From: a virus | Direction: 5' to 3' (one strand) | Length of the DNA: 40,067 bases | IMG/VR virus record: IMGVR_UViG_3300023184_000263 | Span: 1-40,067 of that record | Shown: positions 1-40,067 of the stretch, in pieces | Layout: each line of letters starts with the position of its first letter | How positions within the stretch are numbered: position 1 is the stretch's first letter | Translations under genes and position numbers: made by a program | The notes under the pieces: generated by a model | What the model saw: only the letters and a program-made list of their open reading frames with translations | Told to the model about the DNA's origin: nothing | Database searches by the model: none

Positions 1-305
1 ATTTGCTCAATTGCATCCCTAAATTTTTCGGGTGTGTTTAACCTTTCTTTTGTATAATAAAATAGTAATCCATCAATTTCAATTCCATAAATATAACAAC
101 TCGTATTTTGAATGTAATCCGTACTCAAACGCCCCTTTTTATGTAGTGTTATATTTTTTCTTACCAAATGTGGTGGTGATACCTCTCTTATTGAAAAATG
201 TGTAACTTCATTTGTAGTATTATCCCAACCTTTGAAATACCATCCTTTGCCTTTTACATTTAGTGAATACCCATTTATTTTATGGATGTTTTTAAGTGTT
301 AGCAT
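1..305 (-). CDS. LTIKN-family paralogue, cut by window edge
   Basis: An open frame begins with ATG at 305 and runs off the left edge with no stop. It starts MLTLKNIHKINGYSL, the N-terminal signature shared by many proteins here, followed by a Trp-rich strand (GKGWYFKGWDN). The ATG lies inside the last codons of the upstream gene, a 14-nt overlap typical of this cluster. No function is known for the family. Only the first ~100 residues are visible, and since most family members are about 100 residues long, little is probably missing. Confidence 0.75.
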   Translation of the reverse strand, partial: MLTLKNIHKINGYSLNVKGKGWYFKGWDNTTNEVTHFSIREVSPPHLVRKNITLHKKGRLSTDYIQNTSCYIYGIEIDGLLFYYTKERLNTPEKFRDAIEQ

Positions 306-609
306 CTTCGTCTTTTTTTATATCCGCCATTATACAATTCATATAATAGATTAGCCCTACGGGTGTAATATCGGTATTCTTTATTAGGTATTCGTATTTA
401 GTGCCATTATTGTTTGTTCGTATTCTATACCTATCCAATGCTTCATCCGTAAACCTATCCAATGTAAAATACCAAGTGGTGTTTTTGTAATGCCCTACAT
501 TAGATATAGTAAATACATACCTATCATTTCGTTCATCTATATCATACACTTCCCACTTCTCGGTTATTTGTTTGCCTTTAATCTTATCTATGTTTTTTAT
601 TGTTATCAT
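292..609 (-). CDS. LTIKN-family paralogue
   Basis: A 105-residue member starting MITIKNIDKIKG, then a WEVYDIDERNDRY segment, a LDR motif (TLDRFTDEA) and a C-terminal helix. The recurring pattern is: N-terminal strand, WxV strand, charged turn with Tyr, LxR strand, Tyr-rich strand, final helix. No catalytic motif, membrane segment or signal peptide is visible. It follows a GC-rich intergenic stretch with a TTTGATAG box, so it may begin a transcript. Function unknown. Confidence 0.8.
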   Translation of the reverse strand: MITIKNIDKIKGKQITEKWEVYDIDERNDRYVFTISNVGHYKNTTWYFTLDRFTDEALDRYRIRTNNNGTKYEYLIKNTDITPVGLIYYMNCIMADIKKDEDANT

Positions 610-682
610 TATATATACATTTTATACTATCAAAAAAATTTAGGTAACGACACTTTTTTCCCCCAACCCCCGCCCGCGTTAT
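610..682 (-). promoter_or_regulatory. GC-rich intergenic element with -33-like box
   Basis: On the minus strand this gap holds a G-rich run (GGGCGGGGGTTGGGGG) followed by a short A tract, a GTCGTTACC segment, and TTTTTTTGATAGT. The same order of elements occurs at 4029-4078, where it makes a convincing terminator plus promoter. Here the hairpin is degraded (only GGT/ACC pairs) and no TAnnTTTG box lies 20 nt from the TTTG. It reads as a diverged, perhaps weakened, copy of the same module. Confidence 0.45.
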
Positions 683-709
683 TTACTTATTCTTTTGTAT
701 CGTTAGCAT
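683..709 (-). pseudogene. Eight-codon remnant of an LTIKN-family gene
   Basis: The end of the upstream paralogue (703-1008) contains ATG at 709 overlapping its TAA, the same ATGCTAA overlap seen at 4850/4844. Translation gives MLTIQKNK and then a stop at 683-685. Only the family start signature survives before the GC-rich spacer. I read this as what is left after deletion of a former paralogue. A chance match is possible because it is so short, but the exact MLTI start in the exact junction context makes that less likely. Confidence 0.5.
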
Positions 710-1008
710 ACCCTACTGATTTCTTTTTGTAAGATAAATTTGAATAAATGTTTGTTTTCTATATCCGATATGTGTACTACTCTTTTTATTGTACTTTTAT
801 TATTATGCATTTCATACTCACCATAACCAATACTATCTCTCATTAAATAAAACACTACATATTCATTTGATGTGTCAGGTTGTTGTCGTATCACTATTCC
901 GTAGTAATCATTTTCATCATTGATATTGATTTTAGTTACCATCCAATTACTACCATTATGTGCAATCACTTCATTATGTAATTTATCTATATTTGTTATT
1001 GTTAGCAT
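703..1008 (-). CDS. LTIKN-family paralogue
   Basis: A 101-residue member with start MLTITNIDKLHNEV, core NWMVTKININDENDYYGIVI, a YLMRDSIGYGEYEM segment and a final helix. It ends in VC-stop with a remnant paralogue start overlapping the stop codon. It is separated by 7 nt from the next upstream member. Function unknown; predicted soluble. Confidence 0.8.
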   Translation of the reverse strand: MLTITNIDKLHNEVIAHNGSNWMVTKININDENDYYGIVIRQQPDTSNEYVVFYLMRDSIGYGEYEMHNNKSTIKRVVHISDIENKHLFKFILQKEISRVC

Positions 1009-1015
1009 AATTATT

Positions 1016-1339
1016 TTATTTACTGAAACTATCTAATTGTCCACCCAACATACCAACAAACATTTTAAAATTTAATAATCCGGTTGTTAGTATTACATAA
1101 TTAACATTTTGGTCATTATACATTCGCCATTCGTTTGCTGTACTATCGAATTCATTATATCTTAATAGTTTAAAGTTTATATACTTTGGATGTTTTATGC
1201 CAAATGATTTACCATAATCAAATCTTACTTTGATAATATAATCATATTTTCTTTCCTCTATACTCATTACTACCCAATATGCGTTTACTGTCTCTATTTT
1301 AGTTCCTTCTATCTTTTGTATATTACCTATTTTTAGCAT
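1016..1339 (-). CDS. LTIKN-family paralogue
   Basis: A 107-residue member with start MLKIGNIQKIEGTKI, core YWVVMSIEERKYDYIIKV, LLRYNEF in the LxR position, and a hydrophobic C-terminal helix. The start codon is one base after the stop of the upstream gene (TAATATG junction), implying translational coupling. Compared with its neighbours the residues are widely diverged and only the start and spacing are conserved. Function unknown. Confidence 0.8.
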   Translation of the reverse strand: MLKIGNIQKIEGTKIETVNAYWVVMSIEERKYDYIIKVRFDYGKSFGIKHPKYINFKLLRYNEFDSTANEWRMYNDQNVNYVILTTGLLNFKMFVGMLGGQLDSFSK

Positions 1340-1340
1340 A

Positions 1341-1652
1341 TTATTTGTTTAACATATCATTAATTGCTTGCTTTATAAAATACGGGCTTATTTGATGTAA
1401 ACTTAACCATCTATTTATTTTACTTTGGTCAAAATCCTTATACAATCTATAAACAGGTTCGTTTCTACCGCTTACATATTGGCTCTCTCTATTCAAATAA
1501 AATACATTTTTTATTTTAAAATCTTCAGAAACAACAAATCCATATACATCTTTGTAAACATCAATTGTTTCGGCTGCTTTACTTATATGCCATTTGTAAG
1601 GTAATGGGGATGTTATGTTTATTATCTTATCTATGTTTTGTATTGTTAGCAT
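1341..1652 (-). CDS. LTIKN-family paralogue
   Basis: A 103-residue member with start MLTIQNIDKIINI, KWHISKAAETIDVYKDVYGFVV core, FYLNRES in the LxR position and a PYFIKQAINDM terminal helix. It lies one base from both neighbours, within a run of five members interrupted only by the 64-residue protein at 1654-1848. Function unknown. Confidence 0.8.
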   Translation of the reverse strand: MLTIQNIDKIINITSPLPYKWHISKAAETIDVYKDVYGFVVSEDFKIKNVFYLNRESQYVSGRNEPVYRLYKDFDQSKINRWLSLHQISPYFIKQAINDMLNK

Positions 1653-1653
1653 A

Positions 1654-1848
1654 CTATTTATTTTGTTGGATTAAAATTTGAATTGTAGCTTGTTTTATGA
1701 TTAGTAATTCTATTAATTCATCCCAACCTTCTGCCCTATCCCCTATTATAGTATGGTATTCATTCAGTATCTTATCCCTTTGCAAATCGGTTAGTGTTAT
1801 ACTCAATTGGGTTTCTATTTGTTTAATATCGTTTATACTTACATTCAT
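1654..1848 (-). CDS. Small helical protein
   Basis: A 64-residue acidic, helix-prone protein (SINDIKQIETQLSITLTDLQRDKILNEY, then a second helix DELIELLIIKQATIQILIQQ). It sits between two LTIKN paralogues with 1-nt junctions on both sides but does not share their start or strand pattern. It contains no cysteine, membrane segment or known motif. The helix-turn-helix-like spacing is too weak to call DNA binding. Function unknown. Confidence 0.7.
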   Translation of the reverse strand: MNVSINDIKQIETQLSITLTDLQRDKILNEYHTIIGDRAEGWDELIELLIIKQATIQILIQQNK

Positions 1849-1849
1849 A

Positions 1850-2149
1850 TTATTTCATTATCATTTCAACCGCTCTTATAAAGGTTTGTTTATTACTTAT
1901 TTGTTCTACCTTTAATAACATACTATTAATCGGAGTATCTTCATTCCATATTATATAGCCCTTATCCGTTTTAAATCTATTCAATACAATTTTAATATCA
2001 CTATACGTTTTATTTATATGTCTCAAATGAATATGATATTGTTCGTTACCCTCTTGATTCCAACTCCATGTGTTAAGTACATAATAAACTCCCGTACCAC
2101 TATCAATTCTTTGATTGATTAGTGTAAACATGTTTTCTATTGTTAGCAT
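1850..2149 (-). CDS. LTIKN-family paralogue
   Basis: A 99-residue member with start MLTIENMFTLINQRID, VYYVLNTWSWNQEGNEQYHIHL core, VLNRFKTDKGYIIW (LxR and G-Y strand) and a RAVEMIMK end. One base separates it from the downstream gene and four from the upstream one. The LxR...G-Y spacing here is the clearest example of the family core. Function unknown. Confidence 0.8.
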   Translation of the reverse strand: MLTIENMFTLINQRIDSGTGVYYVLNTWSWNQEGNEQYHIHLRHINKTYSDIKIVLNRFKTDKGYIIWNEDTPINSMLLKVEQISNKQTFIRAVEMIMK

Positions 2150-2153
2150 ATTC

Positions 2154-2417
2154 TTATATTGTTTGCATACAAATTATAATCTTATCAATTGTGTCAAACT
2201 CGTCTTTATTTAGCCATAATGTGTGACCATTATATTCCAGTATATAACATCCATTCTCGGTTTGCTTTCTATGTAATAAGAAAGTTTCTATTTGGCTCAT
2301 TTCTTTATTAGCCAATGTAAATTCATAATGATATTGATTCTCTTTTGCACTAATTACTTTTAACCAATCACTATATTCTTGTCCGATTAATTGTTGAGGA
2401 TTCTTTATTGTTAGCAT
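2154..2417 (-). CDS. LTIKN-family paralogue
   Basis: I start it at the ATG at 2417, giving 87 residues (MLTIKNPQQLIGQEY...). That ATG is one base after the stop of the upstream membrane protein and restores the family N-terminus, whereas the longer frame from 2444 adds nine residues overlapping the neighbour. The core has LKVISAKENQYHYEFTL, LLHRKQTENGCYILEY and a short end. It is the most compact full member. Function unknown. Confidence 0.8.
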   Translation of the reverse strand: MLTIKNPQQLIGQEYSDWLKVISAKENQYHYEFTLANKEMSQIETFLLHRKQTENGCYILEYNGHTLWLNKDEFDTIDKIIICMQTI

Positions 2418-2418
2418 A

Positions 2419-2673
2419 TTATTTTTTATAGTACCATTTACCAAATTTGAATATCATTTTGAAAATACCCATTATTAATAACATAGCCATTGTAACCGGC
2501 CAACATATAGAGAATGCAGTAAATGCTTGTTCATTACTTTCCCAATCATCATACCAGCCACCCTCACTGGCCCATTTATCATAATCAAATCCAATCTTCA
2601 CTCCAAAATATTTAAAGAATGTTAGTGTCAATAAAAATCCTATTGGATATATTATCATTATTAAGTAACCCAT
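2419..2673 (-). CDS. Small two-span membrane protein
   Basis: Eighty-four residues with a hydrophobic N-terminal segment (about 3-20), an acidic Trp-rich loop (KWASEGGWYDDWESNEQ, about 33-49), a second span (about 52-70) and a basic tail (KFGKWYYKK). The loop is probably outside the inner membrane with both ends in the cytoplasm. It precedes another small membrane peptide at 2675 and follows with a single-base gap. No family is recognised. Confidence 0.7.
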   Translation of the reverse strand: MGYLIMIIYPIGFLLTLTFFKYFGVKIGFDYDKWASEGGWYDDWESNEQAFTAFSICWPVTMAMLLIMGIFKMIFKFGKWYYKK

Positions 2674-2674
2674 A

Positions 2675-2851
2675 TTAATTGTTTATTTTATAATCTATAA
2701 ATGCCGTTAATCCTATTAAGATACAAACTAAAGATACAATTGCCCAATCTGCACTCATATTATTGCATATTGCAAATAAAGAAACTCCAAATGTTAATGC
2801 ACCCAATACTAGTAATGCACCACGTCCAATTGATTTTAATACTTTTTTCAT
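2675..2851 (-). CDS. Small membrane peptide, 58 residues
   Basis: An ATG at 2851 opens a 58-codon frame: basic start MKKVLKSIGRG, a hydrophobic segment (ALLVLGALTFGVSLFAIC), a short NNMSADW loop, then a second span (AIVSLVCILIGLTAFI) and DYKINN at the end. It fills the gap between 2673 and 2853 exactly, with one-base junctions on both sides, which strongly supports it. Likely an inner-membrane helical hairpin. Function unknown. Confidence 0.75.
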   Translation of the reverse strand: MKKVLKSIGRGALLVLGALTFGVSLFAICNNMSADWAIVSLVCILIGLTAFIDYKINN

Positions 2852-2852
2852 T

Positions 2853-3722
2853 TTATATAAATTTTAATATTGATAAATCTTTTTGTTTTGCTTCTACCAT
2901 TATGTCCACTTTGTTACCATATGTTTCAGGTATACTTTCAATGTAATCACTATGCGCTTGTGGTTTACTACCTATTTTACTTTCCGAATAGTGTGTTACA
3001 GGTCTTATACCTTTCGGCCACGTTGAACATGCCAATGCCAATGCTGCTTCCTCACTTAAATTTCCAGTATTGAATGTGTGATGATGATAATCAAATACAA
3101 TAGGTATCTTTATTGCATTGTGAATATACATTAAGTCTTTAACTGAATACATACTCGCCTTATCATCATTCTCAATTGTTAATCGGCTTTTTACTGAATT
3201 AGATAGTAGTTTGAAATTATCTATAAACCTATCCATCGCACTTTGCTTATCACCATACACTCCGTTACAATGTATATTAATTTTATTGTAAGGTGTTTTA
3301 CTTAATCCTAATGCATCCATTAACCTGCCGTGCACCTCTAAATCATTTATTGTATTTTGTACTACCGCTTCTTTTGGTGAAACTAATACATTGAAGGGAC
3401 CTGGATGAAATGATAATCTTTGCCCATACTTTGTTGCTTTCTCACCACATCTTTTTAGTATGATTGCAATTTCATTCCAATCTTTTAGTTGCTCAAATTG
3501 GTATTCGGTAGCCCACGGCATCATATCGGAACTCATACGATACATCTTAATACCATTCTGCTCATTCCATTCTATAATCCGTTCTAAGTCCGCTACATTT
3601 TGTATAACACAATCCGATACATAATCCAGTCCCTTTTCTAAGAAAGTTCTCTTAATCATTGTTCGGTTTGTAGTGACCTTTTTACCCAAACTCATATTAA
3701 TACATGCATATCCTAAATTCAT
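2853..3722 (-). CDS. uvsE: UV damage endonuclease UvsE/UVDE
   Basis: A 289-residue TIM-barrel enzyme of the UVDE family, which nicks DNA 5' to cyclobutane dimers and 6-4 photoproducts and starts an alternative excision repair route. Family landmarks are in order: LGYACI start, YRMSSDMMPW, FHPGPFN, IENDDKASMY, DYHHH, THYSES and AHSDYI, ending MVEAKQKDLSI. The His, Asp and Glu residues in these blocks form the three-metal site. The length matches bacterial UvsE (about 280-310). It overlaps the upstream membrane gene by 4 nt. A phage would use it to repair sunlight damage to its genome. Confidence 0.93.
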   Translation of the reverse strand: MNLGYACINMSLGKKVTTNRTMIKRTFLEKGLDYVSDCVIQNVADLERIIEWNEQNGIKMYRMSSDMMPWATEYQFEQLKDWNEIAIILKRCGEKATKYGQRLSFHPGPFNVLVSPKEAVVQNTINDLEVHGRLMDALGLSKTPYNKINIHCNGVYGDKQSAMDRFIDNFKLLSNSVKSRLTIENDDKASMYSVKDLMYIHNAIKIPIVFDYHHHTFNTGNLSEEAALALACSTWPKGIRPVTHYSESKIGSKPQAHSDYIESIPETYGNKVDIMVEAKQKDLSILKFI

Positions 3723-3997
3723 ACTTTCTTTGTTTTTCGTTTGAGTAATTCAGTTTCTATTTTATCTATTCTACCTTTCATAGAACGCATTTTAATATTG
3801 TGTATGAAATTACCTAACATTGTTTTAGGTATTCTAGCTTGCTCTACACTCAATGATAATTTGATTGCTTTTAGGAGTTTTCTTAGTGCCATTCTGTCCA
3901 TTGGTTTTATGTGTTTGCTTTTATATGTATCATACAAATACCAACAATACATTAGCATTATACACACTACATATACTATTGTTTGCTTATCGTACAT
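3719..3997 (-). CDS. Membrane-anchored small protein
   Basis: Ninety-two residues: MYDKQ, one membrane helix (about 6-22, IVYVVCIMLMYCWYLY), then a basic region with two amphipathic helices (KPMDRMALRKLLKAIKL...; KGRIDKIETELLKRKTKK). It is probably N-out with a cytoplasmic basic tail that could contact nucleic acid or lipid. It begins only 3 nt after a consensus -7 box, so its transcript is probably leaderless. It heads the transcript that includes uvsE. Confidence 0.75.
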   Translation of the reverse strand: MYDKQTIVYVVCIMLMYCWYLYDTYKSKHIKPMDRMALRKLLKAIKLSLSVEQARIPKTMLGNFIHNIKMRSMKGRIDKIETELLKRKTKKV

Positions 3998-4000
3998 ACT

Positions 4001-4032
4001 TAAAGATACGAAATATATATGAAACTATCAAA
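4001..4032 (-). promoter_or_regulatory. Bacteroidetes-type promoter, leaderless
   Basis: Minus strand: TTTG (4032-4029), 20-nt spacer beginning ATAG, then TATCTTTA (4008-4001). This fits the Bacteroidetes TTTG/TAnnTTTG pattern. Only 3 nt separate the -7 box from the ATG at 3997, so transcription should start at or beside the start codon. Confidence 0.85.
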
Positions 4033-4066
4033 AAAAATTGGGGTAAACGACCTTCGCTCAACCCCC
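4030..4066 (-). terminator. Rho-independent terminator fused to the next promoter
   Basis: Minus strand: GGGGT (4065-4061) pairs with ACCCC (4044-4040), with AGCG/CGTT pairing inside, followed by AATTTTTTTTG. It ends the transcript of the 4079-7261 genes, and its T tract runs straight into the TTTG box of the next promoter. Confidence 0.7.
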
Positions 4067-4078
4067 GCCCCTTCCCCG

Positions 4079-4552
4079 CTACAATTGTTTTAGGTAATTG
4101 TTACGATACAATTCTTTAAAGTATTGCTCAACACAATATATGAATGCATTTGCGTTACTCATATCCTTTGGATGTATTGCATATGAAGGCATTAATGTAT
4201 TCAAATCTAATTCTAAATATAGAGCGTAAAATGGCTCACCGGTTTCGTTATCAGCACATCTTTGTTTATCTAATATTAATCGGCAACGATGGTTATATTC
4301 ATATGAGTATAACTGAATTTCATAATAGTATGGTATTGATTTGCTTTTATCCAACGTCTCACATACATTCTTAATCATATAATCAGTACCGGTTAAATGC
4401 ACATCCAATATTCTTTTTACATTTCTTATTTCTAGCATATTAGTTTGTTTTATCATTCTGTCATCAAACACACTCATATCACATACATCACACCAGTCGG
4501 TGTCATCATAGTTAATTGGATTGTTGCATCTAATACAATCATGTACAGTCAT
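4079..4552 (-). CDS. Zinc-ribbon fused to LTIKN-family domain
   Basis: Residues 1-27 form a treble-clef or zinc-ribbon-like module with two CxxC pairs (CIRCNN at 6-9 and CDVC at 21-24 in MTVHDCIRC...DWCDVCDM). A family domain then starts at residue 39 (MLEIRNVKRILDV) and runs to the end with the usual LxR-like strand (LILDKQR) and final helix. An internal ATG at 4438 could also give the family domain alone. The downstream paralogue starts one base after this stop side of the cluster. The ribbon suggests a nucleic-acid or protein contact role for the family. Function unknown. Confidence 0.78.
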   Translation of the reverse strand: MTVHDCIRCNNPINYDDTDWCDVCDMSVFDDRMIKQTNMLEIRNVKRILDVHLTGTDYMIKNVCETLDKSKSIPYYYEIQLYSYEYNHRCRLILDKQRCADNETGEPFYALYLELDLNTLMPSYAIHPKDMSNANAFIYCVEQYFKELYRNNYLKQL

Positions 4553-4553
4553 A

Positions 4554-4850
4554 CTATTTAATTATAAGTTCGGTAATTCGTTTTATCATTTTCCGCTTTG
4601 TGTTTATCTTATCCTTTGCTAATAAACTTCGTTGAACATTACCCACACTATCCCAATACCATAATTCATATAATGCAGTTTCACCTCTACCAATTGGGTT
4701 TCGTTCTAAACTCATTTCAAATCCAATGTTATGGTTATTAGCCACTACTATTCTATATTGAGTTTCAGTTTCCTCAACACTATGGATAAATACAGTCGTA
4801 TCTTTAATCTTTGTATTTACAATTTCAATATAATTCTTAATTGTTAGCAT
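4554..4850 (-). CDS. LTIKN-family paralogue
   Basis: I start it at ATG 4850 (MLTIKNYIEIV, 98 residues). That ATG overlaps the upstream stop as ATGCTAA, the stereotyped family junction. A start at 4868 would add six residues (MYKRFD) inside the neighbour. The core shows FIHSVEETETQYRIVV, SLERNPIGRGETALYELW and an ITELIIK end. Function unknown. Confidence 0.8.
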   Translation of the reverse strand: MLTIKNYIEIVNTKIKDTTVFIHSVEETETQYRIVVANNHNIGFEMSLERNPIGRGETALYELWYWDSVGNVQRSLLAKDKINTKRKMIKRITELIIK

Positions 4851-5137
4851 ATCAAACCTTTTATACACCTAACTACATACCGCATATTTTTTAGTTGGTC
4901 TTTTGTTATTGCCATATACTCCGTACCATGTTTTAGTATGAATAATCCAATAGGAGTAGGTTTACGGGATATAGTACAATGTATCATGTGACCTTCATTT
5001 GGATTATCCACATGAATATGATAATGCATTAATGAACTTTTAATGTTAGTTATTGTCCACCCATCACCAACATCTGATAATACAATGTTCTCACTATTTT
5101 TTATCGTTATCCGATTTTGTTTCAATGTTGGCTGCAT
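4844..5137 (-). CDS. LTIKN-family paralogue with displaced start
   Basis: Ninety-seven residues. The family signature appears as RITIKNSENIVL at residues 9-20, because the usual family Met codon is CGG here. The only ATG upstream is at 5137, eight codons earlier, which forces a 44-nt overlap with the upstream membrane gene. The rest is typical: DGWTITNIKSSLMHYHIHV, TISRKPTPIGLFILKHG and a CIKGLIC end. The start codon appears to have moved upstream after loss of the original. Function unknown. Confidence 0.72.
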   Translation of the reverse strand: MQPTLKQNRITIKNSENIVLSDVGDGWTITNIKSSLMHYHIHVDNPNEGHMIHCTISRKPTPIGLFILKHGTEYMAITKDQLKNMRYVVRCIKGLIC

Positions 5138-5381
5138 TTAAAAGTTCAGTTAGTAATTTATTACCATTAACATCTTTTTTCTTACTAAGATTATCATTAA
5201 TTTCTGATAAAATTTCTACACCCTTTTTGTTATCATGTTCTTTGATACCCGCCAATGTTTGTAGTTTTTCTACAACTTCAGGTTCAGGTGCATATACTTT
5301 TGGATTCAATATACGTTTTTGTTCTTGCTTTGCACCTACTAACCAACCGATAGCAAATGCCATAATTAATAATACTACCAT
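5094..5381 (-). CDS. Membrane-anchored coiled protein
   Basis: Ninety-five residues: an N-terminal span (MVVLLIMAFAIGWLVGAK), then a charged cytoplasmic or periplasmic region with a PEPEVVEKL start and a Lys-rich tail. The GWLVGAKQEQ junction closely matches GFLVGIKQGR in the neighbour at 5385, so the two may be old duplicates. Its 3' end overlaps the next paralogue by 44 nt. Function unknown; spanin-like use is possible but unsupported. Confidence 0.7.
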   Translation of the reverse strand: MVVLLIMAFAIGWLVGAKQEQKRILNPKVYAPEPEVVEKLQTLAGIKEHDNKKGVEILSEINDNLSKKKDVNGNKLLTELLNAANIETKSDNDKK

Positions 5382-5384
5382 ACT

Positions 5385-5690
5385 TTATTTCTTTTTATGT
5401 TTTTCTTTTAATGTTGTTATAATCACATTACGAACTTCTGCTTCAAATTCTTTACTATGTTCTCTCGCATAATCAGTTTGTGTTTTTGGTTTACTACCCA
5501 TTGTACCCATTGTGTCTACTGAACTTGTTGGGTATAAAATTGGATAGACTGATGCTGTATATTCCATATCATAATACCCACGATCTTTTTTAATTTGATT
5601 GACTAATTGGTTTCTACCTTGTTTTATTCCTACTAAAAATCCAATACTGAATATGATAATCAATACGATTAGTGTTATTATAATTTCCAT
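5385..5690 (-). CDS. Membrane-anchored small protein
   Basis: A 101-residue protein with one N-terminal span (about 2-20, IIITLIVLIIIFSIGFLVG), a basic stretch after it (KQGRNQLVNQIKKDR), a Ser/Thr/Met-rich middle and a charged helical C-terminus ending KEKHKKK. By the positive-inside rule the bulk is cytoplasmic. It follows the upstream gene by the TAAGTTATG junction common in this genome. Function unknown. Confidence 0.7.
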   Translation of the reverse strand: MEIIITLIVLIIIFSIGFLVGIKQGRNQLVNQIKKDRGYYDMEYTASVYPILYPTSSVDTMGTMGSKPKTQTDYAREHSKEFEAEVRNVIITTLKEKHKKK

Positions 5691-5693
5691 AAC

Positions 5694-6002
5694 TTATTTG
5701 TGTTTTTTCTTTGGTTTAATATATAAATTTATACCAATACCATTTTCCTCGCCCCATGCTAAATCATATGAACTATAAACATATATTTTATGATGTTTTT
5801 TATCAATGATTGCTCTATCAATATAAATCATTTGGTATTTTTCAGTTTCTAAATCTTCTAATCTTTTTTTATGATATTGTTTACTCCAATTAATATAATC
5901 ACTAAATTGATTGTAAAGTATTGTATCTCTCTTTGGATATTGTGCATTTACTAAACATGCCCACAATAAAGATAGTAATAAAATTGCTATTACTTTTTTC
6001 AT
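5694..6002 (-). CDS. Secreted small protein with signal peptide
   Basis: Start placed at ATG 6002, giving 102 residues: MKKVIAILLLSLLWACLVNA then QYPKRD. This is a classic signal peptide (basic n-region, Leu-rich h-region, VNA-Q cleavage). The longer frame from 6032 only adds basic residues overlapping the neighbour. WACLVNA could alternatively be a poor lipobox. The mature part is basic with a YIDRAIIDKKHHKIYVYSSYD strand region. Probably periplasmic. Function unknown. Confidence 0.72.
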   Translation of the reverse strand: MKKVIAILLLSLLWACLVNAQYPKRDTILYNQFSDYINWSKQYHKKRLEDLETEKYQMIYIDRAIIDKKHHKIYVYSSYDLAWGEENGIGINLYIKPKKKHK

Positions 6003-6003
6003 A

Positions 6004-6108
6004 TTACTTTGTTTTACTTTTTTTGTTTTCACTTATTTTTTCATCTAATATTGTTATACCAAATATAACAATTGTCATTGCGTAAAATACAATCATTGAG
6101 TAATCCAT
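6004..6108 (-). CDS. 34-residue membrane peptide
   Basis: ATG at 6108 opens MDYSMIVFYAMTIVIFGITILDEKISENKKSKTK and a stop at 6004-6006. It is one hydrophobic helix followed by a Lys-rich tail. It exactly fills the gap between its neighbours with a one-base TAATATG junction to 6002, which is the main support. Peptides like this often modulate membrane enzymes. Function unknown. Confidence 0.6.
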   Translation of the reverse strand: MDYSMIVFYAMTIVIFGITILDEKISENKKSKTK

Positions 6109-6113
6109 ATCAT

Positions 6114-6419
6114 TTAGTTTTTATGTGCTATACCTTTTTTATTAAATAAGTCATCATAGCTACCACCATTGTTATCTTGTTCTAACATTTTGTGTGAACG
6201 TAACATAACACTGCCTTTGATTGTTCCGGTTAAATTATCTTCATCAATTACCCTATCTAATCCAACGTATGATGTGGTTTTAAATTTAATCATTTCAGCT
6301 AATGCTCCTTTAGCAATCATATCAGTTCTGCTTCGTTTACCTTTTGTAGTATCAGTACCCAATAAAGGTGCATCGAAGTCTACATCTATTTCTAAGTTAA
6401 TTTTATATTTGAATCTCAT
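6114..6419 (-). CDS. Conserved-looking soluble small protein
   Basis: A 101-residue protein: beta-strand start MRFKYKINLEIDVDF, a flexible GTDTTKGKRSRTD loop, a helix (MIAKGALAEMIKF), a strand, and an acidic Asn/Gly-rich C-terminus. No membrane segment or metal motif. The helix flanked by strands could be a ferredoxin-like fold, but this is only a guess. One-base junction to the downstream zinc-ribbon gene. Confidence 0.65.
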   Translation of the reverse strand: MRFKYKINLEIDVDFDAPLLGTDTTKGKRSRTDMIAKGALAEMIKFKTTSYVGLDRVIDEDNLTGTIKGSVMLRSHKMLEQDNNGGSYDDLFNKKGIAHKN

Positions 6420-6420
6420 A

Positions 6421-7050
6421 TTAAAAAGGATTTGATGGTGTGTTTTGTTTTAATTCCTCTATTTGTTTTTGTAACTCTTTTATTGTATCTACCATTGAAC
6501 CATGTGTATATGTGTTACTACCATTAGTGTAAACAATATTATTTCCATTTGTAGTTATACCAATTGAATGACTATTAAATGTTGGTGCTGATAGTAATTG
6601 TGTGCTTAACATTTCATCAATTAGTTCCTCATACCTTATTCTAAATAAACTCACGGTTCTAATATCAACTAATTCTATTTTATGTTTTATAACCAAACCA
6701 TTACCATCCAATAATTTAAGTATGTGTTTATCATATCCATTACCATCAATTAACAATTCTAAATGCCACTTTGGTTTTTGTGGTAAGTTTAAATTCAATA
6801 CATCTGCATAATACATATTTCCAGGGGCATTATGTATTGGATTAACACATGTATAACCTTTATATGTAAAACCACTAATCTTATCCCAATTCTTAATCTT
6901 CATAGGTTTCTTTAATTTACTTTTATTTGTTGGTACATCTTTGCCACCCCACACTCCTAAATGACAACTGATATGGTCATAATTAACTAAGTAATCATAC
7001 TCCACATTAGAGGTATCACTACCACATATACTACATACCCAAGGATTCAT
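6421..7050 (-). CDS. Zinc-ribbon, LTIKN-like domain and coiled coil
   Basis: A 209-residue, three-part protein. Residues 1-30 hold MNPWVCSICG with a later His/Cys pair (HISCH), probably a zinc-binding knuckle. Residue 50 starts MKIKNWDKISG, which resembles the LTIKN family N-terminus and is followed by a ~100-residue beta-rich domain with W-H-L and Y-D-K strands. A low-complexity Asn/Gly/Thr stretch then leads to a C-terminal heptad helix (MVDTIKELQKQIEELKQN). It parallels the ribbon-family fusion at 4079-4552. Function unknown. Confidence 0.72.
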   Translation of the reverse strand: MNPWVCSICGSDTSNVEYDYLVNYDHISCHLGVWGGKDVPTNKSKLKKPMKIKNWDKISGFTYKGYTCVNPIHNAPGNMYYADVLNLNLPQKPKWHLELLIDGNGYDKHILKLLDGNGLVIKHKIELVDIRTVSLFRIRYEELIDEMLSTQLLSAPTFNSHSIGITTNGNNIVYTNGSNTYTHGSMVDTIKELQKQIEELKQNTPSNPF

Positions 7051-7261
7051 TTCGTTTTGTTTTGTATAATGCTACTAAATGAATTACTAATATTGTACTA
7101 TTCACCACTATAACCGGATTATCATTTCGTATAATTCCGTATGACATCCATAATATACAACCTACCGAATTTAATATTCTTAGTAAGTTCATATTCTTAG
7201 CCATCATTGATATTAATGTAATGATTGTAGCCACATATCCTAGTATTTCTATTGTATTCAT
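7031..7261 (-). CDS. YgjV-like / SemiSWEET-like membrane protein
   Basis: Start chosen at ATG 7261 (MNTIEILGYVA, 76 residues), because the longer frame from 7297 reads through a promoter and terminator. Three hydrophobic segments are visible, with the pattern LRxLNSVGCxxWxxYG then N-D-N-PVxxVNxxxxxIHxxxLYK. That pattern is shared by YgjV-type inner-membrane proteins and related three-helix SemiSWEET sugar carriers. It heads the 7261-4079 transcript, five bases after the -7 box. A transport role is inferred by family resemblance only. Confidence 0.65.
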   Translation of the reverse strand: MNTIEILGYVATIITLISMMAKNMNLLRILNSVGCILWMSYGIIRNDNPVIVVNSTILVIHLVALYKTKRNESLGM

Positions 7262-7266
7262 ATACT

Positions 7267-7298
7267 TAAAGATACGAAAAATTACCCATTTTACCAAA
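7267..7298 (-). promoter_or_regulatory. Bacteroidetes-type promoter, near-leaderless
   Basis: Minus strand: TTTG (7298-7295), 20-nt spacer starting GTAA, then TATCTTTA (7274-7267). The ATG at 7261 is 5 nt further on, so the mRNA has almost no leader. The T tract of the preceding terminator overlaps the TTTG. Confidence 0.85.
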
Positions 7299-7324
7299 GA
7301 AAAAGGGTACTTTTTATGTACCCC
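7296..7324 (-). terminator. Rho-independent terminator
   Basis: Minus strand: GGGTAC (7323-7318), loop ATAAAAA, GTACCC (7310-7305), then TTTTTCTTT. A perfect 6-bp stem with extra G-C closure. It ends the 8645-7371 transcript. Confidence 0.9.
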
Positions 7325-7370
7325 TTACTGCTATTGACTTGCATGGCATGCAATATATTAAATATTTTTG

Positions 7371-7562
7371 TTATATGTACTGTTTGCACCTTTCTATTGA
7401 TTCGTTTTCTGCTCTTGCTTTTGCTCTATACATTATTCTAACAATAGCACCTAATTGTTCATCGGTTAAATCATCATCTAATATTATTTCTTTACGAATT
7501 AATAATGTTTCTTTAGCTTCCTCTGCCCATGCTATTATTTCTTTTGCGTAATGTTTTTCCAT
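7371..7562 (-). CDS. Small helical acidic protein
   Basis: Start at ATG 7562 (MEKHYAKEIIAWAEEAK, 63 residues), one base after the upstream stop. The longer start at 7583 adds seven residues inside the neighbour. It is almost wholly helical, with an LDDDLTDEQLGAIVRIMYRAKARAE centre resembling a small helix-turn-helix or three-helix bundle. The last gene before a strong terminator. Function unknown. Confidence 0.68.
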   Translation of the reverse strand: MEKHYAKEIIAWAEEAKETLLIRKEIILDDDLTDEQLGAIVRIMYRAKARAENESIERCKQYI

Positions 7563-7563
7563 A

Positions 7564-7824
7564 TTAATTAAACCATTTATCAAATTCAGTTGGCTCTGGT
7601 CTGTCTACTTTCTTTGTTATCTTTCTTGTTTTTACAAAAGGTTCATCACTCTTAACACCATCCATTTGTTTAGGGTTTGATTTCTTTACCTTTACCTTTT
7701 CTGGATTCAATTCTGCTCTTAATTGAATTTTCTCTCGCATAGTTAAATCTGTCATTCTATGGTATTGTTTTAAATCCAATGCCGATTCAACTATATAATA
7801 TCCTTCCTTATCTTGCTTCAACAT
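7564..7824 (-). CDS. Basic, low-complexity small protein
   Basis: Eighty-six residues: a compact start (MLKQDKEGYYIVESALDLKQYHRMTDLTMREKIQL), then a disordered Lys/Pro-rich tail (KVKVKKSNPKQMDGVKSDEP..KITKKVDRPEP) and an aromatic end (EFDKWFN). A terminal acidic-aromatic peptide after a disordered linker resembles short protein-docking tails of ssDNA-binding proteins, but no OB-fold is visible. It overlaps the upstream gene by 17 nt. Function unknown. Confidence 0.65.
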   Translation of the reverse strand: MLKQDKEGYYIVESALDLKQYHRMTDLTMREKIQLRAELNPEKVKVKKSNPKQMDGVKSDEPFVKTRKITKKVDRPEPTEFDKWFN

Positions 7825-8089
7825 TTGTTTCGGTTTTAGTCATTTGTTTATGTATTCTCGCTGCTATTTCATATTGCTCATTCTCTACACATACCGCTAA
7901 CATATCAGGTAACATACTTTCATCAAATTCTAATTGGTTTTGTTCATCTGTATTTTGATTATATAATGCAATCAATTCATTCATTACTCCTTCCATAAAC
8001 TCACTATCCTTTAATGTGTTTATAAGTTGCTGCATAAATACTTTTCTTATTTCACCATCCCCTTTGTGTTTGTTACGTCTACTTTTCAT
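7808..8089 (-). CDS. Small protein with UVR-like motif
   Basis: Ninety-three residues: basic start (MKSRRNKHKGDGEIRKV), helices, then LAVCVENEQYEIAARIHKQM. This last stretch follows the pattern of the UvrB/UvrC interaction motif (acidic-x-Y/F-E-x-A-A-x-hydrophobic-R/H). The UVR motif mediates helix-hairpin contacts between repair proteins and also occurs in Clp adaptors such as McsA. The match is to a short motif only, so the function is unproven. Confidence 0.62.
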   Translation of the reverse strand: MKSRRNKHKGDGEIRKVFMQQLINTLKDSEFMEGVMNELIALYNQNTDEQNQLEFDESMLPDMLAVCVENEQYEIAARIHKQMTKTETNVEAR

Positions 8090-8090
8090 A

Positions 8091-8645
8091 TTAGCTATTG
8101 GTTGTATCGGTTAATGGAACTATTGATTGTCTATTGTTATCACCATCGGTTATAACTCTGATTGAATTGATTTCAGCTAAATCCGTTAAAGTGACCTTTT
8201 CTATATTAATACCCCATTCAGCTACTTTTTTACCAATCTTTTCGGTCAGTTCAACTTCGATATCAACCAGGTCTTCCCAATTTCTTTCCTCAATAATTTC
8301 TCTAATCATTGCACCGGTAGTGTCTACTAATACATCAGTAGGGTGAGACAATTTAGTCAAGAATAAATATGTATCTTTAATATCATATCTTACAATTGCC
8401 CTAACTACTATGTTTCTATAATCTAATGATGTAATTGATTGTGGATGTAAGTGTATTGATTGTGTTACTACCGTCTGATGCCATACTGAATCTACAAATG
8501 GTATTTTCCAATGTAATCCTGGATCTTTTATATCCTCAAACTTACCGAATCGTAATACTAATGCTTTTTCCCACATATCCACTACGAATACGGGTGACAT
8601 TGAATGTCCAAATTGTTGTATTACCGCTATTAATTTATCAAACAT
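8091..8645 (-). CDS. SPFH/Band 7 domain protein
   Basis: A 184-residue protein of the stomatin/prohibitin/flotillin/HflKC group. After a short N-terminal helix come the family strands VVDMWEKALVLRFGKFEDI, DPGLHWKIPFVDSVW, the SLDYRNIVVRAIVRYDI strand and the DLVDIEVELTEKIGKKVAEWGINIEKVTLTDL helix-strand. No clear transmembrane span precedes the domain, unlike HflK. Such proteins assemble into membrane rings and modulate proteases such as FtsH. It begins a transcript and is one of two SPFH genes in the window. Confidence 0.85.
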   Translation of the reverse strand: MFDKLIAVIQQFGHSMSPVFVVDMWEKALVLRFGKFEDIKDPGLHWKIPFVDSVWHQTVVTQSIHLHPQSITSLDYRNIVVRAIVRYDIKDTYLFLTKLSHPTDVLVDTTGAMIREIIEERNWEDLVDIEVELTEKIGKKVAEWGINIEKVTLTDLAEINSIRVITDGDNNRQSIVPLTDTTNS

Positions 8646-8659
8646 ATCCTTATTTTATA

Positions 8660-8691
8660 TAAAGATACAATAAATTACTGAAACTACCAAA
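8660..8691 (-). promoter_or_regulatory. Bacteroidetes-type promoter
   Basis: Minus strand: TTTG (8691-8688), 20-nt spacer starting GTAGTTTC, TATCTTTA (8667-8660). The SPFH gene starts 14 nt downstream of the box. Confidence 0.87.
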
Positions 8692-8693
8692 TG

Positions 8694-8804
8694 TTATTGT
8701 GATTTTCTATTTTTAGCTTTCACATCAATCGTACCTTTTGTATTGGTTTTACGAACTGAATTATTAGATACTACTTTGTTCTGCTTCTTCTTGTCCGACT
8801 TCAT
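8694..8804 (-). CDS. 36-residue basic peptide overlapping its upstream gene
   Basis: ATG at 8804 reads MKSDKKKQNKVV, continues through SNNSVRKTNTKG and ends KAKNRKSQ with a stop at 8694-8696, immediately before the next promoter. It overlaps the 3' end of 8764-9033 by 41 nt in another frame. It is rich in Lys, Arg and Asn and lacks hydrophobic residues, so it is probably disordered and could bind nucleic acid. The position (the only frame filling this gap) supports it. Chance remains possible. Confidence 0.45.
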   Translation of the reverse strand: MKSDKKKQNKVVSNNSVRKTNTKGTIDVKAKNRKSQ

Positions 8805-9033
8805 TATGTTCTGCAATAGGATGTCCTTTTGGCTCATTGATTTGCTCATATTCTAAATCTTGTATTGTTTCTAAAAATATATAATCGTTGGATGTTTTAG
8901 GTCTTAATATATAATCTGCTTTGTAATATTCTTTTGCTAAATCCAAATCCTTTATTCGTTCACCATTAATTGTTTTTTTAACGATATATAATTTATCATT
9001 AAACCTCATCAATTGTCTATTGAATTGAAACAT
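8764..9033 (-). CDS. Small soluble protein
   Basis: Eighty-nine residues: MFQFNRQLMRFNDKLYIVKK strand pair, KDLDLAKEYYKADYILRPK helix-strand, and an acidic tail (EHNEVGQEEAEQSSI). No metal, membrane or nucleotide motif. The KADYIL...DYIFLE repeat suggests a compact beta-alpha fold. It shares a transcript with 9043 and 9307. Function unknown. Confidence 0.68.
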   Translation of the reverse strand: MFQFNRQLMRFNDKLYIVKKTINGERIKDLDLAKEYYKADYILRPKTSNDYIFLETIQDLEYEQINEPKGHPIAEHNEVGQEEAEQSSI

Positions 9034-9042
9034 ATTATTTTT

Positions 9043-9303
9043 TTAAATGTACCACAAAGAATCATTGTGTTTTTTAAATCTAAAATCTAAAATCACATCT
9101 CCCATTTGTATTTTATATAATTCAAATACATCATCAATGGATAACCCAATCATATCCTTACCTTCCCAATCCATCAATTCTATTCTATGTATTTGACCTC
9201 TGCCATCTTTTGATACTTTAAAATTAAACTTTGTACCATTATATTCACCTGTATAGTTTTGTAACAAAAAATTGTGAGTATCATTTAATATTAATCCTTC
9301 CAT
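9043..9303 (-). CDS. Small soluble protein
   Basis: Eighty-six residues. Beta-rich, with NGTKFNFKVSKDGRGQIHRIEL, a DWEGKDMIGLSIDDVFELYKIQMGD helix region and DFRFKKH-DSLWYI at the end. The W-E-G...V-F-E-L pattern is common in phage small proteins of unknown role. A very remote relation to the LTIKN family is conceivable but the start signature is missing. Confidence 0.66.
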   Translation of the reverse strand: MEGLILNDTHNFLLQNYTGEYNGTKFNFKVSKDGRGQIHRIELMDWEGKDMIGLSIDDVFELYKIQMGDVILDFRFKKHNDSLWYI

Positions 9304-9306
9304 AAC

Positions 9307-9504
9307 TTATTTTTTTTCTTTTGCTTTTTGTTCTGCTAAATAGTCACCTAATACTTTACTACCTCGTTTAGATGTCATTAATTCCTGCTGCGAAACTCTT
9401 ATACCATTACGATATACTCGTAATTCTAAATCCTCACCATTTTTTAACATAAAGAAATGATATTCAGGTTTAAAGAATTGCTTTATTTTTCTAAATATAT
9501 TCAT
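9307..9504 (-). CDS. Small basic protein
   Basis: Sixty-five residues: amphipathic start (MNIFRKIKQFFKPEYHFF), strands LKNGEDLELRVYRNGIRVS, and a Lys-rich helical end (LAEQKAKEKK). The N-terminal basic-aromatic helix could lie on the membrane. It is the first gene after a near-leaderless promoter, 4 nt from the -7 box. Function unknown. Confidence 0.68.
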   Translation of the reverse strand: MNIFRKIKQFFKPEYHFFMLKNGEDLELRVYRNGIRVSQQELMTSKRGSKVLGDYLAEQKAKEKK

Positions 9505-9508
9505 ATTC

Positions 9509-9540
9509 TAAATATACAATAAGTTATTGATTATACCAAA
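9509..9540 (-). promoter_or_regulatory. Bacteroidetes-type promoter, near-leaderless
   Basis: Minus strand: TTTG (9540-9537), 20-nt spacer starting GTAT, TATATTTA (9516-9509). ATG at 9504 follows after 4 nt. Confidence 0.85.
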
Positions 9541-9571
9541 CAAAAATAGGGGTATTTTTAGTTACCCCTGT
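9541..9571 (-). terminator. Rho-independent terminator
   Basis: Minus strand: AGGGGTA (9569-9563), loop ACTAAAAA, TACCCCT (9554-9548), then ATTTTTG. A perfect 7-bp stem ending the transcript of 9593-9829. Its T tract abuts the next TTTG box. Confidence 0.9.
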
Positions 9572-9592
9572 TTTAATATAAAAAAGTTTTTA

Positions 9593-9829
9593 TTATACTA
9601 TTTCTTTGAAATTAGCATCAAAGTTTTGCACATCTATTTCATTTGTAGAATCAATATAAAATTGAATTACATCTGGATTAGCCTGCATAATTTCATGCAT
9701 TAATTCTCTCTTTGGTGCACATACTTTGAAGTCACCATCTTTTTCTTCGGTTTGTACATTATCTAAATCAAGATCAGCTATGTTAAATGTGCCGTTTGAA
9801 AATAAAAATACTTTAATTAAGTCGCCCAT
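9593..9829 (-). CDS. Small acidic protein with Shine-Dalgarno site
   Basis: Seventy-eight residues, acidic (pattern DLDLDNVQTEEKDGDFKV, helix MHEIMQANPDVIQFYIDS, end DANFKEIV). Unlike nearly every neighbour it has a good AAGGAG site 8 nt before its ATG and a 43-nt gap to the upstream gene, and it is followed at once by a strong terminator. This suggests separate, strong translation. Function unknown; an inhibitor or DNA mimic would fit the charge but is speculation. Confidence 0.72.
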   Translation of the reverse strand: MGDLIKVFLFSNGTFNIADLDLDNVQTEEKDGDFKVCAPKRELMHEIMQANPDVIQFYIDSTNEIDVQNFDANFKEIV

Positions 9830-9837
9830 TGTTAATT

Positions 9838-9845
9838 TCTCCTTT
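9838..9845 (-). promoter_or_regulatory. Shine-Dalgarno sequence
   Basis: Minus strand AAAGGAGA, 8 nt before the ATG at 9829. Notable because other starts in this window have only A/T-rich leaders or TAATATG junctions, as usual for Bacteroidetes. Confidence 0.7.
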
Positions 9846-9872
9846 GTTTTATATAAATATATGATTTTAATA

Positions 9873-10604
9873 TTATAACGTAACTACGCCACGTTTTTGT
9901 ACAACTTTTGTTGCACAATCATTTGCATATTCAATACTAACTTCTATACTTTTTGTTTTTAAATAACTTACAACTAATGCCGCCATAAAGGTATCACCGG
10001 CGCCACTTAAGTCCCTTACTTCGATATCATTATTAACAGGATAAGTAACGCCATCATACATTGCCCCACGTTCACTCATTGTAACTATCAATTTATCACT
10101 CCACATTTCATATGTTTGACCTTTACAATTTTCCCATTCAACTTCATTTATTTTAATGAATGTAAATCCACTCATTTCAGGTCCTAATGGTTTCTTTGTA
10201 TCTATGAAAGTTAATGGGTGTGAATCACTAATCATTTTTAAATCTGCTAATGTTAGAAATCCCTTATCATAGTCACTTACAATAACTGCATCGTAATCGT
10301 TGAACGGAACTCTTTTCACATCAAATGAATTGCTAACCTTATCATTACTATCAATTCTGATAATCATATGGTTTGCCTTTTCTTCTACATATCTTGTCTT
10401 TGTGATTTGTTCTTTATTTGTAACCAACTCAACCTTCTCTGCTCCCAATGATTTGAGGTTTGCCACCACATTACCACTCATACCCATATTAGTAATTGTT
10501 CTACTTGGTTCAAAGATTGGTACGGGTCCTTCAGGACATAATCTTTTACAATAACCATATACAAATACATCAGTACAACTATCACCAATAACTAAAACTT
10601 TCAT
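9873..10604 (-). CDS. PfkB sugar kinase, HldE/RfaE-type heptose kinase
   Basis: A 243-residue ribokinase-fold enzyme. RfaE/HldE signatures are present: GDSCTDVFVYGY at the start, CPEGPVPIFEP (23-33), the MGMSGNVVANLKSLGA glycine block (40-55), TRYVEEKANHMIIRID (70-85) and the catalytic SGAGDTFMAAL (200-210) with Asp204 as base. HldE kinase phosphorylates heptose 7-phosphate on the way to ADP-heptose for LPS. It lacks the adenylyltransferase domain and is shorter than typical 310-330-residue kinase domains. It overlaps the SGNH gene by 4 nt. Substrate in this phage is inferred. Confidence 0.87.
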   Translation of the reverse strand: MKVLVIGDSCTDVFVYGYCKRLCPEGPVPIFEPSRTITNMGMSGNVVANLKSLGAEKVELVTNKEQITKTRYVEEKANHMIIRIDSNDKVSNSFDVKRVPFNDYDAVIVSDYDKGFLTLADLKMISDSHPLTFIDTKKPLGPEMSGFTFIKINEVEWENCKGQTYEMWSDKLIVTMSERGAMYDGVTYPVNNDIEVRDLSGAGDTFMAALVVSYLKTKSIEVSIEYANDCATKVVQKRGVVTL

Positions 10605-11266
10605 AATAACGATTTCCTATAAGTATTAATATATTCAAAAAAATGATTAGCTATTCTTTGATGTCCTAACTCATTAAAATGTTTATCAATATTACCATTC
10701 GGTTCTATAATATGTTGGTCATCTGCTTCAGATTGCCATTTCGTATAAAATGAATAATTAGGGTTTGCGATTGTTGAATTAGGTGCCGGTATGTGTTTTA
10801 TAATTTCATTATATCTATTAAACTCTTCATGTGTTTGTCCTTCAACTGACCAACAATATAATTCAATATTATTGGTTTTACAATAATTCAAAATATGTTT
10901 TATAAACCAATTAAAAATATAATCTTTTATTAAATTACTAACGCCATCTACACTTCCATTATGTTCATTTTTAATATAAGATTTTAAATCACTTAATTGT
11001 GCGGTTAATGGGAATACACAATACCTATCATAAAATGTAAATTGAAATAATATAGCATCACCTTTTTTTATTTCATCTTTATTATCTAAAAAGTGTAATA
11101 TCGATGTCCAATTACATCTTGCTGGTTTTGCACTATTAATACATTCTAATCCTAATTTATCTGCCAATATGAATGGAAATATAATTTCATTCTCATAAAA
11201 ACCACTGCCATTCATACCAGTAGATAACGAACAGCCAAATACCCAAAGTTTATTTCTCATATTCAT
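10601..11266 (-). CDS. SGNH/GDSL-like hydrolase
   Basis: A 221-residue protein. The N-terminal strand LWVFGCSLSTGMNG carries the block I Gly-x-Ser (Ser13). A block with Gly and Asn lies at PARCNWTSI, and the C-terminus has IDKHFNELGHQRIANHFFEYI, the usual D-x-x-H region with catalytic His. Such enzymes de-esterify sugars (for example O-acetyl groups). In this neighbourhood, with heptose kinase and glycosyltransferase-like genes, a glycan target is likely. Start 11266 or 11260 (two ATGs); both overlap the small upstream gene. Confidence 0.72.
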   Translation of the reverse strand: MNMRNKLWVFGCSLSTGMNGSGFYENEIIFPFILADKLGLECINSAKPARCNWTSILHFLDNKDEIKKGDAILFQFTFYDRYCVFPLTAQLSDLKSYIKNEHNGSVDGVSNLIKDYIFNWFIKHILNYCKTNNIELYCWSVEGQTHEEFNRYNEIIKHIPAPNSTIANPNYSFYTKWQSEADDQHIIEPNGNIDKHFNELGHQRIANHFFEYINTYRKSLL

Positions 11267-11396
11267 CGTAATTTAAGAAATCTTCACCTTTGTAATCAGG
11301 ATGATTTTCTTTCATATAATCAATTCCCCTTACCCAAAAAAATGAAACGATTGCAGCCAATAAAGCACTGCAACCGATTCCTATAACATAACTCAT
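11250..11396 (-). CDS. 48-residue membrane peptide
   Basis: ATG at 11396 encodes MSYVIGIGCSALLAAIVSFFWV (one membrane helix), then RGIDYMKENHPDYKGED and an acidic end, stop at 11250-11252. It fills the gap between the phosphoesterase and SGNH genes and overlaps the latter by 17 nt, the usual arrangement here. Likely an N-out single-pass peptide with a cytoplasmic tail. Function unknown. Confidence 0.65.
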   Translation of the reverse strand: MSYVIGIGCSALLAAIVSFFWVRGIDYMKENHPDYKGEDFLNYDEYEK

Positions 11397-11405
11397 TATC
11401 ATATA

Positions 11406-12116
11406 TTATTTTTTTATTTCTATTGAACTCCAGTCATTAGTTTCAGTGTCCCATATCCATATTGGATTTGCCAATACATAACGAATGTTTAATAGTGATG
11501 CATTCAAACTTATCATACCTTCTAACGGCACTTCGGTTTCTTCCTTAATCATTCCACCACATTCATGTATGTGTCCAAATACGTGGACCTTAGGGTGTAT
11601 GTCGTTGATTCTATACGCTAGCATCTCGCAACCAACATTATAGTTACCTCTTACACTCACATCAAATCTACCATATCTAGGTGTATGTGTCACTAACAAA
11701 TCTACACTTCCGTCCGTTGGAACTTTTTGCCATACTTCATCTAACTCTGCGTTTCTATGTTTCATAAATGCCCACATACCAAATACAGGAGACCATGGAC
11801 TACCATAGATACCAATACCATCAATGTTTATAAAACTATCCTCTAAATAGGTAACTCCATAATTGTTTGCCAATAACCAATTACGCCTATCCATTTGTTG
11901 TAATACAAAATCATGATTTCCCGCTACTAATACTTTATGTTTTGAATTTTGTTTGCTAAACCAATTCATAAACAAATCGGTTTCTTCAAACTCACCATAA
12001 CGAGTACAGTCCCCACTATGTACAATAATATCTACATAGGGTAACTCACCATATAATTCAGTAATCTCAAGGTGTCTACCATGCGTGTCACTTAGAAACA
12101 TTATTTTCATAACCAA
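11406..12116 (-). CDS. Calcineurin-like metallophosphoesterase
   Basis: A 236-residue enzyme with the full metallophosphoesterase motif set: FLSDTHG (about 7-13), VHSGDCTRYGE (about 31-41), VAGNHDF (about 63-69), VTHTPRYG and FGHIHECGG. These bind two metal ions and the phosphate. The layout matches the compact MPPED/239FB-like group that acts on nucleotide or small phosphoester substrates. The start may be the third codon (12110). It overlaps the glycosyltransferase-like gene by 29 nt. Substrate unknown. Confidence 0.92.
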   Translation of the reverse strand: MVMKIMFLSDTHGRHLEITELYGELPYVDIIVHSGDCTRYGEFEETDLFMNWFSKQNSKHKVLVAGNHDFVLQQMDRRNWLLANNYGVTYLEDSFINIDGIGIYGSPWSPVFGMWAFMKHRNAELDEVWQKVPTDGSVDLLVTHTPRYGRFDVSVRGNYNVGCEMLAYRINDIHPKVHVFGHIHECGGMIKEETEVPLEGMISLNASLLNIRYVLANPIWIWDTETNDWSSIEIKK

Positions 12117-13242
12117 TTTTATTTATTAATTCTTTAATTATTAGATTGTTATCGTTAAACGAATCCATCATTATTTCAAAATTTATATTTAATTTTCTCT
12201 GCACATTTTCACTAAAATATATATTTTCAACTTCAACCAATGATAATTTATTAAAGTTTTCTAATGCTGTAATAAATTTATTCATTCTTTCTACTTCACC
12301 ACATTCATCCCAATTTTCATCTAACCCAAACACATCTTCGAATGTTTGTATTCCATGTGAACGCAATGCTTTGTTATAACCACGTACATTAATTAATAAT
12401 GGTATTGTTTTAAGCAAAAACGTTCTAACTGTTTTTTCTGTAAATCTTAAATCATCTTCGGTATCGTTGCTGGATTCTATTACAAATGAAACATATGAAT
12501 CTAATGTGTTAATGTTTATAATACTATTTGTTTCTTGTACATTATACTCAGTTACACAATGCCATTCTCGATCTTCATACGAAATAAATTCATTTTCCTT
12601 TGATTCTATATATGGTATATCCGGTTTAAGTTCTCTATATACCGATGAATATGCTTTTATTTTATCAACATATTCACTTGGTTTTCTTATACCACCAAAT
12701 ACGTTATCCATCATTATAAATGCGAATGTATTATATGAATCGGATAAATCAATATTTTGTTTTTTAACTAATTCAAATGCCTTTAATCTACGAGTATTTA
12801 TAGTTCTATTAAAAAAATTTAATTTTTTACTTCTTTTTTTATTTATATTTTCTTTTAAAAATTCTATATCAGAAAACTTAGATGTAAATGCACTATCTTT
12901 AAACCCAAATAATTTAGGTTTAAATGATAAATCATGTTCAATCGTATACGAATCTAGATGTGTTGTGCAAAAATAAATATTATGTAATGGATTTGATTCC
13001 CTTAATAAATTCAATCTTGGATGGTACGAAATACCTTCTTGATTTAAGAAAATCAGAAAATTTAATTTTATATTATAGTTCGGTAAATTACATATTTCTA
13101 AATAATTATTTGGGTCTTTTAATACAATTATAGCATTTTCTTCAAAAGTAATTTCATTTAATGCAGAATGTACTTTTACAATTTCTACGTTTTCATATGA
13201 ATTACTAAATGAAAGAACTCCACAATGATTATATATTTTCAC
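12088..13242 (-). CDS. Putative glycosyltransferase, phage type
   Basis: A 384-residue protein starting with GTG in a TAGTG overlap with the upstream stop. The N-terminal half has alternating strands and helices. At about 250-315 it reads SYVSFVIESSNDTEDDLRFTEKTVRTFLLKTIPLLINVRGYNKALRSHGIQTF. That is the pattern 'S-F/V-E-S...F-T/S-E-K...K-x-P-x-I/L...L...G-F/I-x-T-F' found in nucleotide-sugar transferases such as GT10-like enzymes. The same pattern recurs in 29375-30556, so the two are paralogous. Acceptor unknown; capsid, DNA or host glycan are possible. Confidence 0.62.
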   Translation of the reverse strand: MKIYNHCGVLSFSNSYENVEIVKVHSALNEITFEENAIIVLKDPNNYLEICNLPNYNIKLNFLIFLNQEGISYHPRLNLLRESNPLHNIYFCTTHLDSYTIEHDLSFKPKLFGFKDSAFTSKFSDIEFLKENINKKRSKKLNFFNRTINTRRLKAFELVKKQNIDLSDSYNTFAFIMMDNVFGGIRKPSEYVDKIKAYSSVYRELKPDIPYIESKENEFISYEDREWHCVTEYNVQETNSIININTLDSYVSFVIESSNDTEDDLRFTEKTVRTFLLKTIPLLINVRGYNKALRSHGIQTFEDVFGLDENWDECGEVERMNKFITALENFNKLSLVEVENIYFSENVQRKLNINFEIMMDSFNDNNLIIKELINKIGYENNVSK

Positions 13243-13442
13243 TATTGTATTTTTAAATCTTTGATAGTATCAACTATATCTGCCTCACTTTTATATATTT
13301 CTTTAACCTTATCCAAGGCTTCATTGTATGCTAATTCAGCTATCTTTGCCGCATCATCTAATTTAATATATGAAAATGTGTCACCATCTTTGTTCTTTAG
13401 CGATAAGAACCCGGTTGCTTTTATTTTGTTTTGCCAATTCAT
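13242..13442 (-). CDS. Small soluble protein
   Basis: Sixty-six residues: MNWQNKIKATGFLSLKNKDGDTFSYIKLDDAAKIAELAYNEAL then a coiled, charged helix to the end. The LDDAAKIAELAYNEALDKVKE pattern is a single long helix. Stop and next start share one base. Function unknown. Confidence 0.68.
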   Translation of the reverse strand: MNWQNKIKATGFLSLKNKDGDTFSYIKLDDAAKIAELAYNEALDKVKEIYKSEADIVDTIKDLKIQ

Positions 13443-13447
13443 AGGTA

Positions 13448-13618
13448 TTACTTTTTTGAATAAGTATTATCATTTGTAAGTTTTCGTAATAAATCTTGCT
13501 GACCTTTTGTAAAGTTACCTTTCTCGGTCAGGTGTTTATCCAATGATTCTAACAATTTAAGTTTACGTGTGAAATAATCTCTTGCTTGTTCTAATAATAA
13601 TCTATCGTATCTGCTCAT
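13448..13618 (-). CDS. 56-residue helical protein
   Basis: ATG at 13618 opens MSRYDRLLLEQARDYFTRKLKLLESLDKH, a long amphipathic helix, then LTEKGNFTKGQQDLLRKLTND and a Lys end, stop 13448-13450. It fits neatly between the two flanking genes (gaps of 5 and 2 nt). The first half could form a coiled coil. Function unknown. Confidence 0.68.
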   Translation of the reverse strand: MSRYDRLLLEQARDYFTRKLKLLESLDKHLTEKGNFTKGQQDLLRKLTNDNTYSKK

Positions 13619-13620
13619 AT

Positions 13621-13971
13621 TTAATTTTTAACGAATAACTGAATACCTACTATTACAAATCCCAATCCTAAACATAATGCATTCTTTAAACTTAATGGCT
13701 CTTTGAATAGATAATGTGACATCAATGTAAATATAATTACACCGATACCAAATCCTAACAAACGGGAAGGCCATATCTGCCCACCAAACCCAGCTATGAA
13801 TGAGTTTACACTTTGTATGTAAACCCATCCCAGTGGTAATGATGCTAATATAACCAACCATTGATACTTCTCATACCAACCATACTTGTAACTACCTTGT
13901 AATTGCAAGAATGTACCAATCTGCCCTAGTATACCAAATAAGATACCGATTATTATTTTATTATAATTCAT
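13621..13971 (-). CDS. Four-helix membrane protein, DMT/SMR-like
   Basis: A 116-residue protein with four predicted membrane helices (about 5-24, 36-55, 73-92, 96-113). The last pair, LLGFGIGVIIFTLMSHYLFKEPLSLKNALCLGLGFVIVGIQLF, follows the small-multidrug-resistance and EamA pattern of a helix, a short F-K/G-E-P-L-S loop and a Gly-rich helix. SMR proteins export cations or quaternary amines and insert as dimers. The key SMR Glu in helix 1 is missing, so transport is doubtful. Confidence 0.65.
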   Translation of the reverse strand: MNYNKIIIGILFGILGQIGTFLQLQGSYKYGWYEKYQWLVILASLPLGWVYIQSVNSFIAGFGGQIWPSRLLGFGIGVIIFTLMSHYLFKEPLSLKNALCLGLGFVIVGIQLFVKN

Positions 13972-14248
13972 TATTTTTCTTTTTATAGTAATCTCTTACC
14001 AATTCATTTATCTTACCTTCTATTATCATTTCAAAGTTAGTATTTGCTAATTCATTTATATTAGTATAAAATCTAGCACTGCCGAACTTTAATTTTATTT
14101 GATGTATTTCAAATTTAGGATATAGTTTGATAATTTCTGAAATTTCTATATCTAGCATTTCGGTCACTTCTGGAATATCAAATCCTAACCCATACCATTG
14201 GTCTGGAATGTATTGTTTGTATTTCTCATTAAACTCATTATCTGTCAT
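13961..14248 (-). CDS. Conserved phage-type small protein
   Basis: Ninety-five residues. The segment FEIHQIKLKFGSARFYTNI resembles a motif I recall from phage proteins (Q-x-K-x-K-F-G-x-L/A-R-F-Y) of unknown role. Acidic helices flank it. It overlaps the downstream membrane gene by 11 nt and shares one base with the upstream gene's stop/start. Function unknown. Confidence 0.7.
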   Translation of the reverse strand: MTDNEFNEKYKQYIPDQWYGLGFDIPEVTEMLDIEISEIIKLYPKFEIHQIKLKFGSARFYTNINELANTNFEMIIEGKINELVRDYYKKKNNEL

Positions 14249-14865
14249 TACTTATATTTTTGTTTTAATATTATATCGTAGTAATCAATTCTTTCATCAA
14301 CCCCATCCTTACTACTTGTCCAAGTTTGCGGAAACTTCTCTCTACATTCCGCTACCCTTTCCATTTTTGATTTGGTTTTATCAGTATCGTTTTTATAGTA
14401 TAACCAACTTGTCCAATAGTGGTCGTGGTAAGGACTATAAACTGTTAATGCTATTTGATAACCAAAGAACACAAATGATAAAACAGGATTCCATTCATGT
14501 CTATAATCCGTGTCATTCCATTTTGTTTTCCAACCCAACCCACAATAACTAAATCCTACTTTAAGTGGTACTGCAAAGTTATAGTTTTTCTTTTCTTCAA
14601 ATAACTCCTCAAAAGATTTTATCTTACGAGCATGCGTAGGATTTAATTCATTCCATTTCTTTTGTGCTGCTATTTCCGATGTAACCGCTGCAGTTATCAG
14701 TTTATTATTTCCTTTAACCCATTTTCTAGGAAAGAAATAAGGAATACCTACTGCTATTTTACCAGCATAGAAACCAACTTTAAATGGTTTGAATGGTGAG
14801 TTTAATATTCCCAACCAACTGAAACGATTTATTAAGTATTTTAATTCAAATTTTAACTTATTCAT
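14248..14865 (-). CDS. Uncharacterised aromatic-rich protein
   Basis: A 205-residue protein rich in Trp, Tyr and Phe. Blocks include KPFKVGFYAGKIAVGIPYFFPRKWVK (about 27-52), a charged middle helix (TAAVTSEIAAQKKWNELNP), and FAVPLKVGFSYCGLGWKTKWNDTDYRHEWNPVLSFVFFGYQIAL. The KVGFY / KVGFS repeat suggests two similar beta units. No signal peptide. I believe similar sequences occur in other large phages, but I cannot name a function. Confidence 0.7.
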   Translation of the reverse strand: MNKLKFELKYLINRFSWLGILNSPFKPFKVGFYAGKIAVGIPYFFPRKWVKGNNKLITAAVTSEIAAQKKWNELNPTHARKIKSFEELFEEKKNYNFAVPLKVGFSYCGLGWKTKWNDTDYRHEWNPVLSFVFFGYQIALTVYSPYHDHYWTSWLYYKNDTDKTKSKMERVAECREKFPQTWTSSKDGVDERIDYYDIILKQKYK

Positions 14866-14870
14866 ATTAC

Positions 14871-15101
14871 CTATTTTTTATTTTCAATGTTTTTATTATG
14901 GAGTTCAACAAAATACTCCGCAATATGTTTATGTAACTCCCCAGACCGAACTATCCAATATTCATCTTGACTATCCCCATCATCAAAAAGTATAGGTTCA
15001 ATAGGTTTTATAGTTCTACACCAACACCGTTCTCCTTGATTACAAGTGCCTATTTGCCATTTAATAGTAAGTGCTTTTTGTTCTGCTTCTTCAAATTTCA
15101 T
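14871..15101 (-). CDS. Small Cys-rich protein
   Basis: Seventy-six residues with CNQGERCWC near residues 19-27, giving three Cys in nine positions, then an acidic loop (FDDGDSQDEYWIV) and a helix with His residues (ELHKHIAEYFVELH). A mixed Cys/His metal site is possible but the fourth ligand is not clear. Function unknown. Confidence 0.65.
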   Translation of the reverse strand: MKFEEAEQKALTIKWQIGTCNQGERCWCRTIKPIEPILFDDGDSQDEYWIVRSGELHKHIAEYFVELHNKNIENKK

Positions 15102-15102
15102 A

Positions 15103-15666
15103 TTATCTATTTAATTTTGTTATACATTCATCAATCTTATTTCTTAACTTACCTTTGAATTGCATTTCACCATTTACTTTTACGTGTCTCCATTGTGGGA
15201 TATTCATAAACTTAAAATGTAATGCTACATTCAAATCATCAATTGCTATCCAATTACTAATCTTATTATCTTTAACCCACTTTGCTATTTGAGCCGCTCG
15301 CATATAATCACCGGAACATCTACTCATCTTATCCCACAGGTATTGATATGTAGTTGTATCAATTAAGTGTGAATTATGTATTCCGTAGTGTTGAAAGATT
15401 GCACCCATTTGTTTAAATGAAAAATGATTTCTCCAATCTGAGCTCAATACTAATTTTGCATTTGTTTCATCTAATATAGTTTGTAATGCTTCACATTCTG
15501 GTATATCCCAAGGGTATGGTATTGTAAACGGCTTCACCATTCCTTCATTGATTAGTAACCTACCATTGTCCCAATTTTCATTTGGTGTAATACTAACACT
15601 ACCATCATTCCAACTGCCCCAAGATAAAGGTCCATCTACATCTATGAATATTATTTTCTTTCTCAT
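15103..15666 (-). CDS. HAD-superfamily phosphatase-like protein
   Basis: A 187-residue protein with HAD motifs: FIDVDGPL (motif I, with Asp nucleophile and general acid, residues 7-14), LVLSSDWRNH (motif II Ser/Ser) and WIAIDDLN (motif IV acidic pair). The SSDWR element is typical of HAD domains in RNA-repair 'Swiss Army Knife' proteins and phage polynucleotide phosphatases. Lying next to a DNA ligase it could remove 3' phosphates before sealing, as in T4 Pnkp. Substrate is inferred. Confidence 0.8.
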   Translation of the reverse strand: MRKKIIFIDVDGPLSWGSWNDGSVSITPNENWDNGRLLINEGMVKPFTIPYPWDIPECEALQTILDETNAKLVLSSDWRNHFSFKQMGAIFQHYGIHNSHLIDTTTYQYLWDKMSRCSGDYMRAAQIAKWVKDNKISNWIAIDDLNVALHFKFMNIPQWRHVKVNGEMQFKGKLRNKIDECITKLNR

Positions 15667-15669
15667 AAC

Positions 15670-16779
15670 TTATTCGTATTCGTTTCTATCAATATTAATT
15701 ACATAAGGAAAACGGGGAATGCCATCAGGTGTTAAATTGAAATATTTAATCGTTGCTTGCTTACCGATTAGTTTCTTTTTGCTCTTTAACATCTCAGCCG
15801 TTTCATCCCAAGTTCCTTTTACATTTGATTTGAAAGGTTTACCATCAATCGTTTCAAATACCATATAACCAGCAGTTCCTGTTCTATTACCGTCACCCTC
15901 TACGATATCTAAAATAGTATATTCATCATCAACAAACGATTTATGTTTCAATAAGTTCTTACTTCGTTTGTTTTCATACTTACCATCTATTCTTAACATC
16001 TGACCTTCATAACCTGCTTCTACATATCCACCATATAATTCCTCAACTGCTTTCTCACTATCAACTTTATATGTTTGTACTATTCTACAATACTTACCCA
16101 TTTCCAAATAAGTTTCAAATAGTATTCCTAAATCGTATGCTCTATGCACAAAGTTTTTGTCTGATGATGGTAAATCGTAGATATGATATTCAATATACTT
16201 TTTACTTTCTTTTAAATCTGCATCGGTTGGTTTTGTTTTCTTAACTAACGATACAATCTTATTGAAATCATTAGCAAACTTATCACAATATAATTCACCA
16301 TCTAATATCAAATCCGGATTAACTAAAAATAAGTTTCGTAATGAATCAATGATATGTGGTGCTGAAAGAATAGGTTTACCATTTCTACTAAACATACCAT
16401 TTTTTGTCACTACGCAACGAATACCATCTAACTTAGCTTGCGAATAAATTGGGTATGTAATCTTATCTTTACAATCCTCCCACTTTGCCGCTAACATTGG
16501 TTCAAAGTATTGTGTTTTGTTTATGTGTTTGATATTCTCAAAGTAACCACTCTCTAATTTCTTTGTTCGTTTAGCTACCGCCTCTGCCATCGTTTGTTCT
16601 TTATCCGTAGTTTCATTTGCTCTACCAACATTCTTACCATAACAAATTGTCCACTCATTCGTAGTAATTTGTCCACCAACTTGTCCACTATGAGTGCGGT
16701 ATTTATTACCCACTACTTCAATTGTCCATTCTTGCGTTGCACCAGTCTTTGTTTTTTTGTAAATTGTTTCTAATTTCAT
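15670..16779 (-). CDS. ATP-dependent DNA ligase with N-terminal WGR-like domain
   Basis: A 369-residue ligase. Residues 1-85 resemble a WGR domain (QEWTIEVVGNKYRTHSGQVGG...EAVAKRTKKLESGY). Ligase motifs follow: I SQAKLDGIR with Lys116 as the adenylated residue, Ia SRNGKPI, III LILDGELYC, IV YEGQMLRI and V LLKHKS. A C-terminal OB domain with KSKKKLIGKQATIKYFNLTPDGIPRFP ends the protein. It seals nicks with ATP, in contrast to the NAD ligase of the host. Neighbour of the HAD phosphatase. Confidence 0.93.
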   Translation of the reverse strand: MKLETIYKKTKTGATQEWTIEVVGNKYRTHSGQVGGQITTNEWTICYGKNVGRANETTDKEQTMAEAVAKRTKKLESGYFENIKHINKTQYFEPMLAAKWEDCKDKITYPIYSQAKLDGIRCVVTKNGMFSRNGKPILSAPHIIDSLRNLFLVNPDLILDGELYCDKFANDFNKIVSLVKKTKPTDADLKESKKYIEYHIYDLPSSDKNFVHRAYDLGILFETYLEMGKYCRIVQTYKVDSEKAVEELYGGYVEAGYEGQMLRIDGKYENKRSKNLLKHKSFVDDEYTILDIVEGDGNRTGTAGYMVFETIDGKPFKSNVKGTWDETAEMLKSKKKLIGKQATIKYFNLTPDGIPRFPYVINIDRNEYE

Positions 16780-16796
16780 ATTTTAGGTTTTATATT

Positions 16797-17135
16797 TTAT
16801 TTACGTTTATCATATTCAGCATCTAAAATTCCTTGCATTGAAGCTAAGAAAATATCTTTATTTAATAATCTATCTTTAGGCCATGCTGTAATTGAAATAA
16901 ATTTATCATAGTGTTCATAACATACACAAACATTATAACCAAATTCACCTGCTTCTCTTTCAATTTGAATAGCAGCACCAACACTATCTTTACTATTACT
17001 GCGTCTACTTAAACGAATATTATAATGTTCTGCGTTTATATGATGTTCATTGCTATCACATTGTTCTACACCCATAACTTCCCATTTTCCAATAGAGGTG
17101 TTTTTTAATTTTTGTATGTTTTTTAATGTTAGCAT
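16797..17135 (-). CDS. LTIKN-family paralogue
   Basis: A 112-residue member: MLTLKNIQKLKNTSIGKWEVMGVEQCDSNEHHINAEHYNIRL, then IQIEREAGEFGYNVCVCY (LxR/G-Y strands) and a terminal helix. It is one of four members lying far from the left-end cluster (with 17625, 18261 and 19547). Starts 11 nt after the upstream stop. Function unknown. Confidence 0.78.
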   Translation of the reverse strand: MLTLKNIQKLKNTSIGKWEVMGVEQCDSNEHHINAEHYNIRLSRRSNSKDSVGAAIQIEREAGEFGYNVCVCYEHYDKFISITAWPKDRLLNKDIFLASMQGILDAEYDKRK

Positions 17136-17146
17136 ATTAATTTTAA

Positions 17147-17446
17147 TTATTTAATAATATTAATGTAAGTAGGTTCACCATTCCATATAGTATCATTCAA
17201 ATACCATATCTTTTTTCTTTGATAGATATTCACACCCGGTAATGCATTTAATCTTTCTTTTGTAGTATTACTTTTCCAACCCGCATTACTAATCCACATT
17301 TTACCATTACCTTCTAACGCGGCAATCTTATTATTAAATAGTTTTAAATAAAATATTGTACCTTCTCTAACTACTTCGGTATTATCTTTTTTGAAAGGAA
17401 CTTTGTCAATAAAGTTTTTCACTGCTTCTTTTGTAATTTTTCTCAT
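17147..17446 (-). CDS. Conserved phage protein (TTKERLN family)
   Basis: I start it at ATG 17446 (MRKITKEAVKNFIDKV, 99 residues). The frame is open to 17476, but the ten extra codons diverge freely from their duplicate copy at 25798-25828, as a leader would. Core: NTEVVREGTIFYLKLFNNKIAALEGNGKMWISNAGWKSNTTKERLNALPGV...WYLNDTIWNG. The pattern N-A/G-W-x-S-x-TTKERLN occurs in many phages with unknown function, probably DNA or RNA binding beta proteins. Confidence 0.8.
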   Translation of the reverse strand: MRKITKEAVKNFIDKVPFKKDNTEVVREGTIFYLKLFNNKIAALEGNGKMWISNAGWKSNTTKERLNALPGVNIYQRKKIWYLNDTIWNGEPTYINIIK

Positions 17447-17516
17447 ATTATGATTTTTTGTTATGTGAGGAGTCATTCTCTCGACTCAATACATAAAGAT
17501 ACGACTTTATATTGGA
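17446..17516 (-). repeat. Duplicated promoter-leader module, copy 1
   Basis: Bases 17474-17516 are identical over 43 bp to 25826-25868. The next 28 bases down to the second ATG match in about two thirds of positions, with identical spacing. The block includes the -7 box TATCTTTA (17501-17494), a conserved leader (TGTATTGAGTCGAGAG on the minus strand) and two in-frame ATGs 30 nt apart. Confidence 0.9.
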
Positions 17517-17524
17517 TTGGCAAT
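17494..17524 (-). promoter_or_regulatory. Operator-linked promoter
   Basis: Minus strand TATCTTTA (17501-17494) with a poor -33 box (ATTG at 17524-17521, 19-nt spacer). A weak -33 element with a palindrome just upstream suggests activation. Leader of 47 nt to the ATG at 17446. Confidence 0.7.
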
Positions 17525-17548
17525 GCCCAAAGTGAACTAATTTTGAAA

Positions 17549-17573
17549 GTTTTTATTGAGTATCAACAAGCTA
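17549..17573. promoter_or_regulatory. 25-bp palindromic operator (left arm degraded)
   Basis: Plus strand ATTGA, GTA, TCAACAAGCTA. Same consensus as the copies at 25911, 25981, 26006, 37676 and 37725; the outer left arm is lost. It lies 25 nt upstream of the -33 box of the 17446 gene. Confidence 0.6.
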
Positions 17574-17591
17574 CGTCAATATAACCCTATC

Positions 17592-17625
17592 ATATTAGTA
17601 TTTTTTATTATATGATACCTAATAT
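17592..17625 (-). terminator. AT-rich hairpin at transcript end
   Basis: Minus strand ATATTAGGTAT (17625-17615) pairs with ATACTAATAT (17601-17592), ten pairs with one bulged G. No T tract follows, so termination is uncertain. A similar ATATTAG/CTAATAT hairpin follows the gene at 26074. Confidence 0.4.
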
Positions 17626-17942
17626 TATTTAAAATTATAGTTATCCAATTTTGCTAAACATTTTGTTATCATAACTGCCAAATCGGCCGCACTTCTAACA
17701 TCCGAATTATATATTTCAACTTCGGTAGCAGCAGCCCATCCCATAACATATAATTTATAATTACCTTGTGGTTTTCTATCTCTGTCTAAATAAACTTCTA
17801 CATCTACGTGTCCATCATCTTTAAATACAAATACATAGGAATCATATCCCATTCTTTCATTATGTAGATTATAAAATTCTTTTATGGTTCGGCTATTACA
17901 TACATAACCAACCATTTTTTCTATGTTTTTTATTGTAAGCAT
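17625..17942 (-). CDS. LTIKN-family paralogue
   Basis: A 105-residue member: MLTIKNIEKMVGYVCNSRTIKEFYNLHNERMGYDSYVFVF, then VYLDRDRKPQGNYKLYVMGW (LxR/G-Y core) and a long terminal helix (VRSAADLAVMITKCLAKLDNY). One base separates it from the upstream gene. Last gene before the operator-containing gap. Function unknown. Confidence 0.8.
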   Translation of the reverse strand: MLTIKNIEKMVGYVCNSRTIKEFYNLHNERMGYDSYVFVFKDDGHVDVEVYLDRDRKPQGNYKLYVMGWAAATEVEIYNSDVRSAADLAVMITKCLAKLDNYNFK

Positions 17943-17943
17943 A

Positions 17944-18207
17944 TTATAATTTTTGTATTTTTTCCATTACTTCGGTTACATCAACAGGTCTTAAATAACC
18001 AATCACATCATTTGTAATTGGTGTATCGTAACATATCTCGCCATCTTTAAAGATGGCTAATTCATATAGTCCTTTATCACCACCATAAGTGTATTTACTT
18101 TTTACTACTGATACTTCATACCCATTATCAAATTTAGTTCTGCTTACAATTCCAAAATCCTCACCCATTGGGTTTGATTTGAATATTATGTCTTTAAATG
18201 TTTTCAT
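17944..18207 (-). CDS. Conserved phage-type small protein (YGG-x-GLYE)
   Basis: Eighty-seven residues with NGYEVSVVKSKYTYGGDKGLYELAIFKDGEICYDTPITNDVIGYLRPVDVTEVMEKI. The pattern NGY-x-VSV...YGG..GL-Y/W-E-AV/I...D-V-x-G-Y/x-L is one I recognise from many tailed phages, always without assigned function. Single beta sheet and final helix. It has its own promoter 20 nt upstream. Confidence 0.75.
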   Translation of the reverse strand: MKTFKDIIFKSNPMGEDFGIVSRTKFDNGYEVSVVKSKYTYGGDKGLYELAIFKDGEICYDTPITNDVIGYLRPVDVTEVMEKIQKL

Positions 18208-18227
18208 AATTTGTTTTATTTAATCTA

Positions 18228-18259
18228 TAAAGGTAGTTCATTTTTCTCATACTACCAAA
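18228..18259 (-). promoter_or_regulatory. Bacteroidetes-type promoter
   Basis: Minus strand TTTG (18259-18256), 20-nt spacer beginning GTAGTATG, TACCTTTA (18235-18228), then 20 nt to the ATG at 18207. Confidence 0.83.
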
Positions 18260-18260
18260 T

Positions 18261-18611
18261 CTATTTGTATGATTTAATTGGTTTAATTTTCATTTGCCAA
18301 TTATTGTTACCCGCCATTTGGCATATCATATAACCAAACCAATCTTTGTTTTTAATACAATTCAAAGTCACTTCGGTTCTGTTATTAGATGCATGCGTTT
18401 GATACATAACATAGTTACCACTATATTTTGCACCACTATCCCTTAATAGTGTAAATCCAATGTAATCTTCTATTGGTCCATTTGCTTTTGTTAATGAAAC
18501 AGTTATTCCATACTTTTCCTTACCTTCGTTTATGTCCTCAATAGATAAAGTATAACCATCACATTGAATATAATCACCTTTAAGTTTATTAAAGTTTTTA
18601 ATGTTTAACAT
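18261..18611 (-). CDS. LTIKN-family paralogue
   Basis: A 116-residue member: MLNIKNFNKLKGDYIQCDGYTLSIEDINEGKEKYGITVSL, TLLRDSGAKYSGNYVMYQ (LxR/G-Y core), TLNCIKNKDWFGYMICQM helix and a basic extension (MKIKPIKSYK). The stop precedes the promoter of the next gene by one base. Function unknown. Confidence 0.8.
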   Translation of the reverse strand: MLNIKNFNKLKGDYIQCDGYTLSIEDINEGKEKYGITVSLTKANGPIEDYIGFTLLRDSGAKYSGNYVMYQTHASNNRTEVTLNCIKNKDWFGYMICQMAGNNNWQMKIKPIKSYK

Positions 18612-18614
18612 AAA

Positions 18615-19142
18615 CTATGGTTTAAGTTGTTTAATATGTTTACACGTTTGTGGTGTTTCTTTACTATATTGATAGGCAGGACAGGTACAACTCCAATCAC
18701 TAGTCCCCAATACATTTTCTGTCACTTCGTATGTTACATTAGGACCTGAACTACTCGGTACAATATGTTTAATTTCGGTCATAGTTATATCAGTCATGCC
18801 CATCATATTAGGTCTTACATCTTTTAAATCAACCTTATTTGCCACATCATACATATTTGAAATAGCAAAATCTTTAAATCGTTCTACTGTCAACATATGT
18901 GCTTTTGGAATAGGTAATTTTTCGTGCAAATACCAACCATCCGTTCCTTCACCTACTACACATATCTTAACATTGTATTGTTCTTTATCCCAATCCATTT
19001 CAAATAGAACTACATTATTCCAATCAGTAGTTCCATTATCCATCACAAAAAATCCATCGTTAGCTACGTCAATTGTAAGTTTCTTACTACCTACTATTAT
19101 TTGTTCGTTATCTACTTTGTTAAAGTTTTCTGGTTTTTTCAT
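18615..19142 (-). CDS. SWIM zinc-finger protein
   Basis: A 175-residue protein. The C-terminus has SWIM form: VTYEVTENVLGTSDWSCTCPAYQYSKETPQTCKHIKQLKP, that is CxC at about 151-153 and CxH at about 167-169. SWIM modules bind zinc and mediate protein or DNA contacts. The N-terminal 130 residues (GFFVMDNGTTDWNNVVLFEMDWDKEQ...) are unrecognised. A second SWIM protein lies at 21676-22014. The N-terminus does not match that protein. Confidence 0.82.
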   Translation of the reverse strand: MKKPENFNKVDNEQIIVGSKKLTIDVANDGFFVMDNGTTDWNNVVLFEMDWDKEQYNVKICVVGEGTDGWYLHEKLPIPKAHMLTVERFKDFAISNMYDVANKVDLKDVRPNMMGMTDITMTEIKHIVPSSSGPNVTYEVTENVLGTSDWSCTCPAYQYSKETPQTCKHIKQLKP

Positions 19143-19543
19143 ATTTTATAAATTTTAATTTTTCTTAATTTAGTTTGTTTATCGTTTGCTCCAATTAATA
19201 TATCAATTCGTTTCGTATATCGTTTGTTCATTACATCCTGAACTTTGTATGTACCACTATATTTACCGGCACCAACAATTCTAATCTTTTGTCCAAACTT
19301 ATATTTCTTTTTTAGGTCTCTACTAACTGCAATAATTCTATGTTTCTTTGGGTTAGTAATCTTAAAACCACTTGCAGTTATATTTGGTGTACTATCGGTT
19401 TCAGTTTCGTTTGCTTTATATGTGGTTAGTGTCACTATTTCGGGAGTAATTGTTTCAATCATTGTGTTGATTCGTAACTCTTCCCGTTCCATTTCGTAAG
19501 GTAAACAAACCATTACGATTGAAAGTATTATATTGTAATTCAT
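19139..19543 (-). CDS. 3D-domain (RlpA-like fold) cell-wall protein
   Basis: A 134-residue protein. Hydrophobic start (NYNIILSIVMVCLP) then charged linker. From about residue 40: TTYKANETETDSTPNITASGFKI...RIIAVSRDLKKKYKFGQKIRIVGAGKYSGTYKVQDVMNKRYTKRIDILI. The DS-x-P...Y..G..V.D.M....RIDI layout is the '3D' double-psi beta barrel seen in lytic transglycosylases and resuscitation factors. Likely exported or membrane-anchored and acting on peptidoglycan in lysis or entry. Confidence 0.78.
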   Translation of the reverse strand: MNYNIILSIVMVCLPYEMEREELRINTMIETITPEIVTLTTYKANETETDSTPNITASGFKITNPKKHRIIAVSRDLKKKYKFGQKIRIVGAGKYSGTYKVQDVMNKRYTKRIDILIGANDKQTKLRKIKIYKI

Positions 19544-19546
19544 AAC

Positions 19547-19855
19547 TTATAATAATTTTGGTTTCCAATCGTCAGTCAATAAATCTAGTTTGTCCATTAG
19601 ACTATCTATATTCATTATGTCCTCGTGCTTTATCCAATAAGGATATCTTACACAATATGCTTGGTTACTATATTTTCCAATTGTGTAATAACCATTTTTT
19701 TCCGGCCTTCTATTTAAGATAATAAAATGTCTCATATGACCTCTCCATACATTAATTCTATATTCATCTCTCGTTTCTTCAATATCTTCAATGTAGTTTT
19801 TATCATCCCATTCTTTACGGAATAGTTTTTCAAAGTTCTTAATTGTTAGTTTCAT
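19547..19855 (-). CDS. LTIKN-family paralogue
   Basis: Start set at ATG 19855 (MKLTIKNFEKLFRKEW, 102 residues); the frame extends to 19882 inside the upstream peptidase gene. Core: YIEDIEETRDEYRINVWRG, ILNRRPEKNGYYTIGKY (N-R-R/G-Y strands), and an acidic helix end. It overlaps the upstream gene by 17 nt. Function unknown. Confidence 0.78.
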   Translation of the reverse strand: MKLTIKNFEKLFRKEWDDKNYIEDIEETRDEYRINVWRGHMRHFIILNRRPEKNGYYTIGKYSNQAYCVRYPYWIKHEDIMNIDSLMDKLDLLTDDWKPKLL

Positions 19856-20216
19856 AATATTTTCGTTTATGTCTTTCTTCAAATTTAGATTCCACTAATT
19901 GTGCTGCTTTCTTATATCCTTTATCTAATAGTAATATGACCGCAAACATATCAGCCGCAACTTCATCACTTTCGTTTTTATCCTTTGTGTGTTTCAACAT
20001 TATGTGTGCTACTTCATGTGCTTCTACCCACCGCAATTCATCTTTGGTCAATTTCACTTCACCATCAATGAATACACAACCCGAACTTGTTTCAGCAAAA
20101 CCAAAACCACATTGTTCAAATAGTGGTTTCATTACTTCGTATCGGTGGTCATCTTTGGTTAGTATTGCAACTGCAACATCACTACGGAACTCACTAAAAT
20201 ATGTTTTTGTTTTCAT
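19839..20216 (-). CDS. Zinc metallopeptidase-like (HEVAH)
   Basis: A 125-residue protein with RWVEAHEVAHIMLKHTKD (HExxH at 67-71) and a downstream NESDEVAADMFAVILLL helix supplying an acidic third ligand. This is the arrangement of ImmA/IrrE-like peptidases, which cleave repressors or host regulators. The domain is small and lacks a second DNA-binding domain. It shares one base with the upstream gene. Confidence 0.82.
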   Translation of the reverse strand: MKTKTYFSEFRSDVAVAILTKDDHRYEVMKPLFEQCGFGFAETSSGCVFIDGEVKLTKDELRWVEAHEVAHIMLKHTKDKNESDEVAADMFAVILLLDKGYKKAAQLVESKFEERHKRKYYETNN

Positions 20217-20581
20217 TAGTCTTTTATTAAATCGTAAATCATATTTTGAATATTTGCTACCGATGATATTCTTTCCTTATCATATCCTCTATGGTATAAT
20301 GGAATGTATGAACCATTTGGTCTTTTTTCAAATAACTGAACGTCAATGTGATTGTTTCCATTGTTTAATGTAATATCCATTCTCATTATTTCCGGTACTG
20401 AAAATGATGTTGGAATCCATTTGAAATGAACTCCATATTTTTTACCACTTGAATCCGCACCTAAATCTGCAACTTCGGTACATACATATTGTTGTGCTGT
20501 TGCTGAGAATATACCAATAGTAAATACTCTATCCATCAACATCATTGGTCCTCTTTCTTTCTTTGGAAATATTTTTTTCAT
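20216..20581 (-). CDS. Uncharacterised beta-rich protein
   Basis: A 121-residue protein: basic start (MKKIFPKKERGPMM), then LMDRVFTIGIFSATAQQYVCTEV, GVHFKWIPTSFSVPEI, MDITLNNGNNHIDVQLFEKRPNGSYIPLYHRG and a helix (VANIQNMIYDLIKD). The E-K-R-P-N-G-S-Y segment echoes the L-x-R...G-Y element of the LTIKN family, so it may be a remote relative without the start. Not proven. Confidence 0.65.
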   Translation of the reverse strand: MKKIFPKKERGPMMLMDRVFTIGIFSATAQQYVCTEVADLGADSSGKKYGVHFKWIPTSFSVPEIMRMDITLNNGNNHIDVQLFEKRPNGSYIPLYHRGYDKERISSVANIQNMIYDLIKD

Positions 20582-20599
20582 AACTTATTGTTTTTAATG

Positions 20600-20815
20600 T
20601 TATCTATATAATGTTACAAACTCACCGAACTCTCTATCAAATACTTCAATTAAATGGTCATAGTTACCCTTCATCATTTCGGCTTGAATAGCTTTACCAT
20701 CTAATCCTAATTGTTTAGCTAATCTACTAGCCATACCAATTAATACAAATGCGTTACCATCAGGTCCCGTCAAATCAATTTCAATTCCTAACTTTTCATT
20801 TTTACTTTTTATCAT
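20600..20815 (-). CDS. Conserved phage-type protein (GPDGNAF)
   Basis: I start it at ATG 20815 (MIKSKNEKLGIEIDLTGPDGNAFVLIGMASRL, 71 residues). The frame runs to 20881, but a separate 32-codon gene ends at 20820, just upstream. The core IDLTGPDGNAFVLIGMA...MKGNYDHLIEVFDREFGEFVTL is a pattern I know from many large phages, function unassigned. Confidence 0.72.
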   Translation of the reverse strand: MIKSKNEKLGIEIDLTGPDGNAFVLIGMASRLAKQLGLDGKAIQAEMMKGNYDHLIEVFDREFGEFVTLYR

Positions 20816-20819
20816 AACT

Positions 20820-20918
20820 TTATTTTTTATAATTTCTTGCATCCCATCTTTCAAATTCGTGGTGTTGTTTTGCACACTCATTAAGAATATACAAAACTTT
20901 TTTAATAAACTTCTTCAT
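20820..20918 (-). CDS. 32-residue basic peptide
   Basis: ATG at 20918, one base after the stop of 20920-21291, reads MKKFIKKVLYILNECAKQHHEF, then ERWDARNYKK and a stop at 20820-20822. The amphipathic basic start and the DARNYKK end (compare QYDARKYSK at the end of 22576-22797) suggest a real peptide. The tight junctions on both sides support it. Confidence 0.6.
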   Translation of the reverse strand: MKKFIKKVLYILNECAKQHHEFERWDARNYKK

Positions 20919-20919
20919 A

Positions 20920-21291
20920 TTACCACCAACTTGTGTAATAAACTGTCTTACCATTACTAATAGCTTCCCTTGCTTTAGTAACAAACAACAAATCATTTTC
21001 TATTTCATCATCACCACTTTGTCCAAAAAAGAAACCGGATGTGTCTGGTAAATTACCATCTTTAACATCTTGTTCTAAATTGTCTAAATCTTCACTATCC
21101 AATACAACACAATCACCATTAAAATTAGATTCCGTTCCACCCTTTGCATCATATAATGATTGCATCCAACCATGTAAGTTAGGATGTTTTCTCCAATAGT
21201 GAACTTCCTCTGGTTTAAAATTCTTAGTTTCAAAGTCTACATCCGTTTTCGGTTTTGCGTTAGTAGAAAACGCGTACATGTCTAATCCCAT
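20920..21291 (-). CDS. Conserved phage protein (MGLDMYA family)
   Basis: A 123-residue protein with the strongly conserved MGLDMYAFS start, VHYWRKHPNLHGWMQSLYDAKGG, FNGDCVVLDSEDLDNLEQDVKDGNLPDTSGFFFGQS and VYYTSWW end. I recall this family from many phages and marine viral sequences, often misnamed; its function is unknown. The many Trp, His and Asp residues suggest a metal or carbohydrate site. Confidence 0.8.
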   Translation of the reverse strand: MGLDMYAFSTNAKPKTDVDFETKNFKPEEVHYWRKHPNLHGWMQSLYDAKGGTESNFNGDCVVLDSEDLDNLEQDVKDGNLPDTSGFFFGQSGDDEIENDLLFVTKAREAISNGKTVYYTSWW

Positions 21292-21315
21292 AACTTAATT
21301 TTTATTTTGTTTATA

Positions 21316-21672
21316 TTAATATTTTACTTTACCAAATGCCATTGCCATAGATAATTCATACCTATCGTAGAACTCTACATTTTGTTTCACTTCGTTGATA
21401 TCAATTTTACAATCAATCGTGTCACCTTTTGCATTACATCCTACAATTAGTCCATTACCTGCGAATGGCTGATGTGCTCCTTTATACACAAAGAATATGT
21501 TTTCACTATTAAACAATCCTTCATCATCTACCATAATAGTATCACGCTTCTTTAATGAATGTGCTATTGTGAATATTTGAGAACCGATTTGTTTGTTAAT
21601 ATCATTGTAGTCAGATGTAATATCTACTTCAATAACTTGTCTTTTTACTGCATCAATTTTAATTGCTTTCAT
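21316..21672 (-). CDS. DUF3846-like protein
   Basis: A 118-residue protein: MKAIKIDAVKRQVIEVDITSDYNDINKQIGSQIFTI, then TIMVDDEGLFNSENIFFVYKGAHQPFAGNGLIVGCNAKGDTID. The VDxEGL and QPFAGNG-V/I-G elements fit the DUF3846 family of phage and plasmid proteins. Function unknown. Ends in VEFYDRYELSMAMAFG. Confidence 0.78.
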   Translation of the reverse strand: MKAIKIDAVKRQVIEVDITSDYNDINKQIGSQIFTIAHSLKKRDTIMVDDEGLFNSENIFFVYKGAHQPFAGNGLIVGCNAKGDTIDCKIDINEVKQNVEFYDRYELSMAMAFGKVKY

Positions 21673-21675
21673 GTT

Positions 21676-22014
21676 TTACTTTTTATTTTTTATTTTAATA
21701 ATGTGTTTACAATCTCTACCTCTACCGAAACCATGTGCGGGACAACTACAACTCCAAAACCCTTCATCATTTACTACTTTGTATGTGTTACCTTTACTAC
21801 CTGCAACTTTGAACTCTTTAAGTTTAGTTTTAATTAGTTTAGGTTTTTTACCATACTCAATTTTATCCCACATCCTTTCTAATTCATTCCAACCATACCA
21901 TCTAGTTACTTCTATCCACCCACTGCTTTTTTCACCACCGGTACATACAATCCACGTCTTACCCGATAATGGTGATTCAAAACAAATAGGTGGTAATACT
22001 GATTTGATTCTCAT
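21676..22014 (-). CDS. SWIM zinc-finger protein
   Basis: A 112-residue protein. N-terminal strands with GKTWIVCTGGEKSSGWIEVTRW, then VAGSKGNTYKVVNDEGFWSCSCPAHGFGRGRDCKHIIKIKNKK: CxC at about 94-96 and CxH at about 105-107, the SWIM form. It has the same finger as 18615-19142 but a shorter, different N-terminus. The SWIM tail is placed at the extreme C-terminus in both, a layout for tethering to a partner. Confidence 0.82.
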   Translation of the reverse strand: MRIKSVLPPICFESPLSGKTWIVCTGGEKSSGWIEVTRWYGWNELERMWDKIEYGKKPKLIKTKLKEFKVAGSKGNTYKVVNDEGFWSCSCPAHGFGRGRDCKHIIKIKNKK

Positions 22015-22017
22015 AAC

Positions 22018-22170
22018 TTATCTTATTTTCTTTGAATACTCTTTGTTTATTATTATGGTTTTTATATCATTATTAGATGTTAATTGTGTAATATGTGAAT
22101 AAGATAATTTGTTTATATTCACTTTATCACCTAATTTTGTCACTATGGTTATATCGTAGTATGTTTTCAT
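22018..22170 (-). CDS. 50-residue basic protein
   Basis: ATG at 22170 shares its A with the upstream stop (TAATG). It reads MKTYYDITIVTKLGDKVNINKL, then SYSHITQLTSNNDIKTIIINKEYSKKIR and a stop at 22018-22020, with a TAAGTTATG junction to the next gene. The beta-strand pattern (YYDITIV...KTIIIN) suggests a small sheet protein. Function unknown. Confidence 0.65.
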   Translation of the reverse strand: MKTYYDITIVTKLGDKVNINKLSYSHITQLTSNNDIKTIIINKEYSKKIR

Positions 22171-22574
22171 TAGTCTAAATGGTTTCTATATCCTGGACCA
22201 GCATTACCAAATTGAGCGGTGCTCATAAATGTTTCAATGCCATGTCTCTTAAATGGTTTCTCTTTCTTAGGTTTAATACCCATCTTACGATTATATCTTT
22301 GTGTAAATAACAATAACAAATCATAGAACCTATCTTTCCAAAACTCTATTGCTTTTGTTTCTACCTTATCGTACCTATCAACTCTTTTTGCTTTACCGAA
22401 CTTAGTCATTATAGGTTCACCCCATACAGGTGTATAACATTTCACTTTGGTTTCACCTTCCATATCCTTCTTTGTTAAGTAGGTTAATGCTTCATTACAT
22501 ACATCTAAGGCCTCTTTATGATAACCAGCTTTGCTCATCCACTTTGATTTCTCAATCGATTCTATTAAGTTCAT
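22170..22574 (-). CDS. Basic uncharacterised protein
   Basis: A 134-residue protein: helical start (MNLIESIEKSKWMSKAGYHKEALDVCNEAL), CYTPVWGEPIMTKFGKAKRVDRYDKVE, a helix, then a basic tail (RYNRKMGIKPKKEKPFKRH) and GNAGPGYRNH. The first 40 residues resemble a TPR-like helix pair. Function unknown. Confidence 0.68.
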   Translation of the reverse strand: MNLIESIEKSKWMSKAGYHKEALDVCNEALTYLTKKDMEGETKVKCYTPVWGEPIMTKFGKAKRVDRYDKVETKAIEFWKDRFYDLLLLFTQRYNRKMGIKPKKEKPFKRHGIETFMSTAQFGNAGPGYRNHLD

Positions 22575-22575
22575 A

Positions 22576-22797
22576 CTAATTATTTTTAAAGTTTAATTTA
22601 GAATATTTTCTCGCATCATATTGTCTCATTAGGTCACCTGCATTTAATTTCAATGTTGGGTCCTCATATGATTGAGATATATTTAATTCCTTCATCCATT
22701 TCTGATATTCTAAATTACCCATTGTTTCTTGTCTTTCTTGTTCTAACTTCTCCCACATTAATATATTTGGGTCAGTTTCGTTGTTATATATTGCCAT
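22576..22797 (-). CDS. Small helical protein
   Basis: Seventy-three residues: MAIYNNETDPNILMWEKLEQERQETMGNLEYQKWMKELNIS, then SYEDPTLKLNAGDLMRQYDARKYSKLNFKNN. Charged helices with coiled-coil heptads at 14-38. The C-terminal DARKYSK echoes the end of the peptide at 20820-20918. Function unknown. Confidence 0.67.
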   Translation of the reverse strand: MAIYNNETDPNILMWEKLEQERQETMGNLEYQKWMKELNISQSYEDPTLKLNAGDLMRQYDARKYSKLNFKNN

Positions 22798-22798
22798 T

Positions 22799-22993
22799 TT
22801 ATTTTTTTTTATTTTTAAAAATTGTTTCTGTGATTATTAAGTAATACCATCTCGGTAAATAAAAGAAACACTTTATAAAGACCCATATATTGTATCTTAC
22901 ATCGTGCTCTAATGTTCTACCTTTCATTTGCTGTTTGATTGTATATAGTAACGGAAATAACGCTACTAAATACCACAATAAAAATGTTCTCAT
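22799..22993 (-). CDS. Membrane protein, 64 residues
   Basis: MRTFLLWYLVALFPLLYTIKQQMKGRTLEHD holds an N-terminal span followed by a basic loop. VRYNIWVFIKCFFYLPRWYYLIITETIF then forms a Trp/Tyr-rich second span, and KNKKK is cytoplasmic. One-base junctions on both sides. Function unknown. Confidence 0.7.
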   Translation of the reverse strand: MRTFLLWYLVALFPLLYTIKQQMKGRTLEHDVRYNIWVFIKCFFYLPRWYYLIITETIFKNKKK

Positions 22994-22994
22994 A

Positions 22995-23675
22995 TTAACA
23001 TCCCCTCAATGCATACTTGCCGTTTAATTGTTTAGCTAAATACCAACCTCTTTTTTTGGATGGATTTCGTAATGATTGTAAGTGATGAATAAAACTACCA
23101 CCCTCAATCATACTACTATTACCTCTAATATAAACATCATAAAACGTTTTCATTTCAGTAAAGGTTGCATCCGGTTTACTATTCATAAACTGCCATATTT
23201 GTTTACTAATCTGTCCATATGGTTTACCCGAATGTGGTGAGTTTTTTGGTGTTTTTGTCACTACGGCTTTTTGTGCATTTCCATACAAAGAATTAGATAT
23301 TGCTTTATACGCAGGATTCTTTTTACTTTGTATTCTATTGTAGTGTCCATCTGCTAAACCTAATTTCATATTACCTAATATACGAGCATTTACAACGGAT
23401 ACTTCATTATATGCCATATTCTGTCTATGAATACCTTTCGTACTATTGTAGTTTGGATTCTTAGGATGCAGATATATGTCAATGTATTCAGCTTTACGCC
23501 AAGGTACATCATTTTGTTTACCAACACTCCAATTTGTCACTACGGATTTTCGGTTATTATGTCTACCTTTCAATACTACCCAACCAAAGATTTGTTCTAA
23601 TACTTTTTTAACTTCTATAACTTGCTCCTCATTTTTCATTGGGATAGTTGCGATATAATTTTTTGTTCTGCTCAT
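22995..23675 (-). CDS. Basic uncharacterised protein
   Basis: A 226-residue very basic protein. Segments include IATIPMKNEEQVIEVKKVLEQIFGWVVLKGRHNNRKSVV, IYLHPKNPNYNSTKGIHRQNMAYNEVSVVNARILGNM, a Lys/Asn-rich linker and a C-terminal FMNSKPDATFTEMKTFYDVYIRG helix-turn-helix-like unit with GWYLAKQLNGKYALRG. The size, charge and terminal unit suggest nucleic-acid binding, but no named domain is recognised. Confidence 0.7.
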   Translation of the reverse strand: MSRTKNYIATIPMKNEEQVIEVKKVLEQIFGWVVLKGRHNNRKSVVTNWSVGKQNDVPWRKAEYIDIYLHPKNPNYNSTKGIHRQNMAYNEVSVVNARILGNMKLGLADGHYNRIQSKKNPAYKAISNSLYGNAQKAVVTKTPKNSPHSGKPYGQISKQIWQFMNSKPDATFTEMKTFYDVYIRGNSSMIEGGSFIHHLQSLRNPSKKRGWYLAKQLNGKYALRGC

Positions 23676-23685
23676 ATTGTTTGTT

Positions 23686-24036
23686 TTATTTTATGTAAGA
23701 AGGTCCGTACTCACCCCATTGTGCAGTACCATCTACAATGTTACCACGTGCGTGTTTTGCTGGTGCTTTCCAAGTTGCTGGTTTTAATAAGTCACCTTTC
23801 TTAATCGGTGCTCCTTTCAAATCACCATCCACTCTACTAATGAAACCCCAACAAGTAGTTCCTGTCCATAAACGGATATACTTATTACCAATTTCAACTA
23901 CTAACTCCTTATATTGTCTAACCATATCGGCAGTAGTATAATACTTTAATCGTTTTGCATTCACTTCATCAATAAATGTGGCAACAATAGGATTGCCTTT
24001 AAGATACTCTATTGCTTTTGCATCGGTTGTTCTCAT
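23686..24036 (-). CDS. Conserved phage protein (WKAPAKHARG family)
   Basis: A 116-residue protein with NKYIRLWTGTTCWGFISRVDGDLKGAPIKKGDLLKPATWKAPAKHARGNIVDGTAQWGEYGPSYIK. The KGDLLK-P-A-x-W-K-A-P-A-K-H-A-R-G...YGPSY block is one I recall from many T4-like and cyanophage genomes, with unknown function. The helical first half (ATFIDEVNAKRLKYYTTADMV) precedes it. Confidence 0.8.
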   Translation of the reverse strand: MRTTDAKAIEYLKGNPIVATFIDEVNAKRLKYYTTADMVRQYKELVVEIGNKYIRLWTGTTCWGFISRVDGDLKGAPIKKGDLLKPATWKAPAKHARGNIVDGTAQWGEYGPSYIK

Positions 24037-24037
24037 A

Positions 24038-24586
24038 TTATCTATTTTGGTTTAATGTGAATAATTTTTTATTGTTATACCTTTGTTCATCCTGTTTTAT
24101 AGTATCTGCATAATTATTGAATGCACTATAATCTCTTTGTTTAGCATCTTCATCCGCATCTTCGTTAGATACAAAGTGTGAGAATGCTCTTTCGTATTTA
24201 GCATCTTCTCTTTGTTCCGCAATACTATCTAAGTTTCTATATTGACCATTTACAATTCTATCATCTTCAGTAAAACCTGCACCATCGTATTCAGGTTCAA
24301 CTTCTTCATCAATAGCATTTTTAAGAATATCACGTTCTTTATCGTATTGTTCTGCATTAAACTTACTTACATACTCTAATGCTTCATCTAAGCTTTTACA
24401 TTCATCATATAAAGCAGTTTGTATTTTATCTCTCAATACTTCGGACTTCTTTAATTCATTTCTGAAATATTCTATACTACTAATATTTTTACCCAACTCC
24501 TTTAAGTGAGATTCATTTTGTTCTACTAACTTACTAGTTGCATAATACAACTGATTCAATTCCAATAATGTTAATTCTAAATTCAT
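24038..24586 (-). CDS. Acidic coiled-coil protein
   Basis: A 182-residue protein, strongly helical and acidic: LNQLYYATSKLVEQNESHLKELGKNISSIEYFRNELKKSEVLRDKIQTAL and then an Asp/Glu-rich, Ala-rich tail (ERAFSHFVSNEDADEDAKQRDYSAFNNYADT). The tail is probably disordered. Could be a scaffold, adaptor or DNA mimic, but nothing decides between these. Confidence 0.68.
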   Translation of the reverse strand: MNLELTLLELNQLYYATSKLVEQNESHLKELGKNISSIEYFRNELKKSEVLRDKIQTALYDECKSLDEALEYVSKFNAEQYDKERDILKNAIDEEVEPEYDGAGFTEDDRIVNGQYRNLDSIAEQREDAKYERAFSHFVSNEDADEDAKQRDYSAFNNYADTIKQDEQRYNNKKLFTLNQNR

Positions 24587-24598
24587 ATGTTATAGTTT

Positions 24599-24736
24599 TT
24601 ATTTATTTTTACGAGCCCAAGTCTTTTGAGCTTTTTTCTTTTTGTTTGGTATTACTTTTGGTTTATACCTACCATCAAACGCACCCGCTTCTTTTTGTTC
24701 GGTACGTTTGATAGTTCTTTGATAATCCGTTTTCAT
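24599..24736 (-). CDS. 45-residue basic peptide
   Basis: ATG at 24736 (TAATATG junction with 24738) reads MKTDYQRTIKRTEQKEAGAFDG, then RYKPKVIPNKKKKAQKTWARKNK and a stop at 24599-24601. Almost half the residues are Lys or Arg. Its placement between two genes and one-base junction support it. Probably nucleic-acid binding or disordered. Confidence 0.68.
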   Translation of the reverse strand: MKTDYQRTIKRTEQKEAGAFDGRYKPKVIPNKKKKAQKTWARKNK

Positions 24737-24737
24737 A

Positions 24738-25586
24738 TTACTTAACTTTAGCTAATTTACTTTGAGCAGCTTTTGTTATCATTGGATTAACATCATACAC
24801 ACTAAACTTGCTATCCATAGGGATAATGAATTTGTTATGTGCGGTATCAATCTTATTTCTAACAAACTTAAATTTCAATCCTACAATTACACCCGTCTCA
24901 TCTAAGTGTCTCATATCGTATGCATCACCATCAATCACATCATAACCCATAAATGCTTTTGGTAATTGTTTACCTTCAAATACCATAGCAACTCTACCTT
25001 TTTGTTTATTCAACAAATCTAAACATTGGAACATATTGTAACCACTAAAAGAATAAGTCAAATCATAGTTAGGATAGAATTGTAATAAACCAAAACGTTT
25101 AGCTACCTTAGTATAATCATAAAATGTCACTTCGTTAAACACTTCAAATATTACTTTACCATTATATTGAAACAAAGTAGGCTCAATATCCGATGTACCA
25201 TTTAATCTAACTGAAAATGTAAACCCTTTGTTAATTGCGTCAGCTTTAGCTTTACTAATTTCGGCTACCAACCAACCCATAAAGAATGCTCTATGCTCAA
25301 AGAACAATTTAGTTTTTTTGATACGAGCTTTATTGATTGCGTTTTTCTTTACGTCAATTCTATTGTGTCCACTTTCAGTTAAACACGCTTCTCTACATTC
25401 TGCCGTACTCATAGGACAAACATTATAACCACTTAACGATGCAGGCGCAAGATACAATATGTAAGTCATTTCATTGTACTTTAAACCTTTAGCGATTTTT
25501 GAACTGCTCGCTACACTACCTAAATAAGATAAACCCGTTTGCTTTTTAGCATTACCAATTGTTGTAAACTTCATTGTGTTATTCAT
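24738..25586 (-). CDS. Gp88-like phage protein
   Basis: A 282-residue protein resembling the 'gene product 88' family of phage proteins. Visible: KKQTGLSYLGSVASSSKIAKGLKYNEMTYILYLAPASLSGYNVCPMSTAECREACLTESGHNR with three Cys (about 57, 64, 68) after LAPASLSG. It also has FSVRLNGTSDIEP, FEVFNEVTFYDYTKV, YPNYDLTYSFSG and VIDGDAYDMRHLDETGVIVGLKFK. The Cys cluster may bind a metal. Function of the family is not known. It follows a strong terminator. Confidence 0.82.
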   Translation of the reverse strand: MNNTMKFTTIGNAKKQTGLSYLGSVASSSKIAKGLKYNEMTYILYLAPASLSGYNVCPMSTAECREACLTESGHNRIDVKKNAINKARIKKTKLFFEHRAFFMGWLVAEISKAKADAINKGFTFSVRLNGTSDIEPTLFQYNGKVIFEVFNEVTFYDYTKVAKRFGLLQFYPNYDLTYSFSGYNMFQCLDLLNKQKGRVAMVFEGKQLPKAFMGYDVIDGDAYDMRHLDETGVIVGLKFKFVRNKIDTAHNKFIIPMDSKFSVYDVNPMITKAAQSKLAKVK

Positions 25587-25608
25587 ATATTTGCTTTTAA
25601 TTGTTATA

Positions 25609-25634
25609 GAAAAAAAATGTGGGATAAACCCACA
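25609..25634 (-). terminator. Rho-independent terminator
   Basis: Minus strand TGTGGG (25634-25629), loop TTTAT, CCCACA (25623-25618), then TTTTTTTCT. A perfect 6-bp stem with an uninterrupted 7-T tract. It ends the very short 25798-25640 transcript. Confidence 0.93.
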
Positions 25635-25639
25635 ATTTT

Positions 25640-25798
25640 TTATTTAGTTTCTTCATTATGTTTAAATACTATTTCAAACTTTCTATCTTCAATAGAAAAA
25701 CTATCTAAGACCGTTTGTAATTGTTTTGCCAGATTATCTAATTTAGATTCATCTTTAAATTCAAATTCAATGTTGAACTGAAATGTTACACTATTCAT
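25640..25798 (-). CDS. Small protein in single-gene transcript
   Basis: I start it at ATG 25798 (MNSVTFQFNIEFEFKDESKLDNLAKQLQTVLDS, 52 residues) rather than 25828, because the intervening ten codons vary between the two copies of the leader module. Two beta strands flank a helix. The FQFNIEFEF strand followed by K-D-E is a compact beta-alpha-beta. It has its own promoter with three upstream palindromes and a strong terminator right after it, so it is probably independently and strongly controlled. Function unknown. Confidence 0.72.
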   Translation of the reverse strand: MNSVTFQFNIEFEFKDESKLDNLAKQLQTVLDSFSIEDRKFEIVFKHNEETK

Positions 25799-25868
25799 AT
25801 TATAAAATTTTACTATGTGACTACCCATTCTCTCGACTCAATACATAAAGATACGACTTTATATTGGA
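25798..25868 (-). repeat. Duplicated promoter-leader module, copy 2
   Basis: The partner of 17446-17516. Identical over 43 bp (25826-25868) and similar down to the second ATG, with the same spacing between both ATGs. Confidence 0.9.
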
Positions 25869-25876
25869 CTTTGAAC
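25846..25876 (-). promoter_or_regulatory. Operator-linked promoter
   Basis: Minus strand TATCTTTA (25853-25846), no TTTG at -33 (GTTC at 25876-25873). A defective -33 box and three palindromes upstream fit an activator-dependent promoter. Leader of 47 nt to the ATG at 25798. Confidence 0.7.
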
Positions 25877-25910
25877 AGTCGAAGGTAACTATTTTTAGGT
25901 TTTTTAAAGA

Positions 25911-25935
25911 TTTTTGACTGACTATCAATGAGTTA
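25911..25935. promoter_or_regulatory. 25-bp palindromic operator, copy with weak left arm
   Basis: Plus strand: CTGA, CTA, TCAATGAGTTA. The right arm is the full consensus half-site; the left arm is degenerate. Confidence 0.7.
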
Positions 25936-25961
25936 CACATATGGCTTTTTGTAATATGTGT
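25935..25961. repeat. Inverted repeat ACACATAT/ATATGTGT
   Basis: Plus strand ACACATAT (25935-25942) and ATATGTGT (25954-25961), perfect 8-bp arms around 11 nt. It sits between operator copies at 25911 and 25981 and could be a second protein site or a hairpin. Confidence 0.55.
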
Positions 25962-25980
25962 AAAAAGTTATAGACATAGA

Positions 25981-26005
25981 TAACCCATTGAAAATCAATA
26001 AGTTA
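25981..26005. promoter_or_regulatory. 25-bp palindromic operator
   Basis: Plus strand TAACCCATTGA, AAA, TCAATAAGTTA: arms match the consensus with only 2 mismatched pairs. Confidence 0.8.
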
Positions 26006-26030
26006 TAACTCTTTGACAATCAATGGGTTA
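26006..26030. promoter_or_regulatory. 25-bp palindromic operator, tandem with previous
   Basis: Plus strand TAACTCTTTGA, CAA, TCAATGGGTTA. It abuts the previous copy with no gap, so two dimers would bind side by side on the same face pattern at 25-bp spacing. Confidence 0.8.
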
Positions 26031-26044
26031 GGTATTAGGTATAG

Positions 26045-26068
26045 TATATTAGCTTTTTATCTAATATA
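26045..26068 (-). terminator. AT-rich hairpin at transcript end
   Basis: Minus strand TATATTAG (26068-26061), loop ATAAAAAG, CTAATATA (26052-26045). A perfect 8-bp stem just after the lipoprotein stop, with no T tract. Similar to 17592-17625. Termination or mRNA-end stabilisation are both possible. Confidence 0.45.
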
Positions 26069-26073
26069 AACCT

Positions 26074-27456
26074 TTAATTATTAGAAAAACTTTTGTATTT
26101 TTGTGAATTGAAAACAAATCCCGCACTATTAGTTTGTAATATAAATTGATTATTTATATTTTTATAATAAAATTGGTATGTATTAAATACGATATCCATT
26201 TTACCATCACCATCCACATCTATAACTTTAGGTTGAGCAGGTATAAAGTCACCTGGATTAGTATGTGGTATTTTAATATAGTTTGTGTTATTAGGAAAGT
26301 ATTTTTCAGTTTCATCTACATATCTTGTTCCATTATAATTTATAAATATTTCATATATCCTTTCACCTTTTAACGAATCTATATTCCAGTCACTCTTTAC
26401 ATTATAAGTGTCATGTGTTTTGGTTATTAATATATCAATATAGCCATCATTATTTAAATCTGAAAATGCTACACTTTCCGTCATATTAAACCGGTTGTTT
26501 GTTTGCCATTTTGCTTTAAAGCCGGCATCCTCTAATACAATAGTATTTGTTGCTATTCCATTTCTATAATTCAAATACAAAATAGGCCCTATTCCGGTAT
26601 GATAAAACCCACCCATCGAGCCATATACACTAAACCCATTATCCATTTCACCAATTATAATATCTGATATTCCATTTTTATCCAAATCATTGGCATACGC
26701 CGTTCCTTGAAATGCACCATTCCCAAATACTACATTTGAAAATGTATAACTATCACTATTCATATATGATATTATACGCGTTGCATTCTTTAATCCATTA
26801 TAATAGTTATCACTATGTACTGCCATTGGTGTAAGAACATCCGTTTTACCATCACCATTCAAATCTGCATATACATCCGCGTCACCACATCTAAAATATG
26901 ATGGTATTACTTTTAATTCATAATCTAATACTCCCTTAGATATTAATATGAATTGATACGATGGATATACATATAAATGCACTTTATCCTCTTGCTTCAT
27001 TATACTAAAAATAATATCAGGTATAGAATCATTATTATAATCAGTAATTGCGATATTACCAGAACCAAATGATGGAATGTTACCTATATACATTGAATCA
27101 GTAATAAACTTTTGTAAAGCATTATTTCTAACAATAGAGGTTACATCAATTGTTGATACATAATTGTTTCCACTATACTTAAATATTTTTAAGAAAAATG
27201 AATTACCATTATTCGTAACAAAATCTAATTTATCAGGTTGTCCATCTAAATCCATATCAAACCAAATTACCTTATCACCATTTTGTTTTGACCAATCATT
27301 TACCTGTACATTATTTTTCCAAGCATCTGGACTTATAAATTGTTTTATAAGTGTTGTTTGTTTGATAGTAGTGTCACTTACTATTGTAGACACACTTTCT
27401 TTTTTGCACCCATATAGTAATATAATGAGTACACTTATTATATGTAACTTTTTCAT
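26074..27456 (-). CDS. VCBS/FG-GAP repeat lipoprotein
   Basis: A 460-residue protein. MKKLHIISVLIILLYGC has a lipobox with Cys17, so it should be lipidated. Six calcium-binding blade motifs follow: DMDLDGQPDKLDF, DYNNDSIPDIIFS, DLNGDGKTDVLTP, DLDKNGISDIIIG, DLNNDGYIDILIT and DVDGDGKMDIVFN. They imply an integrin-like beta-propeller with about six or seven blades. Phage-encoded lipoproteins often modify the cell surface or exclude rivals. It ends a cassette with radical SAM and glycosyltransferase-like genes. Confidence 0.88.
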   Translation of the reverse strand: MKKLHIISVLIILLYGCKKESVSTIVSDTTIKQTTLIKQFISPDAWKNNVQVNDWSKQNGDKVIWFDMDLDGQPDKLDFVTNNGNSFFLKIFKYSGNNYVSTIDVTSIVRNNALQKFITDSMYIGNIPSFGSGNIAITDYNNDSIPDIIFSIMKQEDKVHLYVYPSYQFILISKGVLDYELKVIPSYFRCGDADVYADLNGDGKTDVLTPMAVHSDNYYNGLKNATRIISYMNSDSYTFSNVVFGNGAFQGTAYANDLDKNGISDIIIGEMDNGFSVYGSMGGFYHTGIGPILYLNYRNGIATNTIVLEDAGFKAKWQTNNRFNMTESVAFSDLNNDGYIDILITKTHDTYNVKSDWNIDSLKGERIYEIFINYNGTRYVDETEKYFPNNTNYIKIPHTNPGDFIPAQPKVIDVDGDGKMDIVFNTYQFYYKNINNQFILQTNSAGFVFNSQKYKSFSNN

Positions 27457-27472
27457 TTTTAAAATTTAAGGA

Positions 27473-28972
27473 TTATATTAATCTAGTTCTCTTAATTGAT
27501 TTTAGTTCTTCAACGTGAAACGTCAATTCACCGATTAATTCTGATTTTTCTTTTGTAAGATTTTCTAGTTCTAAGTTTTTAACTTTTAAATCAGATATTA
27601 ATTGTTCATTTGTTGCTATCATTTCGGTTAATTCACTATTTGAAACATCTAAATTTGTTGTAATTCTAATAAGTTCTGCATCTGCTTTAGCTTTTGCATT
27701 TTTAAATTCTTCAAGATATTCCAATTTTTCTACTTCAAATATAATAGTATTTAATTCAGGAAAAACATTATAAATTTCTTCATTTCTAACCGCATCATAA
27801 AATTTGGTATATTGCATAAAGTTTTTTAATTCATTAAAAGATGATTCCTTTTGAATTAAAAATGTTTTAATTTGTTCAAATATTGTAATAATATTACCAT
27901 ATCTTTTTGTATTGTTTGTATATGTTAATATTTCTTGTTCATATTTTATTAACCATTTTTCTTTTAACGCTTGTGGTAGATTTTGTATACAATAATATTG
28001 AGGCCAAAATACAAAGTTTATATTAATTAAATCCGGTTCAATTTTGTATTTGAATATAAGTTCTTTAAACAAATCAAATAAATGAAATGAATTTAATAAA
28101 CTAATAGTTACAGATGCTGCCATTTTAACATGTGGTGCATTTTCTCTAACTTCTTTTAAGTTTGCTTCAAATTTATTACTATCAAATCCTTTTCGTATGT
28201 ATGAACCTCTATCACCTATACCATCAATAGAAACTTGTAATCGTATATCACTAAACTTATTCCACCATTTCCATACCGGTGATTTCTTAAAATATAAATT
28301 CATAAAGTTTGTATTATACCATAACTTTATATCGTTTCGTTTGTGTTTATCTAGTTTTTCTAATAAAATATAATGTTCTTTTGCAACCAATGGTTCACCA
28401 CCCGCAAAATAAACTTCATTTGCTTTTTCATATTGACCATCATCTTCTAATTCTGCTAATATCTTAGCACTTGTTCCCTGTCTTAGAATTGGTAATCCTT
28501 TCATTCCATCCGGATTTACTCTTGCCATTTCTTCACCCCAAGTTGAGCTATGCGCAGGGTCACACGTTCTACATTTCAAATCACATACATTACTGAATCT
28601 GAAATCCCAATATAATAAATTCATTTCATCCAACGAACCATCTTCATTTGTGGATTCCAATATCTCAGGGTTACCTTTTATTTTATCCCAAAATGATTCT
28701 CTATATGAATATTGCCCACTTTTTTCTGCTTCATAACATGGTTCGCATCCTTTTTGTGGAATACCATTTAAAGTATCAACTCTAAATTGAGTCATTGTAT
28801 CATTGTTCCAAATCTCTTTTAATGTATTCTCACCATAATCGCCCATCGGTGTAGTTACATTCATACAACATGGATATGCCTTGTTATCTGCAAACAAATG
28901 TAGATGACACCAACTAGCACCACACACTGTCTTATTATTTTTTGGATTAAAATCCTCTATTGTATATTTCAT
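27473..28972 (-). CDS. Radical SAM/SPASM 'twitch' protein
   Basis: A 499-residue protein. An N-terminal SPASM-like cluster region: CGASWCHLHLFADNKAYPCC (Cys17, 22, 35, 36) and KGCEPCYEAE (Cys76, 79). The radical SAM CxxxCxxC follows as NVCDLKCRTCDP (Cys130, 134, 137), then FAGGEPLVAKEH (SAM-binding GGEPL, 191-195) and IDGIGDRGSYIRKG. A C-terminal coiled coil runs from about 420. These phage 'twitch' enzymes have no firmly known substrate; peptide or glycan modification is inferred from fold and neighbours. Confidence 0.88.
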   Translation of the reverse strand: MKYTIEDFNPKNNKTVCGASWCHLHLFADNKAYPCCMNVTTPMGDYGENTLKEIWNNDTMTQFRVDTLNGIPQKGCEPCYEAEKSGQYSYRESFWDKIKGNPEILESTNEDGSLDEMNLLYWDFRFSNVCDLKCRTCDPAHSSTWGEEMARVNPDGMKGLPILRQGTSAKILAELEDDGQYEKANEVYFAGGEPLVAKEHYILLEKLDKHKRNDIKLWYNTNFMNLYFKKSPVWKWWNKFSDIRLQVSIDGIGDRGSYIRKGFDSNKFEANLKEVRENAPHVKMAASVTISLLNSFHLFDLFKELIFKYKIEPDLININFVFWPQYYCIQNLPQALKEKWLIKYEQEILTYTNNTKRYGNIITIFEQIKTFLIQKESSFNELKNFMQYTKFYDAVRNEEIYNVFPELNTIIFEVEKLEYLEEFKNAKAKADAELIRITTNLDVSNSELTEMIATNEQLISDLKVKNLELENLTKEKSELIGELTFHVEELKSIKRTRLI

Positions 28973-28973
28973 A

Positions 28974-29378
28974 TTACCAACTGATTTCCCAATCTTTAAA
29001 TTCTGCTGCTAAACAATCTATTTTGTAATCCATTCTACCACCAACAACTTCTTGAATTTTGTTTTTAGCCACATTTCTAATACCATTAATACCATGTGTT
29101 AATTCTAAATTGTTTCCCTCTTTGATACCTTTGCGATAGTTCGATTCATTCTGCCAAATATGTGTATTGATTTGTGCCAATACTACAATTGCTCTAATTG
29201 TTTCACCACTAATTTGTTTGTCACTACTATCTAAACATAATTGAATATCATGTACGATATCTGCAATTTCCTGTGCGTACTCTGCTTTATGTTCAGGAAT
29301 CTTTACTTCTTTTAATTGCGCTATACTCAATCTATCAATTAACTCCGCTAATGTTGGGAGATATTTTCTTTCACTCAT
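28974..29378 (-). CDS. DUF4254-like protein
   Basis: A 134-residue protein: LPTLAELIDRLSIAQLKEVKIPEHKAEYAQEIADIVHDIQLCL, ETIRAIVVLAQINTHIWQNESNYRKG, LELTHGINGIRNVAKNKIQEVVGGRMDYKIDCLAAEFKDWEISW. The 'ELIDRLSI...N..IW..E...R...H.iNgiRN.ak..I' form matches a DUF4254-type family that I recall from glycan gene clusters of bacteria and phages. Mostly helical and cytoplasmic. It overlaps the glycosyltransferase gene by 4 nt, so probably works with it. Confidence 0.75.
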   Translation of the reverse strand: MSERKYLPTLAELIDRLSIAQLKEVKIPEHKAEYAQEIADIVHDIQLCLDSSDKQISGETIRAIVVLAQINTHIWQNESNYRKGIKEGNNLELTHGINGIRNVAKNKIQEVVGGRMDYKIDCLAAEFKDWEISW

Positions 29379-30556
29379 ATTGTTATTAAGTTTTTAAATG
29401 TATTATAATCTTTATATATTAGTCCAAGTAAATGTTTATAATTAAATTCACATACTTCTAAACTATCAATGTAATATTGTTTAATTACTTCAATATCCAT
29501 ATTTGCAATTCTCTTTACTTCATCAAAAAAGAATTGTAATCTTTCTTTAAATTCCCAGTCATTAAATCCACTATCTAAATGTTCTTCATTAATTAAAGTA
29601 GGAAATGTTTTAAAGCCTAGTTGATGTAATCCTTTATATGTATGTGCTGAACCAAATATTATAAATGGTTTTTTACATATAATAGATTTAAATGCTTTTT
29701 CACTAAATCCAAAGAATTCTTTATTAAACAAAGCCGTTTCTATATTAACATCAATGTAACTATTTATTGTTTTTTCAAAGTTTATTATCTTTATTTTTTT
29801 ATAATAATCATCTGTAGTTTCATTATCAAATGCTTTAACTGGAAAATTAAAGTTTTCAATTTTATCCAACGAATCATTACCACCTTCCAAGTTAGTCCAA
29901 TTTAACATTTTTTTATCAGAATGCTTAAAGAAAAAACTATATTCAAATTTGTCTAATAAGTTATTATCTATAAGAAATTTATAAAAATATAACCTAACCG
30001 CCCTAGGTTCATTTTGATTTGTGAATAAAGATTTAGGTCTATCCAATTTAGTTAAATCATACATATACGATTCAGTATAGTTTAATCCAAATACAAATGG
30101 AAAACATCCTAAATTATATATTACGTTTAAATTACCCCAATCAAATTTCCAATTAATATTGGTTAATGTAATATACAACTTATCTATATCATTACCAAAA
30201 TATGTATTTAATGTTTTAATAATTTCGGTGGTGCCCGATTCGTCTGAATACCAATCCATATCTTCACAAAACAATACTACTTTTTTTGTAATACCATTTT
30301 TTAGATTTTCACGTATTGATTGTGTAATTGGGTCTACTAATATAGTTCTTACTACATCTAAAAAAGAATGGGAAAAAAATATAAAAACAACTTCATCTGA
30401 TTCAACGTATTTTATATTAAAGTGTGATTCAATATTATAGATATAACTTTTTATATTCCTACTATTTATCAGTTTTTCTTTTGAATCAATAGTATTGTAA
30501 TATTCATACCCATCACGTAATCTATATTTATAAAATTTAATATTAACTTCTTGCAT
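29375..30556 (-). CDS. Putative glycosyltransferase, phage type
   Basis: A 393-residue protein. In the C-terminal third: ETALFNKEFFGFSEKAFKSIICKKPFIIFGSAHTYKGLHQLGFKTFPTLINEEHLDSGFNDWEFKERLQFFF. This 'E-T/S...F-SEK-x-x-K-x-I...KPFIIFG...LxxLGFKTF' pattern marks nucleotide-sugar transferases with GT-B-like C-terminal donors, and recurs in 12088-13242. The N-terminal half (YNTIDSKEKL..VIFFFSH) is unrecognised. Donor and acceptor sugar unknown. Codon composition like its neighbours. Confidence 0.65.
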   Translation of the reverse strand: MQEVNIKFYKYRLRDGYEYYNTIDSKEKLINSRNIKSYIYNIESHFNIKYVESDEVVFIFFSHSFLDVVRTILVDPITQSIRENLKNGITKKVVLFCEDMDWYSDESGTTEIIKTLNTYFGNDIDKLYITLTNINWKFDWGNLNVIYNLGCFPFVFGLNYTESYMYDLTKLDRPKSLFTNQNEPRAVRLYFYKFLIDNNLLDKFEYSFFFKHSDKKMLNWTNLEGGNDSLDKIENFNFPVKAFDNETTDDYYKKIKIINFEKTINSYIDVNIETALFNKEFFGFSEKAFKSIICKKPFIIFGSAHTYKGLHQLGFKTFPTLINEEHLDSGFNDWEFKERLQFFFDEVKRIANMDIEVIKQYYIDSLEVCEFNYKHLLGLIYKDYNTFKNLITI

Positions 30557-30959
30557 AACTTTTATAGTAATTATATAAACTTAGTAAATCCCCACCACAA
30601 TTTTCAACAGCTTCATCCCAAATATCTAAACCAAATACTTCTTTGAAATCCTTTTCCAATTTATATAGTATCTTTTGTTCGTCTTTATGTGCTTCTAATT
30701 CTAACTTAATTGCTTTTAATCGTTTCATTCTACTTGCTTCTAATGCCGATTCAACACGATTCTTTTCATCTGTCCCGCCGTAGTTATCATATGTTTGTTG
30801 GTATGCCTGTTTTGCGGTTGCTCGCATTTTATCAGCTTCACCAAACATAAACGAATAATCATAATCACCATTTTGTATCTTATCAAATAAAGGTGCTCTA
30901 TCTGAAAGCGGTTTCTTTCTTTTACCTGTTGCCCACCATCTGAATTTGTTGTATGCCAT
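30543..30959 (-). CDS. Basic helical protein
   Basis: A 138-residue protein: MAYNKFRWWATGKRKKPLSDRAP, FDKIQNGDYDYSFMFGEADKMRATAKQAYQQTYDNYGG, then a long charged helix (RVESALEASRMKRLKAIKLELEAHKDEQKILYKLEKDFKEVF). It overlaps the glycosyltransferase gene by 14 nt. Probably a dimerising coiled-coil protein; no named family. Confidence 0.68.
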   Translation of the reverse strand: MAYNKFRWWATGKRKKPLSDRAPLFDKIQNGDYDYSFMFGEADKMRATAKQAYQQTYDNYGGTDEKNRVESALEASRMKRLKAIKLELEAHKDEQKILYKLEKDFKEVFGLDIWDEAVENCGGDLLSLYNYYKSYARS

Positions 30960-30961
30960 AA

Positions 30962-31255
30962 CTAACCATTTAATTGAATATTCATAACTTGTCTTCGTAA
31001 GTAGATTTCGTTTAATTTATGTGTAACCTCTGATACTATTCTTTCATCCTTTATAACTTCTGCTACCGCACTTTCAACATCGGCGGTACAAAAACGAGTA
31101 TCATAGTAGGCATTTATCCTATCCATTGTTTCCTCTACTTTAGCTTCCCAATATTGCTCGGTTAATGCTGATTGTGATTCAAATTGTTCATATAAATAAT
31201 CTTCATCACCACTTTCATTAATCGGTGTGTTTGTTGGTAGTTGTTGTTTGCTCAT
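30962..31255 (-). CDS. Small acidic helical protein
   Basis: Start placed at ATG 31255 (MSKQQLPTNTPINESGDEDY, 97 residues); the frame continues to 31279 inside the upstream gene. Acidic N-terminus, then helices (ALTEQYWEAKVEETMDRINAYYD, VESAVAEVIKDERIVSEVTHKLNEIYLRRQV). It overlaps the upstream gene by 38 nt in another frame. Function unknown. Confidence 0.62.
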   Translation of the reverse strand: MSKQQLPTNTPINESGDEDYLYEQFESQSALTEQYWEAKVEETMDRINAYYDTRFCTADVESAVAEVIKDERIVSEVTHKLNEIYLRRQVMNIQLNG

Positions 31256-31415
31256 AATATTCTTTAAATTTTGTTTCAATAAATTCTATTGCTTCACTAT
31301 CACCACTATATGCATCGTATGATGAATAATTTTTTATAAACTTCTCAATTCCATGTGTTTCTAATTCCCACATTACCGAGCTAAGATTTGATATGTTGCA
31401 ATGATTAAATCCCAT
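31218..31415 (-). CDS. Small soluble protein
   Basis: Sixty-five residues: MGFNHCNISNLSSVMWELETHGIEKFIKNYSSYDAYSGDSEAIEFIETKFKEYYEQ and a Thr-rich tail. It overlaps the gene on either side, 11 nt upstream and 38 nt downstream. One compact helical domain. Function unknown. Confidence 0.62.
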   Translation of the reverse strand: MGFNHCNISNLSSVMWELETHGIEKFIKNYSSYDAYSGDSEAIEFIETKFKEYYEQTTTTNKHTD

Positions 31416-31692
31416 CTTTTAGTCCTCTCTTTTTAATAAGTATATCCATTGATGCACTTTGATTTGATTCTACAATAGGTTTTAATCTATCATATAATCC
31501 GTCACTAAACACTTTCTCCGTTCCCTTATCACTATTTGATACTGCTTCTCCAATGTGAGCAAATCGTTTTACTTTGTATGGTGATAGAGGTACGATAAAT
31601 TTTTTTAAATGAGCCGCTTTAGCATCTAAATATTGCATCAATTCATCTTCGGATAATTGTTTTAATTCGGCATCGGTTTTATTAAATTCCAT
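31405..31692 (-). CDS. Small helical protein, transcript head
   Basis: Start set at ATG 31692 (MEFNKTDAELKQLSEDELMQYLDAKAAHLKKF, 95 residues). The 22 residues before it would read through a terminator and a -7 box, so they are not used. Rich in short helices, ending IKKRGLKDGI. The ATG is only 3 nt from the TATATTTG box, so the mRNA is probably leaderless. Function unknown. Confidence 0.7.
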   Translation of the reverse strand: MEFNKTDAELKQLSEDELMQYLDAKAAHLKKFIVPLSPYKVKRFAHIGEAVSNSDKGTEKVFSDGLYDRLKPIVESNQSASMDILIKKRGLKDGI

Positions 31693-31695
31693 ATT

Positions 31696-31727
31696 CAAAT
31701 ATACTAATAAATAATGAAATAAAAAAA
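31696..31727 (-). promoter_or_regulatory. Promoter with exact -7 box, leaderless
   Basis: Minus strand TATATTTG (31703-31696), with TTTT rather than TTTG 20 nt upstream (31727-31724). The ATG follows after 3 nt. Confidence 0.7.
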
Positions 31728-31756
31728 TAAAGGGGAACATTTCTGCTCCCCCTTTC
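31720..31756 (-). terminator. Rho-independent terminator
   Basis: Minus strand AAAGGGG (31755-31749), loop region GAGCAGAAATGTT, CCCCTTT (31735-31729), then ATTTTTTTAT. It ends the nuclease-ParB transcript. Confidence 0.88.
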
Positions 31757-31758
31757 AC

Positions 31759-33303
31759 TTAACTTCTAAATTTAAGAATCATGTTTATAGTTTCAACCAA
31801 TTTACCACGTGTGTGATATCTTCTGCCATTCGAATCTTTCCCAAACTCACCTTCTACAAACTTTTTTAGTTCTTCTTTATTTTTTGGAAATACATCTATA
31901 TCATTATAATTTAATGATGAAAAGTCACTATCTGTTTTTGGTGCAGGTAACCAACCTGCTGTTTGGAAAAACTCTTTGGTAAGATTAGTAACAACTAAAT
32001 TAAATTGTTCTTCATCGATAAAATATAAAGTTTTTAATGATGTACAAAATTGTCTTAAAATATCCTTTTTCATAGAAATAATCTCAATTTCTTTGTTTTT
32101 ATTTAGTTTCAAATAATTTCGACTATAATGAGGACTTGCTTTTATACATTCTTTATGTTCATGTATTGCATTAATAAAACTTTCAGTACATTTTTTAATT
32201 GGTTCTAATATATTAGTATATTCATCTTCATCAAATAATAAATTACCCATTTTCATATTATCCAAGTTGCTACCCCAGCTACCAATTGATTCTTGATTTT
32301 GAATACAATATGATTGTAAATTAACTCCTGCTTTATCTGCATCACCTTTTTTAGGGTCTATTAATTTTGTTAAAGAAAGCATATCATTATACAATTGCTG
32401 ATATGGATATAATTTTTCTAAGTTTTGTGTTAATTCGTAAGTTTTCTTCCAACTTTTAACATACCCAAAATTATCCCAATTTAAAACAATTGTATTTAAA
32501 GAACTCATCAATGTTGTAACTTCTTCTTGTGGTACATCATTTAAATGCGTTAATACCATTACAGGTACATCAGTAATTTCATATCCATAATTATCTCTAA
32601 TTATCTTAGCCGCCTCTAATAAATGATGTGCATCAACTAATTTAAGTTTTTTATTTATATAAATTCCAGTAAAACATCTAATTATACCAACTTGTATTTT
32701 ACCTTTACCCAATAAAGTTAATATTGAACGGACTAATTTAAAAACATGCGGCCAATCAATATCTCTATTAACATCATTACTAAATAATTTATCAAGTTTA
32801 TGATATTCTACATTACCAATATTTAGTTTACCATTTGAAATGTTTTCCAATGCTTTATTTGCTATATATTGCTCAATATCCGCCATACCATAAATAATTT
32901 CAATACCTTGTTTAGCAAGTTCTTTATCTATTGCAGTGTCACTATATTGTTCAATAAAAGAAACAAAATTAAATCCATTTTTAATTCCAGATTCTTGATA
33001 ATCCGGTAATTCATCTCTCTTTGTAGTTGTTGAAAGTGAACATTCAACTACTAAATCAAATTTAGGTAACCAAAAATCTGCAATTTTCTTTCTATAAGCA
33101 GAAAAGCTTACAGTCTTTGTTTTAAAGGGGGAACTTTTGAGAGGAACATTTGGTAATAGACCATACTTTTTTAATAAGTCCTCAACTTTCTTTTCAAATG
33201 CATTTGATTTTTTTACATTTTGAGAAGATGCAATGCTTTTAGCACTTTTTGTTGCCTTTTTTTTAGCGACAACTTTGTTTCTTACGCTTTTACTTTTAGC
33301 CAT
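31759..33303 (-). CDS. PD-(D/E)XK-like nuclease fused to ParB-like domain
   Basis: A 514-residue protein. Residues 1-33 are very basic (KSVRNKVVAKKKATKSAK), a likely DNA-binding tail. Residues 36-140 resemble a restriction-endonuclease fold: FEKKVEDLLKKYG, then IADFWLPKFDLVVECSL with Asp76, Asp83 and Glu87 in the D...ExK region, but Ser89 in place of the catalytic Lys. Residues 200-290 match a ParB/Srx fold: NKKLKLVDAHHLLEAAKII, DVPVMVL, EEVTTLMSSLNTIVLNWDNFGYVKSW. The C-terminal 200 residues are unrecognised. It is monocistronic with its own promoter and terminator. Confidence 0.68.
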   Translation of the reverse strand: MAKSKSVRNKVVAKKKATKSAKSIASSQNVKKSNAFEKKVEDLLKKYGLLPNVPLKSSPFKTKTVSFSAYRKKIADFWLPKFDLVVECSLSTTTKRDELPDYQESGIKNGFNFVSFIEQYSDTAIDKELAKQGIEIIYGMADIEQYIANKALENISNGKLNIGNVEYHKLDKLFSNDVNRDIDWPHVFKLVRSILTLLGKGKIQVGIIRCFTGIYINKKLKLVDAHHLLEAAKIIRDNYGYEITDVPVMVLTHLNDVPQEEVTTLMSSLNTIVLNWDNFGYVKSWKKTYELTQNLEKLYPYQQLYNDMLSLTKLIDPKKGDADKAGVNLQSYCIQNQESIGSWGSNLDNMKMGNLLFDEDEYTNILEPIKKCTESFINAIHEHKECIKASPHYSRNYLKLNKNKEIEIISMKKDILRQFCTSLKTLYFIDEEQFNLVVTNLTKEFFQTAGWLPAPKTDSDFSSLNYNDIDVFPKNKEELKKFVEGEFGKDSNGRRYHTRGKLVETINMILKFRS

Positions 33304-33386
33304 AATTATTATTTTTAACCATTCCTGGTCGATTATTGTTTACCTTTCTACTTCCGTAAGGCGTAAACAAATGTTCCTATTATACT

Positions 33387-33418
33387 CAAATATACAACAA
33401 TTTATTGTATCTACCAAA
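33387..33418 (-). promoter_or_regulatory. Perfect Bacteroidetes-type promoter
   Basis: Minus strand TTTG (33418-33415), 20-nt spacer starting GTAG, TATATTTG (33394-33387). An 83-nt leader follows, the longest in the window, with an imperfect hairpin (GTTTAC...GTAAAC, about 33334-33370). Confidence 0.9.
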
Positions 33419-33445
33419 AAAAGGGGAACTTTTTTAGTTCCCCTT
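33416..33445 (-). terminator. Rho-independent terminator
   Basis: Minus strand AAGGGGAACT (33445-33436), loop AAAAA, AGTTCCCCTT (33430-33421), then TTTTTGG. A 10-bp stem with strong T tract. It ends the 36240-33452 transcript. Confidence 0.93.
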
Positions 33446-33451
33446 AATATT

Positions 33452-34306
33452 TTATTGTTTCAATGATAAAATTGTACCAGCTCCACTACCTACGATTGTA
33501 GTAGGCTGAACTCCGTTCCAACGTGTTGCTTTAATATACTCTACATAAGTAGGCGTTAATACTTGTTGTATTTTCTTAACTGCCTCAGCTTCACCCATTG
33601 CGTTAATTACTTTTGTTGCACTATCACCTCTTGCTTTAGCTATTTGTTTGTTAGCTTCAGCGATTGAACTTTGTAACTGCATTTTAGATGTCTCAGCATC
33701 TTGTTTTGCTTTAATCTTTGCGTTAATAGATTGTGCTAAATTTGCATCGGTTGGTGTTGGTTGCTTTAAAATACTAAAGTTATCTACAATGAAACCATCT
33801 TTCTCAAATCTTTCAGTTACATTCTTACGAACCGCTGCCTCAAATCCTGGCATATTGTTTAAGATACTATCCACCGTAATATAACCACTCACATCCTGCA
33901 TACTACCTCTAACTACATTTCGTAAGTAAGTTTGTGAAATACTCTCTAAATCATCTGTCTTATACTTTAAGTAAATCTTAGATGCTTTAACTGGATTAAC
34001 ACGGTAGTTTAAACCTACATCAATTTTAAATCCTGCTCCACCTAAACATGCGACTGTGATATGTTCGTTTGGTTTACTACCTTCGTTTTCATCCTCACTC
34101 CAAATCACGTGTTGCTGTGTTGTTGGAATTGTCACTACATAGGTAAATCCTGGTGTATAGAACTGAAATCCAGTCAATAAAGGTAAACTATCAATACCTC
34201 TATAATCCCCACTATTATCAATCTTAAAACCTACTTCGGTTGGATTGATACGGGTACAACTACCTAATGTCACTACTAATGCGATTAACGCTAATACTTT
34301 TTTCAT
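33452..34306 (-). CDS. SPFH/prohibitin-like lipoprotein
   Basis: A 284-residue protein. Signal MKKVLALIALVVTLGSC has a lipobox with Cys17. The SPFH domain follows: INPTEVGFKIDNSGDYRG, FQFYTPGFTYVVTIPTTQQHVIW, VACLGGAGFKIDVGLNYRVNPVKASKIYLKY, then the long coiled region (FSILKQPTPTDANLAQSINAKIKAKQDAETSKMQLQSSIAEANKQIAKARGDSATK). The EADK-type coils resemble prohibitin and HflC. It would form a lipid-anchored ring outside the inner membrane. The second SPFH gene in this window. Confidence 0.88.
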   Translation of the reverse strand: MKKVLALIALVVTLGSCTRINPTEVGFKIDNSGDYRGIDSLPLLTGFQFYTPGFTYVVTIPTTQQHVIWSEDENEGSKPNEHITVACLGGAGFKIDVGLNYRVNPVKASKIYLKYKTDDLESISQTYLRNVVRGSMQDVSGYITVDSILNNMPGFEAAVRKNVTERFEKDGFIVDNFSILKQPTPTDANLAQSINAKIKAKQDAETSKMQLQSSIAEANKQIAKARGDSATKVINAMGEAEAVKKIQQVLTPTYVEYIKATRWNGVQPTTIVGSGAGTILSLKQ

Positions 34307-34307
34307 A

Positions 34308-34544
34308 CTATTTTGTTTTGTTTGTTTTGTTTAAAATTTTAAATGCTATTTTGTAAAAGATAATAAATGGAATAACTAAAGGCCATAGTAAAGTTCCTAA
34401 AATACACAATAATATGTATTTCATATGCCAATCACCATATCTATCCATATAATTTATACTTTCATCTTCATTATTTTCTTTTGTTTTCATAAATGCTATA
34501 AATGTAGCACAATATAAAACACTAATTAATAAATAACCTATCAT
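34308..34544 (-). CDS. Small membrane protein, two or three spans
   Basis: Seventy-eight residues: MIGYLLISVLYCATFIAFMK span, an acidic loop (ENNEDESINYMDRYGDW), then HMKYILLCILGTLLWPLVIPFIIFYKIAF span(s) and a Lys/Asn tail. A single base separates it from the SPFH lipoprotein gene. Could be its membrane partner. Function unknown. Confidence 0.72.
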   Translation of the reverse strand: MIGYLLISVLYCATFIAFMKTKENNEDESINYMDRYGDWHMKYILLCILGTLLWPLVIPFIIFYKIAFKILNKTNKTK

Positions 34545-34547
34545 AAT

Positions 34548-34742
34548 CTATTTTGTTAATTCTTTAATAATTTGTTTCACTTCGTAAAAGGTAAAGGTTA
34601 ATAACCCAGCCATACCTAAAAAACCTAATACATTTGCTATTGATGATGCCTTGTTCAATAAGAAAAAACATCCTTGCAATCCATAGAATATTATTACTGC
34701 GATAATTGCAATCAATAATACATTTTTAATACCATTTTTCAT
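34548..34742 (-). CDS. Small two-span membrane protein
   Basis: Sixty-four residues: MKNGIKNVLLIAIIAVIIFYGLQGCFFLLNKASSIANVLGFLGMAGLLTFTFYEVKQIIKELTK. Two membrane helices (7-28, 36-53) and basic ends. Gp-like holin size, but no adjacent endolysin is visible. Function unknown. Confidence 0.7.
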   Translation of the reverse strand: MKNGIKNVLLIAIIAVIIFYGLQGCFFLLNKASSIANVLGFLGMAGLLTFTFYEVKQIIKELTK

Positions 34743-34752
34743 TTGTTAAATT

Positions 34753-35061
34753 TTATTTTTTACCATAAATTTGTGTTTCCGTAAAATATTGATATTGAAT
34801 TTCACCTTGATTATTCTTATATCCTATTTTGTATTCAATATCAGTCGTATATAGATTTACATCACCGATAACCCCAATTGTAGAGTCAGGTTTCAAATAT
34901 ACTACTTCACCTTCTTGATATTGAGAAATTCTTAGTTGTTCTTTGTGTTTTGGTTTAACACCACAACTAACAAGTCCTGCTGCTATAAGTGCGAATAATA
35001 CACACAATGCTAATAGAGCACTAATTTGTACATCTCTTTTATCACTTTCTTTACCTTGCAT
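34753..35061 (-). CDS. Membrane-anchored or lipoprotein small protein
   Basis: A 102-residue protein: basic start, a span (ISALLALCVLFALIAAGLVSC) where GLVSC is a plausible lipobox (Cys33), then a soluble beta-rich part: EGEVVYLKPDSTIGVIGDVNLYTTDIEYKIGYKNNQGEIQYQYFTETQIY. The VYLKPD...GVI..V.....Y.I....N.GE..... looks like an SH3-like domain. Probably periplasmic. Function unknown. Confidence 0.7.
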   Translation of the reverse strand: MQGKESDKRDVQISALLALCVLFALIAAGLVSCGVKPKHKEQLRISQYQEGEVVYLKPDSTIGVIGDVNLYTTDIEYKIGYKNNQGEIQYQYFTETQIYGKK

Positions 35062-35064
35062 ATT

Positions 35065-35667
35065 TTAAATGTTTTGTTGTTTGTATAATTGTAAATACTT
35101 GTCACTCATTTTTTTATAGTTCATTCTGAAATTAGTAGGCATTGCTTCATAAATTACTTTGTTACTATATGGTGCGTTACCTGGTCTACTCCATCTTTTT
35201 GAGTATCTCATATAATTGTAGAACTGAACATATGCGTTTGCTTTCTTAATGTAATCGTTAAGGTCAATTGGTAGCTTCCACTTCTTAATTAATTTTACCG
35301 AGCGTTTCTCATTATCCAATTCTAAATCTCTACTTTGCTCTATTGCTTTTTTAACACTACGAATTTTCTTCCCACCCAACCAATCGTCTAAATGAGTCAC
35401 TCCAGTTGAACCCGTTTTCCATATGTTAGTGCTCTTATCTTGCCATTGTGTTAAGTGTGCATATTCGTGTACCAATATACCTAACCAATCTTTACTATTA
35501 CCCGCTACTACTAATCGCATAGTTTCCTCACAAAAGTAACCACTACATCTTATATTACCACTTAATACCAAATATTTAACAGGTCTTATTTGGCATCTTA
35601 TACCTACTTCCTTGCAATGTCCTTTCACATGATTAATGAAAGCCTTTACATTTTTTGTTAATGCCAT
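35065..35667 (-). CDS. Zinc metallopeptidase-like protein (HEYAH)
   Basis: A 200-residue protein with WLGILVHEYAHLTQW (HExxH at 67-71) and a downstream helix (ELDNEKRSVKLIKKW) that supplies an acidic ligand. The first 65 residues include two CxxC-like pairs (CQIRPVKYLVLSGNIRCSGYFC). The basic C-terminal domain (YKKMSDKYLQLYKQQ) resembles other phage wss/SprT-like proteins. Substrate unknown. Second HExxH peptidase of the window besides 19839-20216. Confidence 0.8.
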   Translation of the reverse strand: MALTKNVKAFINHVKGHCKEVGIRCQIRPVKYLVLSGNIRCSGYFCEETMRLVVAGNSKDWLGILVHEYAHLTQWQDKSTNIWKTGSTGVTHLDDWLGGKKIRSVKKAIEQSRDLELDNEKRSVKLIKKWKLPIDLNDYIKKANAYVQFYNYMRYSKRWSRPGNAPYSNKVIYEAMPTNFRMNYKKMSDKYLQLYKQQNI

Positions 35668-35676
35668 TTTGTTTGT

Positions 35677-36240
35677 TTAGTTTTTAATAAAAGGATTCAC
35701 TTGTTGAGGCCAATAATCTTCATTATCATCACCTGCAATTGTATTATCATCAGTAAAACGATACTTAGAAATACTATTATCATAGTGCACTGCTCTACCA
35801 GTTTCTTCATCTTCGTATTCTAACGTACCTTCTAACAATTCTTCATCATTTCCGGTCACTTCATACAAACCACAAAAGTCCATACCCGGTTCTTCGTATG
35901 CTAAACTGAATGATAGTGTTGGAAATGCTTTTGCCGCATATTGAATGAATGGGCTATTTGGTGCCCACGCCGTATCATATGTTATTTCTAAATACTCATC
36001 ATCATTTACATTGATACAACTTTCAGCTATATCCCATTTTGTACCCCAATTATCAACTCTCCAACTATACCAACCAGGATTAGCACCGGTCTCTGTTAAT
36101 AAATTGGCAGGTGTTGGATGTAACACTTCCATTGTAAACTTTAATTCATTATCATCCATTACTAAGGTTAATTCTTTGAACTTATTTAATTCATGAATAT
36201 CACCACTTACTTTTAAAAAATTATTGCACCAATTAGGCAT
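35677..36240 (-). CDS. Api92-like (DUF1281) protein
   Basis: A 187-residue protein with MPNWCNNFLKVSGDIHELNKFKEL, EVLHPTPANLLTETGANPGWYSWRVDNWGTKWDIAES, ITYDTAWAPNSPFIQYAAKAFPTLSFSLAYEEPGMDFCGLYEV. The MPNWC-N-x-L-x-V-x-G start and W-Y-x-W-R-x-x-N-W-G-T-K-W-D block are the hallmark of the Api92-like ferredoxin-fold family common in phages and enterobacterial islands. Its job is unknown. Followed by acidic C-terminus. Confidence 0.9.
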   Translation of the reverse strand: MPNWCNNFLKVSGDIHELNKFKELTLVMDDNELKFTMEVLHPTPANLLTETGANPGWYSWRVDNWGTKWDIAESCINVNDDEYLEITYDTAWAPNSPFIQYAAKAFPTLSFSLAYEEPGMDFCGLYEVTGNDEELLEGTLEYEDEETGRAVHYDNSISKYRFTDDNTIAGDDNEDYWPQQVNPFIKN

Positions 36241-36260
36241 ATATTTAAGTTTTATGATTT

Positions 36261-36296
36261 AAAAAATGATAGGGGAACTAAATTAATAGCTCCCCC
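36261..36296 (-). terminator. Probable Rho-independent terminator
   Basis: Minus strand GGGGGAGCTA (36296-36287 region) pairs with TAGTTCCCC (36280-36272), with one mismatch, followed by TATCATTTTTT. It ends the AAA+ transcript. Confidence 0.7.
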
Positions 36297-36308
36297 ATCG
36301 GTTATTTA

Positions 36309-36345
36309 GGTATAGCCGCTATGAGTATGTATAAAAAACTATACC
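36309..36345 (-). repeat. Inverted repeat GGTATAG/CTATACC after the AAA+ gene
   Basis: Minus strand GGTATAG (36345-36339), CTATACC (36315-36309), perfect 7-bp arms around 23 nt, lying 11 nt past the AAA+ stop. Could be an mRNA 3' structure. No T tract of its own. Confidence 0.5.
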
Positions 36346-36356
36346 CTCATAACATA

Positions 36357-37589
36357 TTACCAAACAATAGTATCGTCATTCGTTTCTTCTTCTTTCACTT
36401 CGTTGAATAACTTTTCACCTTCATTCTCGTCTACTACGAATTTTTGTATAAGTTGCTTAATATAAGTACGCTCACTATCCATACCACCATCTTGTGAATA
36501 GAACGGGAAGATTGCTACTTCAGCTGCTTCTAACAAACTGAAACCATCATACAACAAACCTGCCATCTCTACTGAGATACGGGTTGATACAGCAGTTGTC
36601 AATTTACCCGCCTCACCTTTGATTTGGTCTCTAGTGTGTGCGGCAATCTCTGCTACTGATTTCAAATTGTAATCATTCGTATCAGGATATAACATCTTTA
36701 ACAATTCATATTCCTGCTCAGCATTTAATACATCTACCTCAATGGTCACAAATCTATCTAACAATGCTCTATCCATAACACGTGTTGCAGTATATTCCGA
36801 ACCAATGTTAGCCGTTGCAATAAAGGTAACACCTTCTGCTACTTTAACGATTGGTGAATTATCTTGCTCATCTAATCGTAAGTATCTTTGTGTTTGGTCT
36901 AACACTGTCATTAGGATATTAGCGGCTTCTGGATGAGCTCTACTTAATTCATCTAATAACACAACTGCGTAAGGTGTCTTAATAGCTTTAACGAATGCAC
37001 TCTCACTAAAATAAGTACCACTTGCTTTGTTAAAGTGTGTGTTACCAATTAATGCCGCTCTCGGGTCTTGCGTTGCACCTAAGTTAAAGTAATGAAAAGG
37101 TCGTTTCAATGCAGCAACTAATGCTTTAGCAGCCATTGTTTTACCACTACCAGCAGGCCCTGTCATCATTATATTACGAGCGCGAACAGCCGAGCGTAAT
37201 AAATATTTCCATTTTAACTCATTCATAATTAAGTTAGCAGGTTTTAAAGCCATACCTTCTTTATGAATGAAGTCAATAACATCTTTATGCTCCGTTGGAT
37301 TTTCTACGATAGTTTCAGCAATATCGGTATTCATCGGCTTAACCAACATATCCGTATATTCTTGCATTTCTACCATACGATAGCTTTTAGCTCCGTTTTT
37401 GTTTACATGTGCACGAATTGCTTTATTTTGTGCAGATGCTTTTTTTCGTAAAGAACTACCTACTATTGTAGATTCTGAACTACTTAATACATCACCCGCA
37501 GTATTAACTAAATTAAAACGGGATTTAAGGTTTTCTACTTTGTACACTTCATTAGTGTAACCATACTCTTGTGTTGTTTTTTTACTCAT
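36357..37589 (-). CDS. MoxR/CbbQ-type AAA+ ATPase
   Basis: A 410-residue ATPase. Residues 1-120 are an unusual leader with no named domain. Walker A GPAGSGKT is at 144-151, Walker B VVLLDELSR at 210-218, sensor 1 FIATANIG at 257-264 and the arginine-finger region RALLDRF at 275-281. It belongs to the MoxR-like branch (CbbQ, NorQ, RavA) that remodels a partner with a VWA domain. The VWA gene is the next upstream, 176 bp away. It has its own promoter with two palindromic operators. Confidence 0.92.
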   Translation of the reverse strand: MSKKTTQEYGYTNEVYKVENLKSRFNLVNTAGDVLSSSESTIVGSSLRKKASAQNKAIRAHVNKNGAKSYRMVEMQEYTDMLVKPMNTDIAETIVENPTEHKDVIDFIHKEGMALKPANLIMNELKWKYLLRSAVRARNIMMTGPAGSGKTMAAKALVAALKRPFHYFNLGATQDPRAALIGNTHFNKASGTYFSESAFVKAIKTPYAVVLLDELSRAHPEAANILMTVLDQTQRYLRLDEQDNSPIVKVAEGVTFIATANIGSEYTATRVMDRALLDRFVTIEVDVLNAEQEYELLKMLYPDTNDYNLKSVAEIAAHTRDQIKGEAGKLTTAVSTRISVEMAGLLYDGFSLLEAAEVAIFPFYSQDGGMDSERTYIKQLIQKFVVDENEGEKLFNEVKEEETNDDTIVW

Positions 37590-37635
37590 AACTGAAATTT
37601 TAATGTTTATTGTTTATTTATTGTTTGATATATCA

Positions 37636-37667
37636 TAAAGATACGAAATAATGTCCACACTACCAAA
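37636..37667 (-). promoter_or_regulatory. Bacteroidetes-type promoter, operator-linked
   Basis: Minus strand TTTG (37667-37664), 20-nt spacer starting GTAGTG, TATCTTTA (37643-37636). The leader to the ATG is 46 nt, close to those at 17446 and 25798. Confidence 0.88.
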
Positions 37668-37675
37668 ACTACTTT

Positions 37676-37700
37676 TAACTCATTGAATATCAACAAGTTA
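37676..37700. promoter_or_regulatory. 25-bp palindromic operator
   Basis: Plus strand TAACTCATTGA, ATA, TCAACAAGTTA. It lies 9 nt upstream of the -33 box, the closest placement of any copy. Confidence 0.8.
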
Positions 37701-37724
37701 TACACATCCATTTAGGGTAATATA

Positions 37725-37749
37725 TAACTCATTGATACTCAATTAGTTA
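37725..37749. promoter_or_regulatory. 25-bp palindromic operator
   Basis: Plus strand TAACTCATTGA, TAC, TCAATTAGTTA. Centre-to-centre spacing of 49 bp from the previous copy. Confidence 0.8.
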
Positions 37750-37764
37750 AGTTTTAGTGTGTTT

Positions 37765-39909
37765 TTATGCTTTTTTCATAAAAAGCTCATTCATTGTTTT
37801 AATGATTGGAACGATTTGTTTAACATCAATAAAACGGCTGTCACTTCCGTACATTGTTCTAAAGTTATCGGACGAACTACTATATGAACTACCACCAACA
37901 AAGTAACTCATAACTTGTATACCCATATCTTTAATTTGTCCTACCATTTTCTTAGTGTGTAACAATGCGTTTCTACCACTATAAGAACATTGTTGATTTG
38001 AGAATGTTGGCTCACCATCACATATGTTTAATAAATATGAATCCATATCTTTATTACTTTCTACGAAATGTTTAAGTATCGCTTGATAACATAATCCTTC
38101 AGGTGTTGTACCATTAGCATGCAATGCAGGAAACAATCGTTTAACTTTCTCAAACTTATCGAACCTACTATCATACGCAATACATATGTAAGGTTTATCA
38201 CCCCACGTACCTCTGATAGAAACTTGCACATTTAAGTTACTTACCATTGATGCTGCTTTACAAATAGCAATTGTTACGGCTAATGTATCATCCCAACAAC
38301 TACCACTCATACTACCACTACCATCAATTGTAACGTGCAACATTACTTTCTTAAAACGGTCTACTTCTTTTGTACTGAATACATTTACATAATCATATCC
38401 TAATGCAGCTACCATTCTCTTATCAATTCTACCATTCTTTTGGCGTGGATTGATTGTTTCTCTTTCCTCACTACGAACTGCAATACGTTTACCTAAGATA
38501 GTACCCATTACGATACCTCTTTGTAAAGTATCAGCATTCCAATTGTTCCATTTATCATTGTAATAATGCGCAAAAGGAAACGAACTATCTCGCATCAATC
38601 CTTCGGTCATTTTCTTAGAAACAATACATTGAACAGGTTGAATATATCCACCATTCTCTAACTTAGTATCACCTACCGATTGCATTTCAGTTCCACTCTC
38701 AGCCATTTGGTCTAACGTATCATCCTCTTTCTTAGTTAAACCTTTCTTTTTGATATTGTTATTAACGAAGTCTTTCTGCTTTTTGATTTGTTTATCTAAT
38801 TGATTTTTAGCAGAAGCACTCATTAAATCTTTACCATTACCAGTTTGTGAATTACCACTCGCAGAGTCACCTTTCTCACCCAATACAGGCGCGTTACCAC
38901 CACTACCACCCATTTCATCATTTTGTTTATCACCTGCTTCTGCTCCAGTTTCATCACCTGCTTCGTTTACATCTGCAGGGTCACCATTACCTTTACCTTT
39001 ACCATCTTTACTTAAATCAACTAAGATATGTTTTAAGATAGTATTAGTAATACTTTCTGCTACTTTTAATGAATCGGTTGTGTTTTTCAATCTACTAATA
39101 TTCTTAAGGTCTAAGGTTTCATAGATTTCTTTTAAACCTTTCAATTTGTTAAGGTCAGTATTTTGATTTGTGATATTGATAATACGGAACATATACGATT
39201 GTAATGTTTCATCCGTATATTCATCACTTATCAATCCCTTATCAATTGTTTTATCATAGAAATACTCATCATACAATGCTCTATAATAATCTCTATAACC
39301 TGGACAAGTATTGTAGATATATTGGTCAATCCTTCTATCCTCTACAAAGTTTACCAATGATTTAACTACATCAAATAATTGTTCTTTGTTTCGATAATGG
39401 TCAACACCACTAAACGAAGGGTCATTTACATCCAAACCTGCTGCTTTTGCAAAAGAATTAAACATATCGGTTGGTGCAGAATAAGCCGGCATCAATTCAA
39501 AGTCTGTAAGAACAATGTGTGATGCTTCGTGCAATGCCAAACCTACTGCGATATCAAACTTTTCAGGTTTAACCTCAGCCGATAATACTACCGATTTACC
39601 ATCTGTATAAGAATCACCTTTACGTGAAAACCTAACAGGAATGTTTTTGTTTGTAAGAATGTTCACAAAGTTAGCAATCGCTCTCCTATGTGCATTCAAC
39701 TTAATAAGGTCAGCCGTACTGCTTTCTACCTTATTGAACTCTTTTGGTTTCCACGTATCACCACTCCAATATGTAGTAGGTGTGTCATAGGAACTCCATT
39801 CATCAGCCCAAAAGGAACTAGCTGATTTTTTCTCTTTCTTTTTACTTGAATACGAACCCTTTGTTAAATAATCTAAAGTGCCCGTTTTAAAACTGTCATA
39901 CCAACTCAT
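37765..39909 (-). CDS. VWA protein with HExxH motif (CobT/DUF2201-like)
   Basis: Start at ATG 39909 (MSWYDSFKTGTLDYL, 714 residues). An upstream GTG at 39975 would begin inside the tRNA-like stem. Residues 120-140 contain GLALHEASHIVLTDFELMP, an HExxH motif, like the metallopeptidase-like domain N-terminal to some VWA proteins. A disordered Gly/Asp/Asn-rich linker spans about 320-390. The VWA domain has MIDAS motif DGSGSMSGS (529-537), TTPEG and CDGEP. It is probably the partner of the AAA+ ATPase at 36357, as in CbbQ/CbbO or RavA/ViaA pairs. Confidence 0.88.
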   Translation of the reverse strand: MSWYDSFKTGTLDYLTKGSYSSKKKEKKSASSFWADEWSSYDTPTTYWSGDTWKPKEFNKVESSTADLIKLNAHRRAIANFVNILTNKNIPVRFSRKGDSYTDGKSVVLSAEVKPEKFDIAVGLALHEASHIVLTDFELMPAYSAPTDMFNSFAKAAGLDVNDPSFSGVDHYRNKEQLFDVVKSLVNFVEDRRIDQYIYNTCPGYRDYYRALYDEYFYDKTIDKGLISDEYTDETLQSYMFRIINITNQNTDLNKLKGLKEIYETLDLKNISRLKNTTDSLKVAESITNTILKHILVDLSKDGKGKGNGDPADVNEAGDETGAEAGDKQNDEMGGSGGNAPVLGEKGDSASGNSQTGNGKDLMSASAKNQLDKQIKKQKDFVNNNIKKKGLTKKEDDTLDQMAESGTEMQSVGDTKLENGGYIQPVQCIVSKKMTEGLMRDSSFPFAHYYNDKWNNWNADTLQRGIVMGTILGKRIAVRSEERETINPRQKNGRIDKRMVAALGYDYVNVFSTKEVDRFKKVMLHVTIDGSGSMSGSCWDDTLAVTIAICKAASMVSNLNVQVSIRGTWGDKPYICIAYDSRFDKFEKVKRLFPALHANGTTPEGLCYQAILKHFVESNKDMDSYLLNICDGEPTFSNQQCSYSGRNALLHTKKMVGQIKDMGIQVMSYFVGGSSYSSSSDNFRTMYGSDSRFIDVKQIVPIIKTMNELFMKKA

Positions 39910-39946
39910 ACTCTTTAAGTTTATATGTGAATAAATATTGTGTAGA

Positions 39947-39991
39947 AGATAGTAGGGGAATCGAACCCCTACCACGTTTCCAAAACTATCT
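39947..39991 (-). ncRNA. tRNA-like minihelix (acceptor stem plus T arm)
   Basis: Minus strand: AGATAGT (39991-39985), 14 nt, then a canonical T arm AGGGG-TTCGATT-CCCCT (39970-39954), then ACTATCT (39953-39947), fully complementary to the first 7 nt. The T loop follows the TTCRANY rule. There is no D arm, anticodon arm or CCA. It lies in the leader of the VWA gene. Such a 12-bp stack is the shape recognised by RNase P and RNase Z. Alternatives: the 3' half of a tRNA or tmRNA whose 5' half lies past the window edge. Confidence 0.5.
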
Positions 39992-40005
39992 TAGTTTATC
40001 TGCAA

Positions 40006-40067
40006 TTAAGCAGAAATCTTAGCTCTACTAGCTAATTGGCTCAATCTTTGTGAATAATACAAAGCTC
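40006..40067 (-). CDS. C-terminal end of an upstream gene (partial)
   Basis: A reading frame enters from the right edge and ends with TAA at 40006-40008. It encodes ALYYSQRLSQLASRAKISA as its last 19 residues. The loop of a small hairpin (TCTGC/GCAGA) includes the stop codon. It is too short to identify. It could instead be part of an RNA gene (for example a tmRNA-like tag), since it ends in Ala before a stop. Confidence 0.4.
   Translation of the reverse strand, partial: ALYYSQRLSQLASRAKISA

Follow-up and report, generated by a model that had tools for sequence, protein, structure and literature searches.

The window analysed here is the entire IMG/VR record IMGVR_UViG_3300023184_000263 (40,067 bases), which is probably a piece of a larger genome; its GC content is about 30% and the minus strand carries nearly all genes. 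An earlier note made from the letters alone (the sequence-only reading) had claimed that at least 14 copies of a protein with an MLTIKN start lie here, about nine of them within 5.2 kb. We find 15 members, ten of them within the first 5.1 kb, and all the gene coordinates listed in that reading hold, on the minus strand throughout. The units lie at 1-305 (truncated at the edge of the window, with a 93% identical counterpart in the related record G008), 292-609, 703-1008, 1016-1339, 1341-1652, 1850-2149, 2154-2417, 4079-4438, 4554-4850, 4844-5113, 6421-6903 (MKIKNW start and a C-terminal extension), 16797-17135, 17625-17942, 18261-18611 and 19547-19855 (MKLTIKN start). The 2154 unit begins at an internal ATG (2417), which corrects the open reading frame given earlier, and the ORF of the 4844 unit begins upstream, at 5137, with MQPTLKQN.

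Family membership rests on an ORF scan and on leave-one-out profile HMMs, which recovered 14 of 14 genes with significant scores between members: E = 2e-5 for the first gene, which is cut by the window end, and at most 5e-6 for each of the other 13 (Z = 100). All 14 score higher than any of 2800 shuffled decoys, which still holds for 10 of them once the first eight residues are cut off, so the similarity exceeds the MLTIKN start. In the alignment of the whole family, on the other hand, no stretch is sufficiently conserved to scan with. A scan of all 221 ORFs of the window returned precisely these 14 genes, followed by a large gap in score. The fused gene 6421-7050 was marginal by HMM (E = 0.014 in the window scan and 9e-4 with the iterative family HMM) but clear in a profile-profile comparison (hhalign, probability 95%, E = 2e-8), which brings the total to 15. 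Two neighbouring genes, at 17944 and 20216, were rejected (HMM E of 2.5 and 1.1).

The genes at 4079 and 6421 had been called fused members, and both indeed consist of a unit behind an in-frame, ribbon-like leader on the minus strand. The first leader (4439-4552) is zinc-ribbon-like, with a CxxC...CxxC pattern, and the second lies at 6904-7050. Altogether, 28 members carry N-terminal extensions (for example these two and G005_27449), and the leaders fused in frame ahead of the start motif are of several unrelated kinds (ribbon-like, membrane-like, proline-rich). In record G030 a leader of the 4439-4552 type precedes a different unit, and another ribbon-like leader is also joined to differing units in different phages.

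Among the other genes of the window, a UvsE-like gene (2853-3722) matches genes that carry the annotation of UV damage endonuclease in large phages, and it has family units on both sides, in the window as well as in its closest relatives. By reading only, two SPFH/stomatin-like genes and one radical-SAM-like gene (8091-8645, 33452-34306 and 27473-28972) look like unusual phage cargo.

Next, we looked at the architecture, which the sequence-only reading had described as fixed. Two members gave confident AlphaFold models with the same layout, namely a five-stranded sheet with a short N-terminal helix and a C-terminal helix. The 2154 unit, modelled with 107 sequences, reached a pLDDT of 94.4 and a pTM of 0.84 (helix 7-10; strands 20-26, 30-36, 43-49, 58-62 and 65-69; helices 71-74 and 77-86). 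The 1850 unit, for which only its own set of eight orthologue sequences was used, reached 86.5 and 0.78, with the elements in the same order plus a short strand at 14-17. The agreement in fold thus covers two members, the second of them from an independent orthologue set. Fold searches with the two models gave no confident structural neighbour and nothing above the level of a common arrangement, which does not imply that the fold is novel; the best matches had VIA Z values of 5.6 and 6.7 (a Mediator subunit domain), lower than the 7-8 that is usual for background. The positions that are conserved (I4, N6, W18, Y31, R50 and Y58 in 2154 numbering) look structural, and between orthologues the loops vary most. 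This combination does not suggest an enzyme, and we were not able to find a catalytic motif in the family.

The virus records that we compared are metagenomic assemblies. The DNA pattern of the start pulled out 31 IMG/VR loci, to which further records were added later, and the iterative HMM finds 347 members in 24 virus records. The largest set comprises 35 members in one record of 101 kb, and the longest uninterrupted runs of family genes reach 17. With the window counted, 12 of the 33 records searched with the family HMM contain members, and many records with a similar UvsE-like gene are without any family member. The same start pattern gave 23 loci in 84,980 cellular genomes and no clear member among them; the best locus scored an HMM E of 0.003 and was not confirmed in its genome, and a cellular origin was rejected. 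With two members as queries, tblastn gave no match in 50,697 phage records, and HMM searches found no members in Microcystis phage Mel-JY01, in three phages of 484-642 kb or in Flavobacterium phage immuto. Searches of Pfam, PHROGs, NCBIfam and PDB sequences, run both with individual members and with the alignment of 107 sequences, returned scattered weak matches of single members only. Since several members never match one and the same model, membership in a known Pfam, PHROG or NCBIfam family was rejected. A literature search gave no paper on the family. As for its owners, the 274-kb record G073, which carries the same family, encodes a large terminase that shares 57% identity with its counterpart in Flavobacterium phage immuto; T4-type phages rank lower among the matches. 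The owners are thus likely to be large T4-type phages of Bacteroidota.

The sequence-only reading had also taken the low similarity between copies as rapid divergence, as expected of proteins in an arms race. If so, the copies would have arisen by local tandem duplication and diverged in place under rapid positive selection. It is true that the units stand in tandem, that the loops are their most changed parts and that they evolve faster than their neighbours: the median dN/dS between orthologues is 0.44, compared with 0.24 for neighbour genes (p = 4e-10), and the family is under somewhat weaker constraint than these. However, no orthologue pair has a dN/dS above 1, the groups evolve under purifying selection, and orthologues are conserved across phages, often at 50-99% identity; for 212 of the 347 members, another genome contains a relative above 70%. 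Recent duplicates occur in none of the 24 records, and no pair of members from the same genome reaches 50% in identity times coverage. When we clustered the members at 45% identity, we obtained 140 groups, and two members of one group were never found in one genome, against an average of 22 such cases with shuffled labels (a rough control that ignores shared descent). Since orthologues are shared, dN/dS stays below 1 and copies within a genome are barely alike, the copies are old and kept by selection, which speaks against rapid diversification in place. We regard this scenario as mostly refuted and its remaining probability as small. The diversity is instead an old, non-redundant repertoire; the rapid turnover is in the choice of units that a phage carries and in their order.

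This turnover can be followed between related records. Units often stand head to tail, with a median gap of 4 nt, and between the same flanking genes the window and records G021, G022, G030 and G025 hold differing sets of units in differing orders. Of 31 family pairs, 11 stay adjacent, as opposed to 169 of 211 non-family pairs (p = 1e-6). Orthologues exist for 115 of 209 family genes and for 616 of 883 other genes. When the DNA of orthologues is compared, the homologous stretch breaks off no more than 20 nt upstream of the ATG in 61% of the cases for the family and in 29% for other genes. The clearest swap is that between G030 and G022, which share the zinc-ribbon-like leader with 120 nt upstream that are 100% identical and 200 nt downstream that are 99% identical, with a different unit in between: a 4079-type unit in G022 and a 2154-type unit in G030. 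The latter is 97% identical to the window copy, which sits elsewhere in the window. The identity of G030 to G022 ends at +6, inside the start motif, and its identity to the 2154 copy starts about 9 nt ahead of the ATG, whereas the right-hand junction has no start motif. In a second case, G017 and G020 are 96% identical over 300 nt upstream and then carry different units. The G017 unit has a 92% identical counterpart in G020, 0.6 kb farther along, a picture that the loss or gain of whatever lay between two start motifs would produce. In total, we count 68 pairs with the same upstream part and a different unit, which are not independent and some of which share only a mobile intergenic element. 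These sequence comparisons give good support for an exchange of single units whose junctions fall at the conserved start. We also see members of which one half is near-identical and the other half different (G017:154611 and G072:51853; G073 and G070 in the 1016 group), which suggests that recombination may occur within units too.

The start had further been noted as conserved at the level of DNA, and this stands beyond codon bias. The conserved stretch of about 20 nt is AATATGCTAACAATAAAAAAYAT; A-rich positions upstream share their conservation with the first seven codons. Within the window the motif TATGCTAACAAT is found without mismatch at five starts (998, 1642, 2139, 2407 and 4840), all of the family, with none ahead of unrelated genes; when up to two mismatches are allowed, the number of matches is 25, where 12.4 would be expected. 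Leu2 is encoded by CTA in 70% of 123 non-redundant members and in 8% elsewhere (p = 6e-28; the comparison set is codons 2-8 of other genes, where TTA makes up 75%), and Ile4 and Ile7 by ATA in 90% of members as opposed to 57% in other genes. Protein conservation or a generally A-rich start is insufficient to account for CTA. The constraint could fit a recombination seam as well as translational control. Translational repressors that act by binding to start regions exist in T4-type phages, and the start could be a signal for translation only (a RegA-like repressor site or an initiation signal), the exchange being ordinary illegitimate recombination filtered by selection for intact genes. This joint conservation of upstream positions and first codons and the motif-free right junction of the clearest swap agree with this. 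On the other hand, other genes of these phages have neither the motif nor the CTA bias, and the clustering of junctions is twice as strong at family starts as at other genes. The junction data favour the seam but do not prove it, and we consider a pure translation signal rather unlikely. The earlier proposal that the start seeds recombination therefore stands as far as the position of the junctions is concerned, while the motif as the cause of the exchange is likely, although selection for intact genes would also leave junctions at gene ends and the G030/G022 swap has one junction free of it. If the seam is real, the conserved start would supply the short homology for recombination, and any unit could be joined to a different leader without losing its frame or its translation. 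The same recombination would remove near-identical copies, which would explain the absence of duplicates.

Some of the gaps between units hold a regulatory-looking element. The copy at 610-690 on the minus strand consists of a G-rich stretch, TCGTTACC, a T-run and GATAGT, 17 nt ahead of the ATG of 292-609, and a second copy on the same strand (4020-4080) directly follows the 4079 gene. Further copies are found in records G008, G013, G021, G022, G025, G030, G033, G034, G039 and G040, giving 21 in the stretches of related arrays that we read. Their general layout is a G-rich, G-quadruplex-like stretch (in a genome of 30% GC), a TCGTT-type box, a T-run and GATAGT, and some copies fold as a hairpin ahead of the T-run. 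A family member precedes 19 of the 21, and in about half of them the next gene starts within 17 nt. The element may be a terminator combined with a promoter for blocks of units.

What the proteins do can be approached from their overall pattern. We think it probable, with some reservation, that the family is a phage repertoire of interchangeable cassettes, each of them one protein of about 100 residues and a single fold. Each protein would be a dispensable inhibitor of one host target, likeliest in defence or host takeover and found in some hosts only, so that the best set of units would depend on the hosts met. Small, variable, single-domain proteins in conserved groups, with no obvious active site and carried by large phages, are what an accessory set of inhibitors would look like; database searches gave no annotated relative or target, and we put forward the inhibition of defence or host functions tentatively, at slightly less than an even chance. 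DNA mimicry or general DNA binding was rejected, as the charge is mixed. This mixed charge, the many members per genome and the zinc-ribbon-like and other N-terminal fusions would also suit adaptors inside the phage; the family would then act in one shared phage structure or machine (virion, replication or transcription), with another partner for each member. Since the content varies between close relatives and related phages without the family are among the records examined, no member looks essential, and we find such adaptors fairly improbable.

A process of this kind, in which modules are exchanged at short common sequences close to the starts of genes, already has precedents in T4-type phages, whose mobile regulatory cassettes are said to shuffle genes. 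The intergenic element recalls these cassettes, and the likeness extends to a short repeat between small accessory genes, to modular exchange and to a hairpin or T-run between genes; the main shared sequence here is, however, the coding start, and the exchanged genes all belong to one family. Bacillus phage G also carries a long run of diversified paralogues in a large phage (L221:17561-32996, gp444-gp469; at least 23 genes that have gp numbers as their sole annotation and products of about 200 aa in which a CPIC...C motif is seen). Homology to it was rejected (hhalign probability 0.3%), and its adjacent copies are the most similar ones, which indicates local duplication, unlike in the MLTIKN arrays. 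In cluster K mycobacteriophages, start-associated sequences of 13 bp lie upstream of the starts of many unrelated non-structural genes (PMC3203893). Like the motif described here, they are fixed at translation starts in one orientation and are not found in the host, but the present motif extends over the opening codons of a single family. T4 has small accessory anti-defence genes such as tifA and dmd, and its genome changes through recombination at homologies of 2-10 bp (PMC9391042). Those genes are small, dispensable and gained or lost at short homologies, as we propose for the units; here, on the other hand, one fold comes in many versions, with an anti-defence role that we infer.

What is new is the protein family itself, exchange units of one fold, a shared sequence that lies inside the coding start and the strict lack of duplicates. 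There is maybe an integron-like device without an integrase, in which the small fold would be a general inhibitor scaffold, the coding start the seam, and non-redundant sets would be assembled in frame from a clade-wide pool; we see this reading as doubtful. In the gaps of 4 nt between units we saw no palindromic site such as the attC sites of integron cassette arrays. The family offers about 140 groups of unannotated small proteins in a form suited to screening, from phages of environmental hosts that are probably Bacteroidota, and the coding start may itself be a seam for gene exchange.

Follow-up and report, generated by a model that had tools for sequence, protein, structure and literature searches.

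What is a 25-bp palindrome doing in six copies, in three gaps ahead of phage promoters? The window analyzed here is an entire virus record (40,067 bases) with about 30% G+C, and nearly all of its genes are carried on the minus strand. An earlier note had placed six palindrome copies in these three gaps only. A scan of the window with a scoring matrix derived from related viral sites ranked the same six positions at the top (32.8, 32.7, 30.8, 29.1, 15.6, and 8.0 bits), and the seventh score was 0.9 bits. Four copies had three or fewer mismatches to the specified bases, compared with none in 100 dinucleotide shuffles. The copies do not occur at a background rate within genes, as coding sequence contains none of the five that score above 15 bits. 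All three promoters share the -7 box TATCTTTA (Table 1).

Table 1. Palindrome copies, promoter boxes, and target genes in the window, with F84 genes on related contigs (L numbers)
Feature	Position	Strand	Basis or remark
Palindrome copy, distal in MoxR array (TAACTCATTGATACTCAATTAGTTA)	37725..37749	.	Shuffle-tested scan, 32.7 bits
Palindrome copy, promoter-proximal in MoxR array (TAACTCATTGAATATCAACAAGTTA)	37676..37700	.	32.8 bits; 49 bp from partner
-33 box TTTGG of 37589 gene	37663..37667	-	Sequence; 8 bp off palindrome
-7 box TATCTTTA (consensus TAnnTTTG)	37636..37643	-	24 bp past -33 start
Target gene, MoxR/CobS-like AAA+ ATPase (phrog_249)	36357..37589	-	
Palindrome copy, abuts next one (25-bp spacing)	26006..26030	.	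29.1 bits
Palindrome copy	25981..26005	.	30.8 bits
Promoter-proximal copy, one arm intact (hybrid/half site)	25911..25935	.	15.6 bits; same form in L244
Weak -33 box TGTTC	25873..25877	-	Sequence
-7 box TATCTTTA	25846..25853	-	Sequence
Target operon, GP88-family protein (PF17338)	24738..25586	-	Behind 62-aa ORF 25640-25828
Degenerate promoter-proximal copy, remnant of larger array	17549..17573	.	8.0 bits; aligned with G004, G005, G001
Weak -33 box CATTG	17521..17525	-	Sequence
-7 box TATCTTTA	17494..17501	-	Sequence
Target operon: Kyano_Gp96-like protein, 112-aa protein, ATP-dependent DNA ligase	15670..17476	-	
Small conserved C4 zinc-ribbon protein (F84)	L375:13982-14281, L354:15187-15453, L407:14001-14246		Gene array-preceded in several phages

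The window covers part of the genome of a large phage of Bacteroidota type. Promoters of its virus group follow the Bacteroidota form TTTGG-N19-TAnnTTTG, and a Por secretion C-terminal sorting domain is encoded in a site-rich relative; for these two reasons the host is likely a member of the Bacteroidota. Relatives of the MoxR/CobS-like ATPase (99% to 53% identity) were found on IMG/VR contigs, the longest of about 290 kb, and its best matches in deposited phages, both about 51% identical, are in Microcystis phage Mel-JY01 and a 484-kb metagenomic phage. The ATPase gene adjoins that of a 736-aa protein (36357-39975 together), which also has relatives in both of these phages. The two proteins are possibly a CobS/CobT-like pair, with the array in between. 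Elsewhere in the window, a HAD domain of the Swiss Army Knife RNA-repair type (15103-15666) adjoins the DNA ligase gene, and a UvdE-type UV endonuclease and a PfkB-type kinase are also encoded.

The palindrome is not peculiar to the window. In degenerate form, TAA(C/G)TNNTTGANNNTCAANNA(C/G)TTA, it recurs as intergenic tandem arrays in many IMG/VR viruses, and the pattern TAACTNNTTGANNNTCAANNAGTTA matches at least 120 IMG/VR stretches. Scanning related phages with a motif model, as the earlier note had asked, revealed repeated copies in relatives, almost all of them intergenic (at 15 bits or more, 33 in G022, 15 in G004, 12 in G024, and 11 each in G001 and G005), while the matrix scan found no copies of at least 15 bits in three large relatives (G011, G015, and G021). 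Neighboring copies are most commonly spaced 25, 27 to 29, or 49 to 50 bp apart; in G250, arrays in which two or three copies abut stand at operon heads. crAss-like phages were rejected as carriers, having a weak site or two in each genome; in crAssphage ZA these did not exceed the reversed-pattern control.

Comparison with these relatives clarifies the individual arrays. The MoxR-array pair and its 8-bp spacer to the -33 box are conserved in L244, L247, and L248; in relatives this last spacer is constant at 8 bp though its sequence varies, and the window conforms. In G004 and G005, too, the GP88 orthologue lies behind an array. The copy at 17549, in the gap separating the genes at 17147-17476 and 17625-17942, is a conserved footprint despite its weakness, since a better version (e.g., TAACTCGTTGATACTCAATAAA..) stands before the same promoter in G001, G004, and G005. 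Directly upstream of its counterpart, G004 and G005 have two full palindromes that the window does not have. Hybrid sites, in which an intact arm is combined with the other arm TCAANNAANAA, recur at 17549 and 25911 in the window, in L270, L281, L326, and L334, and at 74670 and 78737 in G022; such hybrids occupy the position nearest the promoter in the window and in many relatives.

The relation of the arrays to promoters was examined across the AT-rich viruses. A two-box promoter pointed outward from 92 of 201 arrays and inward in 7, the latter being the chance level (random segments used as a control held a promoter in 1.9% of cases per direction). By the criteria used, about half of these arrays had no promoter. 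Within site-bearing genomes, a recognizable promoter was present in 52% of gaps with a site, compared with 14% of length-matched gaps without one. The distance from palindrome to TTTGG peaked at 19 bp (exactly 19 in 10 gene families), with further values around 8 and 29 to 32 bp that form a weaker 8/19/30 ladder of about 11-bp steps; offsets of 13 to 14 and 24 bp are off the ladder. In the final phasing test, from which arrays of terminator-like sites were left out, phasing was moderate (R = 0.39 at 11 bp, P = 0.003; P = 0.013 with the period free). A count of gene orientations, which carries little weight because genes were called by a simple longest-ORF procedure, showed no preference for divergent gaps.

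The earlier note had read an activator from the location of the copies upstream of the -33 box. The location is borne out by the outward promoters and phased distances, while activation itself is what we infer. It had also regarded poor -33 boxes as a sign of activation. Two window promoters are indeed poor (TGTTC and CATTG), but this does not generalize to relatives: among site-bearing relatives, the fraction with an exact TTTGG was 0.80 for array promoters versus 0.69 for array-free promoters.

Each site in the window also comes shortly after the 3′ end of a gene, and in relatives the upstream gene often ends on the site's first TAA, which serves as its stop codon. Because the genes are all co-directional, a site upstream of one is downstream of another, so position alone cannot separate an operator from a terminator. 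The palindromes might instead be RNA elements, either terminators or mRNA 3′-end hairpins of the upstream gene, and this reading had to be excluded and largely was. At the variable arm positions (4, 6, and 7), the observed pairing equaled the expectation from independent columns, and the core is fixed. None of 272 sites lacking a T-tract was paired at all 11 arm positions. The window sites have no T-tract, a terminator scan lists none of them, and no Rfam model matched in the window. In G022, one array (L341 8415-8510) is flanked by two promoters that diverge from it, and no gene ends close by. The outward promoters, the promoter excess in gaps with sites, and the preferred distance to the next promoter likewise separate an operator from a terminator. 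The pair at 37.7 kb does have a strong RNA fold (z = -8), which speaks for an RNA element, but such a fold would arise anyway from pairing between two copies of the same palindrome; cross-pairing of neighboring copies generally did not exceed that of shuffles, with a weak signal only at 48- to 53-bp spacing. Since the arms are without RNA-pair co-variation and T-tracts are usually missing, the palindrome is not a terminator but a site in double-strand DNA. As a general explanation, an RNA hairpin is ruled out by co-variation, T-tracts, and the divergent array; for the window's palindromes we consider RNA elements very improbable. The hairpin reading is retained for a minority class of matches in relatives, chiefly in G016 (L360-L374), G013 (L483-L487), and L007, which form perfect or near-perfect hairpins (TAACCCATTGANNNTCAATGGGTTA) with T-tracts behind them. 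These are probably intrinsic terminators that happen to match the motif.

The motif is thus a real, conserved double-strand DNA element, intergenic and arrayed, and tied to outward promoters at preferred distances. Because tandem upstream palindromes at preferred helical distances have the anatomy of activator sites, we favor the reading that they are operator arrays for a dimeric activator, probably phage encoded, that co-activates selected phage operons; on balance, this is the probable explanation. A sequence-specific dimeric DNA-binding protein would recognize the palindromes, and neighboring dimers would bind upstream of selected sigma-ABfr-type promoters and contact RNA polymerase from a preferred helix face. 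Several phage operons would thereby be activated jointly, in the window the Gp96-like/ligase, GP88, and MoxR (CobS-like) units. We infer the protein, its dimeric binding, the activation, a viral gene for it, and its timing in infection.

A candidate for the regulator was sought among phage proteins. The earlier note had recognized no regulator gene nearby, and a Pfam scan of the window's small proteins agreed, finding no classical transcription-factor domain; nor was any such domain found by Pfam in profile-selected proteins or in 55 proteins of G250. Presence/absence profiles for proteins confined to site-bearing genomes yielded no DNA-binding candidate. The GP88 protein (24738-25586), which the window shares with the less AT-rich viruses, was rejected as the regulator because no relative of it was found in site-rich G022, G014, G024, and G020 and because Pfam matched it to the GP88 family alone. 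For window positions 22995-23675, the structure predicted from one sequence had a pLDDT of 42 and was uninformative. The profiles did point to the small C4 zinc-ribbon family F84, whose gene is behind an array in G001, G004, G005, and G014, and which is present in the large site-bearing contigs and missing from three site-free ones. It is a weak candidate at best, because nine relatives have F84 without any site.

The failure of profile and domain searches to find a phage regulator is one point in favor of a host-encoded activator or other host factor, with the phage borrowing a host operator. Another comes from a pattern scan of about 85,000 genomes, in which one Microscillaceae genome (MAG Prado074, G046; L125-L204) held 799 copies at one mismatch or fewer, compared with none for the reversed-pattern control; a few other Cytophagales have several. 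However, exact copies occur in only 12 of 194 Cytophagales genomes, and a host regulon was rejected on the ground that most sampled Cytophagales are without the site. Relatives in the family of Prado074 hold 0 to 4 copies each, and the Prado074 copies, which are intergenic and without clear pairing co-variation, showed no association with promoters. Since Prado074 emerged from scanning so many genomes for this very pattern, its copies are possibly an independent repeat family that matches by chance. The sites are also missing from related phages with similar promoters. A host factor is therefore unlikely.

The less AT-rich viruses that encode PhoH (L041, L082, L014, L015, L116, L120, and others) bear on two further readings. 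Their palindromes occur as pairs 50 bp apart with a G+C-rich core between them, located between small genes in both orientations. TTGACA was found about 39 bp before the palindrome in 39 of 113 arrays (14 from both sides), compared with 130 of 1,680 random edges. The palindrome here directly follows sigma70-type promoters, an operator position that would put the site at about +4 to +28; this geometry is that of a repressor. If the same held for the window, the bound protein would shut its promoters, through looping between array members, to which paired sites are suited, or by contacting polymerase from upstream. In the window's group, however, there is no overlap between sites and promoter, and sites occur downstream of promoters only at the chance level; we regard repressor operators as quite unlikely. 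The cassette-boundary-like arrangement in the PhoH-encoding viruses also fits sites for DNA maintenance or recombination (partition, packaging, or gene-shuffling boundaries), and phage N15, which has dispersed centromere-like sites, offers a precedent. The association with promoters and the phasing in the window's group make this improbable. A broader proposal, which we put forward only tentatively, is that unrelated virus groups share a single undescribed family of DNA-binding proteins together with its 25-bp palindromic code. This family and its code would serve as upstream activator arrays in large Bacteroidota phages, as paired operators behind sigma70-type promoters in PhoH phages, and perhaps as decoys or chromosome marks in the one bacterium with about 800 copies.

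No description of the motif turned up when open-access full text was searched for phage operator arrays and for the sequences of the arms. The string TCAACGACTTA appears in a DLP6 terminator table (PMC5349666), and it was rejected as an earlier sighting because the DLP6 genome has no such palindrome.

Gene timing in large Bacteroidota phages is little understood. With upstream activator arrays as the favored reading, the motif delimits a testable regulon, in terms both of the operons included and of the relatives that have it or have lost it, and it can serve as DNA bait in a hunt for the regulator. Should a single protein family turn out to act in several virus groups that are not related, it would amount to a portable control module for phages. 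A puzzle of its own is posed by the one Microscillaceae genome with roughly 800 copies.

Among known systems, the late-gene activators Ogr of P2 and Delta of P4 act on a dyad near -55 of several phage promoters, and the center of the MoxR site would similarly fall near -56. The Ogr sites are short (TGT-N12-ACA) and single, whereas the window-type sites are 25 bp long and arrayed at several phased distances; the motif consensus is TAACTNNTTGANNNTCAANNAGTTA and does not contain the TGT-N12-ACA dyad near -55. At class I promoters, CRP binds a palindrome upstream of the -35 region and works at distances differing by whole helix turns. The upstream palindrome and helix-turn-related distances are shared with the present arrays, which differ in sequence and arm spacing, in belonging to phage genes, and in the Bacteroidota promoter type. 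At T4 middle promoters, a MotA box at -30 replaces the -35 element. There, as predicted here, a phage-wide promoter set is marked by an upstream protein site, but the present motif stands apart from an intact -33 box. The stoperators of mycobacteriophage L5 are asymmetric and oriented with transcription. They offer a lead, in that many short intergenic protein sites run through one phage genome; the sites described here differ in being palindromes, in arrays tied to outward promoters.

Follow-up and report, generated by a model that had tools for sequence, protein, structure and literature searches.

The window, that is, the whole stretch of DNA analysed here, was a virus record of 40,067 bases classed as linear by IMG/VR, and the features under study were located near its end, all of them on the minus strand. 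The downstream gene (37765..39909) encoded 714 amino acids and was regarded as VWA-like because of its DGSGSMS motif and the neighbouring MoxR-type AAA ATPase, with no VWA match in Pfam at E<=0.01. Its start codon was preceded by an A+U-rich leader (39910..39945), in which no second hairpin was evident from direct reading and the MFE structure. Upstream of this leader, an armless tRNA-like minihelix of 47 bases (39946..39992) was found, and further upstream the 3′ end of a short ORF (40006..40067), cut by the window edge and with its first stop at 40006-40008. This ORF, recognized by comparison with the relatives L002 and L004-L008, where it has about 56 amino acids and ends in ...ALYYSQRL..LASRAKISA, belonged to no Pfam or PHROG family. 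The same kind of comparison revealed a TAA in frame with the small ORF (39991..39993) that overlapped the 5′ strand of the element and was the actual stop codon of the ORF in L004, L005 and L008. Moreover, 12 nt upstream the window lineage had one more TAA in frame, absent from the other carriers of the overlapping TAA.

Read along the minus strand from 39992 to 39946, the element had the order AAGATAGT-TTTGGAAACGTGGT-AGGGG-TTCGATT-CCCCT-ACTATCTT. The 5′ acceptor-like strand AAGATAGT (39985..39992) paired by direct reading with the 3′ acceptor-like strand ACTATCTT (39946..39953) in a stem of 8 bp, followed on one side only by a bulge of 14 nt, TTTGGAAACGTGGT (39971..39984), holding a conserved GG at 39980-39981. 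The T arm (39954..39970), to which both the Rfam tRNA model and the covariance model R1 introduced below aligned, consisted of a 5-bp stem AGGGG/CCCCT (39970-39966 / 39958-39954) and the loop TTCGATT (39965-39959), of the canonical UUCRANN form. The whole stack amounted to 13 pairs, an alternative register giving 7 bp plus a T stem of 6 bp. The original prediction, which had described a 7-bp stem and a T arm joined with only 14 nt where D and anticodon arms belong, was right when the sequence was read directly, the element reaching 39992 and 39946. The base after the 3′ strand (39945) was a C, which takes position 74 in the 12-bp register and was common to all eight distinct elements of the window family. 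The U tract of an intrinsic terminator was absent directly after the hairpin, the window element being followed by CUACAC and those of phage Send513 by ACAAAG, ACUAGG and others. Furthermore, a predicted start codon of the window (39975) fell inside the element, the true start being probably downstream.

No tRNA was called in the window by ARAGORN, and the Rfam tRNA model (RF00005) scored 22.9 bits against a cut-off of 29 bits, the full model being aligned with the D and anticodon arms deleted. A tRNA was therefore rejected, there being no D or anticodon arm and only 14 nt between the acceptor and T stems, likewise in the relatives. The element was retained at the same place in seven IMG/VR relatives, whose downstream protein showed 73-96% identity, and in six of them (L002 and L004-L008) a complete short ORF occupied the place expected for the D and anticodon arms; the end of this ORF, ...SRAKISA, was also present at the window edge. 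These six sequences also ruled out the 3′ part of a tmRNA gene extending beyond 40067, a reading suggested by tmRNA-like sequence before the T arm, as past the edge they held the short ORF and no tRNA arms. The D and anticodon arms that the original prediction had named as the sign of an ordinary tRNA or tmRNA were looked for in the relatives and were not present, and no tRNA or tmRNA was called by ARAGORN or Rfam in those extending past the edge. Rfam gave no family at gathering for the relatives of the window or for ten representative loci of the class described below, and BLAST of the end of the window against phage records found no match. One relative phage carried 19 ordinary tRNA matches elsewhere, so that ordinary tRNAs and the element coexist. 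A small conserved hairpin with compensatory changes (GTGG AGYCA CCAC, TTGG AGTCA CCAA) was also observed upstream of the small ORF in L002, L004 and L005, about 20 nt before its start.

Pattern scans located the same element directly at the stop codon of an SPFH/Band-7-like gene in L010, L016, L038, L039, L040 and L048, where the stop TAA overlapped the 5′ strand, and the window-family element was thereby found after two unrelated gene families. Within this family the bulge varied in sequence and length (11-14 nt) and the stems were invariant, so covariation was not judgeable inside it. The SPFH gene of the window itself (Pfam Band_7) ended with an ordinary intrinsic terminator (33409-33456, GGGGAACT...AGTTCCCCTTTTTTT), whereas the related gene in L016 ended with a minihelix. 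A scan of genome contigs with the window-family pattern returned six matches, none with the minihelix stem in the sequence listed and some being ordinary tRNAs.

The single oddity of the original prediction belongs to a larger class. A descriptor comprising a 7-bp acceptor, a short spacer and a canonical T arm picked out further perfect minihelices with other sequences at unrelated loci of phages. In particular, 21 minihelices outside ARAGORN tRNAs, 18 of them all Watson-Crick, were found in 16 phage records and a few loci, compared with 1.6 expected when the 3′ strand was permuted. BLAST with one class minihelix matched unannotated gaps of cultured Mycobacterium phages, and Send513 and Indlulamithi had 13 and 11 elements (0.9 and 1.5 expected, respectively), on the coding strand only and with many different sequences. 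A pattern for the motif only (bulge and loop) retrieved 94 IMG/VR stretches. Among 118 distinct sites chosen by motif, regardless of stem pairing except for the two loop-closing pairs, 78% formed at least 11 pairs, compared with none of 1775 combinations with dissimilar swapped 3′ halves. The stack lengths of the motif-selected set were 12 (60 sites), 11 (28), 13 (9) and 14 (2), with a mode of 12. Over most of the loci fetched, the distinct phage elements whose bulge contains GG numbered at least 187, compared with 5 after shuffling.

The anatomy of the class consisted of a stack of 11-14 bp, a GG bulge and a UUCRANN loop, the acceptor and T stems of a tRNA adding up to 12; the stack of about 12 bp closed by a T loop, as in the AT-type substrate of RNase P, was thus present. 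The GG was found in the bulge of 12/12 elements of Send513, 11/11 of Indlulamithi, 23/23 others and 8/8 of the window family, groups not chosen by ACGGTTTT although some members were reached via queries containing GG, and in 124 of 127 elements in the group that was chosen by the ACGGTTTT pattern. The commonest bulge was 11 nt long, with the GG at positions 4-5. C74 was present in all the elements of Send513 (12/12), Indlulamithi (11/11) and the window family (8/8), and the full ACCA only at two sites of L128 (2735 and 4520, minus strand). These last were two minihelices of different sequence with the ACCA encoded at the 3′ end; an ATG in the context ACACTATATCATGAA followed each of them at a distance of about 20 nt.

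An alignment of 48 diverse elements showed covariation at 10 of 11 base pairs, with changes on both sides, while the remaining pair, the loop-closing G-C (G53-C61-like), was invariant as in tRNA and partly fixed by the search pattern. The 100% pairing in this alignment arose by selection, and the motif-only test described above therefore matters. The covariance model R1, built from the same alignment without any window-family sequence, found six window-family cousins at full length (L137, L150, L207, L171, L159 and L208, with E from 3e-6 to 1e-3). On the window copy it matched the T arm only (E 0.012), probably because the bulge is 14 nt long. R1 also found 16 elements in 14 kb of the Streptomyces phages Joe and Endor2, outside its training set, with a best E of about 5e-12. 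The minihelix was the MFE structure for 28 of 50 class members.

As weak controls, one exact pattern had no match in 395 bacterial genomes, all from the class to which a Flavobacterium genome belongs, and none of 60 bacterial genomes was matched by R1, which matched in five of six phage records searched with the same tool. No class members were found in phage Rey, and MementoMori (EI) had no R1 or descriptor match in the 29.6 kb scanned. None were found in phiC31 either; the terminators of its early region reportedly lack U tails. What this phage did have (L327, 31409-31551), in a gap separating small genes, was a sequence resembling a tRNA but unusual in its middle part. A BLAST search with the short element at E<=10 gave matches that, among those listed, covered the query in part only, several being annotated tRNAs. 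Matches in RCIP0075, BS-TP2 and Totoro were left uncounted, with no descriptor match in any of them.

The elements were associated with gene ends. Of 186 elements, 128 (69%) began no more than 20 nt from the stop of an ORF on the same strand, compared with 63 of 930 random positions (7%), and only 14% of the elements lay inside ORFs, compared with 71.5% of random positions. The cultured phages Send513, Indlulamithi, Joe and Endor2 carried many elements in gaps between small genes. In Send513, 11 of 14 elements were wholly within intergenic DNA, which makes up 8% of the genome, and those at 42151, 42611 and 61294 overlapped annotated genes. The usual gap in this phage contained a stop codon, 8-15 nt, the element and about 39-47 nt before the next start, with longer gaps as exceptions at 41826, 44598 and 45901. 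Send513 has 25 gaps of more than 60 nt, of which 14 lacked an element and 11, clustered at 38.5-46 kb, held one. Moreover, a hairpin started within a few nt of the element end in all ten folded Send513 gaps, and in nine of them this second hairpin equalled or exceeded 95% of mononucleotide shuffles in stability; the corresponding Indlulamithi segments folded less consistently. In Joe, a phage outside the model training, seven gaps presented a stop, the element, in most cases a second inverted repeat, a ribosome-binding site and a start.

Some annotations were found to coincide with elements. Annotated starts fell inside them for Indlulamithi gp53 and for Send513 gp56 and gp79, the true starts being probably downstream. 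Likewise, the tRNA-Arg of Endor2 (L325:1379-1461; MT711979 44378-44460), in a gap between two small genes, overlapped an armless minihelix scoring 50.5 bits with R1 and is probably a miscalled tRNA.

For the window, the original prediction had offered three options, namely a processing site freeing the downstream mRNA, a decoy for tRNA enzymes or part of a tmRNA. The putative processing site is the best supported among them, on the basis of the stop-codon placement and the conserved anatomy of an RNase P substrate. More generally, the elements are probably minimal substrates of host RNase P, and perhaps RNase Z, serving to cut polycistronic mRNA. Each would be a natural minimal pre-tRNA, with the acceptor-plus-T stack and the UUCRANN loop, and with a GG bulge replacing the D and anticodon arms, and phages put such elements shortly after the stop codons of polycistronic mRNAs. 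Cutting by the RNase P of the host would then occur on the 5′ side of the stack, near the upstream stop codon, while the other side might undergo 3′ processing by RNase Z or exonucleases. Such cutting would separate an upstream mRNA ending near its stop codon from a downstream mRNA with a new 5′ end and could in this way affect expression; in actinophages, the latter would begin with a protective hairpin followed by the ribosome-binding site. The GG of the bulge may supply the contact of D-loop G18-G19, which the GG of the window bulge is proposed to mimic.

This mechanism is consistent with known activities of the enzyme. Synthetic hairpins made of an acceptor stem and a T stem-loop are cut by the RNase P RNA of E. 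coli at the right position, and what bacterial RNase P reads in minimal substrates is an acceptor-T stack that carries a T loop and has its 5′ leader free (PMC11143913, PMC10465520). RNase P also cleaves some phage RNAs and mRNAs, including antisense C4 RNA, M3 RNA and T4 gene 32 mRNA (PMC11143913). However, several findings argue against it. The cut predicted for the window in the 12-bp tRNA-like register, between 39992 and 39991, would in the window family fall inside the upstream stop codon (UA|A) and leave a non-stop message. RCCA is rarely encoded, C74 being frequent, and the 11 bp found in many members fall one pair below the tRNA stack. In the nearest-neighbour model, the window minihelix reached -12.9 kcal/mol versus -15.7 for a slipped hairpin with a longer T stem, and alternative hairpins were 1-3 kcal/mol more stable than the minihelix across the window family; the window also lacks the second hairpin.

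A different role for the fold would be that of a 3′-UTR stabiliser or translation insulator, which would protect the upstream 3′ end or block read-through or coupling without cleavage by a tRNA enzyme. It would fit the stable stem and its position right after stop codons, and it would work without processing and leave the stop codon uncut. We consider it unlikely, as it leaves unexplained both the hairpin just after the element and the retention of the UUCRANN loop, the GG bulge and the stack of about 12 bp amid freely changing stem sequences. Acceptor-T minihelices bind several tRNA enzymes, and the numerous copies in some phages (13 in Send513) would suit a decoy or sink for tRNA-binding enzymes, such as TruB, TrmA, the CCA-adding enzyme, EF-Tu or tRNA-targeting defence nucleases. 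This second option of the original prediction was not favoured and appears quite improbable, since a decoy has no need for the tightly kept place a few nt after stop codons, with one copy per gap, the lack of an anticodon offers no target for anticodon nucleases, and CCA is mostly absent.

Two further explanations were weighed. That they mark a DNA-level cassette boundary, a recombination or mobility site comparable to integron attC that spreads with small genes, would agree with a layout like that of integron cassettes, in which every small ORF is followed by a bulged hairpin, and with the occurrence of the same element behind unrelated genes, including an identical element of about 55 nt between different genes in two different phages (L114:5592 and L120:1667). 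Nevertheless, it is very unlikely, because the attC core sites RYYYAAC ... GTTRRRY are absent (the outer ends in the window read directly as AAGATAG / CTATCTT), the tRNA loop and the GG are conserved, and the stem sequences differ from one copy to its neighbour, a point against copy-and-paste inside one genome. The other explanation, that the elements are degenerate tRNAs or debris derived from tRNAs after deletions in the tRNA arrays of phages, would explain the tRNA-like T arm and accord with the roughly 19-28 ordinary tRNA matches elsewhere in several host phages. This origin deserves hardly any credence, as debris would neither keep perfect compensatory pairing across many sequences nor adjoin the stop codons of unrelated genes, and there was no annotated tRNA in Send513 or in the part of Joe examined.

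Returning to processing by RNase P, its broadest form is slightly more probable than not. In this form, diverse phages would systematically punctuate polycistronic mRNA with armless pseudo-tRNAs of about 45 nt; these would attract the RNase P of the host, and perhaps RNase Z, to release single-gene mRNAs, protected in actinophages by a 5′ hairpin, as a phage counterpart of mitochondrial tRNA punctuation. The class would have gone unnoticed so far because programs for finding tRNAs depend on the D and anticodon arms. If this is true, a further mechanism of gene expression, and a widespread one, would be known from phages, the hairpins that have long served for testing RNase P would have natural counterparts, and how broadly RNase P shapes mRNA would become directly testable. 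Other features that it would explain are the regular spacing of small genes, with gaps of about 90 nt, in several actinophages, at least one tRNA annotated in a phage (tRNA-Arg of Endor2) and a few annotated starts inside elements.

No published description of the class was found in the full-text literature covered, which consisted of open-licence papers. The class is apparently undescribed and large, and akin to tRNA-type processing signals while not being a tRNA itself. In actinophages of the Microbacterium clusters EC, EF, EG and EI, intergenic motifs are likewise repeated in short gaps near small genes but, unlike the class, they are conserved sequence motifs of 13-30 bp (PMC7302621). C4 RNA, M3 RNA and T4 gene 32 mRNA are single cases of phage RNAs cut by host RNase P, whereas the class comprises recurrent intergenic elements (PMC11143913). 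The synthetic RNase P substrates AT1 and pATSer resemble the class in their stacked acceptor and T stem on a T loop, the lack of D and anticodon arms and the free 5′ leader (PMC11143913, PMC10465520), while the class differs in being natural, genomic, multi-copy, located between protein genes, provided with a GG bulge and usually without RCCA. With tRNA (RF00005), the elements share the T arm, an acceptor-like stem and a similar stack length, but not the D, anticodon and variable arms. In mitochondrial tRNA punctuation, tRNAs or tRNA-like elements between the genes of a polycistronic transcript are proposed to set the mRNA ends. The t-elements are mitochondrial tRNA-like structures at mRNA ends (PMC4368725, PMC8003010). 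The class resembles mitochondrial punctuation and t-elements in presenting a tRNA-like fold at same-strand gene junctions, and differs from them in belonging to bacterial viruses, in its length of about 45 nt without D and anticodon arms, in its many unlike copies per genome and in its regular gap layout.
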